The position numbers were made by a program, and so were the translations under genes. Shown in pieces: positions 1-64,000 of a stretch of DNA of 64,000 bases (positions are counted from its first letter, which is position 1; each line of letters opens with the position of its first letter). Source of the DNA: Reichenbachiella ulvae (lineage in GTDB: Bacteria; Bacteroidota; Bacteroidia; Cytophagales; Cyclobacteriaceae); the NCBI RefSeq assembly GCF_025833875.1, contig NZ_JAOYOD010000001.1:310001-374000 (forward strand), given 5' to 3'. Under the pieces are notes generated by a model, which saw only the letters and a list, made by a program, of their open reading frames with translations, was not told the DNA's origin and did not search any database.

Positions 1-1282
1 TGCCGTCTGCATTGAATACGGGAGAGGCTGCATTGATCATTTCGGCGGATCTAACCGGGTTAGCTCCACCACTACCACTAGGTGGCGCGTTTGATTCTGA
101 ATAAGACAGGTTTGATTTGATTCCAGCTGTGATAAAGCTGTTGATGTTGTGAGTGACGTTGATTTTACTAGTATATCGGGTAAAATCCGAACTAAGCACA
201 GTTCCTGAGTCATCAAAGTACCCCAAAGAAAAGAAGACTTGGGTTATATCACTACCACCTGAGACGTTAAGGTTAATGTTACTTATTAGGCCGTTTTTGT
301 AGATTTCGTCCCGCCAATCAGTGTCAGTGTGGATTTGAGTACCAGGTATTACTTTTCCATTGTTATCCAAAGGCTGGTCAACTCCGAATGGATTGAACCC
401 TACGATTTCTTTTACATTTTCATTGGCAAAGTCTTTCGATTCTTGATTGGATTTCCCTTCAATCAAGGCCTGATTGTATAGTCCCATCCAGGAGTGTTCG
501 TATATCTGACTAGAATTCATTAACTCATAGCCGTCAGATACTCTGGAGGATACTCCGAAATTAGAGGAAAAGGAAATTTGGGTTTTACCTTTTTGGCCTT
601 GTTTGGTAGTGATGACCACCACGCCATTTGCTGCTCTTGAACCATAGAGCGAGGCAGCTGCTGCGTCTTTCAATACCGTGATACTTTCAATGTCATTTGG
701 ATTAATGTCAGATATGGAACCGTCTATAGGGACCCCATCCAAAACATATAGTGGGCTGCTGCTGGCACTGAGTGAACCAATACCTCTAATTCTAACAGCA
801 GCACTAGACCCTGGTTGCCCGGAGGCACTGGATACCATCAGGCCTGGAGTGGCTCCCTGTAAGGCTTTTTCGAATGAAGAAACAGGTCTGTTTTCGATCA
901 CTTCGCTATCGACCACTTCTGCAGCTCCTGTGAAGGCTTCTTTAGTTGAAGTCCCGTAGGCCACTACCATCACAGCTTCTAATTGCTGAATGTCATCCTG
1001 CATAGTAACGTCTATGACAGATTGCCCATTGACTGGTAAGATGACTTGTTTCATACCGACAAATGAAAAGATCAAACTTGCCTGATTATCAGGTGCAGAA
1101 ATAGAATAGTTGCCCTCTATATCGGTAATAGTACCTGTATCGGTACCTTCTATCACTACCGTGACACCTGGTAGGCCTTGTCTATTTATATCTTGTACTT
1201 TACCTTTTATTTTGATGCCCTGAGCAGCCACGGAAAGGACAAATGTTAAATTCAATAAAAGGCCCCATGTTATTCTTTTCAT
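1..1282 (-). CDS. SusC/RagA-type TonB-linked outer membrane receptor, N-terminal part
   Basis: My translation of the minus strand from the ATG at 1282 stays open to the window edge, giving about 427 residues of a protein that normally has about 1,000. A signal peptide (residues 1-20) is followed by a carboxypeptidase-like domain (about 23-105), which ends in a TonB-box-like stretch (QLEAVMVVAYGT). The plug domain carries RIRGIGSL, PLYVLDGVPIDG and ITVLKDAAAASLYGSRAANG, the hallmarks of SusC receptors. Such receptors import oligosaccharides or peptides with a SusD lipoprotein, whose gene would lie beyond the left edge. The substrate cannot be told. The protein belongs to a different locus from the SusC at 30190. 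Confidence 0.95.
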   Translation of the reverse strand, partial: MKRITWGLLLNLTFVLSVAAQGIKIKGKVQDINRQGLPGVTVVIEGTDTGTITDIEGNYSISAPDNQASLIFSFVGMKQVILPVNGQSVIDVTMQDDIQQLEAVMVVAYGTSTKEAFTGAAEVVDSEVIENRPVSSFEKALQGATPGLMVSSASGQPGSSAAVRIRGIGSLSASSSPLYVLDGVPIDGSISDINPNDIESITVLKDAAAASLYGSRAANGVVVITTKQGQKGKTQISFSSNFGVSSRVSDGYELMNSSQIYEHSWMGLYNQALIEGKSNQESKDFANENVKEIVGFNPFGVDQPLDNNGKVIPGTQIHTDTDWRDEIYKNGLISNINLNVSGGSDITQVFFSLGYFDDSGTVLSSDFTRYTSKINVTHNINSFITAGIKSNLSYSESNAPPSGSGGANPVRSAEMINAASPVFNADG

Positions 1283-1378
1283 ATGTCTATTTATTAATTC
1301 TGCGGCTGGAAGGCAGTTCATTAGGGAGAGATGGATGTGAAAACAGTAGAAACTGTTTGATTAATCTTCATTAGGAAA

Positions 1379-1408
1379 CCTCCTCCATGTCTCATGACAT
1401 GAAGGAGG
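1379..1408 (-). terminator. Hairpin downstream of the L-domain lipoprotein gene
   Basis: A 13-bp stem (1379-1391 with 1396-1408, one G-T pair) closes a 4-base loop just beyond the stop codon of the minus-strand lipoprotein gene. No strong U-run follows, so it may act as a 3' stabiliser or a weak terminator. Confidence 0.55.
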
Positions 1409-1427
1409 TATGGTATTAAATACTATT

Positions 1428-3119
1428 TTAGAGTGTACAGCCTGCGGTTAGCTGATCGTATGCAGTGTCTCTATCCACTTCGGACCAGTTGAAAGAAAAG
1501 TATGCCTTTCTATCAGTCGACCATGAGACATCAAAATCACCATTTTTTATTTTGGCAAGAATAGGCTCCATAGAACACATCGATACATTGCTATCAGACG
1601 GCATGTAAAGACTCAGGTATGTCTGATAATTAAGGAAGTTATTCAATGCTCCAAATGCGTTGAATTCAGTTAGTTCAGTAGCATTGATAGAGAGTGTTTT
1701 TACTTCGGTCAAAGCATCAAAGCCTTCCAATTTAGCTACATCTGTTGTAGCAGTGGTTCTGAAACCAATACCAATTCCACCTCCACCATCTGTTGGTTTA
1801 TTTATAGTGATGCTAACGTCTGCAGCAATGGTCAAAGCAGCAAATCCATCAAACCAATTTGTTTGTTGAAAAATGAAAATGTTAGCATTTGAATATTGGT
1901 TAGGTCCAGTTGTAGTCAATGCGTTGAGCACATTTACTAGATCCATGCCAGTACTATTAGAAGAAATTGAGATGTTTGTTCCCTGTATTTCAGTTACCGC
2001 GTTAAATGACTCCATTGATGTCAACTGATTGTTTGTGTCGATCTTAAAATCACCGCCTACATACTCCAGGGCCTCAAATGCAGGCATAGTCACTAGACCA
2101 GTTTTTTCAGTTGCATCCCAGTAGTAACCATTGTCATTGAAAGAAACGCTTAAATTACCATTGATTGTTTTGATTCCATCTACCAATAGGTTTTCAAGGA
2201 CACCATTGTATTCAACTATGAAATCACCCCCGATGCTTTCAGATGTAATCTCTATAGAAGTCAATTCATTATAAATAGACTTAAATCCACCTCCTATGTT
2301 TCCAAGTGTCAAGCTGCCTCCACCTACGTACATGATGTTAGCATCACCTACAACATTTACATAGGATAAATCAATAGAGGATATGCCACTGATGCCCACT
2401 CCTCTGGGGTCTTCTGACCAGTACTCATTGATGTAGACTTCTTCCACCATATCCAGATTTGCGAATGATAAACTAGTCAATGCTGAATTGTTTTCAGTAT
2501 GGAGTTCGTCGTTTACTAATACAAGGGCATCAGCAGTTAATGTTGCTAGACCTGCATTATCTATTACTTCAAAAGAACCTCCTACGGAAGTCAATGCGCC
2601 GAATTCAATCGCGGCATCTCCTGTAGAGCCGGTGATAACTAAGTTTTCACCTACGTTTTCTAACATTGGAAGTGAAGCACTTTCTGATACTGTCAGCACC
2701 AATTCTCCACCAATCAATTTGATATCGGCAAGAGCAGTAATATGTGCAGATTTACTTGCAATTACTTTTCCAGTAACGATCGATGCACCTTGAGCAGTCA
2801 TGGCATCATAGTCTTCCTGCGTCAATAAGTTGCCATAATAGATAGCGGAAGCATTACTTTGTATTTCCTCCTCCATTGTTGCAAGATTCTCTAATAGAGC
2901 AGTGTATTGCTCACTCCCGGTAGCTTCTAATTCAGCGATTGATGTCTCTAGAGCTGCTATCGCTGCTAATAATGCCTCTTGTTGACTAGCCTCCAGATCA
3001 GTAACTTTTTCTTCTAGAGTGTCAATTTGTTTTTGCATGTCATCGATCTCGTCTCCTACACAGCCACTGAGTAAGTAGATGGAAGACATAGCTAAAACGG
3101 TAAGTAGTTTTTTTCTCAT
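1428..3119 (-). CDS. Secreted lipoprotein with coiled coil and receptor-L-domain-like repeats
   Basis: The 563-aa protein starts with a lipoprotein signal (lipobox LLSGC, Cys20). A heptad-rich coiled coil follows (about 22-95, many Glu, Leu and Ala residues). The rest is a series of short Leu/Ile-rich repeats of the type 'L..IGG.L.I..N..L..L....L' (about 110-545), which resemble the receptor L domain or bacterial leucine-rich beta-solenoids. It is probably exported to the outer membrane and presented on a stalk. Cysteines near the C terminus (CSMEP and the final CTL) may form a disulfide. No catalytic motif is visible. A role in binding or adhesion is inferred only from the repeat architecture. 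The gene stands alone between two terminator-like or noncoding gaps. Confidence 0.8.
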   Translation of the reverse strand: MRKKLLTVLAMSSIYLLSGCVGDEIDDMQKQIDTLEEKVTDLEASQQEALLAAIAALETSIAELEATGSEQYTALLENLATMEEEIQSNASAIYYGNLLTQEDYDAMTAQGASIVTGKVIASKSAHITALADIKLIGGELVLTVSESASLPMLENVGENLVITGSTGDAAIEFGALTSVGGSFEVIDNAGLATLTADALVLVNDELHTENNSALTSLSFANLDMVEEVYINEYWSEDPRGVGISGISSIDLSYVNVVGDANIMYVGGGSLTLGNIGGGFKSIYNELTSIEITSESIGGDFIVEYNGVLENLLVDGIKTINGNLSVSFNDNGYYWDATEKTGLVTMPAFEALEYVGGDFKIDTNNQLTSMESFNAVTEIQGTNISISSNSTGMDLVNVLNALTTTGPNQYSNANIFIFQQTNWFDGFAALTIAADVSITINKPTDGGGGIGIGFRTTATTDVAKLEGFDALTEVKTLSINATELTEFNAFGALNNFLNYQTYLSLYMPSDSNVSMCSMEPILAKIKNGDFDVSWSTDRKAYFSFNWSEVDRDTAYDQLTAGCTL

Positions 3120-3351
3120 TTTGTTAATTGTTCTAGTTAAAACACTTGAATACTTTCATAAAGCTAGATTTCAAATATTCTATTATCGAACCACTAACAG
3201 TTTTGCTGTTTCATCGCATCCAAAGACACAGAAAAGTTATTTGACACACATTTAAAGTATTGAAAAACAGGTTGTTAACATTTTGATTGGAGTTATGGAG
3301 AAATGAGGAAAAAATAGATAGTACCCGTCCGTTCTATGTTTAGATTAAGGC

Positions 3352-4488
3352 TTAGTCTAAGGATTGAATGTATTCGGTTGGAGTTTTGCCGGTGTATTTC
3401 TTAAAAGCTCGATTAAAGGTTGTCTTAGAGTTGAATCCTGCAGCATCGGCGAGATATGGAAGAGTATGTTTGATATGAAAACCTTCATTGATCAGACGAA
3501 TGGCTTCTTCCAACCTGTATTCATTCATCAATTCATAAAAAGATTTTTCAAACTCGCTGTTGAGCATTTCTGAAATGCGCTTATAGGATAAGCCAGTAGC
3601 CTCCACCATATCTTGCATTTTTAAATCATTTTTAAGGTATGGTTTCTTATCTACTATATATTGAGAGAGGGTTTGGAATTCTTCGGGTGTGTATCCTTTT
3701 TTTTGAGATTGGGGAGAGTTTGATTTTCTTGGATGCAATAGGGCAAGAATGTCCTCGGTTTCTTCAAATAGTTCTGGCCTTTGCATCGTGAATATGCCCA
3801 GTACTATGGTTAAAAGAGTAAGCCCTAAATAGAATACATCGAATAGATCGATGAATATATCTATCCCGAAAATATCCAGAAAAGCTCCAGTGGTACCTGC
3901 TATCCATAAAAAAATATTGATCAGCACAAATAACCTCAGCCAGGATAGAGAGTTGAGCTGGAAATCTGATAGACGGTTTTTTCTGAAATATTGAAAGTGA
4001 TGTATAGTTCTTAATGAGTATATGGAGTAAAAGGTCCCTTGAAGAATAATGGTCAGATTAAATATAGTCTGTAGAGGTCCGAACCAGACAGGGAAACCAT
4101 TATTGATCATTTGGATTTTAGCCTCTCCACTCTGTAAGAAAAAAGGCGAAAAAGTAATAAGGTAGGCAATAGAAGGAGCAAAGTGCCAAAGGTTGGACCA
4201 ATTAACCTTAATATCTTTATAAAGATAGTGCCGGATATATAAGTAGATAAGAGGGAAGAACATCAAGGTGAATACATCCCAAAGCGCATAAAAATGGGGG
4301 TACTTGGCAAAAAAATCTGGTGACTGAATAATAAAAGCGAATACAGTAATAGACCATGTAAACACTAGAACCCCTAATATCTTATTCGGGAAGAAGTTGT
4401 TAGGGTAAAATATGAGGTACATGGATAGGAGGAAGGAGAAAACCGCTCCCATTAGCAGACCCAGATTGAAATAATTGTCTATTACCAT
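3352..4488 (-). CDS. Membrane-bound AraC-family transcriptional regulator
   Basis: 378 aa. Residues 1-240 are hydrophobic, with about seven or eight predicted transmembrane helices. A linker follows, then a C-terminal AraC-type double helix-turn-helix (about 270-378). The C-terminal part carries the hallmarks LSYKRISEMLN, and AGFNSKTTFNRAFKKYTGKTPTEY, split here as AGFNSKTTFNRAF and KKYTGKTPTEY. The layout fits the 7TM-sensor/HTH_18 regulators common in Bacteroidota, where the membrane part is thought to sense an unknown ligand. The next gene downstream on the same strand (1428) is 230 bp away. The drug-exporter gene lies 140 bp upstream in the same direction and could be a target, but this is inference. 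Confidence 0.9.
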   Translation of the reverse strand: MVIDNYFNLGLLMGAVFSFLLSMYLIFYPNNFFPNKILGVLVFTWSITVFAFIIQSPDFFAKYPHFYALWDVFTLMFFPLIYLYIRHYLYKDIKVNWSNLWHFAPSIAYLITFSPFFLQSGEAKIQMINNGFPVWFGPLQTIFNLTIILQGTFYSIYSLRTIHHFQYFRKNRLSDFQLNSLSWLRLFVLINIFLWIAGTTGAFLDIFGIDIFIDLFDVFYLGLTLLTIVLGIFTMQRPELFEETEDILALLHPRKSNSPQSQKKGYTPEEFQTLSQYIVDKKPYLKNDLKMQDMVEATGLSYKRISEMLNSEFEKSFYELMNEYRLEEAIRLINEGFHIKHTLPYLADAAGFNSKTTFNRAFKKYTGKTPTEYIQSLD

Positions 4489-4631
4489 GTATCCGAGCTA
4501 AATTAATTATAATTAGTTATAAAGATAATCTCCTTTAAAGATTCATGAATCGCCTCAAGGTATTTTCTTCTTTCAATTTTCTAATTATGTATAACAATCT
4601 ATTGAGAGCAGTATTTTTCTTGTAAACATGA

Positions 4632-5846
4632 TTAATGAACTGGAACAATAGCGTTTTTTATTAGATGCTTGCCCAGGAAGTATAATCCTAAAGCCAAAAA
4701 TCCACAAAGCGTCATGATCAATGCCATAGGTATACCTGTGGCATTTTGCATCATGCCGACGAAAGCTGAAGCTATGGCCCCAATGCTCATTTGTATCGCA
4801 CCCATGAGTGCCGAGGCATTGCCAGCCGTGTGTCCCATAGGCTCCATAGCTAGTGCAGAGCAGTTTGGAAATATGAATCCTAAACTACTGATGAAGGCAA
4901 ATATCAGAAAGGTGTTGACCCAGAGGTTGGTAGCTCCTGTGAGACTTGTAGCTAGCAGAGTAGACCCAATGATACACTGCATGAAGATGGCGGTTTGTAC
5001 GGTTTTTTCCATGCTATGCTTCTTTAGTACCAGATTGTTGATCTGACTGGAGCCAATCAGCCCTGTTGCAATTATGGCAAACACCCAGCTATACTGTTGT
5101 TCATTTAAGCCAAACAGGTTCATATACAAATGTGGGGACCCACTGATGTAAGCATATAAACCAGAGTAAGCAATGGATCCGGTTAGCGCATATAAAAAGA
5201 AGCTTGGGTTCTTCAGGATGTTAAGGTAGTTCTGAAAAATATTACCGGGCCTTAATATATATGCTGTATTCGGTTTTTTGGTATGTGGGACAATAAGTAT
5301 AGCTCCTAAGATCATGATCATTGAGAATACAAAAAGCACGATAAAGATGCTTCTCCATCCAAAGTAGGTGGTCAACAGGCCACCAACCGTAGGAGCGATG
5401 ATAGGAGATACAGCCACTACCATCATCAATGTAGAGAATACTTTAGCTACTTTTTTGCCTTTGAACAGGTCTCTTACAATCGTACGTGCGGAAACCAAGC
5501 CTGCACATGAGCCAATCGCCTGTAAGAAACGAAAGAATATTAAAGCCTCTATGGATTGAGACAACGCACAACCCGCGGTACTGATAGCATAGATAGTAAG
5601 GCCAATGTAGATAGGTCTTTTTCTACCATACCTCTCCAATAGCGGTCCATATATAAGTTGACCTACAGATAGCCCTATGAAAAAACTGGAAAGCGTATAA
5701 GATACATGCGCCAGATCCGTCTGTAATCCTTTTACAATCTCAGGGAATGCAGGTAGATAAGGATCCACAGAAAATGGTCCCATGGCTGTGAGCAACCCCA
5801 AAACTGTAATGAGTAGGGAGGCTCTTAATTTTTTATTGGATGTCAT
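4632..5846 (-). CDS. Bcr/CflA-type multidrug efflux MFS transporter
   Basis: 404 aa, the usual length for the family, with about 12 transmembrane helices. Family signatures are visible: PFSVDPYLPAFPEI in helix 1, GQLIYGPLLERYGRKRPIYIG (motif A, seen here as YGPLLERYGRKRP) and RFLQAIGSCAG before SARTIVRDLF. Members are proton-driven drug:H+ antiporters in the inner membrane (bicyclomycin, chloramphenicol and others). The actual substrate here is unknown. It lies alone between the AraC-type regulator and dnaA. Confidence 0.92.
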   Translation of the reverse strand: MTSNKKLRASLLITVLGLLTAMGPFSVDPYLPAFPEIVKGLQTDLAHVSYTLSSFFIGLSVGQLIYGPLLERYGRKRPIYIGLTIYAISTAGCALSQSIEALIFFRFLQAIGSCAGLVSARTIVRDLFKGKKVAKVFSTLMMVVAVSPIIAPTVGGLLTTYFGWRSIFIVLFVFSMIMILGAILIVPHTKKPNTAYILRPGNIFQNYLNILKNPSFFLYALTGSIAYSGLYAYISGSPHLYMNLFGLNEQQYSWVFAIIATGLIGSSQINNLVLKKHSMEKTVQTAIFMQCIIGSTLLATSLTGATNLWVNTFLIFAFISSLGFIFPNCSALAMEPMGHTAGNASALMGAIQMSIGAIASAFVGMMQNATGIPMALIMTLCGFLALGLYFLGKHLIKNAIVPVH

Positions 5847-6025
5847 GTGTCTAAGTCTTTTGAAACGATCTAAGCGTCTCTATTCAAAATACTTAGTCTT
5901 CATATCTGCTCTGTTGATTTGTAAGGTTGGTCAGTCGAATAGTTGCAAAGCTTGTTGAAACAAATTTGATTCCCAATGAAGTAACGAATTATGTCTGGTC
6001 AGGATGCGCTAAAAGACAAATAAAA

Positions 6026-6048
6026 AAGGCTATCGATTAGATAGCCTT
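6026..6048 (-). terminator. Rho-independent terminator of dnaA
   Basis: A 9-bp perfect stem (6026-6034 with 6040-6048) with a 5-base loop is followed, on the minus strand, by a U-run from the A-tract at 6022-6027. The dnaA stop codon lies within the loop, so the terminator overlaps the end of the coding sequence. Confidence 0.85.
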
Positions 6049-7452
6049 CATTTTGAATTTCTTTTTTAGTTCCGTAAAGGAGGACCTAAATCGAGCATCC
6101 GTGTCCAGCATATCGTTGACGGATTGTAAGGCATGAATCACTGTACTGTGGTCTCTTCCACCAAAGTGACTACCAATGCTTTTGAGCGAATGGTTTGTAT
6201 AGTCTTTGGAGAAATACATCGCCAACTGACGTGCGATTACGATCTCTTTCTTACGAGTTTTGGCTTTCAAGTCCTCAGAAGAAACATTGAAATACTCAGA
6301 AACAGTCTTTTGGATGTAATCGATACCGACTTCTGACTCGATGTTTTTGACAATAGATTTCAAAGTCTGCTTTGCCAACTCCAAATTGATCTCGGATCTG
6401 TTGAGTGAAGCATGAGCCACCAACGAAATCAGAACACCTTCTAATTCTCTAATGTTAGTATCTACGCTATAAGCGAGGTATTCTAATACCTTATCATCGA
6501 TTTCCAAACCATCATCCTGAAGCTTTCTTTGGATGATTGCCAGGCGCGTTTCAAAATCAGGTTGCTGAAGATCAGCAGTTAAACCCCATTTGAATCTAGA
6601 AACCAATCTTTCCTGAAGACCTTTCAACTCTGTTGGAGGTCTATCACTAGACATTATGATTTGCTTACCGTTTTGGTGTAGGTGATTGAAGATGTGGAAG
6701 AAGATTTCCTGTGTCTTCACCTTATCCTTAAAGAACTGCACATCGTCAATGATGAGCGTATCTACATTCAAATAGAAGTTTTGAAACTCCTGCAGACTAT
6801 TGTTCTTCAGCGCCTCGATGAATTGGCTTGCAAATTTTTCGGAAGCTACATAAAGAACGAACTGTTCTGGATTTTCTCTTTTGATTCTGTTACCAATGGC
6901 CTGAGCCAAATGCGTTTTACCCAAACCTACACCACCGTAGATCATCAATGGGTTAAACGAAGTAACACCAGGTTTAGAGGCAACTGCCAATCCCGCAGAA
7001 CGGGCCAATCTATTGCAATCTCCTTCTATATAGGTGTCAAATGTATTTTCAGCGTTTAGGTTAGAACGTTGTTGTGCATTTTCAATTTCTCTTAAGGCAA
7101 AAGGGCTATTGGAAATGGGAGCTCCATTAGCACCATTTTGTGCAAATTTGGCAAAATCCTTCTTTTGAGCCAGATTGACTGTGTATGGTTGGTTTTTAGA
7201 ATTGCCTTTATCTACAATTACAGAATATTCAAGTTTTCCTTCTGGACCTATTTCTGATTGAATCGCTTCTTTAAGTAATTGGACATAATTGTCTTCTAAC
7301 CACTCATAAAAGAATTGAGAGGGTACCTGTATAGTTAATACAGGCGCTGTGAATTTTAATGGAATAATCGGAATAAACCACGTTTTGAAGCTCTGCTCGG
7401 GTATTTTACTCCCAATAAATTTCAGACAGTTATCCCATATTCTATCGTGCAT
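6037..7452 (-). CDS. dnaA: Chromosomal replication initiator protein DnaA
   Basis: 471 aa. DnaA opens the replication origin by binding 9-bp DnaA boxes. Domain I (about 1-85) and a variable domain II linker (85-135) precede the AAA+ domain. That domain has Walker A GGVGLGKTH (about 173-181), Walker B LIIDDVQFF (about 237) and a sensor 2 arginine region. The C-terminal domain IV contains the DnaA signature GGRDHSTVIHAL (about 433-444). The protein is complete and of normal length. No cluster of consensus DnaA boxes is visible in the 300-bp AT-rich gap upstream, so the origin is not evident here. It is divergent from mutA. Confidence 0.98.
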   Translation of the reverse strand: MHDRIWDNCLKFIGSKIPEQSFKTWFIPIIPLKFTAPVLTIQVPSQFFYEWLEDNYVQLLKEAIQSEIGPEGKLEYSVIVDKGNSKNQPYTVNLAQKKDFAKFAQNGANGAPISNSPFALREIENAQQRSNLNAENTFDTYIEGDCNRLARSAGLAVASKPGVTSFNPLMIYGGVGLGKTHLAQAIGNRIKRENPEQFVLYVASEKFASQFIEALKNNSLQEFQNFYLNVDTLIIDDVQFFKDKVKTQEIFFHIFNHLHQNGKQIIMSSDRPPTELKGLQERLVSRFKWGLTADLQQPDFETRLAIIQRKLQDDGLEIDDKVLEYLAYSVDTNIRELEGVLISLVAHASLNRSEINLELAKQTLKSIVKNIESEVGIDYIQKTVSEYFNVSSEDLKAKTRKKEIVIARQLAMYFSKDYTNHSLKSIGSHFGGRDHSTVIHALQSVNDMLDTDARFRSSFTELKKKFKMKAI

Positions 7453-7756
7453 TTGAATTTTGGCAGTTGGAGGTTTACGAATAATTCTTGTAAGTTTTCT
7501 CTTTCGAGAATCTCAAAATTGATCAAAAAAAAATGATTAAAAAAATCAAATTGATATTGACTTTTTAAAAAGCTCTTCAAGCATACAAAATTGAAAAAAA
7601 TAATTTTATATTCTTCGAAAAGTACAATTAGGGTTTGTTCGACTTTATTGTTCTTTTCTTTTACAATGTTACATCATGTTTCCTTCTGATTGGTGGATAT
7701 TCAGATTGTTTTTTTTGGGCACAAGAAACCGTATATTGCCATAGACAACCCAAACA
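7453..7756. other. AT-rich divergent intergenic region between dnaA and mutA
   Basis: About 300 bp, very A/T-rich with several A- or T-tracts. It must hold the promoters of both dnaA and the mutase operon. I find no TTATCCACA-type DnaA box and no convincing TAnnTTTG box, and I see no hidden gene. Confidence 0.5.
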
Positions 7757-8836
7757 ATGATTATGGAAAATTATCACTTCCGTGAGTTTTCTCCTATGTC
7801 GAAATCTGAATGGCTTGATTTGGCTACTCAGGCTGACAGGGGAAAGGATCCGCACTATGCTAACTCTCTTGAGTTGGCATCATATTTTTCTTTGCCTTCC
7901 TATTATGACCAGGCTGATGTGAGCGCTCGCAGTTTGGCTGCTGAATTAGAAATGAACAGTGATTGGCAATGGTTCGAGAGATGGGATCAAGGTGAATTGA
8001 AATCTCTCGAGGAATTGAGAAAACTTGGAGTTCAAGGTTTGATTGTAGATGATGAAAATGAGCCGAGTTTACCTGTAGTTGGAAATGATCCTAGTGTAAG
8101 TATCTGTTATAGAGGTAGTAATATTAGTGCTGCTAAGAGGTTGTTAGTGTCGGCAAATTCTAACAAAGCCTATTATATAGGCAGTAATGACAAGATTAAA
8201 TTAGCAGATTTTTCCAATGTCTATTCAATGGCCATAGATATTTCTGGATTGTCTCATTATAAGGATGTTGTATACGAGGTAGTGTTAGCCTTGCTACATT
8301 TTGATCAAATAACAGATCGTTATAAAGGGCAGGATCTTTCGAAACTATGGAGCAAGATTTTCATTGTCACCGATGTTTCTACTCGGTATTTTCAAGAGAT
8401 ACTGAAACTGAGAACCTTGAATCAACTATTGGTTTCGATGATCCATAAATTAGGTTTAGAAATTGATAAGCTACTACCACTTAATATATATGCCAGATTG
8501 GGTTCTGGGATGGAATCAATGAGAGTTGATCAACAGCTGCTGAGGCTTCCTGTAGCCATGCTTGCAGCGATTAATGGTGGTAGTAAGGCCATTGAGGTGG
8601 ATTTGAAATCTAATAATAAGTCAAAAATTCACTATCGTAATATTTCTAATATTTTAAGGGAAGAAGTACATGCAGGATATGTGGCTGGAGCTTTAAATGG
8701 AAGCTACTTTTTAGAGTCAGCGGTTGAGGATTTATCCGCTGAAGTTTGGCGTCATTTTCAAAGTGTTTTGAATCGAGGAGGGCTTGATTGGCTTCAGGGA
8801 GACTATAAGAAATACTTAAAATTGATTGCTGTATGA
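7757..8836 (+). CDS. mutA: Methylmalonyl-CoA mutase small (beta) subunit
   Basis: 359 aa. Its stop overlaps the start of mutB by 4 bp (ATGA), so the two are translationally coupled. Sequence features fit the non-catalytic small subunit: an N-terminal [13 protein letters not shown], then PSYYD and a degenerate TIM-barrel with WQWFERW. The subunit forms a heterodimer with MutB, which interconverts succinyl-CoA and (R)-methylmalonyl-CoA. At 359 residues it is clearly shorter than the 450-640 residues usual for small subunits; the C-terminal B12-binding-like domain seems to be missing. ATG codons at 7757 and 7763 are both possible starts. Confidence 0.93.
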
Positions 8837-10974
8837 AAAGTGTAGATTGGACTCAAGTTGATGTCAGAGAATTAGGTCTTTCAGGAATGAAGAGTGATTC
8901 TAGGGTGTTAGATTCGAAATCAATGCCTGAAGGCTTTGATGTTAAGAATCGTTATTCTAAGCAGGATGTGGCAGATCTTCTTCATGCTAGATTTGGAGCA
9001 GGAAGACCTCCTTATTTGCGAGGGCCCTATGCTTCCATGTATACCAGTAGACCCTGGACCATCAGGCAATATGCAGGTTTCTCAACAGCAGAAGAATCGA
9101 ATGCTTTTTATAGAAGGAATTTAGAAGCAGGTCAAACGGGACTTTCTGTGGCCTTTGATTTGGCTACTCATCGAGGTTATGATTCTGATCATTCGAGGGT
9201 GACTGGTGATGTAGGAAAGGCAGGAGTGGCAATAGATTCTGTTGAAGATATGAAACTCCTTTTCGATCAAATTCCCCTCGATAAGATGTCAGTCTCTATG
9301 ACAATGAATGGAGCCGTGCTACCTATCATGGCTTTTTACATAGTGGCGGCAGAGGAGCAGGGAGTAAACCCGACTCAACTCACAGGTACGATTCAGAATG
9401 ATATTCTAAAGGAGTTTATGGTACGGAATACCTATATATACCCACCTGCTGAATCTATGCGGATCGTGAGAGATATCTTTGCCTACACATCCAGAGAGAT
9501 GCCTAAGTTTAATGCTATCAGTATCAGTGGCTATCATATGCATGAGGCTGGTGCTAGTGCTGATTTAGAGTTGGCTTATACCCTTGCAGATGGTTTGGAA
9601 TACCTCAGGGCTGGACTGGCTGCCGGAATTGCTATCGATGACTTTGCTCCTCGTTTTTCATTCTTTTGGGGTATAGGTATGAATCATTATATGGAGGTAG
9701 CCAAGATGCGTGCGGGAAGATTACTTTGGTCTAAAATCGTGAAATCCTTTGATCCCCAGAAGGAAAAATCTATGGCGCTGCGAACGCATTGCCAAACCTC
9801 AGGCTGGAGTTTGACGGCTCTTGATCCAAAAAATAACATCGCCAGAACAAGTATCGAGGCGCTATCTGCGGCATTAGGAGGGACTCAATCCCTCCATACC
9901 AATTCTATGGACGAAGCATTGGCTCTACCTAGTGAATATGCTGCGGGTATTGCGCGAGAGACGCAGTTGTTTTTGCAGAAGGAAACCGATATCACCCGTT
10001 TGGTAGACCCCTATGCAGGTTCTTATTACGTAGAATCGCTATCAGATCAATTGGCCAGAAAAGCATGGAAAGAGATTCTGGAGATAGAAGAGTTAGGAGG
10101 GATGTCACAGGCCATAGAACAGGGCATTCCTAAAATGAAGATAGAGGCTTCTGCGACTCGAAAGCAGGCAAAGATTGACAAAGGAGAGGATGTAATAGTT
10201 GGTGTCAATAAATATCAATCTGAAGAGGAAGATGCCATTGAGTTGCTTGAAGTAGATAATGATAAGGTAAGAGAGGGCCAAATTGCGCGGTTGAATGAGT
10301 TGAAGGAGACCAGAGATGAACATAAAGTAAGAGTGGCTTTGGAGGCGCTAGAAAGGGCAGCAAGCGATAAAGCAAATTTGTTAGAATTGAGCATTGAGGC
10401 TGCACGTGTTAGAGCTACATTGGGGGAGATATCGATGGCTCTCGAAAAGGTGTTTGGGAGGTATCAGGCAAAAGGAACGGTAGTTTCGGGTGTGTACAGC
10501 AAAGAGTATCAAAATGATGATATGATGAATAGGGTAAAAGATCTGGTCAACAAAGTACGAGAGCTAGATGGTCGGAATCCGAGAATATTAGTGGCTAAAA
10601 TGGGTCAAGATGGACACGATCGAGGTGCCAAGGTGATTGCTACAAGTTTTGCTGACTTAGGGTTTGATGTAGACATTGGTCCATTGTTTCAGGTACCAGA
10701 GGAAGTGGCCCAGCAGGCAATGGATAATGACGTTCATCTGGTAGGTATATCCAGTTTGGCAGGGGGGCACAAGACTTTGGTGCCAGCGTTGATTAAAGAA
10801 CTGAAAGAAAAGGGAAGAGGGGATATTATGTTGGTAGTCGGAGGAGTGATTCCTCCTCAGGATTATGAATTCCTGTATCAGGCTGGAGTTAGTGGCGTAT
10901 TTGGGCCGGGAACAAAAATCCCCGAAGCTGCTTCGGGGATTTTAGAAAAGTTAATTTCGAAACTACAGGAGTAA
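8833..10974 (+). CDS. mutB: Methylmalonyl-CoA mutase large (alpha) subunit
   Basis: 713 aa, the usual length. The adenosylcobalamin-dependent catalytic subunit isomerises methylmalonyl-CoA and succinyl-CoA. The N-terminal TIM barrel holds the substrate-tunnel motifs [20 protein letters not shown] and [18 protein letters not shown]. The C-terminal cobalamin domain has the DxHxxG base-off motif as DGHDRG, with axial ligand His595, followed by GGHKTL and [11 protein letters not shown]. It forms an operon with mutA. Its last codons (10915-10943) contain a perfect 13-bp hairpin that probably terminates the convergent pdhB transcript. The pathway serves propionate or odd-chain and branched-chain catabolism, or propionyl-CoA formation. 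Confidence 0.98.
10915..10943 (-). terminator. Terminator-like hairpin embedded in the mutB 3' coding end
   Basis: A perfect 13-bp GC-cored stem (10915-10927 with 10931-10943) with a 3-base loop lies inside the mutB reading frame, 36 bp beyond the pdhB stop. On the minus strand it is followed by U residues, as expected of an intrinsic terminator for pdhB. The stem sequence also encodes mutB residues of the IPEAASGIL segment. Confidence 0.75.
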
Positions 10975-10978
10975 GCGA

Positions 10979-11962
10979 TTACTTCTGTATGTACATAATC
11001 TCTTTTACTGCTTTGATTGTACGCTCTACGTTTGGTAGAATCTCCTGAATCAAGGTAGGTGCATATGGTAGCGGCACATCCTTGTTAGTGATTCTGTGGG
11101 TAGGTGCATCCAGGTAATCAAAAGCTTTTCTTTGAACATAGTGGCTGATTTCAGAAGAAATAGATGCCAATGGCCAAGCTTCTTCTACGATCACCAATCT
11201 ATTGGTTTTCTTCACAGATTCGATTACTGTGTCATAATCGATAGGTCTAACCGTTTTTAGGTCAATTACCTCTGCATTGATTCCTTCTTTAGTCAATTCT
11301 TCAGCTGCGGCATTGGCTACTTTCATGAATTTACCAAACGAAACGATTGTTACGTCTGATCCTTTCTTTACTACTTCAGCTACACCAATCGGAATGATGT
11401 ATTCTCCTTCTGGAACTTCTCCTTTGTCACCATACATCAATTCTGACTCCATGAAAATAGTTGGGTCATTGTCTCTGATTGAGGCTTTCAAAAGACCTTT
11501 TGCATCTGCAGGGTTAGAAGGAACTACCACTTTTAGACCTGGACAGTTTGCATACCAGTTTTCGAAGTTTTGTGAGTGCTGAGAACTCAATTGACCTGCG
11601 TTACCAGTTGGTCCACGAAATACGATTGGTACGTTGAATTGTCCACCTGACATAGACATCATCTTAGCTGCTCCGTTGATCACCTGATCGATAGCTACCA
11701 ATGAAAAGTTAAAAGTCATAAATTCTACAATTGGACGAAGTCCGTTCATAGCAGACCCTACTCCTATACCAGCAAAACCAAGCTCAGCAATCGGCGTGTC
11801 AATGACTCTCTTTGCACCAAACTCGTCTAGCATTCCCTGACTCACTTTGTAGGCACCATTGTATTCTGCAACCTCTTCACCCATGAGATAGATAGACTCA
11901 TCCTTGCGCATCTCTTCGCTCATTGCTTCTCTAAGGGCTTCTCTGAATTGTAAAACTTTCAT
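10979..11962 (-). CDS. pdhB: Pyruvate dehydrogenase E1 component, beta subunit
   Basis: 327 aa. It pairs with a separate E1-alpha to bind thiamine diphosphate and decarboxylate pyruvate for transfer to E2 lipoyl groups. Visible hallmarks are the N-terminal FREALREAMSEEM, GEEVAEYNGAYKVS (with the ThDP-contacting Glu), DTPIAELGFAGIGVG and MTFNFSLVAIDQVINGAAK. Later come QHSQNFE and VIVEEAW. Length and order are normal for the family. A branched-chain 2-oxoacid E1-beta is a possible alternative. The E1-alpha gene is not adjacent. It converges on mutB with only 4 bp between the stop codons. Confidence 0.94.
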   Translation of the reverse strand: MKVLQFREALREAMSEEMRKDESIYLMGEEVAEYNGAYKVSQGMLDEFGAKRVIDTPIAELGFAGIGVGSAMNGLRPIVEFMTFNFSLVAIDQVINGAAKMMSMSGGQFNVPIVFRGPTGNAGQLSSQHSQNFENWYANCPGLKVVVPSNPADAKGLLKASIRDNDPTIFMESELMYGDKGEVPEGEYIIPIGVAEVVKKGSDVTIVSFGKFMKVANAAAEELTKEGINAEVIDLKTVRPIDYDTVIESVKKTNRLVIVEEAWPLASISSEISHYVQRKAFDYLDAPTHRITNKDVPLPYAPTLIQEILPNVERTIKAVKEIMYIQK

Positions 11963-12106
11963 TCTTTTCTTATTTAATTTTCACTTCCAAAAAGGAGGGT
12001 GTATGTCGTATCAAATTGAAGCTGCTAAATTATGTCACGGCCGCCAATATCCCAATCTATTTTTCATAAATAGCAGCTAACTAAGTATAGAAAAGGCATA
12101 AAAAAA

Positions 12107-12130
12107 CCCTGACCTACGTAGGTCAGGGTC
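12107..12130 (-). terminator. Bidirectional-looking intrinsic terminator after the OmpA/TPR gene
   Basis: A perfect 24-nt palindrome (12107-12118 with 12119-12130) is flanked by an A-tract on the left and a T-tract on the right. It lies 24 bp beyond the stop of the minus-strand lipoprotein gene, so on that strand the stem is followed by a U-run. It separates that gene from the pdhB promoter region. Confidence 0.88.
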
Positions 12131-12153
12131 TTTTTTCAAATGTGAATCTCTTC

Positions 12154-13926
12154 TTAGTTCAATGCTTCAGTAACCTGAGCAGCGAAAGTATAGAATTCTA
12201 AGTCAGCCAAAGCCTTCTCTTTCAATTCAGGATCTTTCTCAACAGCTGTTTTCAAGTTAGAAAGTACATCTGCAGCATTTCCTTGTCTAGCAGCTGCGAT
12301 TGCAGCAGCGTAGTAAGCTTTTGCATATTCTGCATCCAATTCGATAGCTGTACCGAAACCAGTTTCAGCATTTTCGAAATCTTTGCTCAACAACAGTGCA
12401 AGACCTTTGTTGAAAGCAACTTGAGCAGTTTCGTCTGCAGAGCCAAGGCTAGCAGTAGCTGACTCATAGTCACCTTTCATGATTTCCAAAGTACCTTTTA
12501 CTCCATTGATACCGCTTGCATGTTGTCCAGGGTTGTTAGATAATGCAGCTACAGCCGCATCGTAAGCCTGAGCAGTGTTGCCTTGAAGCTCGTAAGCAGT
12601 CGCCATGTTAGCTTGTACTTCAGCAGCGTTCTTTTTGTTAGCAGCGATTTCTAATTGAGTCAATGCTTTTTCTACGTTAGCATTCACATCAGTTCCTTCA
12701 ATAGCCATTTGTAGGTAAACAGCTCCCAAGTTGTTGTGTGATTGCCAGTTGCCTTCCATTTTAGTAGCAGCTAGGTAGATAGCTTCTTTTTCTGCCAAGT
12801 CTGGAGTCAAAGTAGCTGCGAAAAGCAATTCGCCAATAGAAAGTGAATCTGCAGCAGTAGAATCTCCTTCAGCAGTTTTCTTAGCCAATACAGAGATTTC
12901 TGCGTTTGATTTTTTGTCGATTACAGTAAGAACTTCAGTTCTAGCTGCTCTCAAACCTGGGTAGATATCTTTGAAGATAGCAGAGTAAGAATCTAATTTT
13001 TGAAGTGCTTTTTCTTTGTCTTCAAAAGTTCCTGCTCCGTTAACGATTTTCAAGATTTCAGATTTTTGATCATCAGAGATTCCTTCGTAAACATCCAAAG
13101 AATCTTTGAATTCGCTCCAATCTTCAACAACTGGCTTCAAGATGAACTCGATAGAGTCAGCCATGTCTTTGTAATCGTATCTTCTCATTTGAGCCTTGTA
13201 GTAAGTCTCAATTGCTTTCGCTCTATTTTCAGAAAGCTTAGAGTTAACAGTTTCCAAACCTTCTGGTGAGTGAGTACCAGTGATTGTTACTGTTTTAGTT
13301 ACGTTTTTGTCAGCGATGAAAGCAGTGAACTCCTTACCTTTTTCGCTTCTAGTTTCTGATCTCTTCAATACAGAGCTACCTCTGTCGAAGTACATGTTTA
13401 CATTAGTAGGAGTCAACTCTTCCTTGTCGTTGTATCCTGGATCAGCGAAAGCTGGGTAGTATACACCTTCAACAAGTTTAGAAGTTGTGATCAATCCACG
13501 AGCTACAGGAACTCTTGGAGTTGATTTGTTCTCTCCTTTTTCATCTACAGCAGTACCGATTACTTCCAGGTTGCCCTGATCCATAGCTGGGTCGTAAGCG
13601 AAAGCAAATGTTTCTGTTTTGCTGGAGGTAGTAGTTTTGCTATCAGGGAAGTCAGCAGCATCAAATACCATTGTTCCAACTTCTACTTCTGATTCTCCAT
13701 ACTTATAGTATGATGTCATGTTATACATATACTTTTCTGGGAGCATTTTGGCGGGTAATTCGACAGCCATGTCAAACTTTACTGAATCACCGTGTAACTC
13801 TAATGGGTTTGGTACGATATCCACTTGCTGTCCACCGGCAAGTTTTATCATGCTGTTCAGAGAACTACACGCTGAAAATACAGTCAAGCCTAAAAACAAG
13901 GCTATCACAATATTCGATTTTCTCAT
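12154..13926 (-). CDS. OmpA-like/TPR outer membrane lipoprotein
   Basis: 590 aa. A lipoprotein signal with lipobox VFSAC (Cys20) anchors it. Residues about 30-190 form an uncharacterised beta-rich region with conserved-looking PNPLELHGDSV and PAKMLP. An OmpA-like peptidoglycan-associating region follows (about 195-280), with VNMYFDRGSSVLKRSE, ITGTHSPEG and SENRAKAIETYY. Residues about 380-590 form TPR-like helices (NNLGAVYLQMA, ANMATAYELQGNTAQAYDAA, AYYAAAIAAARQGN). Such proteins tether the outer membrane to peptidoglycan and scaffold partners. A terminator lies just downstream. A role in gliding or T9SS assembly is possible but not shown. Confidence 0.85.
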   Translation of the reverse strand: MRKSNIVIALFLGLTVFSACSSLNSMIKLAGGQQVDIVPNPLELHGDSVKFDMAVELPAKMLPEKYMYNMTSYYKYGESEVEVGTMVFDAADFPDSKTTTSSKTETFAFAYDPAMDQGNLEVIGTAVDEKGENKSTPRVPVARGLITTSKLVEGVYYPAFADPGYNDKEELTPTNVNMYFDRGSSVLKRSETRSEKGKEFTAFIADKNVTKTVTITGTHSPEGLETVNSKLSENRAKAIETYYKAQMRRYDYKDMADSIEFILKPVVEDWSEFKDSLDVYEGISDDQKSEILKIVNGAGTFEDKEKALQKLDSYSAIFKDIYPGLRAARTEVLTVIDKKSNAEISVLAKKTAEGDSTAADSLSIGELLFAATLTPDLAEKEAIYLAATKMEGNWQSHNNLGAVYLQMAIEGTDVNANVEKALTQLEIAANKKNAAEVQANMATAYELQGNTAQAYDAAVAALSNNPGQHASGINGVKGTLEIMKGDYESATASLGSADETAQVAFNKGLALLLSKDFENAETGFGTAIELDAEYAKAYYAAAIAAARQGNAADVLSNLKTAVEKDPELKEKALADLEFYTFAAQVTEALN

Positions 13927-14056
13927 TTGAAAAATTGTTTTTTTTGAAAATTGATATAACTTTTTGTACTTTTCTTTGATGAAACAAGTGCAATTATACG
14001 GAAAAAAATAGTATATCCTAAGATTAATAAAAACAAATAAATTGATCGTTTTAGCT

Positions 14057-14064
14057 TAGATTTG
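14057..14064 (+). promoter_or_regulatory. -7 box of the PspC-domain gene
   Basis: TAGATTTG matches the Bacteroidota -7 consensus TAnnTTTG exactly. It ends only 7 bp before the ATG at 14072, so the transcript would be leaderless or nearly so. Confidence 0.5.
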
Positions 14065-14071
14065 TAGTAGA

Positions 14072-14287
14072 ATGAAAGGATTACAGGATTATTTGGAGAA
14101 ACATGCTTTTGGCGTTTGTTCGCGTCTCGGAGAGAAGTTAAGATTACCTTCTTCGAGCATACGTTTGTTCTTTATCTATCTGTCATTTCTGACATTTGGT
14201 AGCCCACTCATCATTTATTTATCACTCGCATTTGTGATGAATTTTAGAAAACACCTAAGAAGACGCCATTCTTTGTGGTACTATTAG
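14072..14287 (+). CDS. Small PspC-domain membrane protein
   Basis: 71 aa, consisting almost entirely of a PspC domain. An amphipathic N-terminal stretch with GVCSRLGEKLRLPSSSIRL is followed by one long hydrophobic segment (FFIYLSFLTFGSPLIIYLSL) and a basic tail (FRKHLRRRH). PspC proteins act in envelope-stress responses; in Bacteroidota many are stand-alone and uncharacterised. A perfect -7 box just upstream suggests a very short leader. accA follows 100 bp downstream with its own promoter. Confidence 0.85.
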   Translation: MKGLQDYLEKHAFGVCSRLGEKLRLPSSSIRLFFIYLSFLTFGSPLIIYLSLAFVMNFRKHLRRRHSLWYY

Positions 14288-14358
14288 GGGATTTTGCCCT
14301 CAATTCGACTTCCTGATTTATGAGTGATTTTTTGTGCGCCTAAAAGCTTTTTTCTTTT

Positions 14359-14366
14359 TAGGTTTG
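14359..14366 (+). promoter_or_regulatory. -7 box upstream of accA
   Basis: TAGGTTTG matches TAnnTTTG exactly and lies 22 bp before the accA ATG. A good -33 element is not obvious at the standard distance. Confidence 0.5.
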
Positions 14367-14388
14367 CATTTCATTTCATACAAAACAT

Positions 14389-15336
14389 ATGCTGTTAGAA
14401 TTCGAAAAACCGATAGCTGAGTTGGAGGAAAAGTTGCATGATATGAAGCAGCTAGCTCAGACCAATGATGTAGATGTTTCTGAAACTGTAAAGTCTCTAC
14501 AACAAAAAATAGAAAAACTGAAGAAGGAAACTTTTCAAAATCTGACACGCTGGCAAAGAGTTCAACTGTCCAGACATCCCGAAAGACCTTATACACTCGA
14601 TTATATCTATGAAATCACCGATGAGTTCATCGAGATTCATGGAGATCGTAATGTCAAAGATGACAAGGCGATGGTGGGTGGCTTTGCCTCTATAGATGGG
14701 CAGACTGTGATGATGATCGGTCAGCAAAAAGGTAGAAATACCAAGCAACGTCAGACCAGAAACTTTGGTATGGCGAACCCAGAAGGATATCGCAAAGCGC
14801 TACGTTTGATGCGAATGGCCGAAAAATTCAACAAACCTATTGTATGCCTAATAGATACTCCGGGTGCTTATCCTGGTTTAGAGGCTGAAGAAAGAGGTCA
14901 GGGAGAAGCCATCGCTCGCAATATCAAAGAAATGTTCATGCTGAAGGTGCCTGTGATCTGTATCATAATAGGTGAGGGTGCTTCTGGTGGAGCGATAGGT
15001 ATCGGTATTGGTGATAGAGTCTTGATGATGGAGAACACCTGGTATTCTGTAATATCACCTGAATCATGTTCTTCTATTCTATGGAGAAGCTGGGAATACA
15101 AGGAGCAAGCTGCTGAAGCACTGAAGCTTACGGCTAACGATATGATGAGCAATAAGCTGATTGATGGCATCATCAAAGAGCCACTTGGAGGCGCACACTC
15201 TGATATGAAGGGAGCTGCTAATGAATTGAAAAAGCAGATCTTGAAGAATATTAAGGAACTGAATAAAATTTCTGAAGAAGATAGAATCAGTCAAAGAATC
15301 GATAAGTTCAGCGCGATGGGCGCATATGCTTCATAA
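14389..15336 (+). CDS. accA: Acetyl-CoA carboxylase carboxyltransferase subunit alpha
   Basis: 315 aa, the normal length. With AccD it transfers the carboxyl group from biotin to acetyl-CoA, the first step of fatty acid synthesis. Family hallmarks are the N-terminal [44 protein letters not shown] and the acyl-CoA binding segment [15 protein letters not shown]. They are followed by [21 protein letters not shown] and [14 protein letters not shown]. The next gene, an acyltransferase, begins 3 bp after the stop, suggesting a lipid-synthesis operon with downstream genes. Confidence 0.97.
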
Positions 15337-15339
15337 GTC

Positions 15340-15891
15340 ATGGTGAGATTATTCTTTTTGGCTTGCTTCAAGCTGTTGGGCTGGCGAATTGAGGGTAACC
15401 TTCGCAGTGATTTGAAAAAGTGTGTGTTGATCATCGCTCCGCACACTAGTAATTGGGATTTCATACTCGGAGTGGCCTCAAGGTCAATTTTGAGGTTTAA
15501 AGCCAATTACCTCATCAAGAAGGAAGTCTATAAGAATAATCTTTTGACCTGGTTTTTTAACTATACTGGAGGAATACCTGTAGATAGAAAAAGCAAGAAG
15601 ATCGACTTAGTTGGGAGTGTAGTGGAGCAGTTCGAAAAACGTGACTCTATGGTGTTGACCATTACTCCAGAGGGAACAAGGTCCTATGTCGAGGAATGGA
15701 AGACAGGCTTCTATAGAATAGCGCTGCGTGCTAAAGTGCCGATTGTAGTGGTGGGTTTCGATTACTCCAAAAAACTGGTCATCTTTCTAGAAGAGTTTAC
15801 TCCAACAGGAAACATGGATGAGGACATGGCTCATATCAAAGGACTCTTTGTCGGAGTAAAAGGAAAACATCCGGAACTAGGCGTTCACTGA
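15340..15891 (+). CDS. Lysophospholipid acyltransferase family protein (PlsC-like)
   Basis: 183 aa. The acyltransferase HX4D motif appears as HTSNWD (about residues 32-37), and the second block as TPEGTRS (about 107-113), which binds the glycerol phosphate acceptor. The protein is short and seems to have at most one membrane-associating N-terminal helix. The exact acyl acceptor is unknown: 1-acylglycerol-3-phosphate, or an aminolipid or ornithine-lipid type acceptor. It begins 3 bp after accA and is probably cotranscribed. Confidence 0.88.
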
Positions 15892-15907
15892 ACTTGTTGT
15901 AAGGAGC

Positions 15908-16129
15908 ATGAAGGAAGTACTAAAAAAAATCGCCATTCTGCCCGTGTTGTTTTATCAGTATAGTATTTCCCCGCTATTCCCATCTAGTTGTAGGTATTCG
16001 CCTACTTGTTCACAATACATGAAGGAAGCTATCATGAAACATGGTGCAGGAAAAGGCTTGTGGTTGGGGCTAAAACGTATGGGTAGATGCCATCCCTGGG
16101 GCGGGAATGGGTATGATCCTGTACCTTGA
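15908..16129 (+). CDS. yidD: Membrane protein insertion efficiency factor YidD
   Basis: 73 aa. The family core is clear: [22 protein letters not shown], seen here as [17 protein letters not shown] (about residues 21-37), then a C-terminal [15 protein letters not shown]. YidD is a small amphipathic inner-membrane protein that assists YidC-dependent insertion. It is preceded by a Shine-Dalgarno-like AAGGAG directly before the ATG. It lies next to lipid genes rather than with rnpA/yidC. Confidence 0.96.
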
Positions 16130-16174
16130 GTCTTTAATTGACAAAGGTCATTTTATTAGCTCCACATTCCGAGC

Positions 16175-16182
16175 TATCTTTG
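16175..16182 (+). promoter_or_regulatory. -7 box upstream of the desaturase gene
   Basis: TATCTTTG matches TAnnTTTG exactly, 28 bp before the TTG start at 16210. No clear -33 element is seen. Confidence 0.45.
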
Positions 16183-16209
16183 CCATCCGTAATATTAAAT
16201 AGATAAAGT

Positions 16210-17145
16210 TTGGAGAAGAAAAACGGTTTTTACTGGTCAGACGAAAGAGAACCACATTTTGATAGAAGGAAAGAAATTCTATCAAAATACCCACAAATCA
16301 GAGAGCTATTTGGGATTGACAAAGGGTTGAAATGGAAAACGCTATCTCTGGTTGTTTTTCAGTTAGCATCGGCTCCATTTATTGCTGAGTTGGCTTGGTA
16401 TTGGTATGTTCCGTTGGCTTATTTTATTGGGGCTTCTGTAAGTCACACCTTGTTTTTGGCCATACATGAGCTGTCCCACGATTTGGCTTTCAAAGACAGA
16501 GTGAAAAATAATTGGCTTGCCTTAATCGCCAATTTACCTATCATTTTCCCCTATGCCATGTCCTTTAGGACCTATCATTTGAAGCATCACTGGGAACAGG
16601 GAGATGCTAAAAACGATACAGACTTGCCTACTGATGTGGAAAGAAAAATTTTCAAAGGATATATCGGAAAATTATTGTGGGCTACCAATCAAATTTTGTT
16701 TTATGCTTTGAGGCCTATGTTTGTTCATCCGATCAAATTAGAGAAATGGCATAAGATCAATATTGTTTTTCAGATCGCAGCAATCGCACTATACTGGTAC
16801 GTTGTAGGAACTGGAGCTATTCTCTATTTGTTGCTAAGTATTTTCTTGGCGGGAAGCTTACACCCTTTGGCTGGGCATTTCATTGCTGAGCACTATGTGT
16901 TTGTGGAGGGGCAGGAAACTTATTCCTATTACGGTCCACTGAACATATTTGCATTGAATGTAGGATACCACAATGAACACCATGATTTTCCGAATGTGCC
17001 AGGTACACGTCTGCCGGATGTAAAGAAAACGGCACCAGATTATTACGACAATCTGTTTACTCACAAGTCCTGGTCTATGGTAATTGTCAAGTTCATTATG
17101 AATCCAAGGATCAGTCTGGGAAGTAGAGTGAAACGTTACAGATAA
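16210..17145 (+). CDS. Fatty acid/sphingolipid delta-4 desaturase-like membrane enzyme
   Basis: 311 aa. Three histidine boxes of membrane di-iron desaturases are present: HELSHD (about 86-91), HLKHHW (about 124-129) and NEHHDFP (about 256-262), with four or so hydrophobic helices. The N terminus, FYWSDEREPHFDRRKEIL followed by KYPQIRELFG, closely matches the 'lipid desaturase' N-terminal domain of eukaryotic dihydroceramide delta-4 desaturase (DEGS1/DES1). The enzyme may therefore act on sphingolipids, which many Bacteroidota make. The start must be TTG at 16210: an in-frame TAA lies at 16204 and the first in-frame Met is about residue 118. It has its own -7 box and is followed 8 bp later by fmt. 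Confidence 0.9.
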   Translation: MEKKNGFYWSDEREPHFDRRKEILSKYPQIRELFGIDKGLKWKTLSLVVFQLASAPFIAELAWYWYVPLAYFIGASVSHTLFLAIHELSHDLAFKDRVKNNWLALIANLPIIFPYAMSFRTYHLKHHWEQGDAKNDTDLPTDVERKIFKGYIGKLLWATNQILFYALRPMFVHPIKLEKWHKINIVFQIAAIALYWYVVGTGAILYLLLSIFLAGSLHPLAGHFIAEHYVFVEGQETYSYYGPLNIFALNVGYHNEHHDFPNVPGTRLPDVKKTAPDYYDNLFTHKSWSMVIVKFIMNPRISLGSRVKRYR

Positions 17146-17153
17146 TTCTCCAT

Positions 17154-18071
17154 ATGAAGATAGTATTTATGGGTACACCAGAGTTTGCAGTTCCCAGCTT
17201 GAAAATTTTGGTGGAAAATAATTTTGATGTCGTTGGGGTGATAACTGCTCCGGACAAACCAAAAGGAAGAGGAAAAAAACTACTGGGTACACCTGTGAAG
17301 GAATATGCTGAAAGCGTAAATCTCAATGTATTACAACCTACCAATCTAAAAGCACCCGAGTTTATTGAAGAGCTGAGAGCTCTTGAAGCTGACTTGCAAG
17401 TGGTAGTAGCCTTTAGAATGTTGCCAGAGGTGGTGTGGGATATGCCTAAACGAGGGACTTTCAATCTGCATGCTTCTTTGCTGCCGCAGTATCGCGGAGC
17501 TGCTCCGATCAATTGGGCCATTATCAATGGTGAAAAGGAGACGGGAGCCACTACATTCTTCCTTCAGCACGAAATTGATACTGGAAACATTATAGATCAG
17601 ATCAAGGAACCTATTCATGAAGATGATAGTGTGGGGGATCTTTATGGTCGTCTAATGAACAATGGAGCAAAGTTGGTTCTGGACACCGTTAAGAAGATAG
17701 AGTCAGGGACTATCCAGACCAGTCCGCAAGATGAGAGCAATGAGTTGAAATCTGCTCCTAAAATCCATAAGGAGACCTGTGAGATCAAGTGGGAGCAGCC
17801 AGCTGAGCAGGTTAGGAATCTGATCCGAGGTATGTCTCCTTATCCAGCAGCATGGACCAGATGGAACGAGAAGAATTTTAAGATTTTTAAGGCTGTTCAT
17901 GCAACAGAGAGAGAGGTTCCAGCGCTGAGTCCTGGGCAATACCATACTGATGGGAAGACTTTTCTGTCTGTCCAAACAGGTGATGGGATGCTAGATGTTC
18001 TTGAATTGCAGATGGAAGGAAAAAAGCGAATGTTAATTGAAGACCTCTTGAGAGGATATAAATTTGACTGA
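17154..18071 (+). CDS. fmt: Methionyl-tRNA formyltransferase
   Basis: 305 aa, normal length. It formylates the initiator Met-tRNA using 10-formyl-tetrahydrofolate. The N-terminal domain begins [16 protein letters not shown] and includes [11 protein letters not shown]. It carries the catalytic region [20 protein letters not shown] (about 103-122) and the ETGATTF block. The C-terminal OB-fold tRNA-binding domain follows from about 205. The gene is followed at 1 bp by folA, which supplies reduced folate, and the substrate tRNA-fMet gene lies 4.6 kb further on. Confidence 0.97.
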
Positions 18072-18072
18072 T

Positions 18073-18573
18073 ATGAAAATCTCAATGATAGCCGCCATGT
18101 CTGAAAATAGAGTCATAGGTATCAACAATGATTTACCATGGCATTTGCCGGATGATATGAAGTATTTCATGGAGACTACCAAAGAGCATCATGTCATTAT
18201 GGGGAGAAAGAACTATGAGTCTTTACCACCCAAGTTCAGTCCGTTACCCAATAGAACCAACTTGGTAGTTACGCGACAGGGGGATTATGAAGCACCCGGT
18301 TGCGAATTGTTTACTAGTATAGAGTCAGCAGTAGAATTTGCTGAGAAAAACGGTGAAGAGGAACTCTTTATCATAGGAGGTGGGCAGATTTATCAATTAG
18401 GTATGGAGATGTCTGACAAGATTTACCTAACCGAGATTGATGCTCATATAGATGGCGGGGAGGTTTTCTTTCCCGAAATGGGAGAAGAATGGAAGGAAAC
18501 GAGTCGATCCCATCATCCTGCTGACGATCGGCACAAATATGCTTTCGATTTTGTGATTTACGAGAAGGTATAA
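18073..18573 (+). CDS. folA: Dihydrofolate reductase
   Basis: 166 aa from the ATG at 18073; a TTG at 18064 would overlap fmt and is less likely. The N terminus [23 protein letters not shown], seen as [20 protein letters not shown], is classic [17 protein letters not shown] binds NADPH, and [10 protein letters not shown] is the second nucleotide-binding block, followed by YLTEIDA. It reduces dihydrofolate to tetrahydrofolate with NADPH, and is cotranscribed with fmt, with 1 bp between the stop and the ATG. Confidence 0.97.
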
Positions 18574-18584
18574 TTAAGGAGCAA

Positions 18585-19385
18585 ATGAAATACTTCGAGA
18601 ATAAAAATATTTGGGTTGTTGGAGCTTCTAGCGGTTTAGGAGAGGGGTTGACCAATTACCTGGCTGATACTGATTGTACCCTGATTCTTTCCTCACGCCG
18701 GGAGGAAGAGCTGTTGAGGGTAAAGGAAGCCAATAAAGGGAAAAAAGCGAAGTTCGAAATTGTGCCTTTGGATTTAGCTATCCCAGAGCAAATCGACCAG
18801 CGTGTGGCTGAGGTAGAGGAGAAGTTAGGGCATGTTGATATAATCGTTCAGAGTGGGGGTATCAGCCAAAGAGATACAGTACTGAATACTTCTATGGAGG
18901 TTCAGCGCAAATTGATGGAGGTGAATTATTTCGGAGCGATTCATTTGTCCAGAGCCGTTTTGCCTAAAATGGTGGAAAGAAAATCAGGTATGCATGTGGT
19001 GATTACCAGTGCAGTAGGGATTATTAGTACGCCGTTTAGATCGGGGTATTCAGCTTCGAAGCATGCCTTACACGGTTTTTATGACGCACTTAGAGCCGAG
19101 CAGCATCAGAACAACGTAAAGGTGACTTTGCTATGTCCTGGCTATGTGCATACCAATATTTCATACAATGCCCTGATGGGAGACGGTAGCCAGCAACAAA
19201 AGCTAGACAATGCTCAGGCCAACGGACTTAGTGTAGAGGAGTTTGCTAAGATTGCTGCCAAAGCTATAGCCAAAGAAAAGGAAGAAGTGTACATAGGTGG
19301 CTTCAAAGAAGTGATGGGTATATATGTCAAACGTTTCTTCCCAGGGTTGTTCTCTCGTATCGTTAGGAAAATTGCGGTGACCTGA
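18585..19385 (+). CDS. Short-chain dehydrogenase/reductase (DHRS7-like)
   Basis: 266 aa. The Rossmann NAD(P)-binding motif is GASSGLGEG (about residues 13-21), the middle contains QSGGIS (variant of NAG), and the catalytic Ser...YSASK appears as TSAVG...YSASKHALHGFYDAL (about 141-166). After it comes the usual LLCPGYVHTNIS. The C terminus is hydrophobic with basic residues, as in DHRS7-type membrane-associated SDRs. The substrate is unknown; given the lipid neighbours it may act on a lipid or keto-sphinganine-like substrate, which is speculative. AAGGAG lies 6 bp upstream of the ATG. Confidence 0.9.
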   Translation: MKYFENKNIWVVGASSGLGEGLTNYLADTDCTLILSSRREEELLRVKEANKGKKAKFEIVPLDLAIPEQIDQRVAEVEEKLGHVDIIVQSGGISQRDTVLNTSMEVQRKLMEVNYFGAIHLSRAVLPKMVERKSGMHVVITSAVGIISTPFRSGYSASKHALHGFYDALRAEQHQNNVKVTLLCPGYVHTNISYNALMGDGSQQQKLDNAQANGLSVEEFAKIAAKAIAKEKEEVYIGGFKEVMGIYVKRFFPGLFSRIVRKIAVT

Positions 19386-19466
19386 TTGTGTTTTCGCAGT
19401 AGACGGTATTAATCTACGTATTTCGAGTTTTGTCACTTAGGATTTGGGTATATTGTTATTTCAATT

Positions 19467-19904
19467 ATGAAATACACAGTTGAAATCGAGTTGGATATTC
19501 CTATCCAAAAAGTCAAAGAGCTTTTCGAAGAGCAAGAAAATCTGTATAAATGGCAGCCGAGTCTTCAAGAATTGGAGCTAATGAGCGGGAATCCAGTACA
19601 GCCTGGAGCAAAATCCAAATTGATTTATAAAAATGGAAGTAGGAAGATCGAAATGATTGAAACGATTGTTTTGAATGAATTGCCTGCTCAACTGGATTGT
19701 ACCTATGAGGCAAAGGGGGTGTTTAACGTTGTTTCCAACCGATTTCAATCCTTAAGCGAAAACAAGACCAAATGGATATCAGAAAATGAATTTCGCTTTT
19801 CAGGGATGATGAAACTGATGGGAGTTTTTATGAAATCCGCCTTTCCTAAGGAGACCCGAAAATCAATGGCCCTGTTCAAATCTTTCGCTGAAGAAGAAGC
19901 TTAG
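19467..19904 (+). CDS. SRPBCC (START-like) family protein
   Basis: 145 aa. The N-terminal MKYTVEIELDIPIQKV, then LFEEQENLYKWQPSL with a 'W-P-S-L' block, and the helix at the C terminus fit the polyketide_cyc2/START helix-grip fold, which binds hydrophobic ligands. There is no signal peptide and no catalytic motif. Its stop codon overlaps the stop of the convergent threonine aldolase gene (19901-19904). Confidence 0.75.
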   Translation: MKYTVEIELDIPIQKVKELFEEQENLYKWQPSLQELELMSGNPVQPGAKSKLIYKNGSRKIEMIETIVLNELPAQLDCTYEAKGVFNVVSNRFQSLSENKTKWISENEFRFSGMMKLMGVFMKSAFPKETRKSMALFKSFAEEEA

Positions 19905-20905
19905 GCAAGTTCTTTCAATTGTTCCAATTGATCGTCTCCAAACTCCATGTGAGTTACAAATCGGATTTGCTGTCCTCCGAATGGTACTGCCAATAGTCCC
20001 TTTTCTTTCCAGTCGGCTAAAGTTTGATTTACGTCTTTATCTTCACTCAAGGTGATCAATACGATGTTAGTGCCTGCATGAATCACATCGGTGACATAAG
20101 GCTTTTCTTTGAAGATCTCGGCGATGGCAGCTGCCCTGATGTGATCTTCCTTTAGTCGATCCATATGGTGGTCAAGTGCATAGATGCCTGCAGCTGCCAA
20201 ATAGCCAGCTTGTCTCATGGCTCCTCCTAGCATTTTTCTTACGCGTCGTGCTTGTTTGATGCTGTCTTTGCTGCCAATCAGTACAGAGCCGACAGGAGCT
20301 CCCAGGCCTTTGGATAGACAAATGGAAATGGTATGGAAGTACTTGCTGAAGTCTTTGGGGGTGTGAGGGCTATCTACCAGTGCATTGAAAATTCTGGCGC
20401 CATCTAGATGCATACGCAGGTTGTTCAATGCAGCTACTTTAGCGATTTTTTTGATTTCTTCCAGATCCCAAATACTGCCGCCTCCTTTGTTGGAAGTGTT
20501 CTCAATAGAGATCATAGCCGTTTTGGGTAGATATACTGCATCTGGATTGATGTTGGCTAATACTTGCTCTGCAGTGAATCTTCCCAGGTTTCCGTCCAGC
20601 ATTCTACAAGATACACCTGAGTTGAAAGCAGCTCCACCTGTTTCATAATGGTAGATGTGAGATGTTTTGTCACAGATCATCTGGTCACCTGGCTGGGTGT
20701 GGATTTTAACCGCGATTTGGTTGGTCATCGTGCCTGATGGACAAAATACTGCAGCTTCTTTACCGAAAAGTCGAGCCAATTTGTTTTCCAACTCAATGAC
20801 TGTAGGGTCTTCGCCAAAAAGATCATCGCCCACTTCTGCCTGATACATAGCATCTAGCATGTCAGGAGTTGGTTTGGTTACGGTATCACTTCTAAGGTCT
20901 ATCAT
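19901..20905 (-). CDS. ltaE: Low-specificity L-threonine aldolase
   Basis: 334 aa. A PLP enzyme that cleaves threonine or allo-threonine to glycine and acetaldehyde. Signatures are MIDLRSDTVTKPTPDML at the N terminus, GDDLFGEDPTV, FCPSGTMTNQIA, HLDGARIFNA and the PLP-lysine segment ISICLSKGLGAPVGS (about residues 193-207). Length is normal. It converges on and overlaps by 3 bp the SRPBCC gene. Confidence 0.96.
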   Translation of the reverse strand: MIDLRSDTVTKPTPDMLDAMYQAEVGDDLFGEDPTVIELENKLARLFGKEAAVFCPSGTMTNQIAVKIHTQPGDQMICDKTSHIYHYETGGAAFNSGVSCRMLDGNLGRFTAEQVLANINPDAVYLPKTAMISIENTSNKGGGSIWDLEEIKKIAKVAALNNLRMHLDGARIFNALVDSPHTPKDFSKYFHTISICLSKGLGAPVGSVLIGSKDSIKQARRVRKMLGGAMRQAGYLAAAGIYALDHHMDRLKEDHIRAAAIAEIFKEKPYVTDVIHAGTNIVLITLSEDKDVNQTLADWKEKGLLAVPFGGQQIRFVTHMEFGDDQLEQLKELA

Positions 20906-20951
20906 TTGGGTCTTAATTAGAAAAAGTGAAGGAACGCTAAAGTAAGAAAAA

Positions 20952-21704
20952 TTAAGAATTCATCTGGTCGAGTTGGCTCTGGATTGTTTGATGAACTTTA
21001 CTTTGGTATTCTTTGATTTGATCCATGTTAAAATTCTTTGGATCGATGGGTTCGTGTACGAGTACTCTGCACTTTCTTCTATAAAAGAAAAGAGAGCTGT
21101 CTGTAGGAAACATGCGCCAATTGTCTGCGAGTGTAACGGGTACGATGGGTGTCCCCGTCTCAATTGACATTCGGAAAGGGCCTTCTTTCAGTTTTGGAGT
21201 CATTTTCGGCGGATTTTCTGTTTTGATTCCTCCTTCTGGGAAAATGGCTAGCGAAAACCCGTTTTTTAGCGCTTCGATGCTTTGCTGATAGGTGGCATAG
21301 CGCTGTCTCATTTTTTCTCTGTCCACCGTGATATGAAAGGCTTTGAACATATAACCAAACATAGGGACCTTAGCCAATGATATCTTGCCCACATACATGA
21401 AGGGCATTTTCAACTGTGGTAAAATGGCCACATCCAGGTAGGAGAAGTGATTGGGGCAGAAAATATAGCTTTGATTCGGGTCAAGCTCTCCCTGATACTC
21501 CACATGTACGGGTATGCCTACGAGAGGGAAGTAGATTTTGGACCAAAAATGATTAAGCTGTAGTCCAAATCTTTTCCATCCACACCAATCTGCCAGGACG
21601 AAAAAAGGGAATAACAGCAGGAATGTTAGCGTCAATAACAAGGCGGCGAATAGACCGTAAACTCTGAGTATTACAGTCAGAAATATGTTGTGCTTCAAAT
21701 TCAA
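20952..21704 (-). CDS. 1-acyl-sn-glycerol-3-phosphate acyltransferase (PlsC family)
   Basis: 250 aa. One or two N-terminal hydrophobic helices (about 8-40) are followed by the HX4D motif in NHFSYLDVA (about residues 86-94), then FHITVDREKM, the FPEGGIKT block (about 155-162) and TPIVPVTLADN. This is the standard order for PlsC, which makes phosphatidic acid at the inner membrane. It is the second acyltransferase of the window and closer to canonical PlsC than the protein at 15340. Confidence 0.93.
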   Translation of the reverse strand: MNLKHNIFLTVILRVYGLFAALLLTLTFLLLFPFFVLADWCGWKRFGLQLNHFWSKIYFPLVGIPVHVEYQGELDPNQSYIFCPNHFSYLDVAILPQLKMPFMYVGKISLAKVPMFGYMFKAFHITVDREKMRQRYATYQQSIEALKNGFSLAIFPEGGIKTENPPKMTPKLKEGPFRMSIETGTPIVPVTLADNWRMFPTDSSLFFYRRKCRVLVHEPIDPKNFNMDQIKEYQSKVHQTIQSQLDQMNS

Positions 21705-21732
21705 TACAAATAACGAAACTCAAAGATGAGTT

Positions 21733-22623
21733 TTAATTTTTGTAGCCAAAGCGTTTGAGGCTTTTTTCTTTCTTTCTCCAGTCAGCTTCTACTTTTACGA
21801 AAGTTTCCAAAAACACCTTCTTACCAAAGAATTTTTCGAGCTGAAGTCGGGATTCTGTACCTACCTTTTTTATGGCTTCACCGCCTTTTCCAATGATGAT
21901 GGCCTTTTGAGATTTTCGTTCGACGATGATCTCTGCCCTCATCCTGATGATGTCTTCTTCTTCTTTGAACTCAGTGACATCTACTTCAGAACTATAGGGT
22001 ACTTCTTGCTTGTAGTTTTTGAAAATGGCTTCTCTTACGATCTCTGAAGCAAAGAATTTCTCAGGCTTGTCAGTAAGTGTGTCGTGTGGGAAGTACGGAG
22101 GGTGTACTGGGAGTAACTCTTTGATTCGGGTAAAAAGCGTGTCCACATTTTCGTTGTTTAGCGCAGACACGCTGAGGATTTCTAAATCAGGATGAATCAA
22201 TTCCCAATAGTCTATTTTGTCTTTGAGTCTAGAGCCTTTGTTGAGGTCGACCTTGTTGATAACAAATAAAATAGGAGTGCCGTTGGAGATGACTCTTTCG
22301 AGTATTTCTTCTTCCTCGTCCTGTTTTTCCATCAGGTCTACGACGTAGACTACCAGATCAGCATCTTCGAGCGAAGAAGACACGAAGCTCATCATGGATT
22401 TTTGCAGGGAGTATTGGGGTTTCAGTAAGCCGGGGGTATCCGAATATACGATCTGAAAATCATCGCCCGTAAGCACCCCCATGATTCGATGTCTGGTGGT
22501 TTGCGCTTTGGAGGTGATAATAGACAAATGGTCACCAACAAGGGCATTCATCAAAGTAGATTTTCCGGCATTTGGCTTGCCTATGATGCTGACAAAGCCC
22601 GACTTAAAATTTGTTTCGCTCAT
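21733..22623 (-). CDS. era: GTPase Era
   Basis: 296 aa. Era is a 30S ribosome assembly GTPase. G1 is GKPNAGKSTLMN (about 16-27), G2 region ITSKAQTTRHRIMG, G3 DTPGLLKPQ (about 62-70) and G4 NKVD (about 124-127). The C-terminal KH domain has IIGKGGEAIKKVG (about 250-262), which binds the 3' end of 16S rRNA. Length is typical. It is divergent from the tRNA-fMet gene. Confidence 0.98.
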   Translation of the reverse strand: MSETNFKSGFVSIIGKPNAGKSTLMNALVGDHLSIITSKAQTTRHRIMGVLTGDDFQIVYSDTPGLLKPQYSLQKSMMSFVSSSLEDADLVVYVVDLMEKQDEEEEILERVISNGTPILFVINKVDLNKGSRLKDKIDYWELIHPDLEILSVSALNNENVDTLFTRIKELLPVHPPYFPHDTLTDKPEKFFASEIVREAIFKNYKQEVPYSSEVDVTEFKEEEDIIRMRAEIIVERKSQKAIIIGKGGEAIKKVGTESRLQLEKFFGKKVFLETFVKVEADWRKKEKSLKRFGYKN

Positions 22624-22671
22624 TTCTAAAAATTATTAGCAAAGGTACTTGCTTTTTACTTTATGTCCGTC

Positions 22672-22679
22672 TACTTTTG
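22672..22679 (+). promoter_or_regulatory. -7 box of the tRNA-fMet gene
   Basis: TACTTTTG matches TAnnTTTG exactly, 37 bp before the mature tRNA 5' end. A TTG lies about 23 bp upstream, slightly beyond the usual -33 spacing. Confidence 0.65.
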
Positions 22680-22716
22680 CATCACAATTCACGAACGAGT
22701 GGGTTGATTTACACAT

Positions 22717-22789
<73 letters not shown>

Positions 22790-22800
22790 CTCAGAAAATC

Positions 22801-22832
22801 AGGCAGTTACGTAAAAGTAGCTGCCTTTTTTT
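22801..22832 (+). terminator. Terminator of tRNA-fMet
   Basis: A 10-bp stem (22801-22810 with 22817-22826, one G-T pair) with a 6-base loop is followed by a run of T residues, 12 bp after the tRNA. Confidence 0.88.
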
Positions 22833-22838
22833 GTGTCC

Positions 22839-22862
22839 ATGGTTAAACAATGGTTAAACAAA
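22839..22862 (+). repeat. Short direct repeat ATGGTTAAACA (two copies)
   Basis: ATGGTTAAACA occurs twice nearly back to back directly after the tRNA-fMet terminator. Such short direct repeats next to tRNA genes can be arm-type integrase sites; this is only suggestive. Confidence 0.4.
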
Positions 22863-22959
22863 AAGTGTTTTGCTTGGGGTGATTTCAATAGCTTAGAAAA
22901 TAATTGCAATTGTTAATCAATCCTTTAATTACCAGTAAGAAATTATGGTATAGGAACCG

Positions 22960-23006
22960 CCTGTTTGTGGTTCAGGAGGTCGTCGGCTCGAGCCCGATCT
23001 TCCACC
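22960..23006 (+). pseudogene. 3' remnant of a tRNA-His gene (anticodon GTG)
   Basis: These 47 bases can be read as tRNA positions 27-73. The anticodon arm CCTGT-TTGTGGT-TCAGG has one U-U mismatch and GTG at 22967-22969. A 5-base variable loop is followed by a T arm GTCGG-CTCGAGC-CCGAT (TTC changed to CTC), then the 3' acceptor strand CTTCCAC and discriminator C, as in tRNA-His. No matching GTGGAAG 5' strand or D arm is found upstream. A terminator follows 12 bp later. It looks like the 3' piece left when an element integrated into, or was lost from, a tRNA gene. Confidence 0.65.
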
Positions 23007-23017
23007 CGTTGAAAACG

Positions 23018-23050
23018 AAGCAGTTACATTAATTTGTAACTGCTTTTTTT
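23018..23050 (+). terminator. Intrinsic terminator after the tRNA-His remnant
   Basis: A perfect 11-bp stem (23018-23028 with 23035-23045), a 6-base loop and an extended T-run. It would insulate the PUL from upstream transcription. Just after it the element GCGTGCTTTTT is repeated twice (about 23059-23081). Confidence 0.88.
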
Positions 23051-23238
23051 ATGCCCTTGCGTGCTTTTTGCGTGCTTTTTTTGATTTCAAGGATAAGCAT
23101 TAGAAATACAACATTCATTCATTAATAATGATTACGGAATTTATTCTGTTCACCGACTTGGTATACATATCTGACTAGAATTAAGTGATGGTTTGAGAAA
23201 AGTCACTTTTTTCTCTCAATCTTTCCTCGAATTCCAAA

Positions 23239-23296
23239 TTAATCGGAGGAATTAATCATTTATTTATCCCGAATTAATTCCTCAACATTTCATTTG
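23239..23296 (+). promoter_or_regulatory. Operator array A: 11-bp periodic TTAA half-sites and promoter
   Basis: Half-sites start at 23252 (TTAAT), 23263 (TTTAT, degenerate) and 23274 (TTAAT), spaced 11 bp; another TTAAT lies at 23239, 13 bp from the next. A -7 box TTCATTTG (one mismatch to TAnnTTTG) begins at 23289, exactly 15 bp after the start of the last half-site. This spacing is the same as in the arrays before 42023 and 47380. It would control the cytochrome-domain protein. Confidence 0.65.
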
Positions 23297-23352
23297 AGCA
23301 TCAGCTATTTTCCCCATAGCATGAAGGGGATGTTTTGGAATTGAAGTTCATT

Positions 23353-26300
23353 ATGAAATATTATTTACTATATATCCTGATTGTTTGTTTTTATTCTGTT
23401 CAAGCTCAAAATATTGAGTTACCTGTAGAGGTGTTGGGTGCAGAAGGTTCCATAGCGTCAAGAACTTTTGAGTTGACCGAGTCCCAAGCTTCTTCAGTGG
23501 AGTCGCTATGGATGCAAGTGAACAACCTTTCGTACGAGAATAAAGCTTCAATAAGTATTAATGATGGTATATGGATGGAGCTGAATCACGAAAGCGTGGT
23601 TATGCAGTATCAGGAAAAGGCTCGCGGAGGTATGACACATGGGGGATTTAGTACAATTCGATTCAGTATCCCAATCAAAGGCATAGTTGCAGGTAGCAAT
23701 ACGATCCAGTTTCGATTCAATAGATCCGATGGTATTTCTATTGGCTATAGAGTTGTGAAGTTTAATCTATTGGATGCGTCGGGGGCAGGGGTAATAGATG
23801 ATTCTCTATTCGTAGAGGAAGACCCCATGAACTGGACTTCACCTATTGGTTATGATGATGCAGCGTCTATCGCTGCTGGTAAGGATTTATGGGAAAATGC
23901 CGGGCTATGGAGCAACTATCTAAATCCAGATACTGTAGGGAGTTGGTATGGCTATGAACTATTGCCTGCTACACCGATTCAAGCTACTTGTGGGGATTGT
24001 CACGTGAGTAATGGGTATGATCTAGAGTACTTTAGCTATTCCAATGAATCGATTATTGAGCGAGCCAAGTTTCATAAACTCAGTGAGGATGAAGGTAAGA
24101 AACTGGCCGCCTATATCAGAAGCTTGTCATCTGAACCTGAAGGTCCTCAACGTTATGGACGTCCATGGAACCCACCTTATCAACCGGGTCCTGAACTGGC
24201 GGATAAATCTCTGAGCCAATGGGCGGCTGGGGCTGGTTTGGAGGCAATTTTGGATAAGGATGAGGATATGTTGAGTTATATGTTTCCCTCAGGAGTAGAT
24301 AGTTTGTCAGTTGCGGAGTATTTTGACAATGATCGGGTAGAAGACCATACCTTGATGCCGCTAGCGGTGCATCTACCTGACTGGAAACATTGGTTGCCGC
24401 TAGTACACCCTAAAGATGCCTTTGCGATCGATGATTATTATCAGAACCCTACGGTAGATATTCATCCTAAAATTGGGTGGGAGAGAATCAAAAACTATCT
24501 GGATGCTGCGCCAATTGAAAGTCGTAACATGGAAGATTTTAAAAATGAGCTTCATATATTTCATAGACACTTTAGACATTTTTTTGATCAGGCTAGCGGA
24601 GAGGTGAGGCACTGGCGTACTGCAGGGGATGCTATTGCCCGAGGAACTTACAACGAGGTATCTGCACATATTCCTGAAGGAATCCCCGTAGAGATGACAG
24701 TAACTAGTCTGGCTCGTTTACTGGCCGTCAAAAATTTTGAAATCATGAATCTCTATGATCTTCAAGATAAAAACGAATGGTTTGTGATACCAGAAGACTA
24801 TGATGAGCTTACCCCACGTAGATGGCAATGGCTGGGTAGTGATTATAATATTTTCGAGGTACCTCCCCATTTTACCTCCTGCGCTACTAATTCGAATTGC
24901 GATAATTTTATAGGGCAGAGTATCGCTACGGGCAACTATGAATCTACCGCCTGGTATCAGCTCCAATTAGTACTCAATGGTGGTAATGGAAATGTGGGCG
25001 GTAATGACCCTATGGATTGGCAATATCAGCTGAGTTTTATACTAAGAGCCTCCGCCAGCTCGGGTATATACGAGCCAGTTAGACTCTACCATTCTCTCAA
25101 TGCCATGTACCAATTGAGAACTTACGAAAAGCACAAAACGCCTAATAAAAATGGGTTCAGAGCCAGGCAGCAGATGCCGCATTGGTTTTATGGTCTAGGA
25201 GATAGCAATGATTTCTACGGCTTTGCACCTGGTTACTTTTCTGGTCTTTTAGATGAAATCCAGCCAGGGATGAGAAAGTTGTTTTTGGATGCCTTGCTTA
25301 GTCAATTTCTACAAGAAGTCTCCCGCCCGGAGATGAACCTTAGTAGCTGGAATAGAAAGTCCCCCAATGGAGGTTCATATGAACTGGAACCAGCTGACCA
25401 CAGCGAGGCATTGGCCAATATCGAATCACAGATAGGACTATACTACTATGTTGATAAGATGTATTATTTGCTCCCAAAATTTGCAGAAGCTGGAGTGGAT
25501 TGTAGGATAATAGATCAGTTGTCCGACTGGTGTGCCGAGGCATGGCCCAACTATGATTGGGAGCAATTTAAGTCCATTAGTTCAGCGACTGTATTATTGA
25601 AGACCAATGAAAACTTGGCATGTGGGGAATATGCGACTGAGTTTGTGGCTATCGGTGGCAATCAAGGTAGCTCGCCTAGATATGAATGGTGGGTCAATGG
25701 TACTAAAATGAGTACCGATGCTTCGACCTATACAGATTTATCATTGTCGCCAGGGGATCAAGTCACCGTTCATATGACCAGCAACAGAGACTGTGTCGAT
25801 CAGAAGGTCGCCACTGCCCAGTACACTGTGCCATATGACGATTTTGTAGTTAAGGTGAGGAAGAATGGGACTGAATGGACTGAGCAGACGGATATTGAAG
25901 TTTGTAATGGAGATGAAATTGACTTAAAAGTAGAGTTACCCATTGACCCATTGCTATGGCTGGATGCCATGAACGTATCGGATAGCGAATTGACAGAGGG
26001 AGCATTGGTCGATAGTTGGAAGGATCTTTCGGGTAATGGATACAGTATATCTGCCGACCAAGAGGAGTTGTACCCCAGCTATAGTTCTACCGGAATGAAC
26101 GGGTTGCCAGCGGTAATGTTCGGGATGAATGATAATGCCGATGGTTTGCGATTATTCACTACCGAAGAGGATGATTTTATGGAGAATGATTGGACGATGG
26201 TAATAGTCGGTCAGGAGTTGGGTACAGGTCGATGGACAGATGTGATTGGTAACAAGACCGAGAGCAAATATGATGACGGTTGGTTTCTTCGTTTTTCGAA

Positions 26301-28560
26301 AGATGGTAAGTCCGAGATCTCTGCCGGGGGAGCTTACTATGGTGGCAAAACTTATGATTTGCCTTTCGATTTTGTGGCTGTCATGAGCAAATCGGGCAGG
26401 AATGTGACACTAAGCATCAATGGTGAGTATGAACAGTCACTTACCATGGAGGATGGCGAAAATATAACCACAGCCTATGAAATCTTTTTAGGACTTTCGG
26501 ATAAAGGAAATTCGGGTTCTGCGCGTTTTCATAAGGGACCTATTTCCGAACTGATGTTTTTTGATCACGCCATTGATGAGGGAACTCAGCGTCTTATTGA
26601 GGGGTATTTGAGTCAAAAATGGAAATTGGGAGGAGGGCTTCCTGCTTTTCATACTTATTCTAATGGATCTCCTTTGGATATAACATTAGAGGTAGCCCAG
26701 GGGCCTGTAGTTCAACTCAGTGCTGCTGATAATAGTTATTCCTATGTGGTGGATCAGTTCAGCCAAGGTCAGCTATTATTTTTTCAGAATCGTTCAGATT
26801 GCCAAATCGCACAAAAGAGTGTGGAGGTATCCTATGGTATGGATCCATTTGATGTTCCATTGGCGATTAGTTATGATCTTGATGGCTTGGTACAAGGCAA
26901 TGCGACTGAGGTTTATATCCAGGAGGGACAAAATCTAACCTTGACCCTTAATACAACCACAGAGGGATTTCAATGGGAAAGGCCAGATGGGACGCAACTG
27001 GCTGAAGGTGAAATACCAGTTCTTACTGCTATGACCAATGATAGCAACATAGGGAATTGGAAGGCACATATTCTATATGAAGATGTCTGCTACGAAGGAC
27101 TAGAGCGATCCCTGATAATCGAGGTAGTGTATAGCGACTCTCCAGTGCATGTGATCAATGTTCAACGCATCGGGAATGGATCATTGAGCAGTAGTGGGGT
27201 GATACAGGTGCTTAATCAGGATCAGTTCAATTTGAGTGTTTCCTCAGACGCAGGGAATAAACTGATTGCGATTATTTTAGATGGAGTATCTCAGGAGGTG
27301 ACCGACAATTTTGGAGAGGAGTACTTTTATTCCTTGCCGGCTGTCTCTGCTGATCATGAGTTGACTTTTACTTTCGAACCATTGCTTACGCATACTGTAG
27401 AGGTAGTTAGTGAAGGAAATGGAGGTGTTAGTGAATTAGGGCAAGTTTGGGTTTTGGAGGATCGGGACTTGACACTCACATTTACTCCAGATCCATTTGC
27501 CTACTTAGAATCCGTGCTGCTAGATGGTGTCGAGCAGTTGTCAGAAGCTAACGACGGTGAAGAATATGTTCTGACATTGGGAAAAATACATGCTGATTAT
27601 CAGGTTCAGGCAGTATTCAAAGATAAAGTGACATACAATGTGAACCTGATAATCAGCGAAGGTGGAGGTTCCAAGCCTGGAGATGGGACGCATAGAATTG
27701 TCGAGGGTGAGAACTGGTCGGTTTCATTTTATCCATATGATGGATACGATATATCAGATGTGAAATTAGATGGGGTTTCGCTCGGAGTACTCGATGAGCT
27801 ATTGATAGAAAGGATAGCTAGTAATCATGAGATCGAGGTATTCTTCGAAGAACAAGGATTTACCATTGTGTCAACGGCAGGGGATCACGGGACTATTAAT
27901 CCTGAGGGAGCCCATTTTTATCGAATTGGTTCTGAAGTCACTTATACTTTTGAGCCGGAGGCTGGATACGAAATATCGGATGTTCAGATCGATGGCATAT
28001 CCAAAGGAGCAAAGGCGGCATATAAGTTTGTTAATATTAGCTCTGATAGAAGTATACATGTGGAGTTCAAAGAAATCAAGATGTACAGTATTGTGGCGAG
28101 TAGTGGTGCTAATGGTAGCATTTCTCCATCTGGTGAAAGTTGGTTTGAATTGGGTGAATCTGTGAGCTATAGCATCATGCCAGATCTTGGATATGAAATT
28201 TTAGATGTAATGTTAGATGGTATTTCTCAAGGACCTGTAGACAAATTAACTTTTGAATCCATAGATCGTGATCATAGTATTGAAGCTAGTTTCGGTTTGA
28301 TTTTAGGAATCGGCGATGAGGCGAGCCCAATTAGTGTCTATCCTAACCCAAGTACAGGTGATTTTAATCTGAATACGGCTCGGGGGATCAACCAAATAGA
28401 AATTTATGATCTGAATGGACGTAGAGTCGAATTCAGTCATTCATTGGATAACAAACACATAAATGTCCGAGGGATGGATCAGGTTCAGGGAATATTGATT
28501 CTCACCATCCATTTGGATGATGGTGAGATCACAAGAGAAAGAATCATCATTAGCAGATAG
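23353..28560 (+). CDS. Giant secreted protein with cytochrome c motif, LamG-like domain, tandem repeats and T9SS signal
   Basis: 1,735 aa from the ATG at 23353; a TTG 18 bp upstream is also open. The signal peptide ends near VQAQ. An N-terminal beta-rich region (about 20-150) is followed by a heme c attachment motif CGDCH (Cys213-Cys216-His217) within a cytochrome-like segment reaching KKLAAYIRSL. Residues about 300-760 are of unknown family and rich in aromatic residues. An Ig-like region (about 770-850) and a LamG/concanavalin-like domain (about 870-1100) come next. Then there are about five repeats of about 75 aa resembling bacterial InlB/'divergent' repeats (GYEISDVQIDGIS, GYEILDVMLDGIS; about 1270-1650). 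The protein ends with a T9SS sorting domain starting ISVYPNPSTGDF. It is probably surface-exposed or secreted and is the first gene of the PUL. No glycosidase motif was recognised. Confidence 0.85.
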   Translation: MKYYLLYILIVCFYSVQAQNIELPVEVLGAEGSIASRTFELTESQASSVESLWMQVNNLSYENKASISINDGIWMELNHESVVMQYQEKARGGMTHGGFSTIRFSIPIKGIVAGSNTIQFRFNRSDGISIGYRVVKFNLLDASGAGVIDDSLFVEEDPMNWTSPIGYDDAASIAAGKDLWENAGLWSNYLNPDTVGSWYGYELLPATPIQATCGDCHVSNGYDLEYFSYSNESIIERAKFHKLSEDEGKKLAAYIRSLSSEPEGPQRYGRPWNPPYQPGPELADKSLSQWAAGAGLEAILDKDEDMLSYMFPSGVDSLSVAEYFDNDRVEDHTLMPLAVHLPDWKHWLPLVHPKDAFAIDDYYQNPTVDIHPKIGWERIKNYLDAAPIESRNMEDFKNELHIFHRHFRHFFDQASGEVRHWRTAGDAIARGTYNEVSAHIPEGIPVEMTVTSLARLLAVKNFEIMNLYDLQDKNEWFVIPEDYDELTPRRWQWLGSDYNIFEVPPHFTSCATNSNCDNFIGQSIATGNYESTAWYQLQLVLNGGNGNVGGNDPMDWQYQLSFILRASASSGIYEPVRLYHSLNAMYQLRTYEKHKTPNKNGFRARQQMPHWFYGLGDSNDFYGFAPGYFSGLLDEIQPGMRKLFLDALLSQFLQEVSRPEMNLSSWNRKSPNGGSYELEPADHSEALANIESQIGLYYYVDKMYYLLPKFAEAGVDCRIIDQLSDWCAEAWPNYDWEQFKSISSATVLLKTNENLACGEYATEFVAIGGNQGSSPRYEWWVNGTKMSTDASTYTDLSLSPGDQVTVHMTSNRDCVDQKVATAQYTVPYDDFVVKVRKNGTEWTEQTDIEVCNGDEIDLKVELPIDPLLWLDAMNVSDSELTEGALVDSWKDLSGNGYSISADQEELYPSYSSTGMNGLPAVMFGMNDNADGLRLFTTEEDDFMENDWTMVIVGQELGTGRWTDVIGNKTESKYDDGWFLRFSKDGKSEISAGGAYYGGKTYDLPFDFVAVMSKSGRNVTLSINGEYEQSLTMEDGENITTAYEIFLGLSDKGNSGSARFHKGPISELMFFDHAIDEGTQRLIEGYLSQKWKLGGGLPAFHTYSNGSPLDITLEVAQGPVVQLSAADNSYSYVVDQFSQGQLLFFQNRSDCQIAQKSVEVSYGMDPFDVPLAISYDLDGLVQGNATEVYIQEGQNLTLTLNTTTEGFQWERPDGTQLAEGEIPVLTAMTNDSNIGNWKAHILYEDVCYEGLERSLIIEVVYSDSPVHVINVQRIGNGSLSSSGVIQVLNQDQFNLSVSSDAGNKLIAIILDGVSQEVTDNFGEEYFYSLPAVSADHELTFTFEPLLTHTVEVVSEGNGGVSELGQVWVLEDRDLTLTFTPDPFAYLESVLLDGVEQLSEANDGEEYVLTLGKIHADYQVQAVFKDKVTYNVNLIISEGGGSKPGDGTHRIVEGENWSVSFYPYDGYDISDVKLDGVSLGVLDELLIERIASNHEIEVFFEEQGFTIVSTAGDHGTINPEGAHFYRIGSEVTYTFEPEAGYEISDVQIDGISKGAKAAYKFVNISSDRSIHVEFKEIKMYSIVASSGANGSISPSGESWFELGESVSYSIMPDLGYEILDVMLDGISQGPVDKLTFESIDRDHSIEASFGLILGIGDEASPISVYPNPSTGDFNLNTARGINQIEIYDLNGRRVEFSHSLDNKHINVRGMDQVQGILILTIHLDDGEITRERIIISR

Positions 28561-28619
28561 TTTTTATACGATGGATGTAGATAGGAATAAAGAACAGGAA
28601 AAATAATCATTAACGAGAT

Positions 28620-29546
28620 ATGACAGTAGGAATAGGCGTAGATGTAGGTGGGACACATATAGCATGCTGCGGAGTAAATTTGGAGACAGGGGAGTTGATA
28701 AAAGAATCGTACAATTCAGTACATGTTGATAGTAAGGCCACAAAGAATGAAATTTTTGAAGCTTGGGCGAGGCCCATTAATTCAACTTATGCGACACTCA
28801 TCAATGATCACGAGATTGAAGGAGTCGGGTTTGGGATGCCTGGAGCATTTAATTATCGTCGAGGAATTGGCCTCTTCAAAGGGAATGACAAATATGAGAG
28901 TCTTTACAAGGTCAATGTAGCCAAAGAATTTTTGGAGTATTTGCCTAGTCCAGCACTTAACATTCGTTTTATAAATGATGCCACTGCTTTTGCAGTGGGC
29001 AGCTCGTGGATGGGACAAATAGGCTATGGTAAAAGGTCAATTTCCATCACACTAGGGACGGGATTTGGGTCATCATTTATAGAAGATTTTGCCCCTGTTG
29101 TATCCGGAGATGAAGTGCCCCAGTTTGGTTGCATGTGGCATCTACCATTCAAAGAAGGTAGAGCGGATGAATACTTTTCTACCCGTTGGTTTGTGAATAC
29201 TTATGAAAAGATAACTGGCAAAAGGTTGAAGGGCGTGAAGGAAATCATAGAGCTGGGAGAAGAAAAGTTGGTCCATGAGTTGTTTAGTGACTTTGCGGAT
29301 AATCTTGCAGAATTTCTAATGCCATGGCTGAAAAAATTTGCGCCAGATTTATTGATAGTGGGAGGTAATATTTCAAGGGCATGGAGTCGGATTGAACCGA
29401 GGCTTCTTGAGCATTTTAACGCCAAGAATATCGGTATAAATATAGAAATTTCTCAACTGATGCAAGATGCTGCTATCAGTGGTAGTGCACGGTTGTTAGT
29501 AGAAAGTTATTGGCGGACAGTCAAGGATGATCTACCCGAAAATTAA
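28620..29546 (+). CDS. ROK-family sugar kinase
   Basis: 308 aa. The N-terminal GIGVDVGGTHIACCGV is the ATP-binding phosphate-1 motif of ROK kinases. GVGFGMPGAF and INDATAFAVGSSW carry the catalytic Asp (NDA), and ITLGTGFGSSFI is the phosphate-2 motif. The ROK zinc-binding CxCGxxGC motif is not evident, but a Cys-Met-Trp-His segment (FGCMWHLPF) stands near its place. It phosphorylates a hexose in the cytoplasm; within an alpha-mannan-type PUL, mannose or glucose are likely. It lies 59 bp after the cytochrome-domain gene and ends in a strong terminator. Confidence 0.88.
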   Translation: MTVGIGVDVGGTHIACCGVNLETGELIKESYNSVHVDSKATKNEIFEAWARPINSTYATLINDHEIEGVGFGMPGAFNYRRGIGLFKGNDKYESLYKVNVAKEFLEYLPSPALNIRFINDATAFAVGSSWMGQIGYGKRSISITLGTGFGSSFIEDFAPVVSGDEVPQFGCMWHLPFKEGRADEYFSTRWFVNTYEKITGKRLKGVKEIIELGEEKLVHELFSDFADNLAEFLMPWLKKFAPDLLIVGGNISRAWSRIEPRLLEHFNAKNIGINIEISQLMQDAAISGSARLLVESYWRTVKDDLPEN

Positions 29547-29564
29547 TGTTAGGTTGGTTTTTTT

Positions 29565-29595
29565 AAGCATTGAGAGCGGTCTCAATGCTTTTTTA
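29565..29595 (+). terminator. Terminator of the ROK kinase gene
   Basis: A perfect 11-bp stem (29565-29575 with 29580-29590) with a GCGG loop and a T-run. Confidence 0.9.
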
Positions 29596-29599
29596 CTTT

Positions 29600-30189
29600 T
29601 ATTCAAACAGGACATTTCTTCTATTTTCAGAATCATATATGATTTGTTCCTACATCTCGAGTTTTACTTCTCAAATTCAATGTTGTTTCTAAGGATTTAA
29701 TTGCCTCTTTTAGATTGTGTTATTAAGTGAATCATCTTGATTTAATGTCTGCTGAATGGGATCTGAAATTAAGGTTTTATAGGGCAATGAACTACCTTAA
29801 ATAACTATAGTGATGAATGGTATTATATTTTTCAGTGAAGAAATTTATTAGAGCTTAATGCGCCATTAATGAGTGGTTAATGTGCTAGGGGAATTGGATA
29901 AGTGAGGGAAAACTGGCTTTAGACTTTAAGAAAAAAGTGGAAATAAAAAGGCCTATATATACACTTTTGAGAGCTTTTTGTCAGTTTTGTAAACTTCCTA
30001 AACTGCTTTAATTGCTTTTTAATTTGAAATTAAGCTTGCTCCTCTAGGTTTGAAATCACAATTAAAAAACAATTCAGCTGCTCTTCTTTGGAGTCTTTAG
30101 CAAATTAGAATACACCTGAGGTGTTTCGCGAGCATGATTATAAGGACTGAAATAGGTAGGACAGCGAGAACCTTTAACTATTATTATCT
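29600..30189 (+). other. Long leader region before susC-like gene
   Basis: 590 bp without a gene. It contains operator array B (29855-29887) and about 300 bp of AT-rich leader between the array and the SusC start. No riboswitch fold or small ORF was recognised. The long leader suggests post-transcriptional control of SusC, as known for some Bacteroides PULs, but nothing specific is visible. Confidence 0.5.
29855..29887 (+). promoter_or_regulatory. Operator array B: three 11-bp TTAAT repeats
   Basis: TTAATGCGCCA, TTAATGAGTGG and TTAATGTGCTA follow each other without gaps at 29855, 29866 and 29877. A fourth, degenerate copy (TTTAT) lies one period upstream at 29844. No clear TAnnTTTG box is found 15 bp after the last start; TTG occurs at 29894. 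The array is 300 bp upstream of the SusC gene. Confidence 0.65.
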
Positions 30190-33100
30190 ATGAAAATATC
30201 TATACGGAAACTGAGTTTTCTAACAAGGGTATTCTGGATGTGTTTATTGTTGTCCGCAATGGTATTCTCTCCAGGATTGGCGCTACCCAGCAACAAGGAG
30301 GTGAAAGATGTCCGAGTGACTGGTAAGGTAACTGATGAGGCAGGAGAGGGACTGCCTGGCGCATCTGTTTTGGTAAAGGGTACGACCCAGGGTACAATTA
30401 CAGATTTAAATGGTGAATTTAGCCTAGAAGTACCGGACGATGCGGTCCTAGTAGTATCCTTTATTGGATATCAAACCAAAGAGGTTGCAACTGCAGGTCG
30501 TACTAGTTTTGATGTGATGTTGGAGACTGATGTAGATCAACTCGATGAAGTAGTAGTGGTTGGCTACTCTACTGTCAAAAAACAAAGTTTAACTTCTGCA
30601 GTAGCAGTGGTGGACAATGAGGCCATTCAAACTACAACCAATTCCAGTTTAGCTCAAAAGCTACAAGGTAAAGTGGCAGGTCTTCAGATTAGACAACAAA
30701 GTGGTCAGCCTGGGGTATTCGATACCGATATCAATATTAGAGGTTTTGGTAATCCGATCTATGTCATAGACGGGATTCGTAGAGAAGGTAAAGGAGAGTT
30801 CCAACAATTAAATGCCAATGATATTGAAAGTATCACGGTATTGAAAGATGCTTCGGCAGCCGTTTATGGACTGGGTGCCGCCAACGGGGTTATTTTGGTG
30901 ACTACTAAGAAAGGTCAAAAAGGAGCTCCAAAGGTGAATTTTGGGATGAACTTGGGTGTGCTTAGACCTACTAATGTGCCCAAAATGGCATCTGCAAGTC
31001 AGTATATTGAAATGGATAATGATGCCTTTATCTATCAAAGAGGGACAGATGGCACTCCCAAATACACTCAAGAGGAGGTCGCTAAGTGGCAAGCAGGGAA
31101 TGAGCCTGGCTATCAAAGTACAGATTGGTATGACGAAACGATGAAAGAACAGGCTATCTATCAACAATATGATGTATCTGTATCAGGTGGAGCAGATAGA
31201 ATTAGCTATTATATGGGATTAGAATATACCAATGAAAATGGTCTATTGCAGAGCAATGATATGGGGTACGAGCGGTACAACTTACGTTCCAATATTACGG
31301 CACAAGTTACGGACAATTTGGAGGCTCAGTTGTTGCTGGGATCGCGTGTGGACGCAACAGATCAACCAGGCACTAGTTTCTTCGGCATCTTCAAAGGGAC
31401 TCGAGTATCCTTACCGATCGATCAGCCTTATGCTAATGATAACCCGGATTACCTGACCCCAATCTATTTGGATCAAAATCCAGTGGCTTTTGCAGAAAGA
31501 GATGTGACTGGTTACAACGAGGATAGAACACAAAGCTTACAATCTTCTTTGTCTTTGAAATATACTGTTCCTAGTGTTGAGGGACTTTCTTTTAAAGGTT
31601 TAGCTTCTTATGATTTTAATAACTATCAGGGTAAAAACTTGAGCAAACCTTATTCGCTCTATACCTATGATGAAACTACAGATTTGTATAATGCAGTAAA
31701 ATACAGAGATGGTTCCGGTTTTATTCAGCAAAGATCCAGGCTCAACCAGTACGTGACTTTTCAAGGATATATCAATTACGATAAAAAGTTCGGAACCAAC
31801 CACAATTTGAAAACAGTATTGGTTTACGAACAGAACATTAGCAAGCGTGATGACTTCAGGGTTAGAAGATACTACGACGCATATTATACCAAGGATGTTC
31901 TAAAATTTGCCGGTCTTACACATGAAAGTGACTCGGATCCAAATCAGGAAGCTGATGTTTCATATATTGGACGACTGGATTACTCCTATGCCGACAAATA
32001 CCTCTTTGAGGTGGCTGCTAGATATATGGGATCGTATAGATACGCTCCATCCAATAGATGGGGGCTGTTTCCGATGGCTTCAGTAGGCTGGAGGATTTCA
32101 GAGGAGAATTTTATCAAAGACAATATTCCAGTTTTATCTAATTTGAAAATTAGAGGATCATATGGAATCGTGGGTCAGCCTTCTGGCAATGCCTTTCAAT
32201 ATGTTGAAGGATTTGCATTGGGTAGTGGAGGATCCTATGAATTCGTAGAAGGTTCTCAGGTGGCAGGAGTTTCTGCACCAGCGCCAGCTAACGCAAAGCT
32301 GTCGTGGCAGACTGCTACGACAGCTGACATTGGAATCGACATAGGCTTATTTGAGGATAAAGTTACTCTAGTGTCAGACGTTTATCAAAGGACCTTAGAA
32401 GGTATTCCTGCTTATCGAAGCATTTCTTTGCCAGATACCTATGGTGGACAATTGCCTCAGGAAAACCTTAATAGTAACATGACTAGAGGTTTTGAAATTG
32501 GGATTGGTCACAAGAACAACATAGGAAAGTTATATTATAATATATCCGGTAACTACAGCATTTCACGTACTATGAAGCTACATGTAGAAGGGGAGACTTT
32601 TACAAACAGTTATTCGCAATGGAGGAATCAGAGCGGGGATCGCTGGGAAGGTATTGTTTGGGCTCAGGATTATATCGGTCAGTTTCAGGATGACGAAGAT
32701 ATGCGAAATAGTCCATTACAAAATGGAAGAGATGGCAACATAACTAGGGCACTTCCAGGTGATTTGAAATATAGAGATGTAAATGGTGATGGGGTAATTA
32801 ATGGTGATGATGCGTCTCCTATTCTGTCTAATGCGACACCAAGGTCACAATATGGATTGAATTTAGATTTGAGATGGAATGGGTTTGATTTTAATATGTT
32901 GTGGCAAGGTCAATCTGGTCATTCGATCAAGTTTAATGAGGTATATGGGACAATATTTGCCTTCAAAGGAAATACTCCAGAGTACTTTTATGATAGATGG
33001 CATCAGGCAGATCCATACAATCCTGATAGCGAATGGATAGCTGGTGAATATCCTGCTTCCAGACAAATCTCTGATATGCCAGGCATGACCTATACCGAAA

Positions 33101-33366
33101 GTAGCATGTGGAGGAGAGATGCTTCGTATGTAAGATTGAAGAGTATTCAATTGGGCTATACTTTTAATAATGAAGTGATGTCGAGAGTAGGTATTTCTTC
33201 TTTAAGGTTGTATGCTTCGGGCTTTAACCTGATCACTATTGCAGATCCATGGGTCAAGGCTCATGACCCGGAGAGAACTAATAATGGTCCAGGGTTAAGC
33301 TATAATGCTGGGTTTGGATATCCACTATCCAAAACTTACACGATGGGACTAAGTGTTAATTTCTAA
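30190..33366 (+). CDS. SusC/RagA-type TonB-linked outer membrane receptor
   Basis: 1,058 aa, full length. A signal peptide (about 1-32) and a carboxypeptidase-like domain (about 40-115, GKVTDEAGEGLPGASVLVKG) are followed by the TonB box region DQLDEVVVVGYSTVKK. The plug domain has DINIRGFGNPIYVIDG and ITVLKDASAAVYGLGAANG, and a large beta-barrel ends in the typical aromatic C terminus LSVNF. With the SusD protein it imports oligosaccharides across the outer membrane using TonB. It is the first gene of the susC-susD-DUF3823-GH92-GH99-like operon. Confidence 0.97.
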   Translation: MKISIRKLSFLTRVFWMCLLLSAMVFSPGLALPSNKEVKDVRVTGKVTDEAGEGLPGASVLVKGTTQGTITDLNGEFSLEVPDDAVLVVSFIGYQTKEVATAGRTSFDVMLETDVDQLDEVVVVGYSTVKKQSLTSAVAVVDNEAIQTTTNSSLAQKLQGKVAGLQIRQQSGQPGVFDTDINIRGFGNPIYVIDGIRREGKGEFQQLNANDIESITVLKDASAAVYGLGAANGVILVTTKKGQKGAPKVNFGMNLGVLRPTNVPKMASASQYIEMDNDAFIYQRGTDGTPKYTQEEVAKWQAGNEPGYQSTDWYDETMKEQAIYQQYDVSVSGGADRISYYMGLEYTNENGLLQSNDMGYERYNLRSNITAQVTDNLEAQLLLGSRVDATDQPGTSFFGIFKGTRVSLPIDQPYANDNPDYLTPIYLDQNPVAFAERDVTGYNEDRTQSLQSSLSLKYTVPSVEGLSFKGLASYDFNNYQGKNLSKPYSLYTYDETTDLYNAVKYRDGSGFIQQRSRLNQYVTFQGYINYDKKFGTNHNLKTVLVYEQNISKRDDFRVRRYYDAYYTKDVLKFAGLTHESDSDPNQEADVSYIGRLDYSYADKYLFEVAARYMGSYRYAPSNRWGLFPMASVGWRISEENFIKDNIPVLSNLKIRGSYGIVGQPSGNAFQYVEGFALGSGGSYEFVEGSQVAGVSAPAPANAKLSWQTATTADIGIDIGLFEDKVTLVSDVYQRTLEGIPAYRSISLPDTYGGQLPQENLNSNMTRGFEIGIGHKNNIGKLYYNISGNYSISRTMKLHVEGETFTNSYSQWRNQSGDRWEGIVWAQDYIGQFQDDEDMRNSPLQNGRDGNITRALPGDLKYRDVNGDGVINGDDASPILSNATPRSQYGLNLDLRWNGFDFNMLWQGQSGHSIKFNEVYGTIFAFKGNTPEYFYDRWHQADPYNPDSEWIAGEYPASRQISDMPGMTYTESSMWRRDASYVRLKSIQLGYTFNNEVMSRVGISSLRLYASGFNLITIADPWVKAHDPERTNNGPGLSYNAGFGYPLSKTYTMGLSVNF

Positions 33367-33383
33367 TTGAAAATTGTAAAGAC

Positions 33384-35339
33384 ATGAAGAGTTATAAATA
33401 TATAGCGCTAATGTTGGTGTCTCTGGTGATGGCCGTAGGGTGTCATGAGGTACTTGACATTGAGCCACAGGATAAGATTACAGCACAGGATTTGTTTTCA
33501 GATCCAGCAGGAACTGAATTGTACATGGCAGATCTATATTACAGATTGCCAATGGAAGATTTGAACTATTATGCTAAAAATAACCGAGGAGGAGGATTCG
33601 AAGTTAACTACGGTGGGCCAAATAATGCCGGTGAGGTGCAGGCCATGTTGACACCTTGGGCTGTCCATAGTAGAAGAAATATTTTTATCGATGGCAACCG
33701 ATTGAAATGGTGGAAAGTCGAGGATAGCGAAGTAAATGACAATAAAAAGGATGCATCATTTACACCTTGGACATTGATTAGAAATGTGAATGCTTTTATT
33801 GAAATAGTTCCGGATCTACCAGTTGATGATCAGACTAAAACGCAGTATAATGGAGAAGCCCATTTTATTCGTGCATTTGCTTATTTTGGATTGGCCAAAA
33901 GATATGGTGGAGTACCGATAATCACTGAATCACAGGATTTTGAAGGAGATCCAGAGGCACTATTGGTGGCTAGAAATACAGAGCAAGAAACTTGGGATTT
34001 TATATTATCTGAATGTGATATGGCAGCAACTAATTTGGAAGGAATAGATGATCCAAATTATAGAAGGGCTACCAAATGGGCTGCATTAGCTTTGAAAAGT
34101 AGAGTGGCTTTGTATGCAGCGTCTGTTGCTAAATTTGATGATAAGTTGGATTTGGTTGGCCCAGCAGTAGATCAAGGCTTGGTAGGTATTCCTAGTTCAG
34201 CGGCTGGAGGATACTATCAGCAGTGTATCGATGCTGGTGAGGAACTGATCAATAGTGGTCAATTTTCGCTCTATCAGGCTAATCCAGCAAGTGCAGAAGA
34301 GGCAGCAGAGAACTATCGAGCCATGTTCGAAAACCCAAATTTGGCTATGGGAACGGAGGCCATTTTGATTAAAGGGAAGTCCTCTGCAGGTGACTACTTG
34401 GCTAATAATTATGATATTTGGTTCAATCCACATCAAACAAGAAATGGATGGCCACATCCTGGTAGATATTGTCCTACTCTGGATTTGGTGGATATGTATG
34501 AGAGTTATACATCTGGTGGTACCAGCGCACCTTTGGTGACGACAAGTGATGGGGATGTTAGTAACTATTTAGGGTATGATCCAGCACGAGATTATCTCAA
34601 GTTTGATCATCCAATGGATATATTCCAAGGCAAGGATGCTAGGTTATTTGGTTCAGTGATTTTGCCCGGAATGGAATGGAAAGGAGTAGAGATTGTTTAT
34701 CAAAACGGATTCATCAAACCAGATGGCGAATTTGTTACCGACACTCAGGATAGTTATGAGCTAGACGGGGTTACCTACTATACTTACGGAGCAGAAACTT
34801 CAGCCGGATATTCAGGATTTGATCCTACTGGAGAAAATCACTCGGCGACTGGTTTTGGCTTAAAGAAATTTTTGAGTCTAGATCCTGTTGTACCAGCATG
34901 GAATCAGAGTTTTACGGATTTTATGGAACTAAGATATGCAGAAGTGTTGCTAGACTATGCAGAGGCATACGCCGAAAGTGGACTCGGTACTCCAGAGACT
35001 GCCGGTATGGCACTGAATGCGCTAAGACAAAGAGCAGGACATACTAACACTATAGCTGTAACAGTCGAAACCGTAAAAAGAGAAAGGTTGGTAGAACTTG
35101 CCTTTGAAAACAAAGGATACTGGGATCTAATCAGACGTAGAGAGTTTCATGAACAATTTGATGATAGGAACAAACATGCCTTAGTGCCTGTCTTGGATCT
35201 TAGAGAGAATCCACCCAAGCACATCTTTGTGCGCAAAGAGGTGAGCAGCACTACGTCTCAGACTTTTAGACACAGAGAGTACTATAGACCTATCGATAAC
35301 ATTGGTCTGAATCAATTGATGCAAAACCCTGAATGGTAA
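33384..35339 (+). CDS. SusD/RagB-type surface glycan-binding lipoprotein
   Basis: 651 aa. The lipoprotein signal ends at MAVGC (Cys20), followed by HEVLDIEPQDKITAQDLFSD, typical of SusD. The N-terminal TPR-like part contains EAHFIRAFAYFGLAKRYGGVPI, and the C-terminal part LRYAEVLLDYAEAYAESG and ALNALRQRAGH, then RERLVELAFENKGYWDLIRR. It caps the SusC barrel and binds glycan at the cell surface. It begins 17 bp after susC. It is somewhat longer than the usual 500-600 residues. Confidence 0.97.
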   Translation: MKSYKYIALMLVSLVMAVGCHEVLDIEPQDKITAQDLFSDPAGTELYMADLYYRLPMEDLNYYAKNNRGGGFEVNYGGPNNAGEVQAMLTPWAVHSRRNIFIDGNRLKWWKVEDSEVNDNKKDASFTPWTLIRNVNAFIEIVPDLPVDDQTKTQYNGEAHFIRAFAYFGLAKRYGGVPIITESQDFEGDPEALLVARNTEQETWDFILSECDMAATNLEGIDDPNYRRATKWAALALKSRVALYAASVAKFDDKLDLVGPAVDQGLVGIPSSAAGGYYQQCIDAGEELINSGQFSLYQANPASAEEAAENYRAMFENPNLAMGTEAILIKGKSSAGDYLANNYDIWFNPHQTRNGWPHPGRYCPTLDLVDMYESYTSGGTSAPLVTTSDGDVSNYLGYDPARDYLKFDHPMDIFQGKDARLFGSVILPGMEWKGVEIVYQNGFIKPDGEFVTDTQDSYELDGVTYYTYGAETSAGYSGFDPTGENHSATGFGLKKFLSLDPVVPAWNQSFTDFMELRYAEVLLDYAEAYAESGLGTPETAGMALNALRQRAGHTNTIAVTVETVKRERLVELAFENKGYWDLIRRREFHEQFDDRNKHALVPVLDLRENPPKHIFVRKEVSSTTSQTFRHREYYRPIDNIGLNQLMQNPEW

Positions 35340-35345
35340 TTGAAT

Positions 35346-36101
35346 ATGGAAAAGATGAAAGTATTATATAATCTATGCTTGGCAGTTTTGATGGTTGGTT
35401 TGCTTACTGCCTGCGAGTTGGACAATCTAGAAGGACCTGATTCTGGGTTGACTGGAAGTATTATTGACTCTGAAACTAATCGATTGGTCCCTCAAGATAT
35501 TTTAGAGGGAACACAAATCGAGATTTGGGAACATGGATGGGATCCGGTTACTCCTCAGCGATTGGAAATCAAAAATGACGGAACATATGCTGATTTGAGA
35601 TTGTTCTCAAATACCTATGATGTGATTCCCGTCAATACCAATTTCCATAACAACGCCACTGTTACAATTGACACTATTCAAGTTGAAATTAACGGACTTA
35701 CTGAGTTGGACTTCAATGTGCTGCCTTATGTGCGTATAGTAGACCTGAATATTTCGAAAGTTGGTAATAAAGCGATTGCCAGCTTTAGACTGGAACAGCC
35801 TTTGGATTCTGTATATCTCAATGCAGATGATGTAGACAAAACGGCTGTCGTGATCAAAGAGGTAGGGCTATATGCGCATTTTGACCCACATGTGGGTGTC
35901 AATATGAATTTAGCAAAGAATACGACCTCTATTAATGATGTAATCAGAACAGGAGAAAATGATGAGTATCAATTAGAATTTGATCCAGCTAAGGATAGTG
36001 ATTTCCTTGCGGGAGGAAAAGTCTTTTTAAGAGTAGGCGCATTATCTACTATGCCTGCGGCTAGAGCCAATTATGGCAGTACTATAGAAATAGATTTTTA
36101 G
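35346..36101 (+). CDS. DUF3823-like PUL lipoprotein
   Basis: 251 aa from the ATG at 35346 (a second ATG is at 35355; an upstream TTG at 35340 is less likely). Lipobox LLTAC. The sequence continues with GPDSGLTGSIIDSETNRLV, an N-terminal carboxypeptidase-like beta-sandwich, and IEIWEHGWDP. A second beta-rich half follows. This order matches the DUF3823 proteins found beside SusD genes. Probably a surface glycan-binding protein; the ligand is unknown. It begins 6 bp after susD. Confidence 0.8.
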   Translation: MEKMKVLYNLCLAVLMVGLLTACELDNLEGPDSGLTGSIIDSETNRLVPQDILEGTQIEIWEHGWDPVTPQRLEIKNDGTYADLRLFSNTYDVIPVNTNFHNNATVTIDTIQVEINGLTELDFNVLPYVRIVDLNISKVGNKAIASFRLEQPLDSVYLNADDVDKTAVVIKEVGLYAHFDPHVGVNMNLAKNTTSINDVIRTGENDEYQLEFDPAKDSDFLAGGKVFLRVGALSTMPAARANYGSTIEIDF

Positions 36102-36125
36102 TATAAAGTTTAGTAGTTCATATGG

Positions 36126-36152
36126 GCTCCCGATGCAAGTCGCATTGGGAGC
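36126..36152 (+). terminator. Hairpin between the DUF3823-like gene and the GH92 gene
   Basis: An 11-bp stem (GCTCCCGATGC with GCATTGGGAGC, one G-T pair) and a 5-base loop. The T-run is weak. It may attenuate transcription within the PUL rather than end it. Confidence 0.5.
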
Positions 36153-36284
36153 AATTTATGTATATGTCTGAGGGAATATCGGCATGCAAAGTGGTTGATA
36201 CTCTTAATCACTCAAACCGTTCTGTGTTATAGCATTAGACAACCTCTTCCTAACCAAAAAATAAGAACAATAAGAAAAGGCATT

Positions 36285-38543
36285 ATGAAAAAGATCTGCA
36301 GTTTCAGTGCGATACTATATTCCATATGGATGATGTATTCCTGTCAGGGGACTAAGGCACAAGACCAAATAGATACTGTCGAAAATCAAACAAATTTTGT
36401 AAAATGGGTCAATCCATTTATTGGTACTGGAGGGCATGGACATACATTTCCAGGAGCTACTGTGCCTAACGGAATGGTTCAGCTGAGTCCTGATACTCGG
36501 CTCAATGGTTGGGATGCTTGTAGCGGCTACCATATTTCAGACGAATCTATTTTGGGTTTTTCACATACACATTTGAGTGGTACTGGTATTGGGGATTATG
36601 GGGATATACTTTTCATGCCTTTTTCGAACAGTATCGAAGTGGTACCTAATGATGATCAGAACTATAGTAGTAACTATGCTGCTAAGAAACGTTTAGGATC
36701 GGAGGTGTCCTCGCCAGGCTATTATCATGTGACTCTAGACGAAGATGATATAGATGTGGAATTGACCGCATCTACTAGGGCGGGATTTCATAGGTATAGA
36801 TATGATCAAAAAAATGCAGGTATGATTATTGACCTGAACCACACTTTGCAGAATCACAAACAGGTGATGAACAAAATTGAAGTGGTAAGTAAAAACGAAA
36901 TTCGTGGGGTGAAAAAGACTCAAGGGTGGGCAAGACAGCACTCAGTTTATTTTCACGCTGTATTTTCTGCACCCTTCGAATATGAGGAGTTGGCAAATGG
37001 GGATATAGCTAAGCTCACTTTTGAAAAGAACATTAAAGAAGTATTGGTAAAAGTAGGCATCTCCCATGTAGATATGGAAGGCGCCAAAAAAAATCTAGAT
37101 CAAGAAATAATTGACTGGAGTTTTGACAAAACCAAAAATAAGGCCATCGCAGAATGGGAAAAGTATTTATCTGTGATTGAGATAGAAGGAGGGAATCAGG
37201 ACCAAAGGACTATTTTTTATACTGCGCTGTATCACACGGGTATCAGCCCTAATATTTTCAATGATGTGGATGGTCGATATATAGGAATGGATAGAGAGAT
37301 TCACCAGTCTAGTCAGCCCGTTTATACGGTGTATTCAATTTGGGATACCTATCGAGCATTACATCCACTCAATACGATCATTAGACCAAAGGTCAATCAA
37401 GAGATGATCCAATCCCTTATAATGAAGTATAAAGAAGGTGGTATACTACCAAAGTGGGAATTGGCTGCAAACTATACTGGTACAATGACCGGTTATCACG
37501 CAGTATCACTCATCGCTGATGCCTATACCAAAGGTCAAAGAGATTTTGACATAGAGACTGCATATGAGGCCATGGTTCACGCGAGTCAGTATGACTCAGT
37601 GAATGTGGCGTTTGTTGATCGAAATATTCAAAACAAGTTGATGCCAAAGGCTAAAAAGTATAACAATAAGAAGGGGTATATTCCTTCAGATTTAGAAAAT
37701 GAGTCTGTATCCAAGGCTTTGGAATTTGCTTACAATGATTGGTGTATAGCTCAGATGGCCAAAGGTCTGAATAAGCATTCCGATTACAAATATTTTATGG
37801 CCAGGTCTAAGCGATATGCTCAATATTTTGATCCCGAAACTGGTTTCATGAGAGGGAAATTGTCCAATGGTGAATGGAGGGAGCCTTTTGACCCTAAATA
37901 CTCTAATCATAGAAATGACGATTATGTAGAAGGCAATGCATGGCAGTGGTCATGGTTTGTGCCGCATGATGTAAAGGGACTGGTTTCTTTGCATGGTGGT
38001 AGTGACCAATTTGTAGAAAAACTCGATCAGCTGTTTAGCGAAAGCTCTGAGTTGCATGGTGACCATGTATCCAGTGATATATCAGGATTGATTGGCCAAT
38101 ATGCACATGGTAATGAACCTAGTCATCATATAGTATATATGTATAACTATCTCAACGAGCCTAACAAAACTCAAGAGTTGACTTATAAGATTTTGAGTAC
38201 TCTGTATTCAAATGACCCTGATGGATTGGCTGGTAATGAAGATTGTGGCCAGATGTCGGCATGGTATGTTATGAGTGCCATGGGTATTTATCAAATTGCC
38301 CCTGGTAATCCCTATTATACCTTTGGTTCGCCGATATTTGATCAGGTCACTATTCATTTAGAAAATGGTAATCAATTTGTTATTAAGTCAAATAATAACA
38401 CAGCAGAGAATATCTATTTGTCATCTTATCAATACAATGGAGAAAAATTAGAGACTCCATTTATCACTCATGAGCAGATAGAAGCAGGAGGAACATTGAC
38501 CTTTGAGAAAACGAATCGAAAAGCGGAAGAAGGAGGAATATAA
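36285..38543 (+). CDS. GH92 exo-alpha-mannosidase lipoprotein
   Basis: 752 aa from the ATG at 36285, which gives a signal peptide with lipobox-like MMYSC; the upstream in-frame ATG at 36195 would add 30 non-signal residues. The GH92 N-terminal domain starts VNPFIGTGGHGHTFPGA and has NGMVQLSPDT. The catalytic (alpha/alpha)6 domain shows WDTYRALHPL, YVEGNAWQWSWFVPHDV (with the likely general acid Glu) and GNEDCGQMSAWYVMSAMG. GH92 enzymes are Ca2+-dependent inverting exo-alpha-mannosidases; some act on mannose-1-phosphodiesters. It is followed without gap by the GH99-like gene. Confidence 0.95.
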   Translation: MKKICSFSAILYSIWMMYSCQGTKAQDQIDTVENQTNFVKWVNPFIGTGGHGHTFPGATVPNGMVQLSPDTRLNGWDACSGYHISDESILGFSHTHLSGTGIGDYGDILFMPFSNSIEVVPNDDQNYSSNYAAKKRLGSEVSSPGYYHVTLDEDDIDVELTASTRAGFHRYRYDQKNAGMIIDLNHTLQNHKQVMNKIEVVSKNEIRGVKKTQGWARQHSVYFHAVFSAPFEYEELANGDIAKLTFEKNIKEVLVKVGISHVDMEGAKKNLDQEIIDWSFDKTKNKAIAEWEKYLSVIEIEGGNQDQRTIFYTALYHTGISPNIFNDVDGRYIGMDREIHQSSQPVYTVYSIWDTYRALHPLNTIIRPKVNQEMIQSLIMKYKEGGILPKWELAANYTGTMTGYHAVSLIADAYTKGQRDFDIETAYEAMVHASQYDSVNVAFVDRNIQNKLMPKAKKYNNKKGYIPSDLENESVSKALEFAYNDWCIAQMAKGLNKHSDYKYFMARSKRYAQYFDPETGFMRGKLSNGEWREPFDPKYSNHRNDDYVEGNAWQWSWFVPHDVKGLVSLHGGSDQFVEKLDQLFSESSELHGDHVSSDISGLIGQYAHGNEPSHHIVYMYNYLNEPNKTQELTYKILSTLYSNDPDGLAGNEDCGQMSAWYVMSAMGIYQIAPGNPYYTFGSPIFDQVTIHLENGNQFVIKSNNNTAENIYLSSYQYNGEKLETPFITHEQIEAGGTLTFEKTNRKAEEGGI

Positions 38544-41500
38544 ATGAGAGCTAAAAAAATCAGAATACTTGGGCTAGTATTAATCTTAGCCACGACAGTT
38601 CATGCGCAGCGAGTAATTCAACGCTGTGATATAACTTCTGGATGGAAAAGTAATAATTCACTTTCCGTAGACGTGACAGATTACAAAGAGGGCAGGGCCT
38701 CATTGAAAAGCACTGGGGCCAGTACAGTTTGGTTTTCAAAACTTTTTTCTCAAACCCATTCTGGGATTGATGAGAACGGATATTTGTCACTCTGGTTATA
38801 TATTGCGGATCTTAATTTGTTAGATGGAGATGGGCAGATTGAAATCTCTAGCTCGGGGAACCCTGATCAAGATGAGTATGCTTGGAATATTTCCGAACTA
38901 GGTTTGGTACAGGGGTGGAACGAATTGAACCTTTCAATAATGTCAGCTACTAAAACGGGTAATCCTGATTTAGGTGCTGTTAGATTTTTTAGAATTTATC
39001 ACCCATTGTCAGGATCTGCAGAAATCAAACTGGATTATATCCGATTCAGAGATTCACTGACAGATCATAATCCTGATGTATTAGAGATCGCTCCTGTAGA
39101 TCCATCCACATTAGATGGGAAGGTAATGTTTGGTTACCAGGGCTGGTTTACTGCTAAAGGAGATGGCTGGAAGTTGGATAGGTTTCACCATTGGGGTGAT
39201 CTTTCAACTGGTTCCGGTGATCCTAAGGATTTGTCTGTTGAGATGTGGTTTGATGACGATGAATTGGATCCAGATGAATTGTACAAGACAGGGTATTACT
39301 ACCCAGATGGTAGAGAGGCACGAGCATTTTCTTCATACAATAAAAAAACGGTAGTTCGACATATGAAATGGCTTAGAGATTATGATTTGGATGGCGTTTT
39401 TCTTCAGCGCTTTATGTCTGAGGCCAGAGATGAGGCTTTTAAGGAACTCAGGGATTCGGTGGCTTCTCATGTCAAAGATGGATGTGAGCGATATGGTAGG
39501 ACCTTTGCTATGATGTGGGATGGGGTTAATTATGCAGGAGCTTCAGAAGATATCAAAGCTGATTGGAAGCACTTGGTTGATGATCTGAAATTGACCGAAA
39601 GTCCGAATTATTTACATCATCGTGGCTTGCCTTTGATTTCATTGTGGGGTTATTCGGTGAGAGCGGAAGCGGACATAGAAGAGCTGAAAGATTTAATTGA
39701 CTTTTTTCATAACAATCCAGAAGAGAAATATCGTGCATCCATTAAGTTGGGATGTAACGACAATTGGCGAACAAAAGATAATGGTGCCTGGGCTGAAGTG
39801 TTCAAACAAGTAGAGGTAATCAGTCCTTGGACGGTAGGTCGTTACGGTTCGTCCAAATCTTCATACGAAAATTATGCAGATAACAATACAATCCCTGATC
39901 AAGTCTGGTGTGATGAAAACAATGTGGATTTTATGCCAGTCAATTGGCCAGGTTTTTCGTGGTACAACCTTCATGATGGCCCTAAAAATCAACATCCGAG
40001 AAGAGGTGGGGATTTCTTTTGGGAGCAGGCAAGTGGAAATTTAACAAGGGGTGCTAAGAGCTTGTACATTGCTATGTTTGATGAAATTGATGAGGCAACC
40101 GCGTTTTTTAAAATGCCAGAGACTGCAAATGATTCTCCTGATAAAGGTTACTGGATTTCTCTCAATATAGATGGGTTGTCTCTGCCTAGTGATTGGTACT
40201 TGAGATGTGTCAAATTGGCTACTCAGGTAACTAGAGGGTGGAAGGATAACCCGGTCACTTTAGGAGTGCCTGATGATGGAATCGACGTGTATGGAGTAGA
40301 GGCGCAACATGCTACTTGTGAGCAATCCAATGGTGCTTTGATTTTGTCCTATCCGAACACGACTGGTTCAGGTCTGATGCAATATAGTATCGATGGAGGT
40401 CAGAATTATAATTATACTACACCTTCCGATTCAGAACAGATGTCAATTCCCAACTTGTCACCTGGACTTTACGATATTTGGATCAGGGAGCAAGATGGTT
40501 CGAATCCTACTGACCTAGGGGATAAACTCATAGTGAATACAACTCCCCAGGTTAATGTTGAAATCTTTAATGCAAGCTGCAACGACGATGGTATCATTGA
40601 TTTTCGATTATCCACCAATCCTTACATTGGAGCTGTAGATATCAGTTTGGATGGAGGTGTCACATATGATATCTTGATGGAAGAGGGAACTTATTCACTA
40701 TCTGTATCGGGACTTTCAGACGGCGTGTATGATATATGGGCAAGATGGTCTGGGACTAGTTGCAGCAGCGCTGTTGGCAATTTCGAAATAGTTAGAGACA
40801 TTCCCGAACCAATAGTTTCAACCTTTGTTTATGGTGCGGAAGCTCCATCTGTGATTTGTCAGGGTAGCGAATTGACTGCTACTGTTTCGGTTGACAAAGA
40901 GGTCAGTAGCTGGACATGGACTGGCCCGAAAGGTTTTGAGGCTTCAACTTCAGATGTACTCATCGCTGATAGCTTGACTTCTGAGCACGCAGGAACTTAT
41001 TCCGTTTCGTATTTAGACACCAATGGCTGTAGTAATAGCAGTGAAATTATTGTAGAGGTGAGCAGTTCTGCCGTGCCGGATTCGGATTTTTTGGTGGAGG
41101 CCTCAGGTAAGTTATTGGATCCTGAAACAGTGATTTTTTGCAAGGGAGATAGGTTGATATTAGAAGGCACACCCAATGAAGAGGGCTTAAACTTTGTATG
41201 GGAAGGACCAAATGGTTTTAATAAGGAGGGACGTAGAGCCACACTTACAGCCAGTGCCAATGACAATCATGCGGGGGTTTACACTTTGACTGTATCATCC
41301 GGTGATGATTGTTTTGTGATATTAAACCAAGAGATCCTGGTAGGGTCAGAAGGAGAGTGCGGAGAACAGGTGTTAGCTGCTGATGATCAATTATGGACGG
41401 GGTTTCTGCTATACCCAAACCCTGCAACAAGAAAAGTACATTTGGAACACGGGGGAATGGAAAGTGGTCGGTTAACTGTCACAGATCTGACAGGGAAAAA

Positions 41501-41630
41501 GCATCTTGATTTTGAATTGAGTCAAGGTAATTCTTTGATTGATGTCTCTGAACTCCTACCTGGTCTCTATTTATTTATTGTGGAAGATGTTCACGGGCAG
41601 ACGCAGGTCCAACAATTACTAAAAAATTAA
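38544..41630 (+). CDS. GH71/GH99-like secreted multidomain glycosidase
   Basis: 1,028 aa. The signal peptide ends near VHAQ. Residues about 22-170 form a beta-sandwich-like module that recurs three times in the protein at 57512 (NELNLSI...RFFRIYHP...IKLDYIRF). The catalytic region (about 190-575) has VMFGYQGWF, DGVFLQRFM, VNWPGFSWYNLH and IAMFDEIDEATAFF, the last with closely spaced acidic residues. Residues about 590-755 resemble SprB-type repeats. Two Ig-like domains follow (about 765-945), and the C terminus has a T9SS domain (LLYPNPATRKVHL). GH99 members are endo-alpha-mannosidases or mannanases; assignment to GH99 proper is inferred. It starts directly at the GH92 stop codon. Confidence 0.85.
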   Translation: MRAKKIRILGLVLILATTVHAQRVIQRCDITSGWKSNNSLSVDVTDYKEGRASLKSTGASTVWFSKLFSQTHSGIDENGYLSLWLYIADLNLLDGDGQIEISSSGNPDQDEYAWNISELGLVQGWNELNLSIMSATKTGNPDLGAVRFFRIYHPLSGSAEIKLDYIRFRDSLTDHNPDVLEIAPVDPSTLDGKVMFGYQGWFTAKGDGWKLDRFHHWGDLSTGSGDPKDLSVEMWFDDDELDPDELYKTGYYYPDGREARAFSSYNKKTVVRHMKWLRDYDLDGVFLQRFMSEARDEAFKELRDSVASHVKDGCERYGRTFAMMWDGVNYAGASEDIKADWKHLVDDLKLTESPNYLHHRGLPLISLWGYSVRAEADIEELKDLIDFFHNNPEEKYRASIKLGCNDNWRTKDNGAWAEVFKQVEVISPWTVGRYGSSKSSYENYADNNTIPDQVWCDENNVDFMPVNWPGFSWYNLHDGPKNQHPRRGGDFFWEQASGNLTRGAKSLYIAMFDEIDEATAFFKMPETANDSPDKGYWISLNIDGLSLPSDWYLRCVKLATQVTRGWKDNPVTLGVPDDGIDVYGVEAQHATCEQSNGALILSYPNTTGSGLMQYSIDGGQNYNYTTPSDSEQMSIPNLSPGLYDIWIREQDGSNPTDLGDKLIVNTTPQVNVEIFNASCNDDGIIDFRLSTNPYIGAVDISLDGGVTYDILMEEGTYSLSVSGLSDGVYDIWARWSGTSCSSAVGNFEIVRDIPEPIVSTFVYGAEAPSVICQGSELTATVSVDKEVSSWTWTGPKGFEASTSDVLIADSLTSEHAGTYSVSYLDTNGCSNSSEIIVEVSSSAVPDSDFLVEASGKLLDPETVIFCKGDRLILEGTPNEEGLNFVWEGPNGFNKEGRRATLTASANDNHAGVYTLTVSSGDDCFVILNQEILVGSEGECGEQVLAADDQLWTGFLLYPNPATRKVHLEHGGMESGRLTVTDLTGKKHLDFELSQGNSLIDVSELLPGLYLFIVEDVHGQTQVQQLLKN

Positions 41631-41681
41631 TTAGTCAGGTTTTAGTTTTTAAGTTAATTCTTCAATCCTAAGCAACAATGG

Positions 41682-41709
41682 AAGTCCTCAATTCTGAGGA
41701 CTTTTTTGT
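41682..41709 (+). terminator. Terminator of the susC-GH99-like operon
   Basis: A perfect 9-bp stem (41682-41690 with 41695-41703), a 4-base loop and a T-run. Confidence 0.88.
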
Positions 41710-41914
41710 TTATTATCATTTAGATGTATCCCCAATAATGTACAGAGTTGAAGATGCCTCACCCTCCATTTAGACTTTTTTTAGATTTTCAATTAACTGA
41801 CCTCTTTAAATTTTTTAAACATGATTAGTGGCTTTCCAATAGTTGAAAAAATAATTGAGAAATGTTTGATGTAATAATCTCGCTTTAAATCAAGTATGAG
41901 CCTAAAAAGTGCCT

Positions 41915-41992
41915 TTAACCCTAGTTTAATGCTGATTTAACTGCCTGTTAAGTGGCTTTTAACTTACTATTAATTACCCCTAGATAGGTTGC
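41915..41992 (+). promoter_or_regulatory. Operator array C: six 11-bp TTAA repeats and -7 box
   Basis: Six consecutive half-sites begin at 41915, 41926, 41937, 41948, 41959 and 41970. They read TTAAC, TTAAT, TTAAC, TTAAG, TTAAC and TTAAT, each followed by six variable bases. A -7 box TAGGTTGC starts at 41985, 15 bp after the last half-site start. The ATG of the downstream gene is at 42023. This is the longest and clearest array in the window. Confidence 0.8.
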
Positions 41993-42022
41993 TAAAAAGT
42001 TTATTTACTAATAGTCAGAATT

Positions 42023-43318
42023 ATGAAAAACAAAATTTTACTTTTTATTGTGACAGTGGGATTTGGCCTTTCGGCACAAGCACAAACTACTGTTTGGAAT
42101 CCAGCAGCCAATGAGGCTTCAACTGGGAATTGGAACGAAGAGGCAAATTGGACGGCTGGTATCCCAGGAGCCAGTGGAGGAAAGGCAGTCTTTAATGTTC
42201 CAGATGCGGCTCCTGCATTGGTTACTGATGCTCAATCAGTGTTTCAGATTGTTGCAGGGGATAATGGTGACGGTGGTGAAATCATCGTACAAGACGGAGG
42301 TAGTATCACCATGGGAGATGTTTGGAGTGGTGTAGGCTATAATACCAATGCAATTCTAACGGTAGAAAAAGGTGGTGAAGTAACGTTTGGTCAGCACGCA
42401 TGGATAGGCTTTTTGCCAGAGTCAGAAGGAACGGTTAATATTAATGGAGGAACAATACATGTTGTTCAAATGACCGGTCTTGGCTGGGAAGGTGGTGTTG
42501 GTATTGTTAATATCACCTCTGGGCTTTTTGACTTGGCTAACATCAATGCCACTGACATGAAATCGATAGGCGAAGGTTCTTATATAGATATATCAGGAGA
42601 TGGTATGATGACCATCAATGGTAACAGACTTGCACATACGGGTGAGGATGGGGTAGACTATGATGATCAATTGGCAGAGTTTATCACAAACGAAAGAATA
42701 ATTGCACATGGTGGTAGTGTAGCTCCTAACTATTGGTTTGATGAAGAGTCGGCAGAAACCAAGGTGATTGCTCCAACGATCATTAGTTCTACTATGCCAG
42801 AGGATGCTTCGATTGAGGTGCCTAGCGATTCTGATATTGTGATCTCTTTTACAAGAGCAATGGATGCTACTAGTGTTTCCGAAAATTTGACAATCACTCC
42901 AGAAATTCCTAATCAGCAGTTGTCCTGGTCAGAGGACGGATCTATCTTGACAGTGTCAGGGGATTTAGCAGAGGGCATCACTTATGCGGTTTCCTTGGCT
43001 AAAACAGCTGTGGATATGTATGGATTCGAAGTAGCTTTTGAGGAGTCTTTTACTTTTATCGTAGAAGGAGATATTGTAATGGAATCAGCTACTTCTCCGG
43101 AGATTACATTGACAATGTATCCTAATCCAGCTTCAGATTTCATTTCATTCGATGGCAAGCCAGTATCTAAAGTGGAGATTTACAGTGCAAGTGGACAATT
43201 GATGATTAAATCTAGAAATGTGACTAATATCAATATCCAATCACTCAATAGAGGACATTATCTGGTAAAGGCTGTAGTGGATGAAACTGCTGTAACCAGA
43301 AGGCTGATTGTAAAATAA
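42023..43318 (+). CDS. Secreted beta-solenoid/Ig-like protein with T9SS signal
   Basis: 431 aa. A signal peptide ends at SAQAQ. Residues about 22-240 form a glycine-rich beta-helix like that of autotransporter-type repeats (GNWNEEANWTAGIPG, VGYNTNAILTVEKGGEV, EGTVNINGGTIHV). An Ig-like domain of the Big_5 type follows (about 255-350, PTIISSTMPEDASIEVPSDS). A T9SS sorting domain ends it (LTMYPNPASDFI to RLIVK). No catalytic residues are recognised, and it may bind or display glycans. It is strongly placed under the six-copy operator array, and a small lipoprotein gene follows. Confidence 0.82.
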   Translation: MKNKILLFIVTVGFGLSAQAQTTVWNPAANEASTGNWNEEANWTAGIPGASGGKAVFNVPDAAPALVTDAQSVFQIVAGDNGDGGEIIVQDGGSITMGDVWSGVGYNTNAILTVEKGGEVTFGQHAWIGFLPESEGTVNINGGTIHVVQMTGLGWEGGVGIVNITSGLFDLANINATDMKSIGEGSYIDISGDGMMTINGNRLAHTGEDGVDYDDQLAEFITNERIIAHGGSVAPNYWFDEESAETKVIAPTIISSTMPEDASIEVPSDSDIVISFTRAMDATSVSENLTITPEIPNQQLSWSEDGSILTVSGDLAEGITYAVSLAKTAVDMYGFEVAFEESFTFIVEGDIVMESATSPEITLTMYPNPASDFISFDGKPVSKVEIYSASGQLMIKSRNVTNINIQSLNRGHYLVKAVVDETAVTRRLIVK

Positions 43319-43352
43319 ACTCAGCCCTTTTAATAAGATTGATTAACGATAA

Positions 43353-43820
43353 ATGACAAGAATAATGAACAAATATTTTAATATTTCAATTCTACTCCTA
43401 GCCATACTAATTGTATCGTCTTGTAGCTCATCAGACTCAGATGGAGGATCTAAGGCTCTAGTAGAGACAGCAGCCATGTTAACCAAAGGAGAGGCCTCTG
43501 CAGCAAGTGTGAATGTTCCAGGCGGTAGTAATGTAACTGATTGGACAGGCTTCAAAATTACCTTTACAGGAGATGAAAACGGAGGTACTTATACTACCAA
43601 TGCAGACACTGAAAAGTTGCAACATGGAGTTTGGAATACATCAGGTACTTGGGAGTTCGGTGATAACGAGGGATTGGTTTTGATAAGAGACGGAAATGTT
43701 GACATGCCGATTTCGCTTGAGGTTTCAGAGTCTAATTTTAGCTTAGTTTTTGAAATGGCCTCACCATTGGCTAGAACTAATGTAGTTGGAGGTGAGTGGG
43801 CATTTAATTTTATCTTTTGA
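43353..43820 (+). CDS. Small beta-sandwich lipoprotein of unknown function
   Basis: 155 aa from the start at 43353; ATG at 43365 is an alternative that gives a tighter signal peptide. Lipobox IVSSC. The mature part holds WTGFKITFTGDENGGTYTT, then WNTSGTWEFGDN and a C terminus GGEWAFNF. This pattern resembles lipocalin-like or DUF5004-type beta-barrel lipoproteins that occur next to SusD genes. It lies 34 bp after the array-C gene and is probably cotranscribed. No function is assigned. Confidence 0.75.
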   Translation: MTRIMNKYFNISILLLAILIVSSCSSSDSDGGSKALVETAAMLTKGEASAASVNVPGGSNVTDWTGFKITFTGDENGGTYTTNADTEKLQHGVWNTSGTWEFGDNEGLVLIRDGNVDMPISLEVSESNFSLVFEMASPLARTNVVGGEWAFNFIF

Positions 43821-43876
43821 TATAGAAACTTAATGGGTACCATGCTGCGTACCAATGAGGTGTATTGTTAAATGAA

Positions 43877-43906
43877 AAGCATCAGACATCAGTCTGGTGC
43901 TTTTTT
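43877..43906 (+). terminator. Terminator after the small lipoprotein gene
   Basis: An 11-bp stem (43877-43887 with 43892-43902, one G-T pair), a 4-base loop and a T-run. Confidence 0.85.
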
Positions 43907-44253
43907 GTTTCATTCTATTTCTAAGTATATACCATTATTGCATCTTCAAATTTAGATTAACTTAAGATGTTATTTTTTAATGAAAATAGATTAACATTTC
44001 AGTGGCCAAGGAGGGAGGGCTTTTATCTACTCCTTCTGGTAAAAAAAAAAATCAAGTTTGACACAATTCAATTAACATCTAAGATAGTCCTCATTTACTG
44101 TTAACCAGTAAAATCTCGTTACATGGTTTAGATTATAGTTGTGTTCAACTGTATTAAGATTCTCTGTTCCAATAGACGAATGTTTCAAATAATAATCCCT
44201 GGAACAGGGATATTGTAGTAGTGATTTACAATTCACATTGTGATTGCTAATAA
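43907..44253. other. Convergent intergenic region
   Basis: About 350 bp, AT-rich, with a poly-A tract near 44041-44052 and scattered single TTAAC/TTAAT sites that are not in 11-bp phase. A weak inverted repeat (ATCCCT-GGAAC-AGGGAT, 44196-44212) may end the minus-strand regulator transcript. No gene is seen. Confidence 0.4.
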
Positions 44254-46803
44254 CTATCCATTGATTGTGCTGTGAATGAAGTCCTCAAATGGTGTGTCGA
44301 ATTCTTCACCGTATAATGTTAAATACTCTTTACTAAATACCTCATAGGTCTGTTTTGCAAAGGCAAATTTTTTCATAGCGTTCAGACAAGTGATTTTTAT
44401 GGAGAGGGCATCTTGATTGATGATGTCGTGTTGAAAGATGACATCAGCAATTTCTATTTGAACCTTATCATCCACAGGTAGAGTTTTACTTTTGTCTAAC
44501 AGGTAATCCACAATCTTATTGGAAAATTTGGCTTTGAAACCATCAATCCAGTCAAATTCCATTGCTGGGAGCAAGTTGCCCTTTTTAATCAACTGGAGAT
44601 CCGATATGGTTATTTTCTCATCTTGATTCATCAGGTCATATAGGTATTGATAATCAAAGAAGATATTGCTTCCTAAGTGGATGATCCATTTGTCGCTTAC
44701 ATTTTTTATCTCTGAATCTCCTACTGTGTCTAGTAATCCGCGCAGTTTTTTGATATTTACATTGCGGTTATTTCTTGCGCTGCTTTGTGACTTGTCTCCC
44801 CAAAATGTTTCCCAAATATAGTTACTGGATATTCCCTTGCCTTGATTTGTAGAATGCATCAAAAGGAGAGTCAACAGAGACCTGAGTGTAGGACTAAACT
44901 TCTCGCTAATATCAATCCCTTCTCTATCTATTATTTGAAATCCACCAAGTAAAAGAATAGCACTTTTTTCGTCATTGAATTTTTTATCATTACTAACCAA
45001 TTCCAGAATTTCAGTTTTTAACTTTGGATCACTACTGGCATCAGGTTGATTAGATTGGATTGTTTTGGGCTCCTCCTTAAGAGTTACAGGTCTTTTTTTG
45101 TTTTTGAATACAAAGACAATTAGCAAAAGCGTAGATATAAGGCCTGCGGATATTGCATAGTGCATATTATAATTTTGAGGAACAGCTTGTATGACTTCAC
45201 TACTTAATTTTGGTGGGAACTTGATCGTATGAAACTGAGTAATGTACTGGTCATTTTCTTTTGATGAAATGACAGCAATTAGCTGCTGATTGGTTTTATC
45301 CAATTTCAAATCAACAAATGAACTGATGTCTAGAAAATTGAAATTGAGAGAGTCTCCATAGGTCTGTCTATCTTTTGTTTTTACATTATAAGATTCTAAT
45401 AGAGCACTGCACGCAAATTTGTCTTTTTCATATTTGAGTACATAGAAGACTGAATCAGATTGATCAAATATCATTGAATTGGAAAATACATAGGTAGACT
45501 CATCAGTGTCAATTTCCCATAGGAGTTTCGAATCGAAATTTTCAGGGTTGATTTGGTAAAGCTGGTGAAATACTCTAGCTCCAACTTCCTGTTTACCGTT
45601 TTTGCTACCATAGCCTCCAAATAGATACAATTGGCCGTTGTTGTCTTGACCAGCGGCATGCAAATACCGAGGTTCAATATTTTTTATGGTTTTTGTATTC
45701 CATTGTTGATCTTTATGTAAGATCAAGTCATTTTTATACTGATAGTGCCCATATCCACCTATGAAGACTCTCGAGTTATCAATAGTCAACAAACTGGTAT
45801 GCCAATGTGATGGTTCGGCTCCAAAATTGGCCGGAGTTTCATAATATGTTTTACTTGCCAGGTCAAATTTATTGATGAGCAGCTTGTCTAAGTCATAGGT
45901 CCAGATTTCATTTTGTTCAGGAAGGTATACACTGGCTTGTGGTTTGGGAAGATTGGTTGCTGCCTTCAGGTTTAGTGTTGTATGATTGAGTTCATTTGCA
46001 TCATACTCAATCATTTGCCTATTGGTAATTAACACAAACTTTGAATCTCCCAAATAAACAATTTGTGGACGAGTGGAAGTGATGATATTATCTTTGTTTT
46101 TCCATTTGGAGTGTTGATCAATCAACCAATTTGGGTTAGTTGCTATTGCTTTGTTCTCATCGATTTCGTCATAAGAATTGTTTTCATTGTACTTTAATAG
46201 TGGCCAGTTTCGTATCACTTCGCCATCCCTTACAAAGACCACATTTTTTAATTTCATAGGAGGCACGTCACTCGAAGCATATTTTCCAATATGGTTTTTC
46301 CCGAAAGCTATTTTGATTTGCTCTATTTCTTGAGAGATATTTTGTCGTTTGCTGAGTCCATTTACTGAGAAAGAAACATATTTATCTCTATTGGAGATTA
46401 CCAATTCGCATTCCATCCATTGGTTAGGAGCCATTTTAATTTCCTCGAAAAGAAAAGATACGGCAGTAGCAGAATCACCTAGTATGAGGTTGATATCATC
46501 GAATGAGGAGTTTATGGGGCTCGATACTAAATCAATATTTGTATTGTTCGAACCTATTACCCTAAAAATATGACCGTATGCCTCTAAAACTCTCCAGTAG
46601 CTAAAATCAAATTTGATTTTTAGTTCATTTCCTATTTCTATGCTCTCCTCTGGAGTGAAGTTAATCCCTGTTCTGAGGTCTTTGGATGTTTCATAGGAAT
46701 TGAATTTTAGCCCATTTTCTAATATTTGGGCATTGGATTCTTGGGGTACTGATAGAATAATAGTTATGATGATCAGTAAATTGATCAATAATTTTTCTTT
46801 CAT
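44254..46803 (-). CDS. Membrane-anchored SARP-type regulator with exported LamG/Kelch-like sensor
   Basis: 849 aa from the ATG at 46803 (a TTG at 46821 is also open). Residues 1-26 are a signal sequence. About 30-215 resemble a LamG/concanavalin domain. About 235-540 contain Kelch/beta-propeller-like blades (IGGYGHYQYKND, LYLFGGYGSKNG). One transmembrane helix lies at about 549-569 (ISAGLISTLLLIVFVF), followed by positive residues (KNKKR). The cytoplasmic part has an OmpR/SARP-type winged helix (about 613-720: LLLGGFQIIDREGIDI, TLLLMHSTNQGKGI, NRNVNIKKLRGLLDTVG). A helical BTAD domain follows (about 740-845: CLNAMKKFAFAKQTYEVF). The layout suggests periplasmic glycan sensing passed directly to DNA binding. 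It is divergent from the second GH92 gene, with arrays D and E between them. Confidence 0.87.
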   Translation of the reverse strand: MKEKLLINLLIIITIILSVPQESNAQILENGLKFNSYETSKDLRTGINFTPEESIEIGNELKIKFDFSYWRVLEAYGHIFRVIGSNNTNIDLVSSPINSSFDDINLILGDSATAVSFLFEEIKMAPNQWMECELVISNRDKYVSFSVNGLSKRQNISQEIEQIKIAFGKNHIGKYASSDVPPMKLKNVVFVRDGEVIRNWPLLKYNENNSYDEIDENKAIATNPNWLIDQHSKWKNKDNIITSTRPQIVYLGDSKFVLITNRQMIEYDANELNHTTLNLKAATNLPKPQASVYLPEQNEIWTYDLDKLLINKFDLASKTYYETPANFGAEPSHWHTSLLTIDNSRVFIGGYGHYQYKNDLILHKDQQWNTKTIKNIEPRYLHAAGQDNNGQLYLFGGYGSKNGKQEVGARVFHQLYQINPENFDSKLLWEIDTDESTYVFSNSMIFDQSDSVFYVLKYEKDKFACSALLESYNVKTKDRQTYGDSLNFNFLDISSFVDLKLDKTNQQLIAVISSKENDQYITQFHTIKFPPKLSSEVIQAVPQNYNMHYAISAGLISTLLLIVFVFKNKKRPVTLKEEPKTIQSNQPDASSDPKLKTEILELVSNDKKFNDEKSAILLLGGFQIIDREGIDISEKFSPTLRSLLTLLLMHSTNQGKGISSNYIWETFWGDKSQSSARNNRNVNIKKLRGLLDTVGDSEIKNVSDKWIIHLGSNIFFDYQYLYDLMNQDEKITISDLQLIKKGNLLPAMEFDWIDGFKAKFSNKIVDYLLDKSKTLPVDDKVQIEIADVIFQHDIINQDALSIKITCLNAMKKFAFAKQTYEVFSKEYLTLYGEEFDTPFEDFIHSTING

Positions 46804-47039
46804 AATTAAAATGCCGTTCAAACTGTTAGAGACAGATTAGGGCGGATACCCAAAAATACATAAAATGTAAAATAGAAGCGTAAATAAATTTGACTCCTAA
46901 TTGTTGGACTAATTTTGGTAGTTGACATTTCAAATTTTTAGTAAGGATTACTTTTTTGACTCGATTTTTAACCCGTATTTTTAGTTAATACCTCTTGTAT
47001 GGTTGGTTTGAACATATATTCAAATTAAATCAACCGAGC

Positions 47040-47072
47040 TTAATTGCCGATTAATTTGAGCTTAACCTTTAT
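47040..47072 (+). promoter_or_regulatory. Operator array D: three 11-bp TTAA repeats
   Basis: TTAATTGCCGA, TTAATTTGAGC and TTAACCTTTAT follow each other at 47040, 47051 and 47062. A loose -7-like TTGATTG starts at 47078. The array lies 237 bp upstream of the minus-strand regulator gene but is oriented toward the plus-strand GH92 gene, 224 bp upstream of array E. Confidence 0.62.
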
Positions 47073-47263
47073 TGAGATTGATTGTTATGTTGGGCTATTC
47101 AAATTCCCAATATTTAACATTTAGTTTTTGATTCAACTTTTTTTGTTCTTTTACCACATTACCGTGTAATATGTACTCAAAAAGAGGATTTGTGCATTTA
47201 GGGCAATTATATAACAGGATTTTCTTCAGGATTGCAGTTATACGAAAGGAGTGTTTTCGGTGG

Positions 47264-47308
47264 TTAATCTGAATTTAACTCTCAATTAATCCTTTCAAAA
47301 TACTTTGC
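47264..47308 (+). promoter_or_regulatory. Operator array E: three 11-bp TTAA repeats and -7 box
   Basis: TTAATCTGAAT, TTAACTCTCAA and TTAATCCTTTC begin at 47264, 47275 and 47286. TACTTTGC starts at 47301, exactly 15 bp after the last half-site, as in array C. The second GH92 gene starts 71 bp further at 47380. Confidence 0.75.
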
Positions 47309-47379
47309 GAATAAGATTTTGATGCATTCTAACTAGGGATATTTAGAAGCGCACTAGAAATATAAAGGCAAAGAGAATA

Positions 47380-49668
47380 ATGAAAGAAAAAATTGCAAAA
47401 TGGGGATTGATATCAATATTGTTATTATTGATTATCGTGGCATATATCCCCAAATCAGATACTCAGAAGAAAGAAGATATTAGTCCAGTTGATCATGTCA
47501 ATCCATATATAGGAAACATAAGCCATCTATTGGTACCTACTTTTCCTACCATTCATTTACCCAATAGTATGCTTCGTGTGTATCCTGAAAGACGCGACTT
47601 TACCGGAGATAGATTGAGCGGACTACCCCTGGTAGTAACTGGACATAGGAGAAGCTCAGCATTTAATCTGAGTCCGGTGCAAAAATCGAAATTTCGTCCA
47701 GTTATAGATTATAGTTATGATAATGAATGCATAAGGCCATATGAGTATCAAGTTTATTTGGATGAAGAGAATATAAAAGTAGATTACTCATTGTCCCATC
47801 AATCGGGTATGTATTCCTTGAAATTTGAAAATGAGGATTCTATTTCATTGATAGTTAATTCTAGAAATGGAGCTATTAATTGGAGCATGGACGCAATATC
47901 TGGACATCAATTAATCGAAAATGGGACTAAAATCTACCTGTATTTATTGCCAGAGCGAATGCCTAGTTCAGTGCAGACCTTGAGAAAAGAGGTCTTAAAA
48001 GAAGGATACTCCAGCTCGGGCAACAATGCTTGTTTGGTATTGAAGTTTCCAGTGGAATCCGGAGAATTGAATTTACGATACGGAATTTCATTTATCAGTA
48101 CGGAACAAGCCAAACGTAATCTCGAACGTGAAATTATAGATAAGGATATAGCTACTATCAAATCTGAAGGTAAGCAAAAGTGGAGTCAGGCACTTGGAAA
48201 AATTGAGGTTGAAGGCACGGATGCAGATGCGCTATCTGTGTTTTATACTTCTTTGTATAGAACATTCGAGAGACCAATTTGTTTGTCGGAGGATGGGAGG
48301 TACTATAGTGCATTTGATGATCAGGTGCATGAGGACAATGGGCGTCCGTTTTATACCGACGACTGGATATGGGATTCTTACAGAGCACATCACCCGCTCA
48401 ATGCTCTTATAGATACTAAGAAAGAAGAGGATATTTTAAATTCATTTGTATTGATGGCTGAGCAAATGGATCGTCTATGGATGCCGACTTTTCCTGAAGT
48501 AAGTGGAGATAGTAGACGAATGAATTCAAATCATGGAGTAGCAGCTGTTTTGGATGCACATCGCAAAGGGCTAAAGAATTTTGATATAGAAAAAGCGTAT
48601 TTAGCAGCCAAAGGAGCAATAACAGAAAAAACATTGGCTCCCTGGTCAGGTGTGCCAGCTGGAAGATTGGATGCTTTCTACAAAGAGAACGGCTATTTTC
48701 CTGCTTTGCCAGATGGGGTAGAGGAGACAGAACCAGAGGTGCATAGCTTTGAAAGCAGACAGCCTGTGGCAGTTACACTAGGGACATCCTATGACGAATG
48801 GTGCCTTTCGCAATTGGCCTATGAATTAGACGAAATGGAGGATTACGAATTGTTTGTCAATCACTCATATAATTATCGGAACCTTTACAATAGTGAGACA
48901 ATGTTTTTTCACCCAAAAGACGAACAGGGAAGGTTTATAACCCCATTTGATTACAAATTTTCTGGCGGAATGGGAGCACGTAAATTCTATGGCGAAAACA
49001 ACGCATGGGTATACCGATGGGATGTCCAACACAATGTGGAAGATCTAATCGAACTGATGGGTGGAACAGAGACATTCATTACTAATCTTGATCAGACATT
49101 TAATGAACCCCTTGGCCGTAGCAAATTCGATTTTTATGCACAATTGCCAGATCATACTGGCAATGTTGGGCAATTTTCAATGGCTAATGAACCCTCTTTG
49201 CACATACCATATTTGTACAACTATGCAGGTCAGCCATGGAAAACACAGAAAAGAATTAGAACCTTATTAGATCAATGGTTTAGAAATGATTTGATGGGGG
49301 TCCCTGGAGACGAAGATGGCGGGGGTATGACTTCATTTGTAGTTTTTTCTCAGCTTGGGTTTTATCCCGTTACCCCAGGATTACCTATATATAATATTGG
49401 TTCTCCGGTGTTTGAAGAGGCTAAAATCAATTTGCCCAATGGAAACACATTTGTAATAAGTGCCGAAAACTATGATCCTGAACATAAGTTTATCCAGTCA
49501 GCAACCTTGAATGGAGAGGTTTTGGATCGTCCCTGGATCACTCACGAGGAGGTCATAAAAGGAGGAGAGTTAAAAGTAGTGATGGGCATGAACGCAAATA
49601 AAAAATGGGCTGCAGATCTGAAAAATGTACCACCATCTGGATTGACCAATACAGCCACTTTGCAATAG
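47380..49668 (+). CDS. Divergent GH92-family protein with N-terminal membrane anchor
   Basis: 762 aa. A hydrophobic helix (about 9-23) without a lipobox or clear cleavage site anchors it. The GH92 fold is recognisable: HVNPYIGN at the N terminus, DDWIWDSYRAHHPLNALI, YGENNAWVYRWDVQHNV with the conserved Glu, and PGDEDGGGMTSFVVFSQLGFYPV. However, the glycine-rich GTGGxGHTFPGA segment of canonical GH92 is replaced by NISHLLVPTFPTIHLPNSML. It may therefore have changed substrate specificity (subsite -1) or form a distinct subfamily. It heads an operon with a GH99-like gene and two transporters, under array E. Confidence 0.88.
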   Translation: MKEKIAKWGLISILLLLIIVAYIPKSDTQKKEDISPVDHVNPYIGNISHLLVPTFPTIHLPNSMLRVYPERRDFTGDRLSGLPLVVTGHRRSSAFNLSPVQKSKFRPVIDYSYDNECIRPYEYQVYLDEENIKVDYSLSHQSGMYSLKFENEDSISLIVNSRNGAINWSMDAISGHQLIENGTKIYLYLLPERMPSSVQTLRKEVLKEGYSSSGNNACLVLKFPVESGELNLRYGISFISTEQAKRNLEREIIDKDIATIKSEGKQKWSQALGKIEVEGTDADALSVFYTSLYRTFERPICLSEDGRYYSAFDDQVHEDNGRPFYTDDWIWDSYRAHHPLNALIDTKKEEDILNSFVLMAEQMDRLWMPTFPEVSGDSRRMNSNHGVAAVLDAHRKGLKNFDIEKAYLAAKGAITEKTLAPWSGVPAGRLDAFYKENGYFPALPDGVEETEPEVHSFESRQPVAVTLGTSYDEWCLSQLAYELDEMEDYELFVNHSYNYRNLYNSETMFFHPKDEQGRFITPFDYKFSGGMGARKFYGENNAWVYRWDVQHNVEDLIELMGGTETFITNLDQTFNEPLGRSKFDFYAQLPDHTGNVGQFSMANEPSLHIPYLYNYAGQPWKTQKRIRTLLDQWFRNDLMGVPGDEDGGGMTSFVVFSQLGFYPVTPGLPIYNIGSPVFEEAKINLPNGNTFVISAENYDPEHKFIQSATLNGEVLDRPWITHEEVIKGGELKVVMGMNANKKWAADLKNVPPSGLTNTATLQ

Positions 49669-49695
49669 CTTAAAATAGAGATAATTAGAAATAAG

Positions 49696-50994
49696 ATGAA
49701 AAAAAGGACAAAGAGCTTTTTGTGTTTAATTGTTGTTTTTCAAGCAGTGATTTTTCATTCCCAGGCTCAACTAAAGCACAATATAGAACCTCGCTATTCA
49801 TCCTATGAAGGATTGGTAATGGCTGGATATCAGGGTTGGTTCAGAACCCCAAAGGATGGATCAGGTAGTAGTTGGGTTCATTATGGAGATAATGGGAAAT
49901 TTGACAAAGATCATAATACAATAGATTTTTGGCCGGATGTATCTGACTATCCAAGAACCTATGATACGGAGTTTCTGCAGGAAGATGGAACCGAAGCAAA
50001 GGTTTTTAGCTCAATAGATAAAAGTACAACTGACTTGCATTTTCAATGGATGAAGGAGTATGGTGTAAGTGGTGTCTTTATGCAAAGATTTTTTAATGTG
50101 GCAAAGAAATATGAGGACAAGGGAAAATCTTCAGATATAATTTTAAAAAATGCCAGCTTGTCCGCTGAAAAGTATGATCGAGCGTTTGCCGTAATGTATG
50201 ATTTGTCTGGATTAAATCCGAAATCTGATGATTGTTCTGCTGTGATTGAAGATTGGAAGATGCTCGTGGATGAATTGAAGGTGACTCAAAGTAAAAATTA
50301 TCTTAATCATAATAAAAAACCGTTAGTAGCTATATGGGGGTTGGGATTTCCAGATAGACCCTATGATATTAGGGATATTGGAATCAATCGTTTGATCGAT
50401 TTCTTAAAAAATGACCCTGAATATGGAGGGTGCGCCGTAATGTTAGGTGTGCCTACTTATTTTCGTGAACTCGATAAGGATTGTCTGCCTGATCCTTATC
50501 TCCATGAAGTTATTCGTTCGGCAGACATTGTTTTGCCCTGGATGGTTCAGCGATTTACGCCATTATTGCATCAGGATGAATTGAGGTATCGCGATCATGT
50601 GATAGCTGATATTAGATGGTGCCAAGAAAATAATGTAGACTATGTGCCCTTGGCATACCCTGGGTTTAGTTGGCACAATTTGTCAAAAAATAACCCTGGT
50701 TTGGCTCGTCATACCAGCTATGGTGCTATTCCGAGATTAGGAGGTGAGTTTTATTGGGATTTGCTCTATAATTCGATACAGGCAGGGGCTAGTATGATTT
50801 ATGTAGCCATGTTCGACGAAATAGATGAAGGTACAGCCATTATACCTGTATTAGACAGTCCACCGAATAGTGAGGAAGCACAGTTTGTAGGCAATGATGG
50901 AGTGGATCCTTATCATTACTTGAGGTTAACCGGATTGGCTGGTCAAATGCTGAGAAAGGAAATACCGCTTCAAGCGGAAATGCCTAAGAATTGA
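49696..50994 (+). CDS. GH71/GH99-like glycosidase, single domain
   Basis: 432 aa. A signal peptide ends near FHSQAQ. The rest is one catalytic domain with VMAGYQGWF (about residues 42-50), VSGVFMQRFFNV, AYPGFSWHNLS and YVAMFDEIDEGTAII (about 369-383). These are the same landmarks as in the proteins at 38544 and 57512. No T9SS domain is present, so it is probably periplasmic and trims imported oligosaccharides. It lies 27 bp after the divergent GH92. Confidence 0.85.
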   Translation: MKKRTKSFLCLIVVFQAVIFHSQAQLKHNIEPRYSSYEGLVMAGYQGWFRTPKDGSGSSWVHYGDNGKFDKDHNTIDFWPDVSDYPRTYDTEFLQEDGTEAKVFSSIDKSTTDLHFQWMKEYGVSGVFMQRFFNVAKKYEDKGKSSDIILKNASLSAEKYDRAFAVMYDLSGLNPKSDDCSAVIEDWKMLVDELKVTQSKNYLNHNKKPLVAIWGLGFPDRPYDIRDIGINRLIDFLKNDPEYGGCAVMLGVPTYFRELDKDCLPDPYLHEVIRSADIVLPWMVQRFTPLLHQDELRYRDHVIADIRWCQENNVDYVPLAYPGFSWHNLSKNNPGLARHTSYGAIPRLGGEFYWDLLYNSIQAGASMIYVAMFDEIDEGTAIIPVLDSPPNSEEAQFVGNDGVDPYHYLRLTGLAGQMLRKEIPLQAEMPKN

Positions 50995-51047
50995 TGATTG
51001 AAATATTATATAATTACTTAAACAATATTTGATTTAATAACAGAATA

Positions 51048-52475
51048 ATGGGAGGAGGAACGATTTCTTCATCTGCAAATGTCCAGATGAATGCACAGAC
51101 TAGTAAGAGTAAGGCTTTCGCGATGTTGACCTTATTGTTTTTTATGTGGGGTTTTATCACATGCCTAAACGATATACTTATACCCTATCTGAGAGAAGTA
51201 TTTGCGCTCAATTACTTTCAGGCGATGCTGGTTCAGTTTGCTTTTTTTGGCGCTTATTTCATAGGGTCATTGGTTTATTTCATTGTTAGTACCACTATTG
51301 GAGATCCTATCACCAAAATTGGTTATAAAAATGGGATTATTATCGGACTCGTTATTTCTTCGATAGGGTGTGCATTGTTTGTACCAGCTGCTCAGTTTTT
51401 GTTGTATGGTTTCTTTTTAGCTGCACTTTTCTGCTTAGGTATTGGTTTGACAGTGTTGCAAATTGCCGCAAATCCTTACGTTGCGATTTTAGGGAGTCCC
51501 GAAACAGCCTCTAGTAGACTCAACTTGGCTCAAGGATTTAATTCTTTTGGTACCACAATAGCCCCTGTTATTGGAGGCTTTTTGATTTTTAGTTTTTTTG
51601 GAGGTGAAAATGTATTGGGCGCAGATGCTGTTAAAATTCCTTATCTAGGTCTTAGTGCATTATTTCTTTTATTGGCTTTGGTTATCAAATTGACAGATCT
51701 ACCTGTTTTGTCCAGTTCTGAAGAGATTCCGGGTGGCGCTGGTGCATTGAAATATCGTCACTTGGTTTTGGGTATGGTAGGCATTTTTATGTATGTCGGA
51801 GGTGAAGTAGCCATAGGTAGTCTTTTGGTCAACTTTTTTGGATTGGAAAATATTGTTGGGCTTAGTGAAGGGGAGGCCAGTGCCTATCTTTCGTTTTATT
51901 GGGGAGGGGCTATGATTGGTAGATTCCTCGGGGCAATATCGATGAGCAACCTACCCTCCAACAAGAAATTGGCCACAATGCTGGGTACAGCGGTCGCTGT
52001 CTTCTTGCTGATATTTGGTGTTATTTATACAAACACAGGTATTGATATACAAACAGTTCTTCCTTTCGTGGGTATTATGATATTGAATCTGCTGGCTTTT
52101 ATGGCAGGTAAATCAAGTGCCTCTAGAACCTTAGCTGTTTTTTCTAGTGTCGTAGTGCTTCTGCTATTGATTGCCATCTCCACCGATGGTTTGATTGCTT
52201 TTTGGGCAATTATTGGTATTGGTTTGTTCAATTCAATCATGTGGTCCAATATATTCACTTTGGCCATTGATGGCCTGGGTAAGTACACCAGTCAAGGTTC
52301 TTCTTTGTTAGTTATGGCTATATTAGGGGGAGCACTAATTCCTTTGATGCAAGGGGCACTGGCTGATTGGGTAGGTGTTCAGTATTCATTCGCATTGCCT
52401 ATTATCTGTTACTTGTATTTGTTCTTTTATGGCGTGATGGGACACAAAAAGACAGTAAATCCTTTGGAAGCATAA
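51048..52475 (+). CDS. Sugar:H+ symporter of the FucP/GluP-type MFS family
   Basis: 475 aa with about 12 transmembrane helices. The signature LTLLFFMWGFITCLNDILIPYL (helix 1; seen as FFMWGFITCLNDILIPYL) and LQIAANPYVAILGSPETASSRLN are typical of the FucP/NagP/GluP family that carries fucose, glucose, galactose or mannose with protons across the inner membrane. RLNLAQGFNSFGT follows. The cytoplasmic loop at about 225-240 is normal. The mannose released by the GH92 enzymes is the likely cargo. It lies 53 bp after the GH99-like gene, and the next transporter gene starts 9 bp after its stop. Confidence 0.92.
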   Translation: MGGGTISSSANVQMNAQTSKSKAFAMLTLLFFMWGFITCLNDILIPYLREVFALNYFQAMLVQFAFFGAYFIGSLVYFIVSTTIGDPITKIGYKNGIIIGLVISSIGCALFVPAAQFLLYGFFLAALFCLGIGLTVLQIAANPYVAILGSPETASSRLNLAQGFNSFGTTIAPVIGGFLIFSFFGGENVLGADAVKIPYLGLSALFLLLALVIKLTDLPVLSSSEEIPGGAGALKYRHLVLGMVGIFMYVGGEVAIGSLLVNFFGLENIVGLSEGEASAYLSFYWGGAMIGRFLGAISMSNLPSNKKLATMLGTAVAVFLLIFGVIYTNTGIDIQTVLPFVGIMILNLLAFMAGKSSASRTLAVFSSVVVLLLLIAISTDGLIAFWAIIGIGLFNSIMWSNIFTLAIDGLGKYTSQGSSLLVMAILGGALIPLMQGALADWVGVQYSFALPIICYLYLFFYGVMGHKKTVNPLEA

Positions 52476-52484
52476 AACTCAAAG

Positions 52485-53819
52485 ATGAAGGTCAATTATC
52501 AAGGTTTATGGTCCTTTTCAGCTGCGCTGGCCGGATTGTTATTTGGTTTCGATACTGTTGTGATTTCTGGAGCCAATCTGCCAATTCAGATGTTGTGGGA
52601 GACGAGCCCTTGGTTTCATGGTTTTTTTATAATGTCTATGGCCCTGTGGGGAACAGTCTTCGGGGCATTGTTCGGGGGATGGCCGTGTCAAAAATATGGT
52701 CGAAAAAATACACTGATATGGATCGGGGTTTTATATACCTTATCTGCTTTAGGTTCTGCTTTTGCCCCTGATCCGTACAGTTTTTCTTTTTTTAGATTTA
52801 TTGGAGGTTTAGGAGTAGGAGCCTCTACTGTTGCATGTCCAATGTATGTGGCAGAGATTTCTACTTCAGCCAATAGAGGGAGACTAGTTGCGTTATATCA
52901 ATTCAATATTGTTTTGGGCATCCTATTGGCTTATTTATCCAATTTTCTTTTAGACGGATTTGATGGTGTCAACGACTGGCGATGGATGCTAGGTGTAGAG
53001 GCCATTCCAGCACTGATATACACCTTTTTGGTAATCCCATTACCTAAAAGTCCGCGATGGCTCATGGTAGTGAAAAAGGACATAAAGTCTGCCAGAGAGG
53101 TGCTGCTACGATTTGGAGATCCTAATGTGGAGCAGACCTTGTCCGAAATGACTTTAAGTGACAATGTGGATAATGGAACCTGGAAATCGGTTCTGACTGA
53201 ATATAAAAAACCAATGGGACTCGCATTCTTAATAGCTTTTTTTAATCAATTTTCAGGCATAAATTTCGTCCTATATTTTGCTCCTCAGATATTTGAAATT
53301 GCGGGTTTGGCTACATCAGATTCCTTATCAGGATCTATTTATATTGGGCTGGTCAATTTAGTTTTTACAGTTTTAGGAGTTTACCTCATTGACCGTTTGG
53401 GAAGGCGAACTTTGATTGTCATAGGATCTATAGGTTATATTTTGAGCTTAGGTGGCATTGCTATTTCTTTTTATTCGCAGCTCAGTTCAGTTTCATTATT
53501 GCTATTTATCATGATGTTCATTGCCTCACATGCAGTGGGGCAAGGAGCTGTGATATGGGTTTATATTGCAGAGATATTTCCCAATCAGCTTCGATCACTT
53601 GGGCAATCTTGGGGGACCGGAGTACATTGGGTATTAGCTGCACTTATTACATTGGTGTCTCCTGCGGTCATAAATGCATTTTCAGACATGACCTGGGGTA
53701 TTTTCAGTGGATTTGCAATTATGATGTGTTTCCAGCTATTATTTGCTCTTTTTTGGATGCCAGAGACCAAATCCAAGTCCCTTGAACAAATCATGGAAAT
53801 GATGCGAGTCAAGAGTTAA
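52485..53819 (+). CDS. Sugar porter family (XylE/GLUT-like) MFS transporter
   Basis: 444 aa with about 12 helices. Sugar-porter signatures are present: AALAGLLFGFDTVVISGANLP in helix 1 (as LLFGFDTVVISGA), RFIGGLGVGASTVACPMYVAE, QFNIVLGILLAY, the PKSPRWL motif at the end of helix 6, FNQFSGINFVLYFAP and DRLGRRTL. PETKSKSLEQI closes the domain. It mediates proton-coupled or facilitated hexose or pentose uptake. Two different sugar transporters in a row suggest uptake of two distinct monosaccharides. Confidence 0.94.
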   Translation: MKVNYQGLWSFSAALAGLLFGFDTVVISGANLPIQMLWETSPWFHGFFIMSMALWGTVFGALFGGWPCQKYGRKNTLIWIGVLYTLSALGSAFAPDPYSFSFFRFIGGLGVGASTVACPMYVAEISTSANRGRLVALYQFNIVLGILLAYLSNFLLDGFDGVNDWRWMLGVEAIPALIYTFLVIPLPKSPRWLMVVKKDIKSAREVLLRFGDPNVEQTLSEMTLSDNVDNGTWKSVLTEYKKPMGLAFLIAFFNQFSGINFVLYFAPQIFEIAGLATSDSLSGSIYIGLVNLVFTVLGVYLIDRLGRRTLIVIGSIGYILSLGGIAISFYSQLSSVSLLLFIMMFIASHAVGQGAVIWVYIAEIFPNQLRSLGQSWGTGVHWVLAALITLVSPAVINAFSDMTWGIFSGFAIMMCFQLLFALFWMPETKSKSLEQIMEMMRVKS

Positions 53820-53875
53820 CGATTAACGAAAGGGTCAAATCAATAGGGTTAGACTTTAAAACATTCAAACACAAT

Positions 53876-55150
53876 ATGAGATTATATAACATTTTATCGA
53901 TTAGTCTGATCAGCATCCTTATGATCAGTTGCAATGTCAATGGGAAGCTTGATCGGATTCAAGGATCTGGAGATGGTACTTTAAAATACAGTATTCAAAA
54001 ATTCGGTGTGTTGCCGGGTAATTCGCCATCAGTGAATAAACAAAATTTGCAAGCGGCAATTGATTGGGCATCGGTTCATGGAGCCATTCTTTGGGTTGAG
54101 CCAAGTGAAGAGGCTTATCATATTGCTGGAGGACTTTTACTCAAGGACAATGTGTCTTTGGTGGGTGTACATGGCCCCACGCCGAGAGGTACTCCGCATC
54201 CGAGCAAAAAGACGCCCGTGGGGAGTGTAATCAAAATAACAGATGAAAAAGAGGCTTTCTTGACTGTGATGTCCGGGACTCAGGTTAAAGGGATTCAATT
54301 TTGGTATCCCAATCAGACCATTGATGCTCCTGAGGAGATAATTGAATATCCGGCGACCATCAAGGTTTCTACTAAATCCAGGACACAAGGTGTTTACCTT
54401 TCTTGTTTGACTTTTTATGGAGAATTTCTGCCATTTGATTTTAATACAAATAGAAACAATCCATGTGAATTGATGACTTTCGAACATTGTTATGGTTATC
54501 CATTGAGTGGTGAGTTCATTCGAATGAATTATTGCTACGATGTACCCAGGATTATGCATTGCCATGTTAATCCAGGTGCCCAGAGATTTTTAGGTGGACA
54601 GTATAGCAAAAGTGTGGTGGATGAGGTGATCAAAAAGAAGACTTACGCCTATACTATCAATAATACGGACAATGCTCAGCTGATGGATGTTTTTGCTTTT
54701 GGTACATATGGGGGGATTTTGTTAGGAGAACAGTCTTATGGTCAGTTGACCAACTTTAATTTTGATTGTGTAGCTGTTGGGATTTTGAAACAAGGAAGCA
54801 ACTCTAAGAATAGAAATTGGCAGATATCTCAAGGATCCATTATCGCCAATACAGGGGAGAAGGTAGAGGATATTCATCCTATAATCATTGAAGGACAAGG
54901 TCATACCGCTTTAAGCAATGTTGAAGCTTTTTCGGGTGGAAATAGTGCGTTGACTACTGTTCCTGAAAACCAGTCATGGGATTATATGCTTATCAGAGGT
55001 GAGGACAAATTGACTGTGTCGATATGGGGGAGTCGCATGCGAAATTATTTGAGTGCATCTCCCATTACTTTAGAAAATGACCAGGCTGTGGTTCAGGTTA
55101 CAGGCTGTATCGACAAGGATGAAAAATTGTACAATGATATAATCAATTGA
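53876..55150 (+). CDS. Lipoprotein with pectin-lyase-like right-handed beta-helix
   Basis: 424 aa. Lipobox LMISC (Cys19). The mature part starts with YSIQKFGVLPGNSPSVNKQNLQAAIDWA, characteristic of Pectate_lyase_3 family beta-helices (shown as FGVLPGNSPSVNKQNLQAAI). Parallel-helix rungs continue to about residue 400. No lyase or GH28-type catalytic Asp set was recognised. It may be a lyase, glycosidase or carbohydrate-binding scaffold. It is 56 bp downstream of the sugar porter gene and probably in the same operon. Confidence 0.75.
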   Translation: MRLYNILSISLISILMISCNVNGKLDRIQGSGDGTLKYSIQKFGVLPGNSPSVNKQNLQAAIDWASVHGAILWVEPSEEAYHIAGGLLLKDNVSLVGVHGPTPRGTPHPSKKTPVGSVIKITDEKEAFLTVMSGTQVKGIQFWYPNQTIDAPEEIIEYPATIKVSTKSRTQGVYLSCLTFYGEFLPFDFNTNRNNPCELMTFEHCYGYPLSGEFIRMNYCYDVPRIMHCHVNPGAQRFLGGQYSKSVVDEVIKKKTYAYTINNTDNAQLMDVFAFGTYGGILLGEQSYGQLTNFNFDCVAVGILKQGSNSKNRNWQISQGSIIANTGEKVEDIHPIIIEGQGHTALSNVEAFSGGNSALTTVPENQSWDYMLIRGEDKLTVSIWGSRMRNYLSASPITLENDQAVVQVTGCIDKDEKLYNDIIN

Positions 55151-55151
55151 T

Positions 55152-56180
55152 ATGAAGGGATTAATTAGTGCCCCTGTCATTGGGGTAATATGGATGCTTA
55201 CAGTTTTGACTAGCTGCAATAGCAAAAGTGAAGAACCCAATTTTGAAATTGGAGGGACCAGTCAAATACTGTTGATCAATACTACTGAGGATTCTCTGGA
55301 TTATAGAATTCGAGACAATGCATTATGGCCAGAAAAGGCGTACTACCTTGTGGCTACCATTGGCCCGGGTGAGTCTATCCTGCAAGAGCGTAAAGCACAA
55401 GGGAGAAATGATTTTTATTTTTCAATAGAAGATGAGGAACACAATCTCTACAGTACACCTGGTGCTATTGATACTCTAACCATTCATGCTGCTGAATCAG
55501 GAAAGATTGAGCTGGAGTTTGCGGGTAGTTTGCAATCCGTCAATGAGTTCCTGTATGCCAAAACCCACTATTTTGGAACAAGTAAATCGGATAGAAAAGG
55601 AAGAAGTGAATGTATGCTGGACAATACTAAATCCTTTGAAGAGGTGTTTGCATTTAATGATTCGTTAACACAAGTCAATAAAAATTACCTGAAATCGAAT
55701 ATCAAAGGCCTTCCGGATTGGTATGTGAAGTTTGAAAACAAAAGGCTGGATTACGTCAATGCATGGTATAAAATGAATGCAGTTTTTTACAGGAAAATGA
55801 CCCTTCGTTCAGACGAAAAGGTACCTGCCGAATTTGTTAAGTTTTATTCTGAAAATGTAGAATTACAATGCCCCTCCATGCTGGGAAATAGAGATTATAT
55901 GAATTTCTTATATCAGTATATTACATTTAAGATAGATTTTAATCAAACAGAAGTGAAAACTCCTAATCGAAATATAAGCAGAAAGGGACAGTTTGAAAAT
56001 AGAATTAAGATGATTGAAACAGAGCTTGATGGATTGGTAAAAGAGGCTTATTTGGCTAGCGAGCTTGCACAATGTATCGATAGAAAAGTATTGTATGATG
56101 TTGCCTGGCTAGATAAAATACAAAATCCTGAGTTTAGATCCTTTTTAGACGGAGTAGAGAGCTACTACGATCATCATTAA
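55152..56180 (+). CDS. Lipoprotein of unknown function
   Basis: 342 aa. Lipobox VLTSC. An N-terminal beta-rich domain (about 25-120) is followed by a largely helical C-terminal half (about 140-340). The shape is reminiscent of the N-terminal region of TlpA-type lipoproteins, but no thioredoxin CxxC domain is present. I do not recognise the family. It starts 1 bp after the beta-helix gene's stop, so the two are almost certainly cotranscribed, and it ends the operon at a strong terminator. Confidence 0.65.
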   Translation: MKGLISAPVIGVIWMLTVLTSCNSKSEEPNFEIGGTSQILLINTTEDSLDYRIRDNALWPEKAYYLVATIGPGESILQERKAQGRNDFYFSIEDEEHNLYSTPGAIDTLTIHAAESGKIELEFAGSLQSVNEFLYAKTHYFGTSKSDRKGRSECMLDNTKSFEEVFAFNDSLTQVNKNYLKSNIKGLPDWYVKFENKRLDYVNAWYKMNAVFYRKMTLRSDEKVPAEFVKFYSENVELQCPSMLGNRDYMNFLYQYITFKIDFNQTEVKTPNRNISRKGQFENRIKMIETELDGLVKEAYLASELAQCIDRKVLYDVAWLDKIQNPEFRSFLDGVESYYDHH

Positions 56181-56202
56181 TTGGTATTTATTAAAAAATA
56201 AA

Positions 56203-56235
56203 AGCCATCCCAAACTCGATTGGGATGGCTTTTTA
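56203..56235. terminator. Bidirectional terminator between convergent genes
   Basis: A perfect 10-bp stem (56203-56212 with 56221-56230) with an 8-base loop, an A-tract before and T-run after. It serves both the plus-strand operon and the minus-strand DoxX-like gene. Confidence 0.9.
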
Positions 56236-56243
56236 ATTTTTAT

Positions 56244-57173
56244 TCAATGACTTGAACTGAATTCTTTTGATTTCTGTATTCTGGTGGATTGAAGATACTC
56301 ACTGGTAGGTTTTTTTGATAAGAAAGGAAGTTTGAAATATTCCCTGATGGGATATATTAATATGAAAGGCAGTAAGCCATGCGGTATCCTTATTAAAACC
56401 TCAAAGGTCCATTGGTGTAAAATAGGAAACAGAAATTCTGGATAGAAATTAGCCCAAAGCCTAGCGGCTGCTGTTGCCACACCCCAGAATGTAGCGTAGG
56501 TCAAAGCGTATTTTGCAAAGTTGGGGACGAAAAGTAGAATTGCCAGACCCAAATCAATCCATCCGAATGTAGCCAGCAGGGTTTTGGCTATCGGTTCTGT
56601 TACTCCAAGGATTCTAATTACCATTCCAACGAAGTCTCCCGGTTGGGGATAGAAGCCCACGGCGTATAGCCCATGACAGGTGAAAGTCAATGCAATCGCA
56701 AATTTCATATATAATGTCAGTTGTTTTTTGCTGACGCTTTCATTCAATATCAGGTAGAGGAATAATGGACACCCAAACTGGGTACTGTATTCTAAGAGTT
56801 GTCCTATTTGATAAAATTTTTCTTTGGAGTAGAGCATAGCTAGGCCAAAGAGCATAGTGCTACCCATGATGAGCAACCATCGATAAGGTTTGAGACTGAC
56901 CCTGTGTGCAAGTAGAGCAAAGATGCCTAGGCAAGTATATACAACGCCCAGTGTGATTTTGTAATAATTGATGAAAACATCGACACCTTCGGAGGTGGCG
57001 TATTCGGTCCAGGTCATTCCTGTTATCACAGGGACTATCCCAGATAATAAGGATTCATCCCATAGTAAGGTGCGAAGAGGTACATCCCAAAATAAATGTT
57101 GCCATCCTCGACCGACGAAAACCAAAAAAGTACAGAATTGTAGGAGTCGGGTGATATTTCTTTTGTTGTCCAT
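56244..57173 (-). CDS. DoxX-like multispanning membrane protein
   Basis: 309 aa from the ATG at 57173 (an upstream TTG at 57185 is possible). About eight or nine hydrophobic helices are seen. RLLQFCTFLVFVGRGWQHLF and HGLYAVGFYPQPGDFVGM (conserved Gly-His-Gly-like pattern) resemble the DoxX/DoxD superfamily. The biochemical role is unknown. It is the only minus-strand gene of the PUL apart from the regulator and may not belong to the mannan pathway. Confidence 0.7.
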   Translation of the reverse strand: MDNKRNITRLLQFCTFLVFVGRGWQHLFWDVPLRTLLWDESLLSGIVPVITGMTWTEYATSEGVDVFINYYKITLGVVYTCLGIFALLAHRVSLKPYRWLLIMGSTMLFGLAMLYSKEKFYQIGQLLEYSTQFGCPLFLYLILNESVSKKQLTLYMKFAIALTFTCHGLYAVGFYPQPGDFVGMVIRILGVTEPIAKTLLATFGWIDLGLAILLFVPNFAKYALTYATFWGVATAAARLWANFYPEFLFPILHQWTFEVLIRIPHGLLPFILIYPIREYFKLPFLSKKPTSEYLQSTRIQKSKEFSSSH

Positions 57174-57220
57174 GATTAATAGCAATTTGTTCTCAAAAAA
57201 AAAACTGAAAGTGGGCGCAA

Positions 57221-57276
57221 TTAATTCGTTTTTAATGCCCGCTTAAGCTCAGATTAATTATCGGATTAGATACTTG
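57221..57276 (+). promoter_or_regulatory. Operator array F: four 11-bp TTAA repeats and candidate -7 box
   Basis: TTAATTCGTTT, TTAATGCCCGC, TTAAGCTCAGA and TTAATTATCGG begin at 57221, 57232, 57243 and 57254. A TACTTG box begins at 57271, 17 bp after the last half-site, 2 bp further than in arrays A, C and E. The downstream gene starts at 57512. Confidence 0.7.
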
Positions 57277-57511
57277 TTCCTACCTCAATTGAGGTAGTAG
57301 AGAAATTCTCTATTGTGTTAAGCGTCAAAGGGATGTGAAGATTTTGATGACACTTAATTGAGAACTACATGGACTGTAGCAACTCAAATATAATCCAAAG
57401 TTTCATTTAAACCTGATATAAGCCTATGATTTGAAAAAACTAGAAAGCCAGCCATGTAGCATCAATCAATCTAATTGATGTAGAAAGAAATTCTTAATTA
57501 AAAATGAAAGC
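57277..57511 (+). other. Leader region of the giant phosphoesterase/GH99-like gene
   Basis: 235 bp of AT-rich sequence between the array-F promoter and the ATG. It includes a short direct repeat of the type CTCAATTGAGG and a possible hairpin, but no gene or known riboswitch was recognised. Confidence 0.35.
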
Positions 57512-60500
57512 ATGAAAAACAAATTACTATTACTGGTCTTGGCGATTTTGGTATCAACCTCGCTACGGGCCACTACGGACAAGTATCGTTTGACCTTGCG
57601 AGATGATCCAGCTACGTCTATTGTGATAGGCTGGAATCAAATCGACGGCACAGGGGCGACGGTATATTATGGCACTACCGACCATGGTACCAATTACAGC
57701 AGCTACGCCTACTCTACTGCTGCAAGTAGAAGCGCAGCTTTCGCTGGCATGGACAATCATTTTGCTAGATTGACTGGACTAATACCCAATACCGCTTATT
57801 ATTTTGTTATAGTGGATTCTAATAGTACAAGTCAGCGCTTTTGGTTCAAGACTGCACCGGATGTACCTACTGAGAGACTGTCTTTTGTGGCAGGTGGAGA
57901 TTCGAGAAATAATCGTGCCCCAAGGCAGAATGGAAATCGTTTGGTCAGCAAACTAAAACCTCATGCAGTTATGTTTGGAGGAGATATGACTAATACCTGC
58001 TCTAATACTGAGTGGCAGGAGTGGTTTGACGATTGGCAATTGACCATCAGTAGTGATGGCCGAATGTATCCCGTGGTAGCCACAAGAGGAAATCATGAGA
58101 CCAATGATGACTATATTTATCATCTTTTCGATACACCTCGCAACAATTCTAGCGTCTATTATGCATTGACCTTTGGAGGGTCATTAGTGAGGGCTTATAC
58201 CTTGAATTCGGAAATTGCAGTGGATGGATTACAAGAGACATGGTTGCAGAATGACTTGGTCGCAAATGATGCTGTGACCTGGAAATCGGTTCAATATCAT
58301 AGGCCAATCCGACCGCATGTTGCCGGCAAAGCTGAGCAAAATGATCAATATGCCAGTTGGGCACAGAAATTTTATGACTACAATGTAAAGCTAGTAGTAG
58401 AGTGTGATGCGCACACGGTTAAAACTACCTGGCCGATTCGCCCTTCCACTGAAAGTGGTAGCGATGAAGGCTTCATTAGAGATGATGTCAACGGTACGGT
58501 TTATGTCGGTGAGGGCTGCTGGGGAGCTCCTACCAGGCCAAACGATGATGATAAAACCTGGACTAGAAATTCTGACGTGTTTAATCAGTTCAAGTGGATA
58601 TTTGTTGACCAGGAGAAGATCGAGGTAAGAACCATCAAGTTGGATAACGCTACTTCTGTTGGTGAAAACACAAATAATGACCCTTTCAGTATTCCTTCCA
58701 ATTTGGATATTTGGACCCCCAGCAATGGAGATGTAGTGACCATCACTCAACCTGATGTGGATTTGAGTTATTTGGATGCATGTGAATCCTTGAATGGTTG
58801 GAATTCTAGTGCTACACTGAGTTTGAACTACGCAGATCCACAGCAAGGCATTGCAAGTGTTCAATTTGTTGGTTCGGGCGACTTGGAATTCAGTAAAGTG
58901 TTCTCGCCAGTTTATAATTCGGGAGCTAACGAGACACATGCTCAATTGGAGTTTGACTATTACATTTCGGATGCTTCTAAAATGGGGTCAAATAATCAGG
59001 TGGAGTTGGGTAGCGCTGGAGGTGCAGACAACAACGAGTTCAACTGGACACTAACTGGAATTCAGTCAGGGTGGAATCATGTGGTCTTGAAATTCAGTGA
59101 GGCAGGAAAGATCGGAGTACCAGATCTAAATGCGATTAATTGGTTTAGGTTTTACAATTTCAAATCAGGCAGTATCACTTCCAAGATTGATGGGATTAAA
59201 ATCGTAGATCCGTCTGAAAATTACACTGTAGCCAAATTTGAGGACTTGGATAATGGAGCCTTGTTTCATTTTTCATTGATGAGTGATAACAAGGGAGACA
59301 GTCCTTTGAGCGCTGGTGATAATAAATCCCTGACCAGTATGCAAAGGTTGGATGCCTGGGTCAGAAACTCGGAATTTGTAATAGGAGCAGGAGACCATCT
59401 GGTTAACTCAAATGGAAATGATCCTTTTTTGAGTTTCATTCAAAACGATCCTTTTTGGAATACGAATTTTTATCCCAATATCGCGGATGGTGAAAATCAA
59501 GCTTTCGGAACTGGTCAGGGTGATTGGGGATCTGGATGGGAATTGTTCAATTATGTCGATGACTTTTGGAATCGACCTAATGTCCAGATGCAACCTAACA
59601 ATGTGGACTATTATGCCCAATTTCAAAAGAGCGGATTCAATATTCATTTGATTCAGCTGCACTTCTCTGATGAACCCGCTAGTGCAAGTGATGCATTTCG
59701 AGAAGAAAGTCGTCAGTTTATGGAGGACAAGCTGGAGGAGTTGGCACCTACTAAAACAGATAAGGACATCATCATCGTGATTGCTCATTCGCGCAATGGA
59801 GATTTTGTCAAAGAGGCCAATTTCAATCCTTATCGCAAGGACTTACTGTTGTCAACTGCTGATATTTGTATATCAGCTACTATTCATACTTTTGAGCGAT
59901 ACCCACAGTACAATACTAACTATCCTAATGGTGCGGTGCATTACAACTCAGGTTCTGCCTGTCATACAGGTTCTACACATGGGTATATGGAGTTTCATGT
60001 TTTGGACAACCCATTGCGTGTGGTCATTCAGTATGTTAACCTGGAGGATAATGCCACCAGACAGTTGCAGACAGGATACATAGATGGTATAGGAGATCCT
60101 ACTCTTGCTCTGGTTAAAGAAATAGGTGGACCCGCTTATGATGTGGATTGGGCAACCTTAGAGTTATCAAATGGACAGTCTAATGGTGCAAGCTTCGTGT
60201 CACAATCTATACCCAGTGCTATGACTCCTGGTGATACAGTGACAGTAAGTGTCACGATGCAGAATGATGGAACCAGTACTTGGACTGAGGCAGACTTGTA
60301 TAAATTGGGTAGTCAAAACCCACAGGATAATAATACCTGGGGGTTACAGAGAGTACATCTGGATCCATCCGATCAAATTGCTCCTGGACAATCCAAAATT
60401 TTTACATTCGATGTAATAGCTCCGAGCAATCCAGGAGTGTACAATTTTCAATGGAAAATGGTTCAGGATAACGTTGAATGGTTCGGACCTTCGTCAGATA

Positions 60501-63500
60501 ACGTCACCATCACTGTAGGCAATGGAGTTTCGGTTGACGAACTAGATCAGAAACTGATGATGGGATACCAAGGTTGGTTCTTTGCCGAGGGAGATGGTTC
60601 TGGACCAAATGAATGGCGACACTGGTTCAATAGTACAACAGCGCCTACCGCAGCGGAAATAGGCATGGATATGTGGCCTGATATGTCAGAATACACGCAA
60701 GTCTATAATACCGACATGAGCTATGCCGATGGATCTACGGCAGCACTTTTTTCTTCACATGATCTTAGTACAACTCGAATCCATTTTCAGTGGATGAAAG
60801 ATTACAATATACATGGGGTCTATCTTCAAAGATTTTTAGGAGAGGTGCAGGATGTCAGGTTCTTTAATGCGCGAAACAACGTACTGCAAAATGTGATGAC
60901 GGCTGCAAGCGAAGAAGGAAGGAAGTTCTCGATCATGTATGATGTGTCCGGTGTGGCTAATGCAGATGTATATGCGCAACTGGTTCAAGACTGGGAATAC
61001 TTAGTTAACACTTATGATGTGGCGAACCACCCTACATATGTGCAACAGGAGAGTAAACCAGTAGTGGCTATCTGGGGGATTGGATTTAAGGATAGAGGGT
61101 TAACCCCTGCTACTTTCCAGTCTATAATAGACTATTTCCATAATCAAGGAGCCTATGTTGTGGGAGGTGTACCTAGTGGATGGAGAGATTTGTCTGGAGA
61201 TTCGGACACAAATCCTGCCTGGGCTGCAGTTTATAGGTCATTGGATATGATTTCTCCTTGGACCGTGGGTAGATATTCTAGCAGCAATGTGGACAATTGG
61301 AAGACTAATTATATTGCTCCAGACCTTACTGAGTGTTCTAATAGCGGAGTTGATTATATGCCGGTGATTTGGCCAGGTTTCTCATGGCTGAATATTCATG
61401 GCGGTACATTTAATCAACATCCTCGAAATGGCGGAGAGTTCTATTGGAAACAAGCCTACAATGCCATAGATGCCGGTGCGAATTTTGTATATGTTGCGAT
61501 GTTCGATGAGGTCGATGAAGGAACGGCCATGTTTAAAATAGCAGAGACACAAGCAGATCTTCCAGTGGGGCCTCAGTTAGTGAGTTTGGATCAGGATGGA
61601 GTAAGCTTGCCAAGCGATTGGTATTTGAAATTGGCTGATCAAACGCAACGCATGTTAGATGGCTCTATTCCCTTGACTAGTTCCATTCCTATATCGCCAA
61701 ATGCCAGCGGTAACTGGGCTGCTTTTTCGTCCCAAAATGTACCAAGCTCAGTTGGTTTAGGGGACACTTTGACTATTTCGATCAGCATGACTAATTCTGG
61801 TAATACCACTTGGACTCTGGCGGATGGTTACTATCTGGGAAGTGAAAACCCAAGGGATAATAATACCTGGGGAAGAACGAGAGTACAACTGGATGGTGCA
61901 GATAGTATTGAGCCAGGCGATACCAAGGTGTTTACCTTCGATGTGGTAGCTCCAACAACGTCGGGTGTATATAATATGCAATGGGCCATGCTACAAGACA
62001 ATGTAGAGTGGTTTGGAGAAGCAAGTGATAATGCCATTATAACTGTTGGCAATGTTAGCAACTATATTGACGAGTGTGAAGATTTGACTAATTGGACTTC
62101 TTCACAGTCATTGTCTCTGGCAACTAATTATCAACAAGGAAATGCCGCCATAGAATTTGTCGGCAGCACAGAGATGGAGTTTCAAAAACTGTTCACGACA
62201 CCTTTCAACTCAGGAGCAGATTCTGCAGATGCCGTTTTGAGATTTTGGTACTATGTTTCGGATGTGACTCAGATGCAGGGCAATAGTCAAGTGGAACTAG
62301 GAAGCGGAGGCAAAGCAGATAGTTTGGAATACAACTGGCCTTTGCCAAATGATCTGGTGAATGGTTGGAATTTGGTAGACTTGAAGATCTCTGATGCGAA
62401 TAGTATTGGTTCAGTTGATCTGAATGCAATCAATTGGTTTAGATTATACAATTTCAAATCTACTAGTATCACTACCAGAATTGACGCAATTCAGTTATTG
62501 GATCCTTCGACAGAGCTGAGCTATAGTCTTCAAGTCAACGATGGAAGTGGTTCAGGTGTGTACACTAGTGGAACAGTTGTGAATCTTGTAGCTAATGCTG
62601 CTCCTAGTGGTCAGGAGTTTGATCAGTGGGTGATAGATAATGGGACGGTCAGCATTTCGGATGTCAATGCATCTACCACATCTCTGACCATGCAACAAAG
62701 TGCCGCTACAGTATCTGCGACTTATCGAGACATCAAGTATACCTTGACTGTCAGTAGTGGAAGTGGAAGTGGGGATTATATACAAGGAGAGGACGTGACC
62801 ATAGTTGCTGATGCTGCTCCTTCGGGCTTCGAATTTGATCAATGGGTGATTGATTCAGGCTCTCCTGTGATTCTTGACCCTACAGCTATCAGTACCAATC
62901 TCGTCATGGGAGGAGAGGCTGCTAGTATCTCTGCAACTTATCGATCCCTCAATTTAGTGAATGGGGCGAGCTTTGTGTCTCAATCAGTACCAGCAGTGAT
63001 GGAAGCAGGGCAGAGTATGACAGTGACGGTAACCATGAACAACAGTGGAACAAAGACCTGGATAGCAGGGAGCCATTTTCTGGGTAGTCAAAGCCCTCAA
63101 GACAATGTGATATGGGGTACGAGCCGTTCGGTATTGACACAGAATGTGGCGCCAGGAGTGGATTATACTTTTTCTATTAACATCACTGCGCCTACAACTG
63201 TCGGCACTTACGATTTTCAATGGAAAATGCTTGAAGATATGGTAGAATGGTTCGATGCAGCCAGTCCGAAATTGGACATCATGGTTTATAATCCTAATGA
63301 CTATCTGGATGACTGTGATGCGATTACGGGATGGCAGACTTCTGGATCTAATAGTTTGGTTTTGAGTGGCACAGTCCAACAGGGTAGCGGTAGTGTCAAG
63401 ATCAACGGATTAGGAACGGATGAGTTCAAGAAGGTTTTCTCACCAGTATACAATTCGGGCTTACCTGTAGCGAATGCTTATTTAGAGTTTTGGTACTTTG

Positions 63501-64000
63501 TCTCTGATGCTAGCAGAATGGGCAGTTCTAATCAGCTAGAACTTGGTAGCGGTGCAGGTCCGGATATTGAAGAATACAACTGGAACTTAACTGGACTACA
63601 GACGGGTTGGAATTTCATCAGCAAGAGTCTGGCCAGTGCTAATGTAACCGGTGGTACGCCAGATCTGTCTGCTATAGACTGGTTCAGGATCTATAACGTC
63701 AAGTCTGGAACAGTGACCAATCGAGTAGACGCCATCCAGATCACATATGGCAGCTCGTCGGCACGTAGGTTAGACGATTCATTCACTGAATCGATACTTG
63801 ATGATCTTCCTGTGGAGTTGAGTGTATACCCTAATCCGTCTAAAGATTACGTCCAAATTGATCTTGGTTCTGGTCATGCAGACAAGGTGCATGTAATCAT
63901 GTACAATATGCTGGGAGCCAAGGTGATTGAAAAACATCTGGATACTGATAACCATTCCAAATGGAGATTGGATCTTTCCAGATTGAACTATGGACTTCAT
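57512..64000 (+). CDS. Giant secreted phosphoesterase/GH99-like/CBM protein, 3' end off the window
   Basis: My own translation from the ATG at 57512 stays open to the window end: 2,163 codons, ending inside a T9SS domain, so only a few tens of residues are missing. In order: signal peptide (1-20); Fn3-like and purple-acid-phosphatase-like domain (about 25-390: GGDSRNN, FGGDMT, RGNHE, QYHRP, CDAHT). A beta-sandwich module follows (about 418-565). Then comes a second metallophosphoesterase-like domain (about 585-860: MSDNKGD, IGAGDHL, IAHSRNGD, ATIHTFERYP). Next an NBR1-Ig-like domain (about 890-1005), and a GH71/99-like domain (about 1010-1395: MMGYQGWF, WPGFSWLN, MFDEVDEGTAMF). After it NBR1-Ig (about 1399-1510), beta-sandwich (about 1519-1665), two InlB-like repeats (about 1669-1810), NBR1-Ig (about 1814-1925), beta-sandwich (about 1928-2085) and T9SS (LSVYPNPSKD). 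It is probably a surface enzyme for phosphorylated mannan, by inference. Confidence 0.88.
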   Translation, partial: MKNKLLLLVLAILVSTSLRATTDKYRLTLRDDPATSIVIGWNQIDGTGATVYYGTTDHGTNYSSYAYSTAASRSAAFAGMDNHFARLTGLIPNTAYYFVIVDSNSTSQRFWFKTAPDVPTERLSFVAGGDSRNNRAPRQNGNRLVSKLKPHAVMFGGDMTNTCSNTEWQEWFDDWQLTISSDGRMYPVVATRGNHETNDDYIYHLFDTPRNNSSVYYALTFGGSLVRAYTLNSEIAVDGLQETWLQNDLVANDAVTWKSVQYHRPIRPHVAGKAEQNDQYASWAQKFYDYNVKLVVECDAHTVKTTWPIRPSTESGSDEGFIRDDVNGTVYVGEGCWGAPTRPNDDDKTWTRNSDVFNQFKWIFVDQEKIEVRTIKLDNATSVGENTNNDPFSIPSNLDIWTPSNGDVVTITQPDVDLSYLDACESLNGWNSSATLSLNYADPQQGIASVQFVGSGDLEFSKVFSPVYNSGANETHAQLEFDYYISDASKMGSNNQVELGSAGGADNNEFNWTLTGIQSGWNHVVLKFSEAGKIGVPDLNAINWFRFYNFKSGSITSKIDGIKIVDPSENYTVAKFEDLDNGALFHFSLMSDNKGDSPLSAGDNKSLTSMQRLDAWVRNSEFVIGAGDHLVNSNGNDPFLSFIQNDPFWNTNFYPNIADGENQAFGTGQGDWGSGWELFNYVDDFWNRPNVQMQPNNVDYYAQFQKSGFNIHLIQLHFSDEPASASDAFREESRQFMEDKLEELAPTKTDKDIIIVIAHSRNGDFVKEANFNPYRKDLLLSTADICISATIHTFERYPQYNTNYPNGAVHYNSGSACHTGSTHGYMEFHVLDNPLRVVIQYVNLEDNATRQLQTGYIDGIGDPTLALVKEIGGPAYDVDWATLELSNGQSNGASFVSQSIPSAMTPGDTVTVSVTMQNDGTSTWTEADLYKLGSQNPQDNNTWGLQRVHLDPSDQIAPGQSKIFTFDVIAPSNPGVYNFQWKMVQDNVEWFGPSSDNVTITVGNGVSVDELDQKLMMGYQGWFFAEGDGSGPNEWRHWFNSTTAPTAAEIGMDMWPDMSEYTQVYNTDMSYADGSTAALFSSHDLSTTRIHFQWMKDYNIHGVYLQRFLGEVQDVRFFNARNNVLQNVMTAASEEGRKFSIMYDVSGVANADVYAQLVQDWEYLVNTYDVANHPTYVQQESKPVVAIWGIGFKDRGLTPATFQSIIDYFHNQGAYVVGGVPSGWRDLSGDSDTNPAWAAVYRSLDMISPWTVGRYSSSNVDNWKTNYIAPDLTECSNSGVDYMPVIWPGFSWLNIHGGTFNQHPRNGGEFYWKQAYNAIDAGANFVYVAMFDEVDEGTAMFKIAETQADLPVGPQLVSLDQDGVSLPSDWYLKLADQTQRMLDGSIPLTSSIPISPNASGNWAAFSSQNVPSSVGLGDTLTISISMTNSGNTTWTLADGYYLGSENPRDNNTWGRTRVQLDGADSIEPGDTKVFTFDVVAPTTSGVYNMQWAMLQDNVEWFGEASDNAIITVGNVSNYIDECEDLTNWTSSQSLSLATNYQQGNAAIEFVGSTEMEFQKLFTTPFNSGADSADAVLRFWYYVSDVTQMQGNSQVELGSGGKADSLEYNWPLPNDLVNGWNLVDLKISDANSIGSVDLNAINWFRLYNFKSTSITTRIDAIQLLDPSTELSYSLQVNDGSGSGVYTSGTVVNLVANAAPSGQEFDQWVIDNGTVSISDVNASTTSLTMQQSAATVSATYRDIKYTLTVSSGSGSGDYIQGEDVTIVADAAPSGFEFDQWVIDSGSPVILDPTAISTNLVMGGEAASISATYRSLNLVNGASFVSQSVPAVMEAGQSMTVTVTMNNSGTKTWIAGSHFLGSQSPQDNVIWGTSRSVLTQNVAPGVDYTFSINITAPTTVGTYDFQWKMLEDMVEWFDAASPKLDIMVYNPNDYLDDCDAITGWQTSGSNSLVLSGTVQQGSGSVKINGLGTDEFKKVFSPVYNSGLPVANAYLEFWYFVSDASRMGSSNQLELGSGAGPDIEEYNWNLTGLQTGWNFISKSLASANVTGGTPDLSAIDWFRIYNVKSGTVTNRVDAIQITYGSSSARRLDDSFTESILDDLPVELSVYPNPSKDYVQIDLGSGHADKVHVIMYNMLGAKVIEKHLDTDNHSKWRLDLSRLNYGLH

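Follow-up and report, generated by a model that had tools for sequence, protein, structure and literature searches.

The hybrid two-component regulators of PULs combine, in a single chain, a sensor outside with a DNA-binding part inside, and are encoded beside SusC/D genes. ToxR, TcpP and CadC, the membrane-bound winged-helix activators, work tethered; their DNA-binding part is N-terminal and they are not known to possess a BTAD. SARP operators, as described in PMC10936776, are direct repeats 11 or 22 bp apart, the last of which lies 8 bp before the -10 element, and the main promoter of the Bacteroidota, according to PMC7366714, has two elements, TAnnTTTG at -7 and, near -33, TTTG. The DNA analysed here, a window of 64,000 nucleotides from Reichenbachiella ulvae (C1:310001-374000, in a genome of 5.56 Mb), contains arrays of TTAA half-sites with an 11-bp period in a gene cluster that also encodes a protein with a predicted SARP domain behind a membrane helix. 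The best explanation of the full set of observations, and one that we consider probable, is that the arrays are operators of this cluster-encoded protein, which would be a membrane-spanning one-component activator.

With the array pattern taken as exact TTAAN7TTAAN7TTAA, the window yields 10 matches, whereas its 100 dinucleotide-shuffled versions average 0.02, and TTAA triples with a 10-bp period have no match in it. The whole genome yields 15 overlapping exact matches, and random positions do not carry them at a similar frequency: 12 of the 15 fall in a single 47-kb stretch (C1:339855-386438). These 12 resolve into eight separate arrays and, together with the one at 23252 that includes a TTTA, make up nine arrays in this species. 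An earlier note on this DNA had described six, at 23252, 29855, 41915, 47040, 47264 and 57221 in window coordinates. Their positions and half-site counts are as claimed there, with TTTA as the middle half-site of the 23252 array; the list was incomplete, an array at 30008 having been overlooked, along with two past the window end, C1:374198 (64198) and C1:386413 (76413), each ahead of a sulfatase gene. That no arrays stand between housekeeping genes is nearly true, three of the 15 matches being found elsewhere in the genome. Outside the cluster, the matches at C1:1586494 and C1:4953616 form near or full palindromes, the latter with a 5/6 promoter box, and C1:4102899, which has a perfect box, was rejected as a regulon member and taken as chance, its downstream gene resembling a glycerophosphodiesterase (translation read by eye). 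The base after TTAA, described earlier as mostly T or C, is indeed T or C but also G in the arrays of this species, and is A in 0-4% of the 25 oriented arrays (the base table is restricted to arrays, out of 76, for which one strand shows a clear box).

Since TTAA is its own reverse complement, the direction of an array must come from the promoter box. We scored TAnnTTTG at each offset behind the arrays, on both strands, counting offsets from the start of the last TTAA. For 35 arrays, boxes of at least 5/6 were found at offset 15 in 16 of 70 cases, at offset 23 in 7 and at any other offset in at most 2. For 76 arrays, a set that overlaps the former (same genomes, different names), the count is 25 of 152 at offset 15 (10 of them perfect), with 16 at offset 14, 10 at offset 23 and 0-6 at the others. 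If the half-site is assumed to be 7 bp long, offset 15 leaves a gap of 8 bp, the very distance given for SARPs in PMC10936776; and if the box end is taken as -7, the last two repeats span -40 to -19, the place of the afs box in the published account. In the SARP family the last repeat overlaps the -35 region.

The first array on the plus strand, 23252..23280 (TTAA, TTTA, TTAA), is followed by box TTCATTTG (5/6, 23289-23296) and by the gene for a large secreted protein with a T9SS sorting tail (23335..28560, plus strand), a probable target. The array at 29855..29883 (plus) has three exact half-sites, an in-phase TTTA half-site ahead of it at 29844, and poor boxes on both strands (1/6 and 3/6). 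Between this array and the gene for a SusC-like TonB-dependent transporter (30190..33366, plus strand), another probable target, and closer to that gene, lies the array of 30008..30036 (plus, three half-sites), whose box TAGGTTTG (30045-30052) is the sole 6/6 box among the nine; a SusD-like gene (33384-35339) comes after SusC. Six half-sites at 41915..41976 (plus) precede box TAGGTTGC (4/6, 41985-41992) and a probable target that encodes a secreted protein with a Big_5 domain and a T9SS tail (42023..43318, plus strand). The array at 47264..47292 (plus, three half-sites), with box TACTTTGC (4/6, 47301-47308), has as its next gene the probable target GH92 (47380..49668, plus strand), after which comes a GH99-like gene (49696-50994) with a Pfam match below cut-off. 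The last array of the window, 57221..57260 (plus, four half-sites, weak boxes of 4/6 and 3/6 on the two strands), is flanked by a membrane-protein gene on the minus strand and by the probable target at 57513..64000 (plus strand), which runs past the window end and encodes a 2181-aa secreted protein with a metallophosphatase domain and a T9SS tail. The membrane protein (56244-57185, minus strand) is multi-pass in a translation read by eye, has no Pfam or NCBIfam family, and its gene faces away from the array.

The remaining array in the window runs from 47037 to 47065 on the minus strand (three half-sites, 47040 in the plus orientation), and its box TTAATTTG (5/6, 47028-47021) faces the regulator gene. 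The earlier statement that all arrays point in the plus direction is probably wrong here, with 5/6 on the minus strand and 3/6 on the plus. By the box test the counterpart of this array in Marinoscillum furvescens (G007) also points to the regulator gene, so autoregulation is likely. The 47040 and 47264 arrays, between the regulator and GH92 genes, lie 224 bp apart, and the same distance is seen in Marinoscillum. It weighs against the operator reading that boxes of 5/6 or 6/6 accompany just four of the nine arrays (23252, 30008, 47040 on the minus strand, and 64198), the others scoring 4 and 29855 scoring 3. The further rises at offsets 14 and 23 in the set of 76 arrays weigh against it as well, as does the weakness of the Pfam matches to the winged helix and the BTAD of the regulator.

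In the window, Pfam finds SusC, SusD, two GH92, two transporters, a ROK protein and, below cut-off, the GH99-like protein; past the window end it adds three sulfatases, another ROK protein and two more GH92. The cluster runs on at C1:374001-391126 (L016, L017), with sulfatases, two GH92 genes, Gfo/Idh/MocA oxidoreductases and two arrays. Because of the GH92 genes, the substrate would be alpha-mannan. The PUL for a diatom C6-sulfated alpha-1,3-mannan, as reported in the excerpted part of PMC13063451, uses GH92, sulfatases and GH195, which has a distant relation to GH99; by analogy with it, sulfated mannan is a fair guess as the substrate, and no more.

The presumed regulator is encoded on the minus strand at 44254..46803 and, with the ATG at 46803 as its start, is 849 aa long. 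Its predicted order is a signal peptide, a LamG-like domain, a kelch propeller, a membrane helix (545-569), a linker of about 40 residues predicted to be disordered, and a winged helix with a BTAD. Pfam detects the kelch part, places the winged helix below cut-off and gives a weak BTAD match; a scan of the entire protein finds no receiver, histidine kinase or AraC-type domain, in agreement with the earlier note that the regulator is neither a hybrid two-component system nor an ECF sigma/anti-sigma pair. In the predicted fold, an OmpR-type winged helix is followed by a BTAD, the arrangement that defines the SARP domain. A separate fold search is informative on the DNA-binding part; full-length searches return kelch and sialidase chains at the top and are uninformative on that part. 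The domain is C-terminal, behind the membrane helix, and not N-terminal as is usual in SARPs. The protein is therefore a SARP-domain protein that would work like a SARP, and not a classical SARP. The sole match of the BTAD profile (PF03704) in the own genome is partial and lies elsewhere, at C1:2229273-2229458, within a 752-aa open frame.

Among 390 genomes of the family, 62 contain a relative of the regulator; the seven other sampled genomes of the genus contain none, which may mean that the cluster was acquired by transfer. Within 1.5 kb on either side of the regulator gene, an exact array is found at 20 of 29 relative loci, and periods of 8-10 and 12-16 bp give no arrays at the same 29 loci. 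Of the nine loci lacking one, a contig end cuts one, three have arrays with one mismatch and two combine a pair with a less good third site; the other three, which bear a different recognition helix, show no array even with two mismatches. In 23 neighbourhoods of roughly 20-64 kb, the own one included, triples number 42 at 11 bp and 7 at 22 bp, a harmonic, and 2 for all other periods of 7-21 bp pooled, which bears out the conservation of the 11-bp phase in related PULs. At 80 named Bacteroidota loci there are 75 triples at 11 bp and 0-5 at every other period from 7 to 21, although these loci are related and come partly from the same genomes as the 23 neighbourhoods, so that the counts must not be read as so many independent events. 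Array presence switches at least 14 times across a tree of 100 cytosolic domains. The sequences were set out in an alignment of 46 rows, from which L136, L146, L159, L162 (stop codon), L164 and L183 were omitted, and in a separate alignment of a selection of 19 regulators.

At 47 of the 80 named loci, which together contain 68 arrays, 56 arrays are no more than 600 bp away from where a match to one of the PUL genes in the window cluster begins (GH92 24, SusC 23, GH99-like 6); random positions in these loci gave a mean of 5.4 and a maximum of 12 over 200 draws, and 31 of the 68 are close to the regulator gene. Marinoscillum furvescens (G007; L122) has arrays at three promoters orthologous to those here, ahead of the regulator, GH92 and Big_5 genes, and the Big_5 promoter has six half-sites in both species. 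Over these three promoters the TTAA columns agree at 48 of 48 positions and the remaining columns at 41 of 84; the former figure is biased, since arrays were chosen by TTAA, and it is more telling that copy number and phase have been retained.

Genomes without the regulator offer a further comparison. In 14 of the 328 regulator-less genomes there are 0-7 matches each, and no two lie within 80 kb of each other on one contig; 17 of the 62 regulator-bearing genomes have 3-17 each. These ranges overlap, and hence the case rests on the place of the arrays, not on their number. At 10 GH92 loci from six regulator-less genomes (19 of the 328 were examined), 1.5 kb on each side of the domain contained no triple and one 11-bp pair. 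Such figures bear on the view that chance or AT-rich promoter elements account for the arrays, with no dedicated regulator. TTAA is AT-rich, the arrays do stand at promoters, and the match at C1:4953616 has its 5/6 box outside the cluster; yet promoter elements should occur genome-wide, whereas the matches are concentrated in one cluster, the window has 10 of them where the shuffles give 0.02, and the TTAA columns of the three orthologous promoters are conserved, with the bias just mentioned. We find this view scarcely credible, and chance or AT-richness was dismissed on the shuffles, the 10-bp control, the clustering and the regulator-less genomes. In two Chryseolinea-like genomes, the matches listed include other close groups of arrays away from the regulator gene identified there (G163:C1:57425, 59627, 7654509 and 7658867; G182:C8:638431 and 639197), which perhaps represent a second regulon.

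The recognition helix follows the arrays only in part. A distant clade of kelch-SARP proteins, about 25% identical, has no 11-bp TTAA triple in 20 loci of 20 kb each, and reads KVKNSRG in the recognition helix (16 of the 20 aligned), as against A[RK]NN[RL][NS]VN in the array-bearing regulators. Conversely, 33 of the 80 named loci, most with an array-type helix, lack an exact array, several of them having degenerate arrays ahead of SusC; the helix is thus not sufficient, and a strict rule by which its presence entails that of an array was abandoned. An anchored search brought out a promoter stretch common to seven loci of the distant clade (L104, L107, L112, L113, L116, L117 and L119), with ATTT every 11 bp ahead of a perfect TACTTTTG box, which is perhaps the clade's own operator or perhaps plain orthology. 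It could be argued that the arrays are bound by some other OmpR/PhoB-type response regulator, CtrA- or PhoP-like, encoded elsewhere, with kelch-SARP a mere neighbour. Nevertheless, the arrays track the kelch-SARP gene across genera, are found neither at the 10 regulator-less GH92 loci nor in the clade whose helix differs, and show, if the half-site is 7 bp long, a spacing to the putative promoter equal to that published for SARPs, all of which renders a foreign response regulator improbable.

Spacing seems to vary among lineages. In 28 of the 80 named loci, sorted by record titles as Bacteroidales-type, TTAA pairs with a good box at offset 15 are spaced by 12 bp eight times, by 11 bp five times and by other distances (8-15) 0-1 times; in the other 52, the same test gives 11 bp 20 times, 15 bp 10 times, 12 bp twice and the rest 0-4 times. 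Pairs at 12 bp with an offset-15 box are seen in L135, L138, L139, L141, L143, L147 and L150, and four of the eight lie ahead of SusC (L138, L143, L147 and L150). Small as these numbers are, they suggest a last spacing that depends on the lineage, combined with a constant distance to the box.

Clustering, conservation, co-occurrence and promoter geometry together lend good support to the PUL-wide regulon proposed in the earlier note, and equally to its choice of the SARP-like protein as the likely regulator. In the mechanism that we envisage, the LamG-like domain and the kelch propeller, outside the inner membrane, would sense a mannan-derived glycan, a single helix would cross the membrane, and the cytosolic SARP domain would bind tandem TTAA half-sites spaced by one helical turn. 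The pair of repeats nearest the promoter would occupy about -40 to -19 relative to the putative start site, over the place of the -33 element, where the bound protein would recruit the main sigma factor and RNA polymerase much as AfsR does in its published sigma adaptation. The promoters served would combine a -7 box of the TAnnTTTG type with a poor -33 element, and the operons switched on would encode the secreted proteins, SusC/D, GH92, the sulfatases and, probably, the regulator itself. A variant keeps the same operators and protein but has the glycan trigger regulated proteolysis, freeing the SARP domain to work as a dimer; the disordered linker between membrane helix and DNA-binding part speaks for release, whereas ToxR, TcpP and CadC act while tethered, and we deem this variant rather unlikely. 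Extending the tethered mechanism, there is perhaps an even chance that such proteins form a further class of PUL regulators throughout the Bacteroidota, in which a membrane-spanning SARP reads a mannan-derived glycan and, without leaving the membrane, bridges the sigma factor to TTAA arrays with a period of one helical turn, a form of sigma adaptation at the membrane, the number of half-sites (3-6) tuning strength and the last spacing shifting from 11 to 12 bp in the Bacteroidales type. We put the chance no higher because the genome-wide counts overlap those of the regulator-less genomes and the 12-bp spacing is seen in few cases.

If this is true, a single protein would join an outside glycan to RNA polymerase with neither a phosphorelay nor a sigma cascade, and a simple DNA code would make regulons readable directly from genomes, so that secreted proteins of unknown role could be assigned to mannan use. 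It would also extend the SARP mechanism from the control of antibiotics in actinomycetes to carbohydrate sensing in another phylum. We found no joint report of SARPs and polysaccharide utilization in a search that left most subscription papers and preprints outside, and the excerpted text of the SARP review PMC10972967 contains neither 'Bacteroid' nor 'transmembrane'. What appears to be new, within the literature searched, is the sequence of the half-site, an architecture that spans the membrane, and the deployment in PULs.

The kind of operator is known, from SARPs, CtrA and OmpR, and the broad claim of an undescribed operator type had to be given up: the 11-bp direct repeats are of the SARP/OmpR kind, with AfsR/SARP repeats already described in PMC10936776, and TTAA-N7-TTAA is known as the CtrA site. 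The arrays thus share half-site and 11-bp period with CtrA, an OmpR-type response regulator of the Alphaproteobacteria, but the regulator has no receiver domain according to Pfam, and three to six half-sites take the place of CtrA's two. As compared with ToxR, TcpP and CadC, the order of domains is reversed, with the DNA-binding part at the C-terminus, and a BTAD is predicted. The one-chain layout of outside sensor and inside DNA-binding part, beside SusC/D, is that of the hybrid two-component systems, although Pfam detects no kinase, receiver or AraC-type domain. At the sequence level, the direct-repeat operators at 11 or 22 bp of SARPs such as AfsR and EmbR are matched here; unlike in the SARPs of actinomycetes, the SARP domain comes last in the chain, after a LamG-kelch sensor on the outside and a membrane helix, the half-site is TTAA, and the genes served belong to PULs of the Bacteroidota instead of antibiotic clusters.
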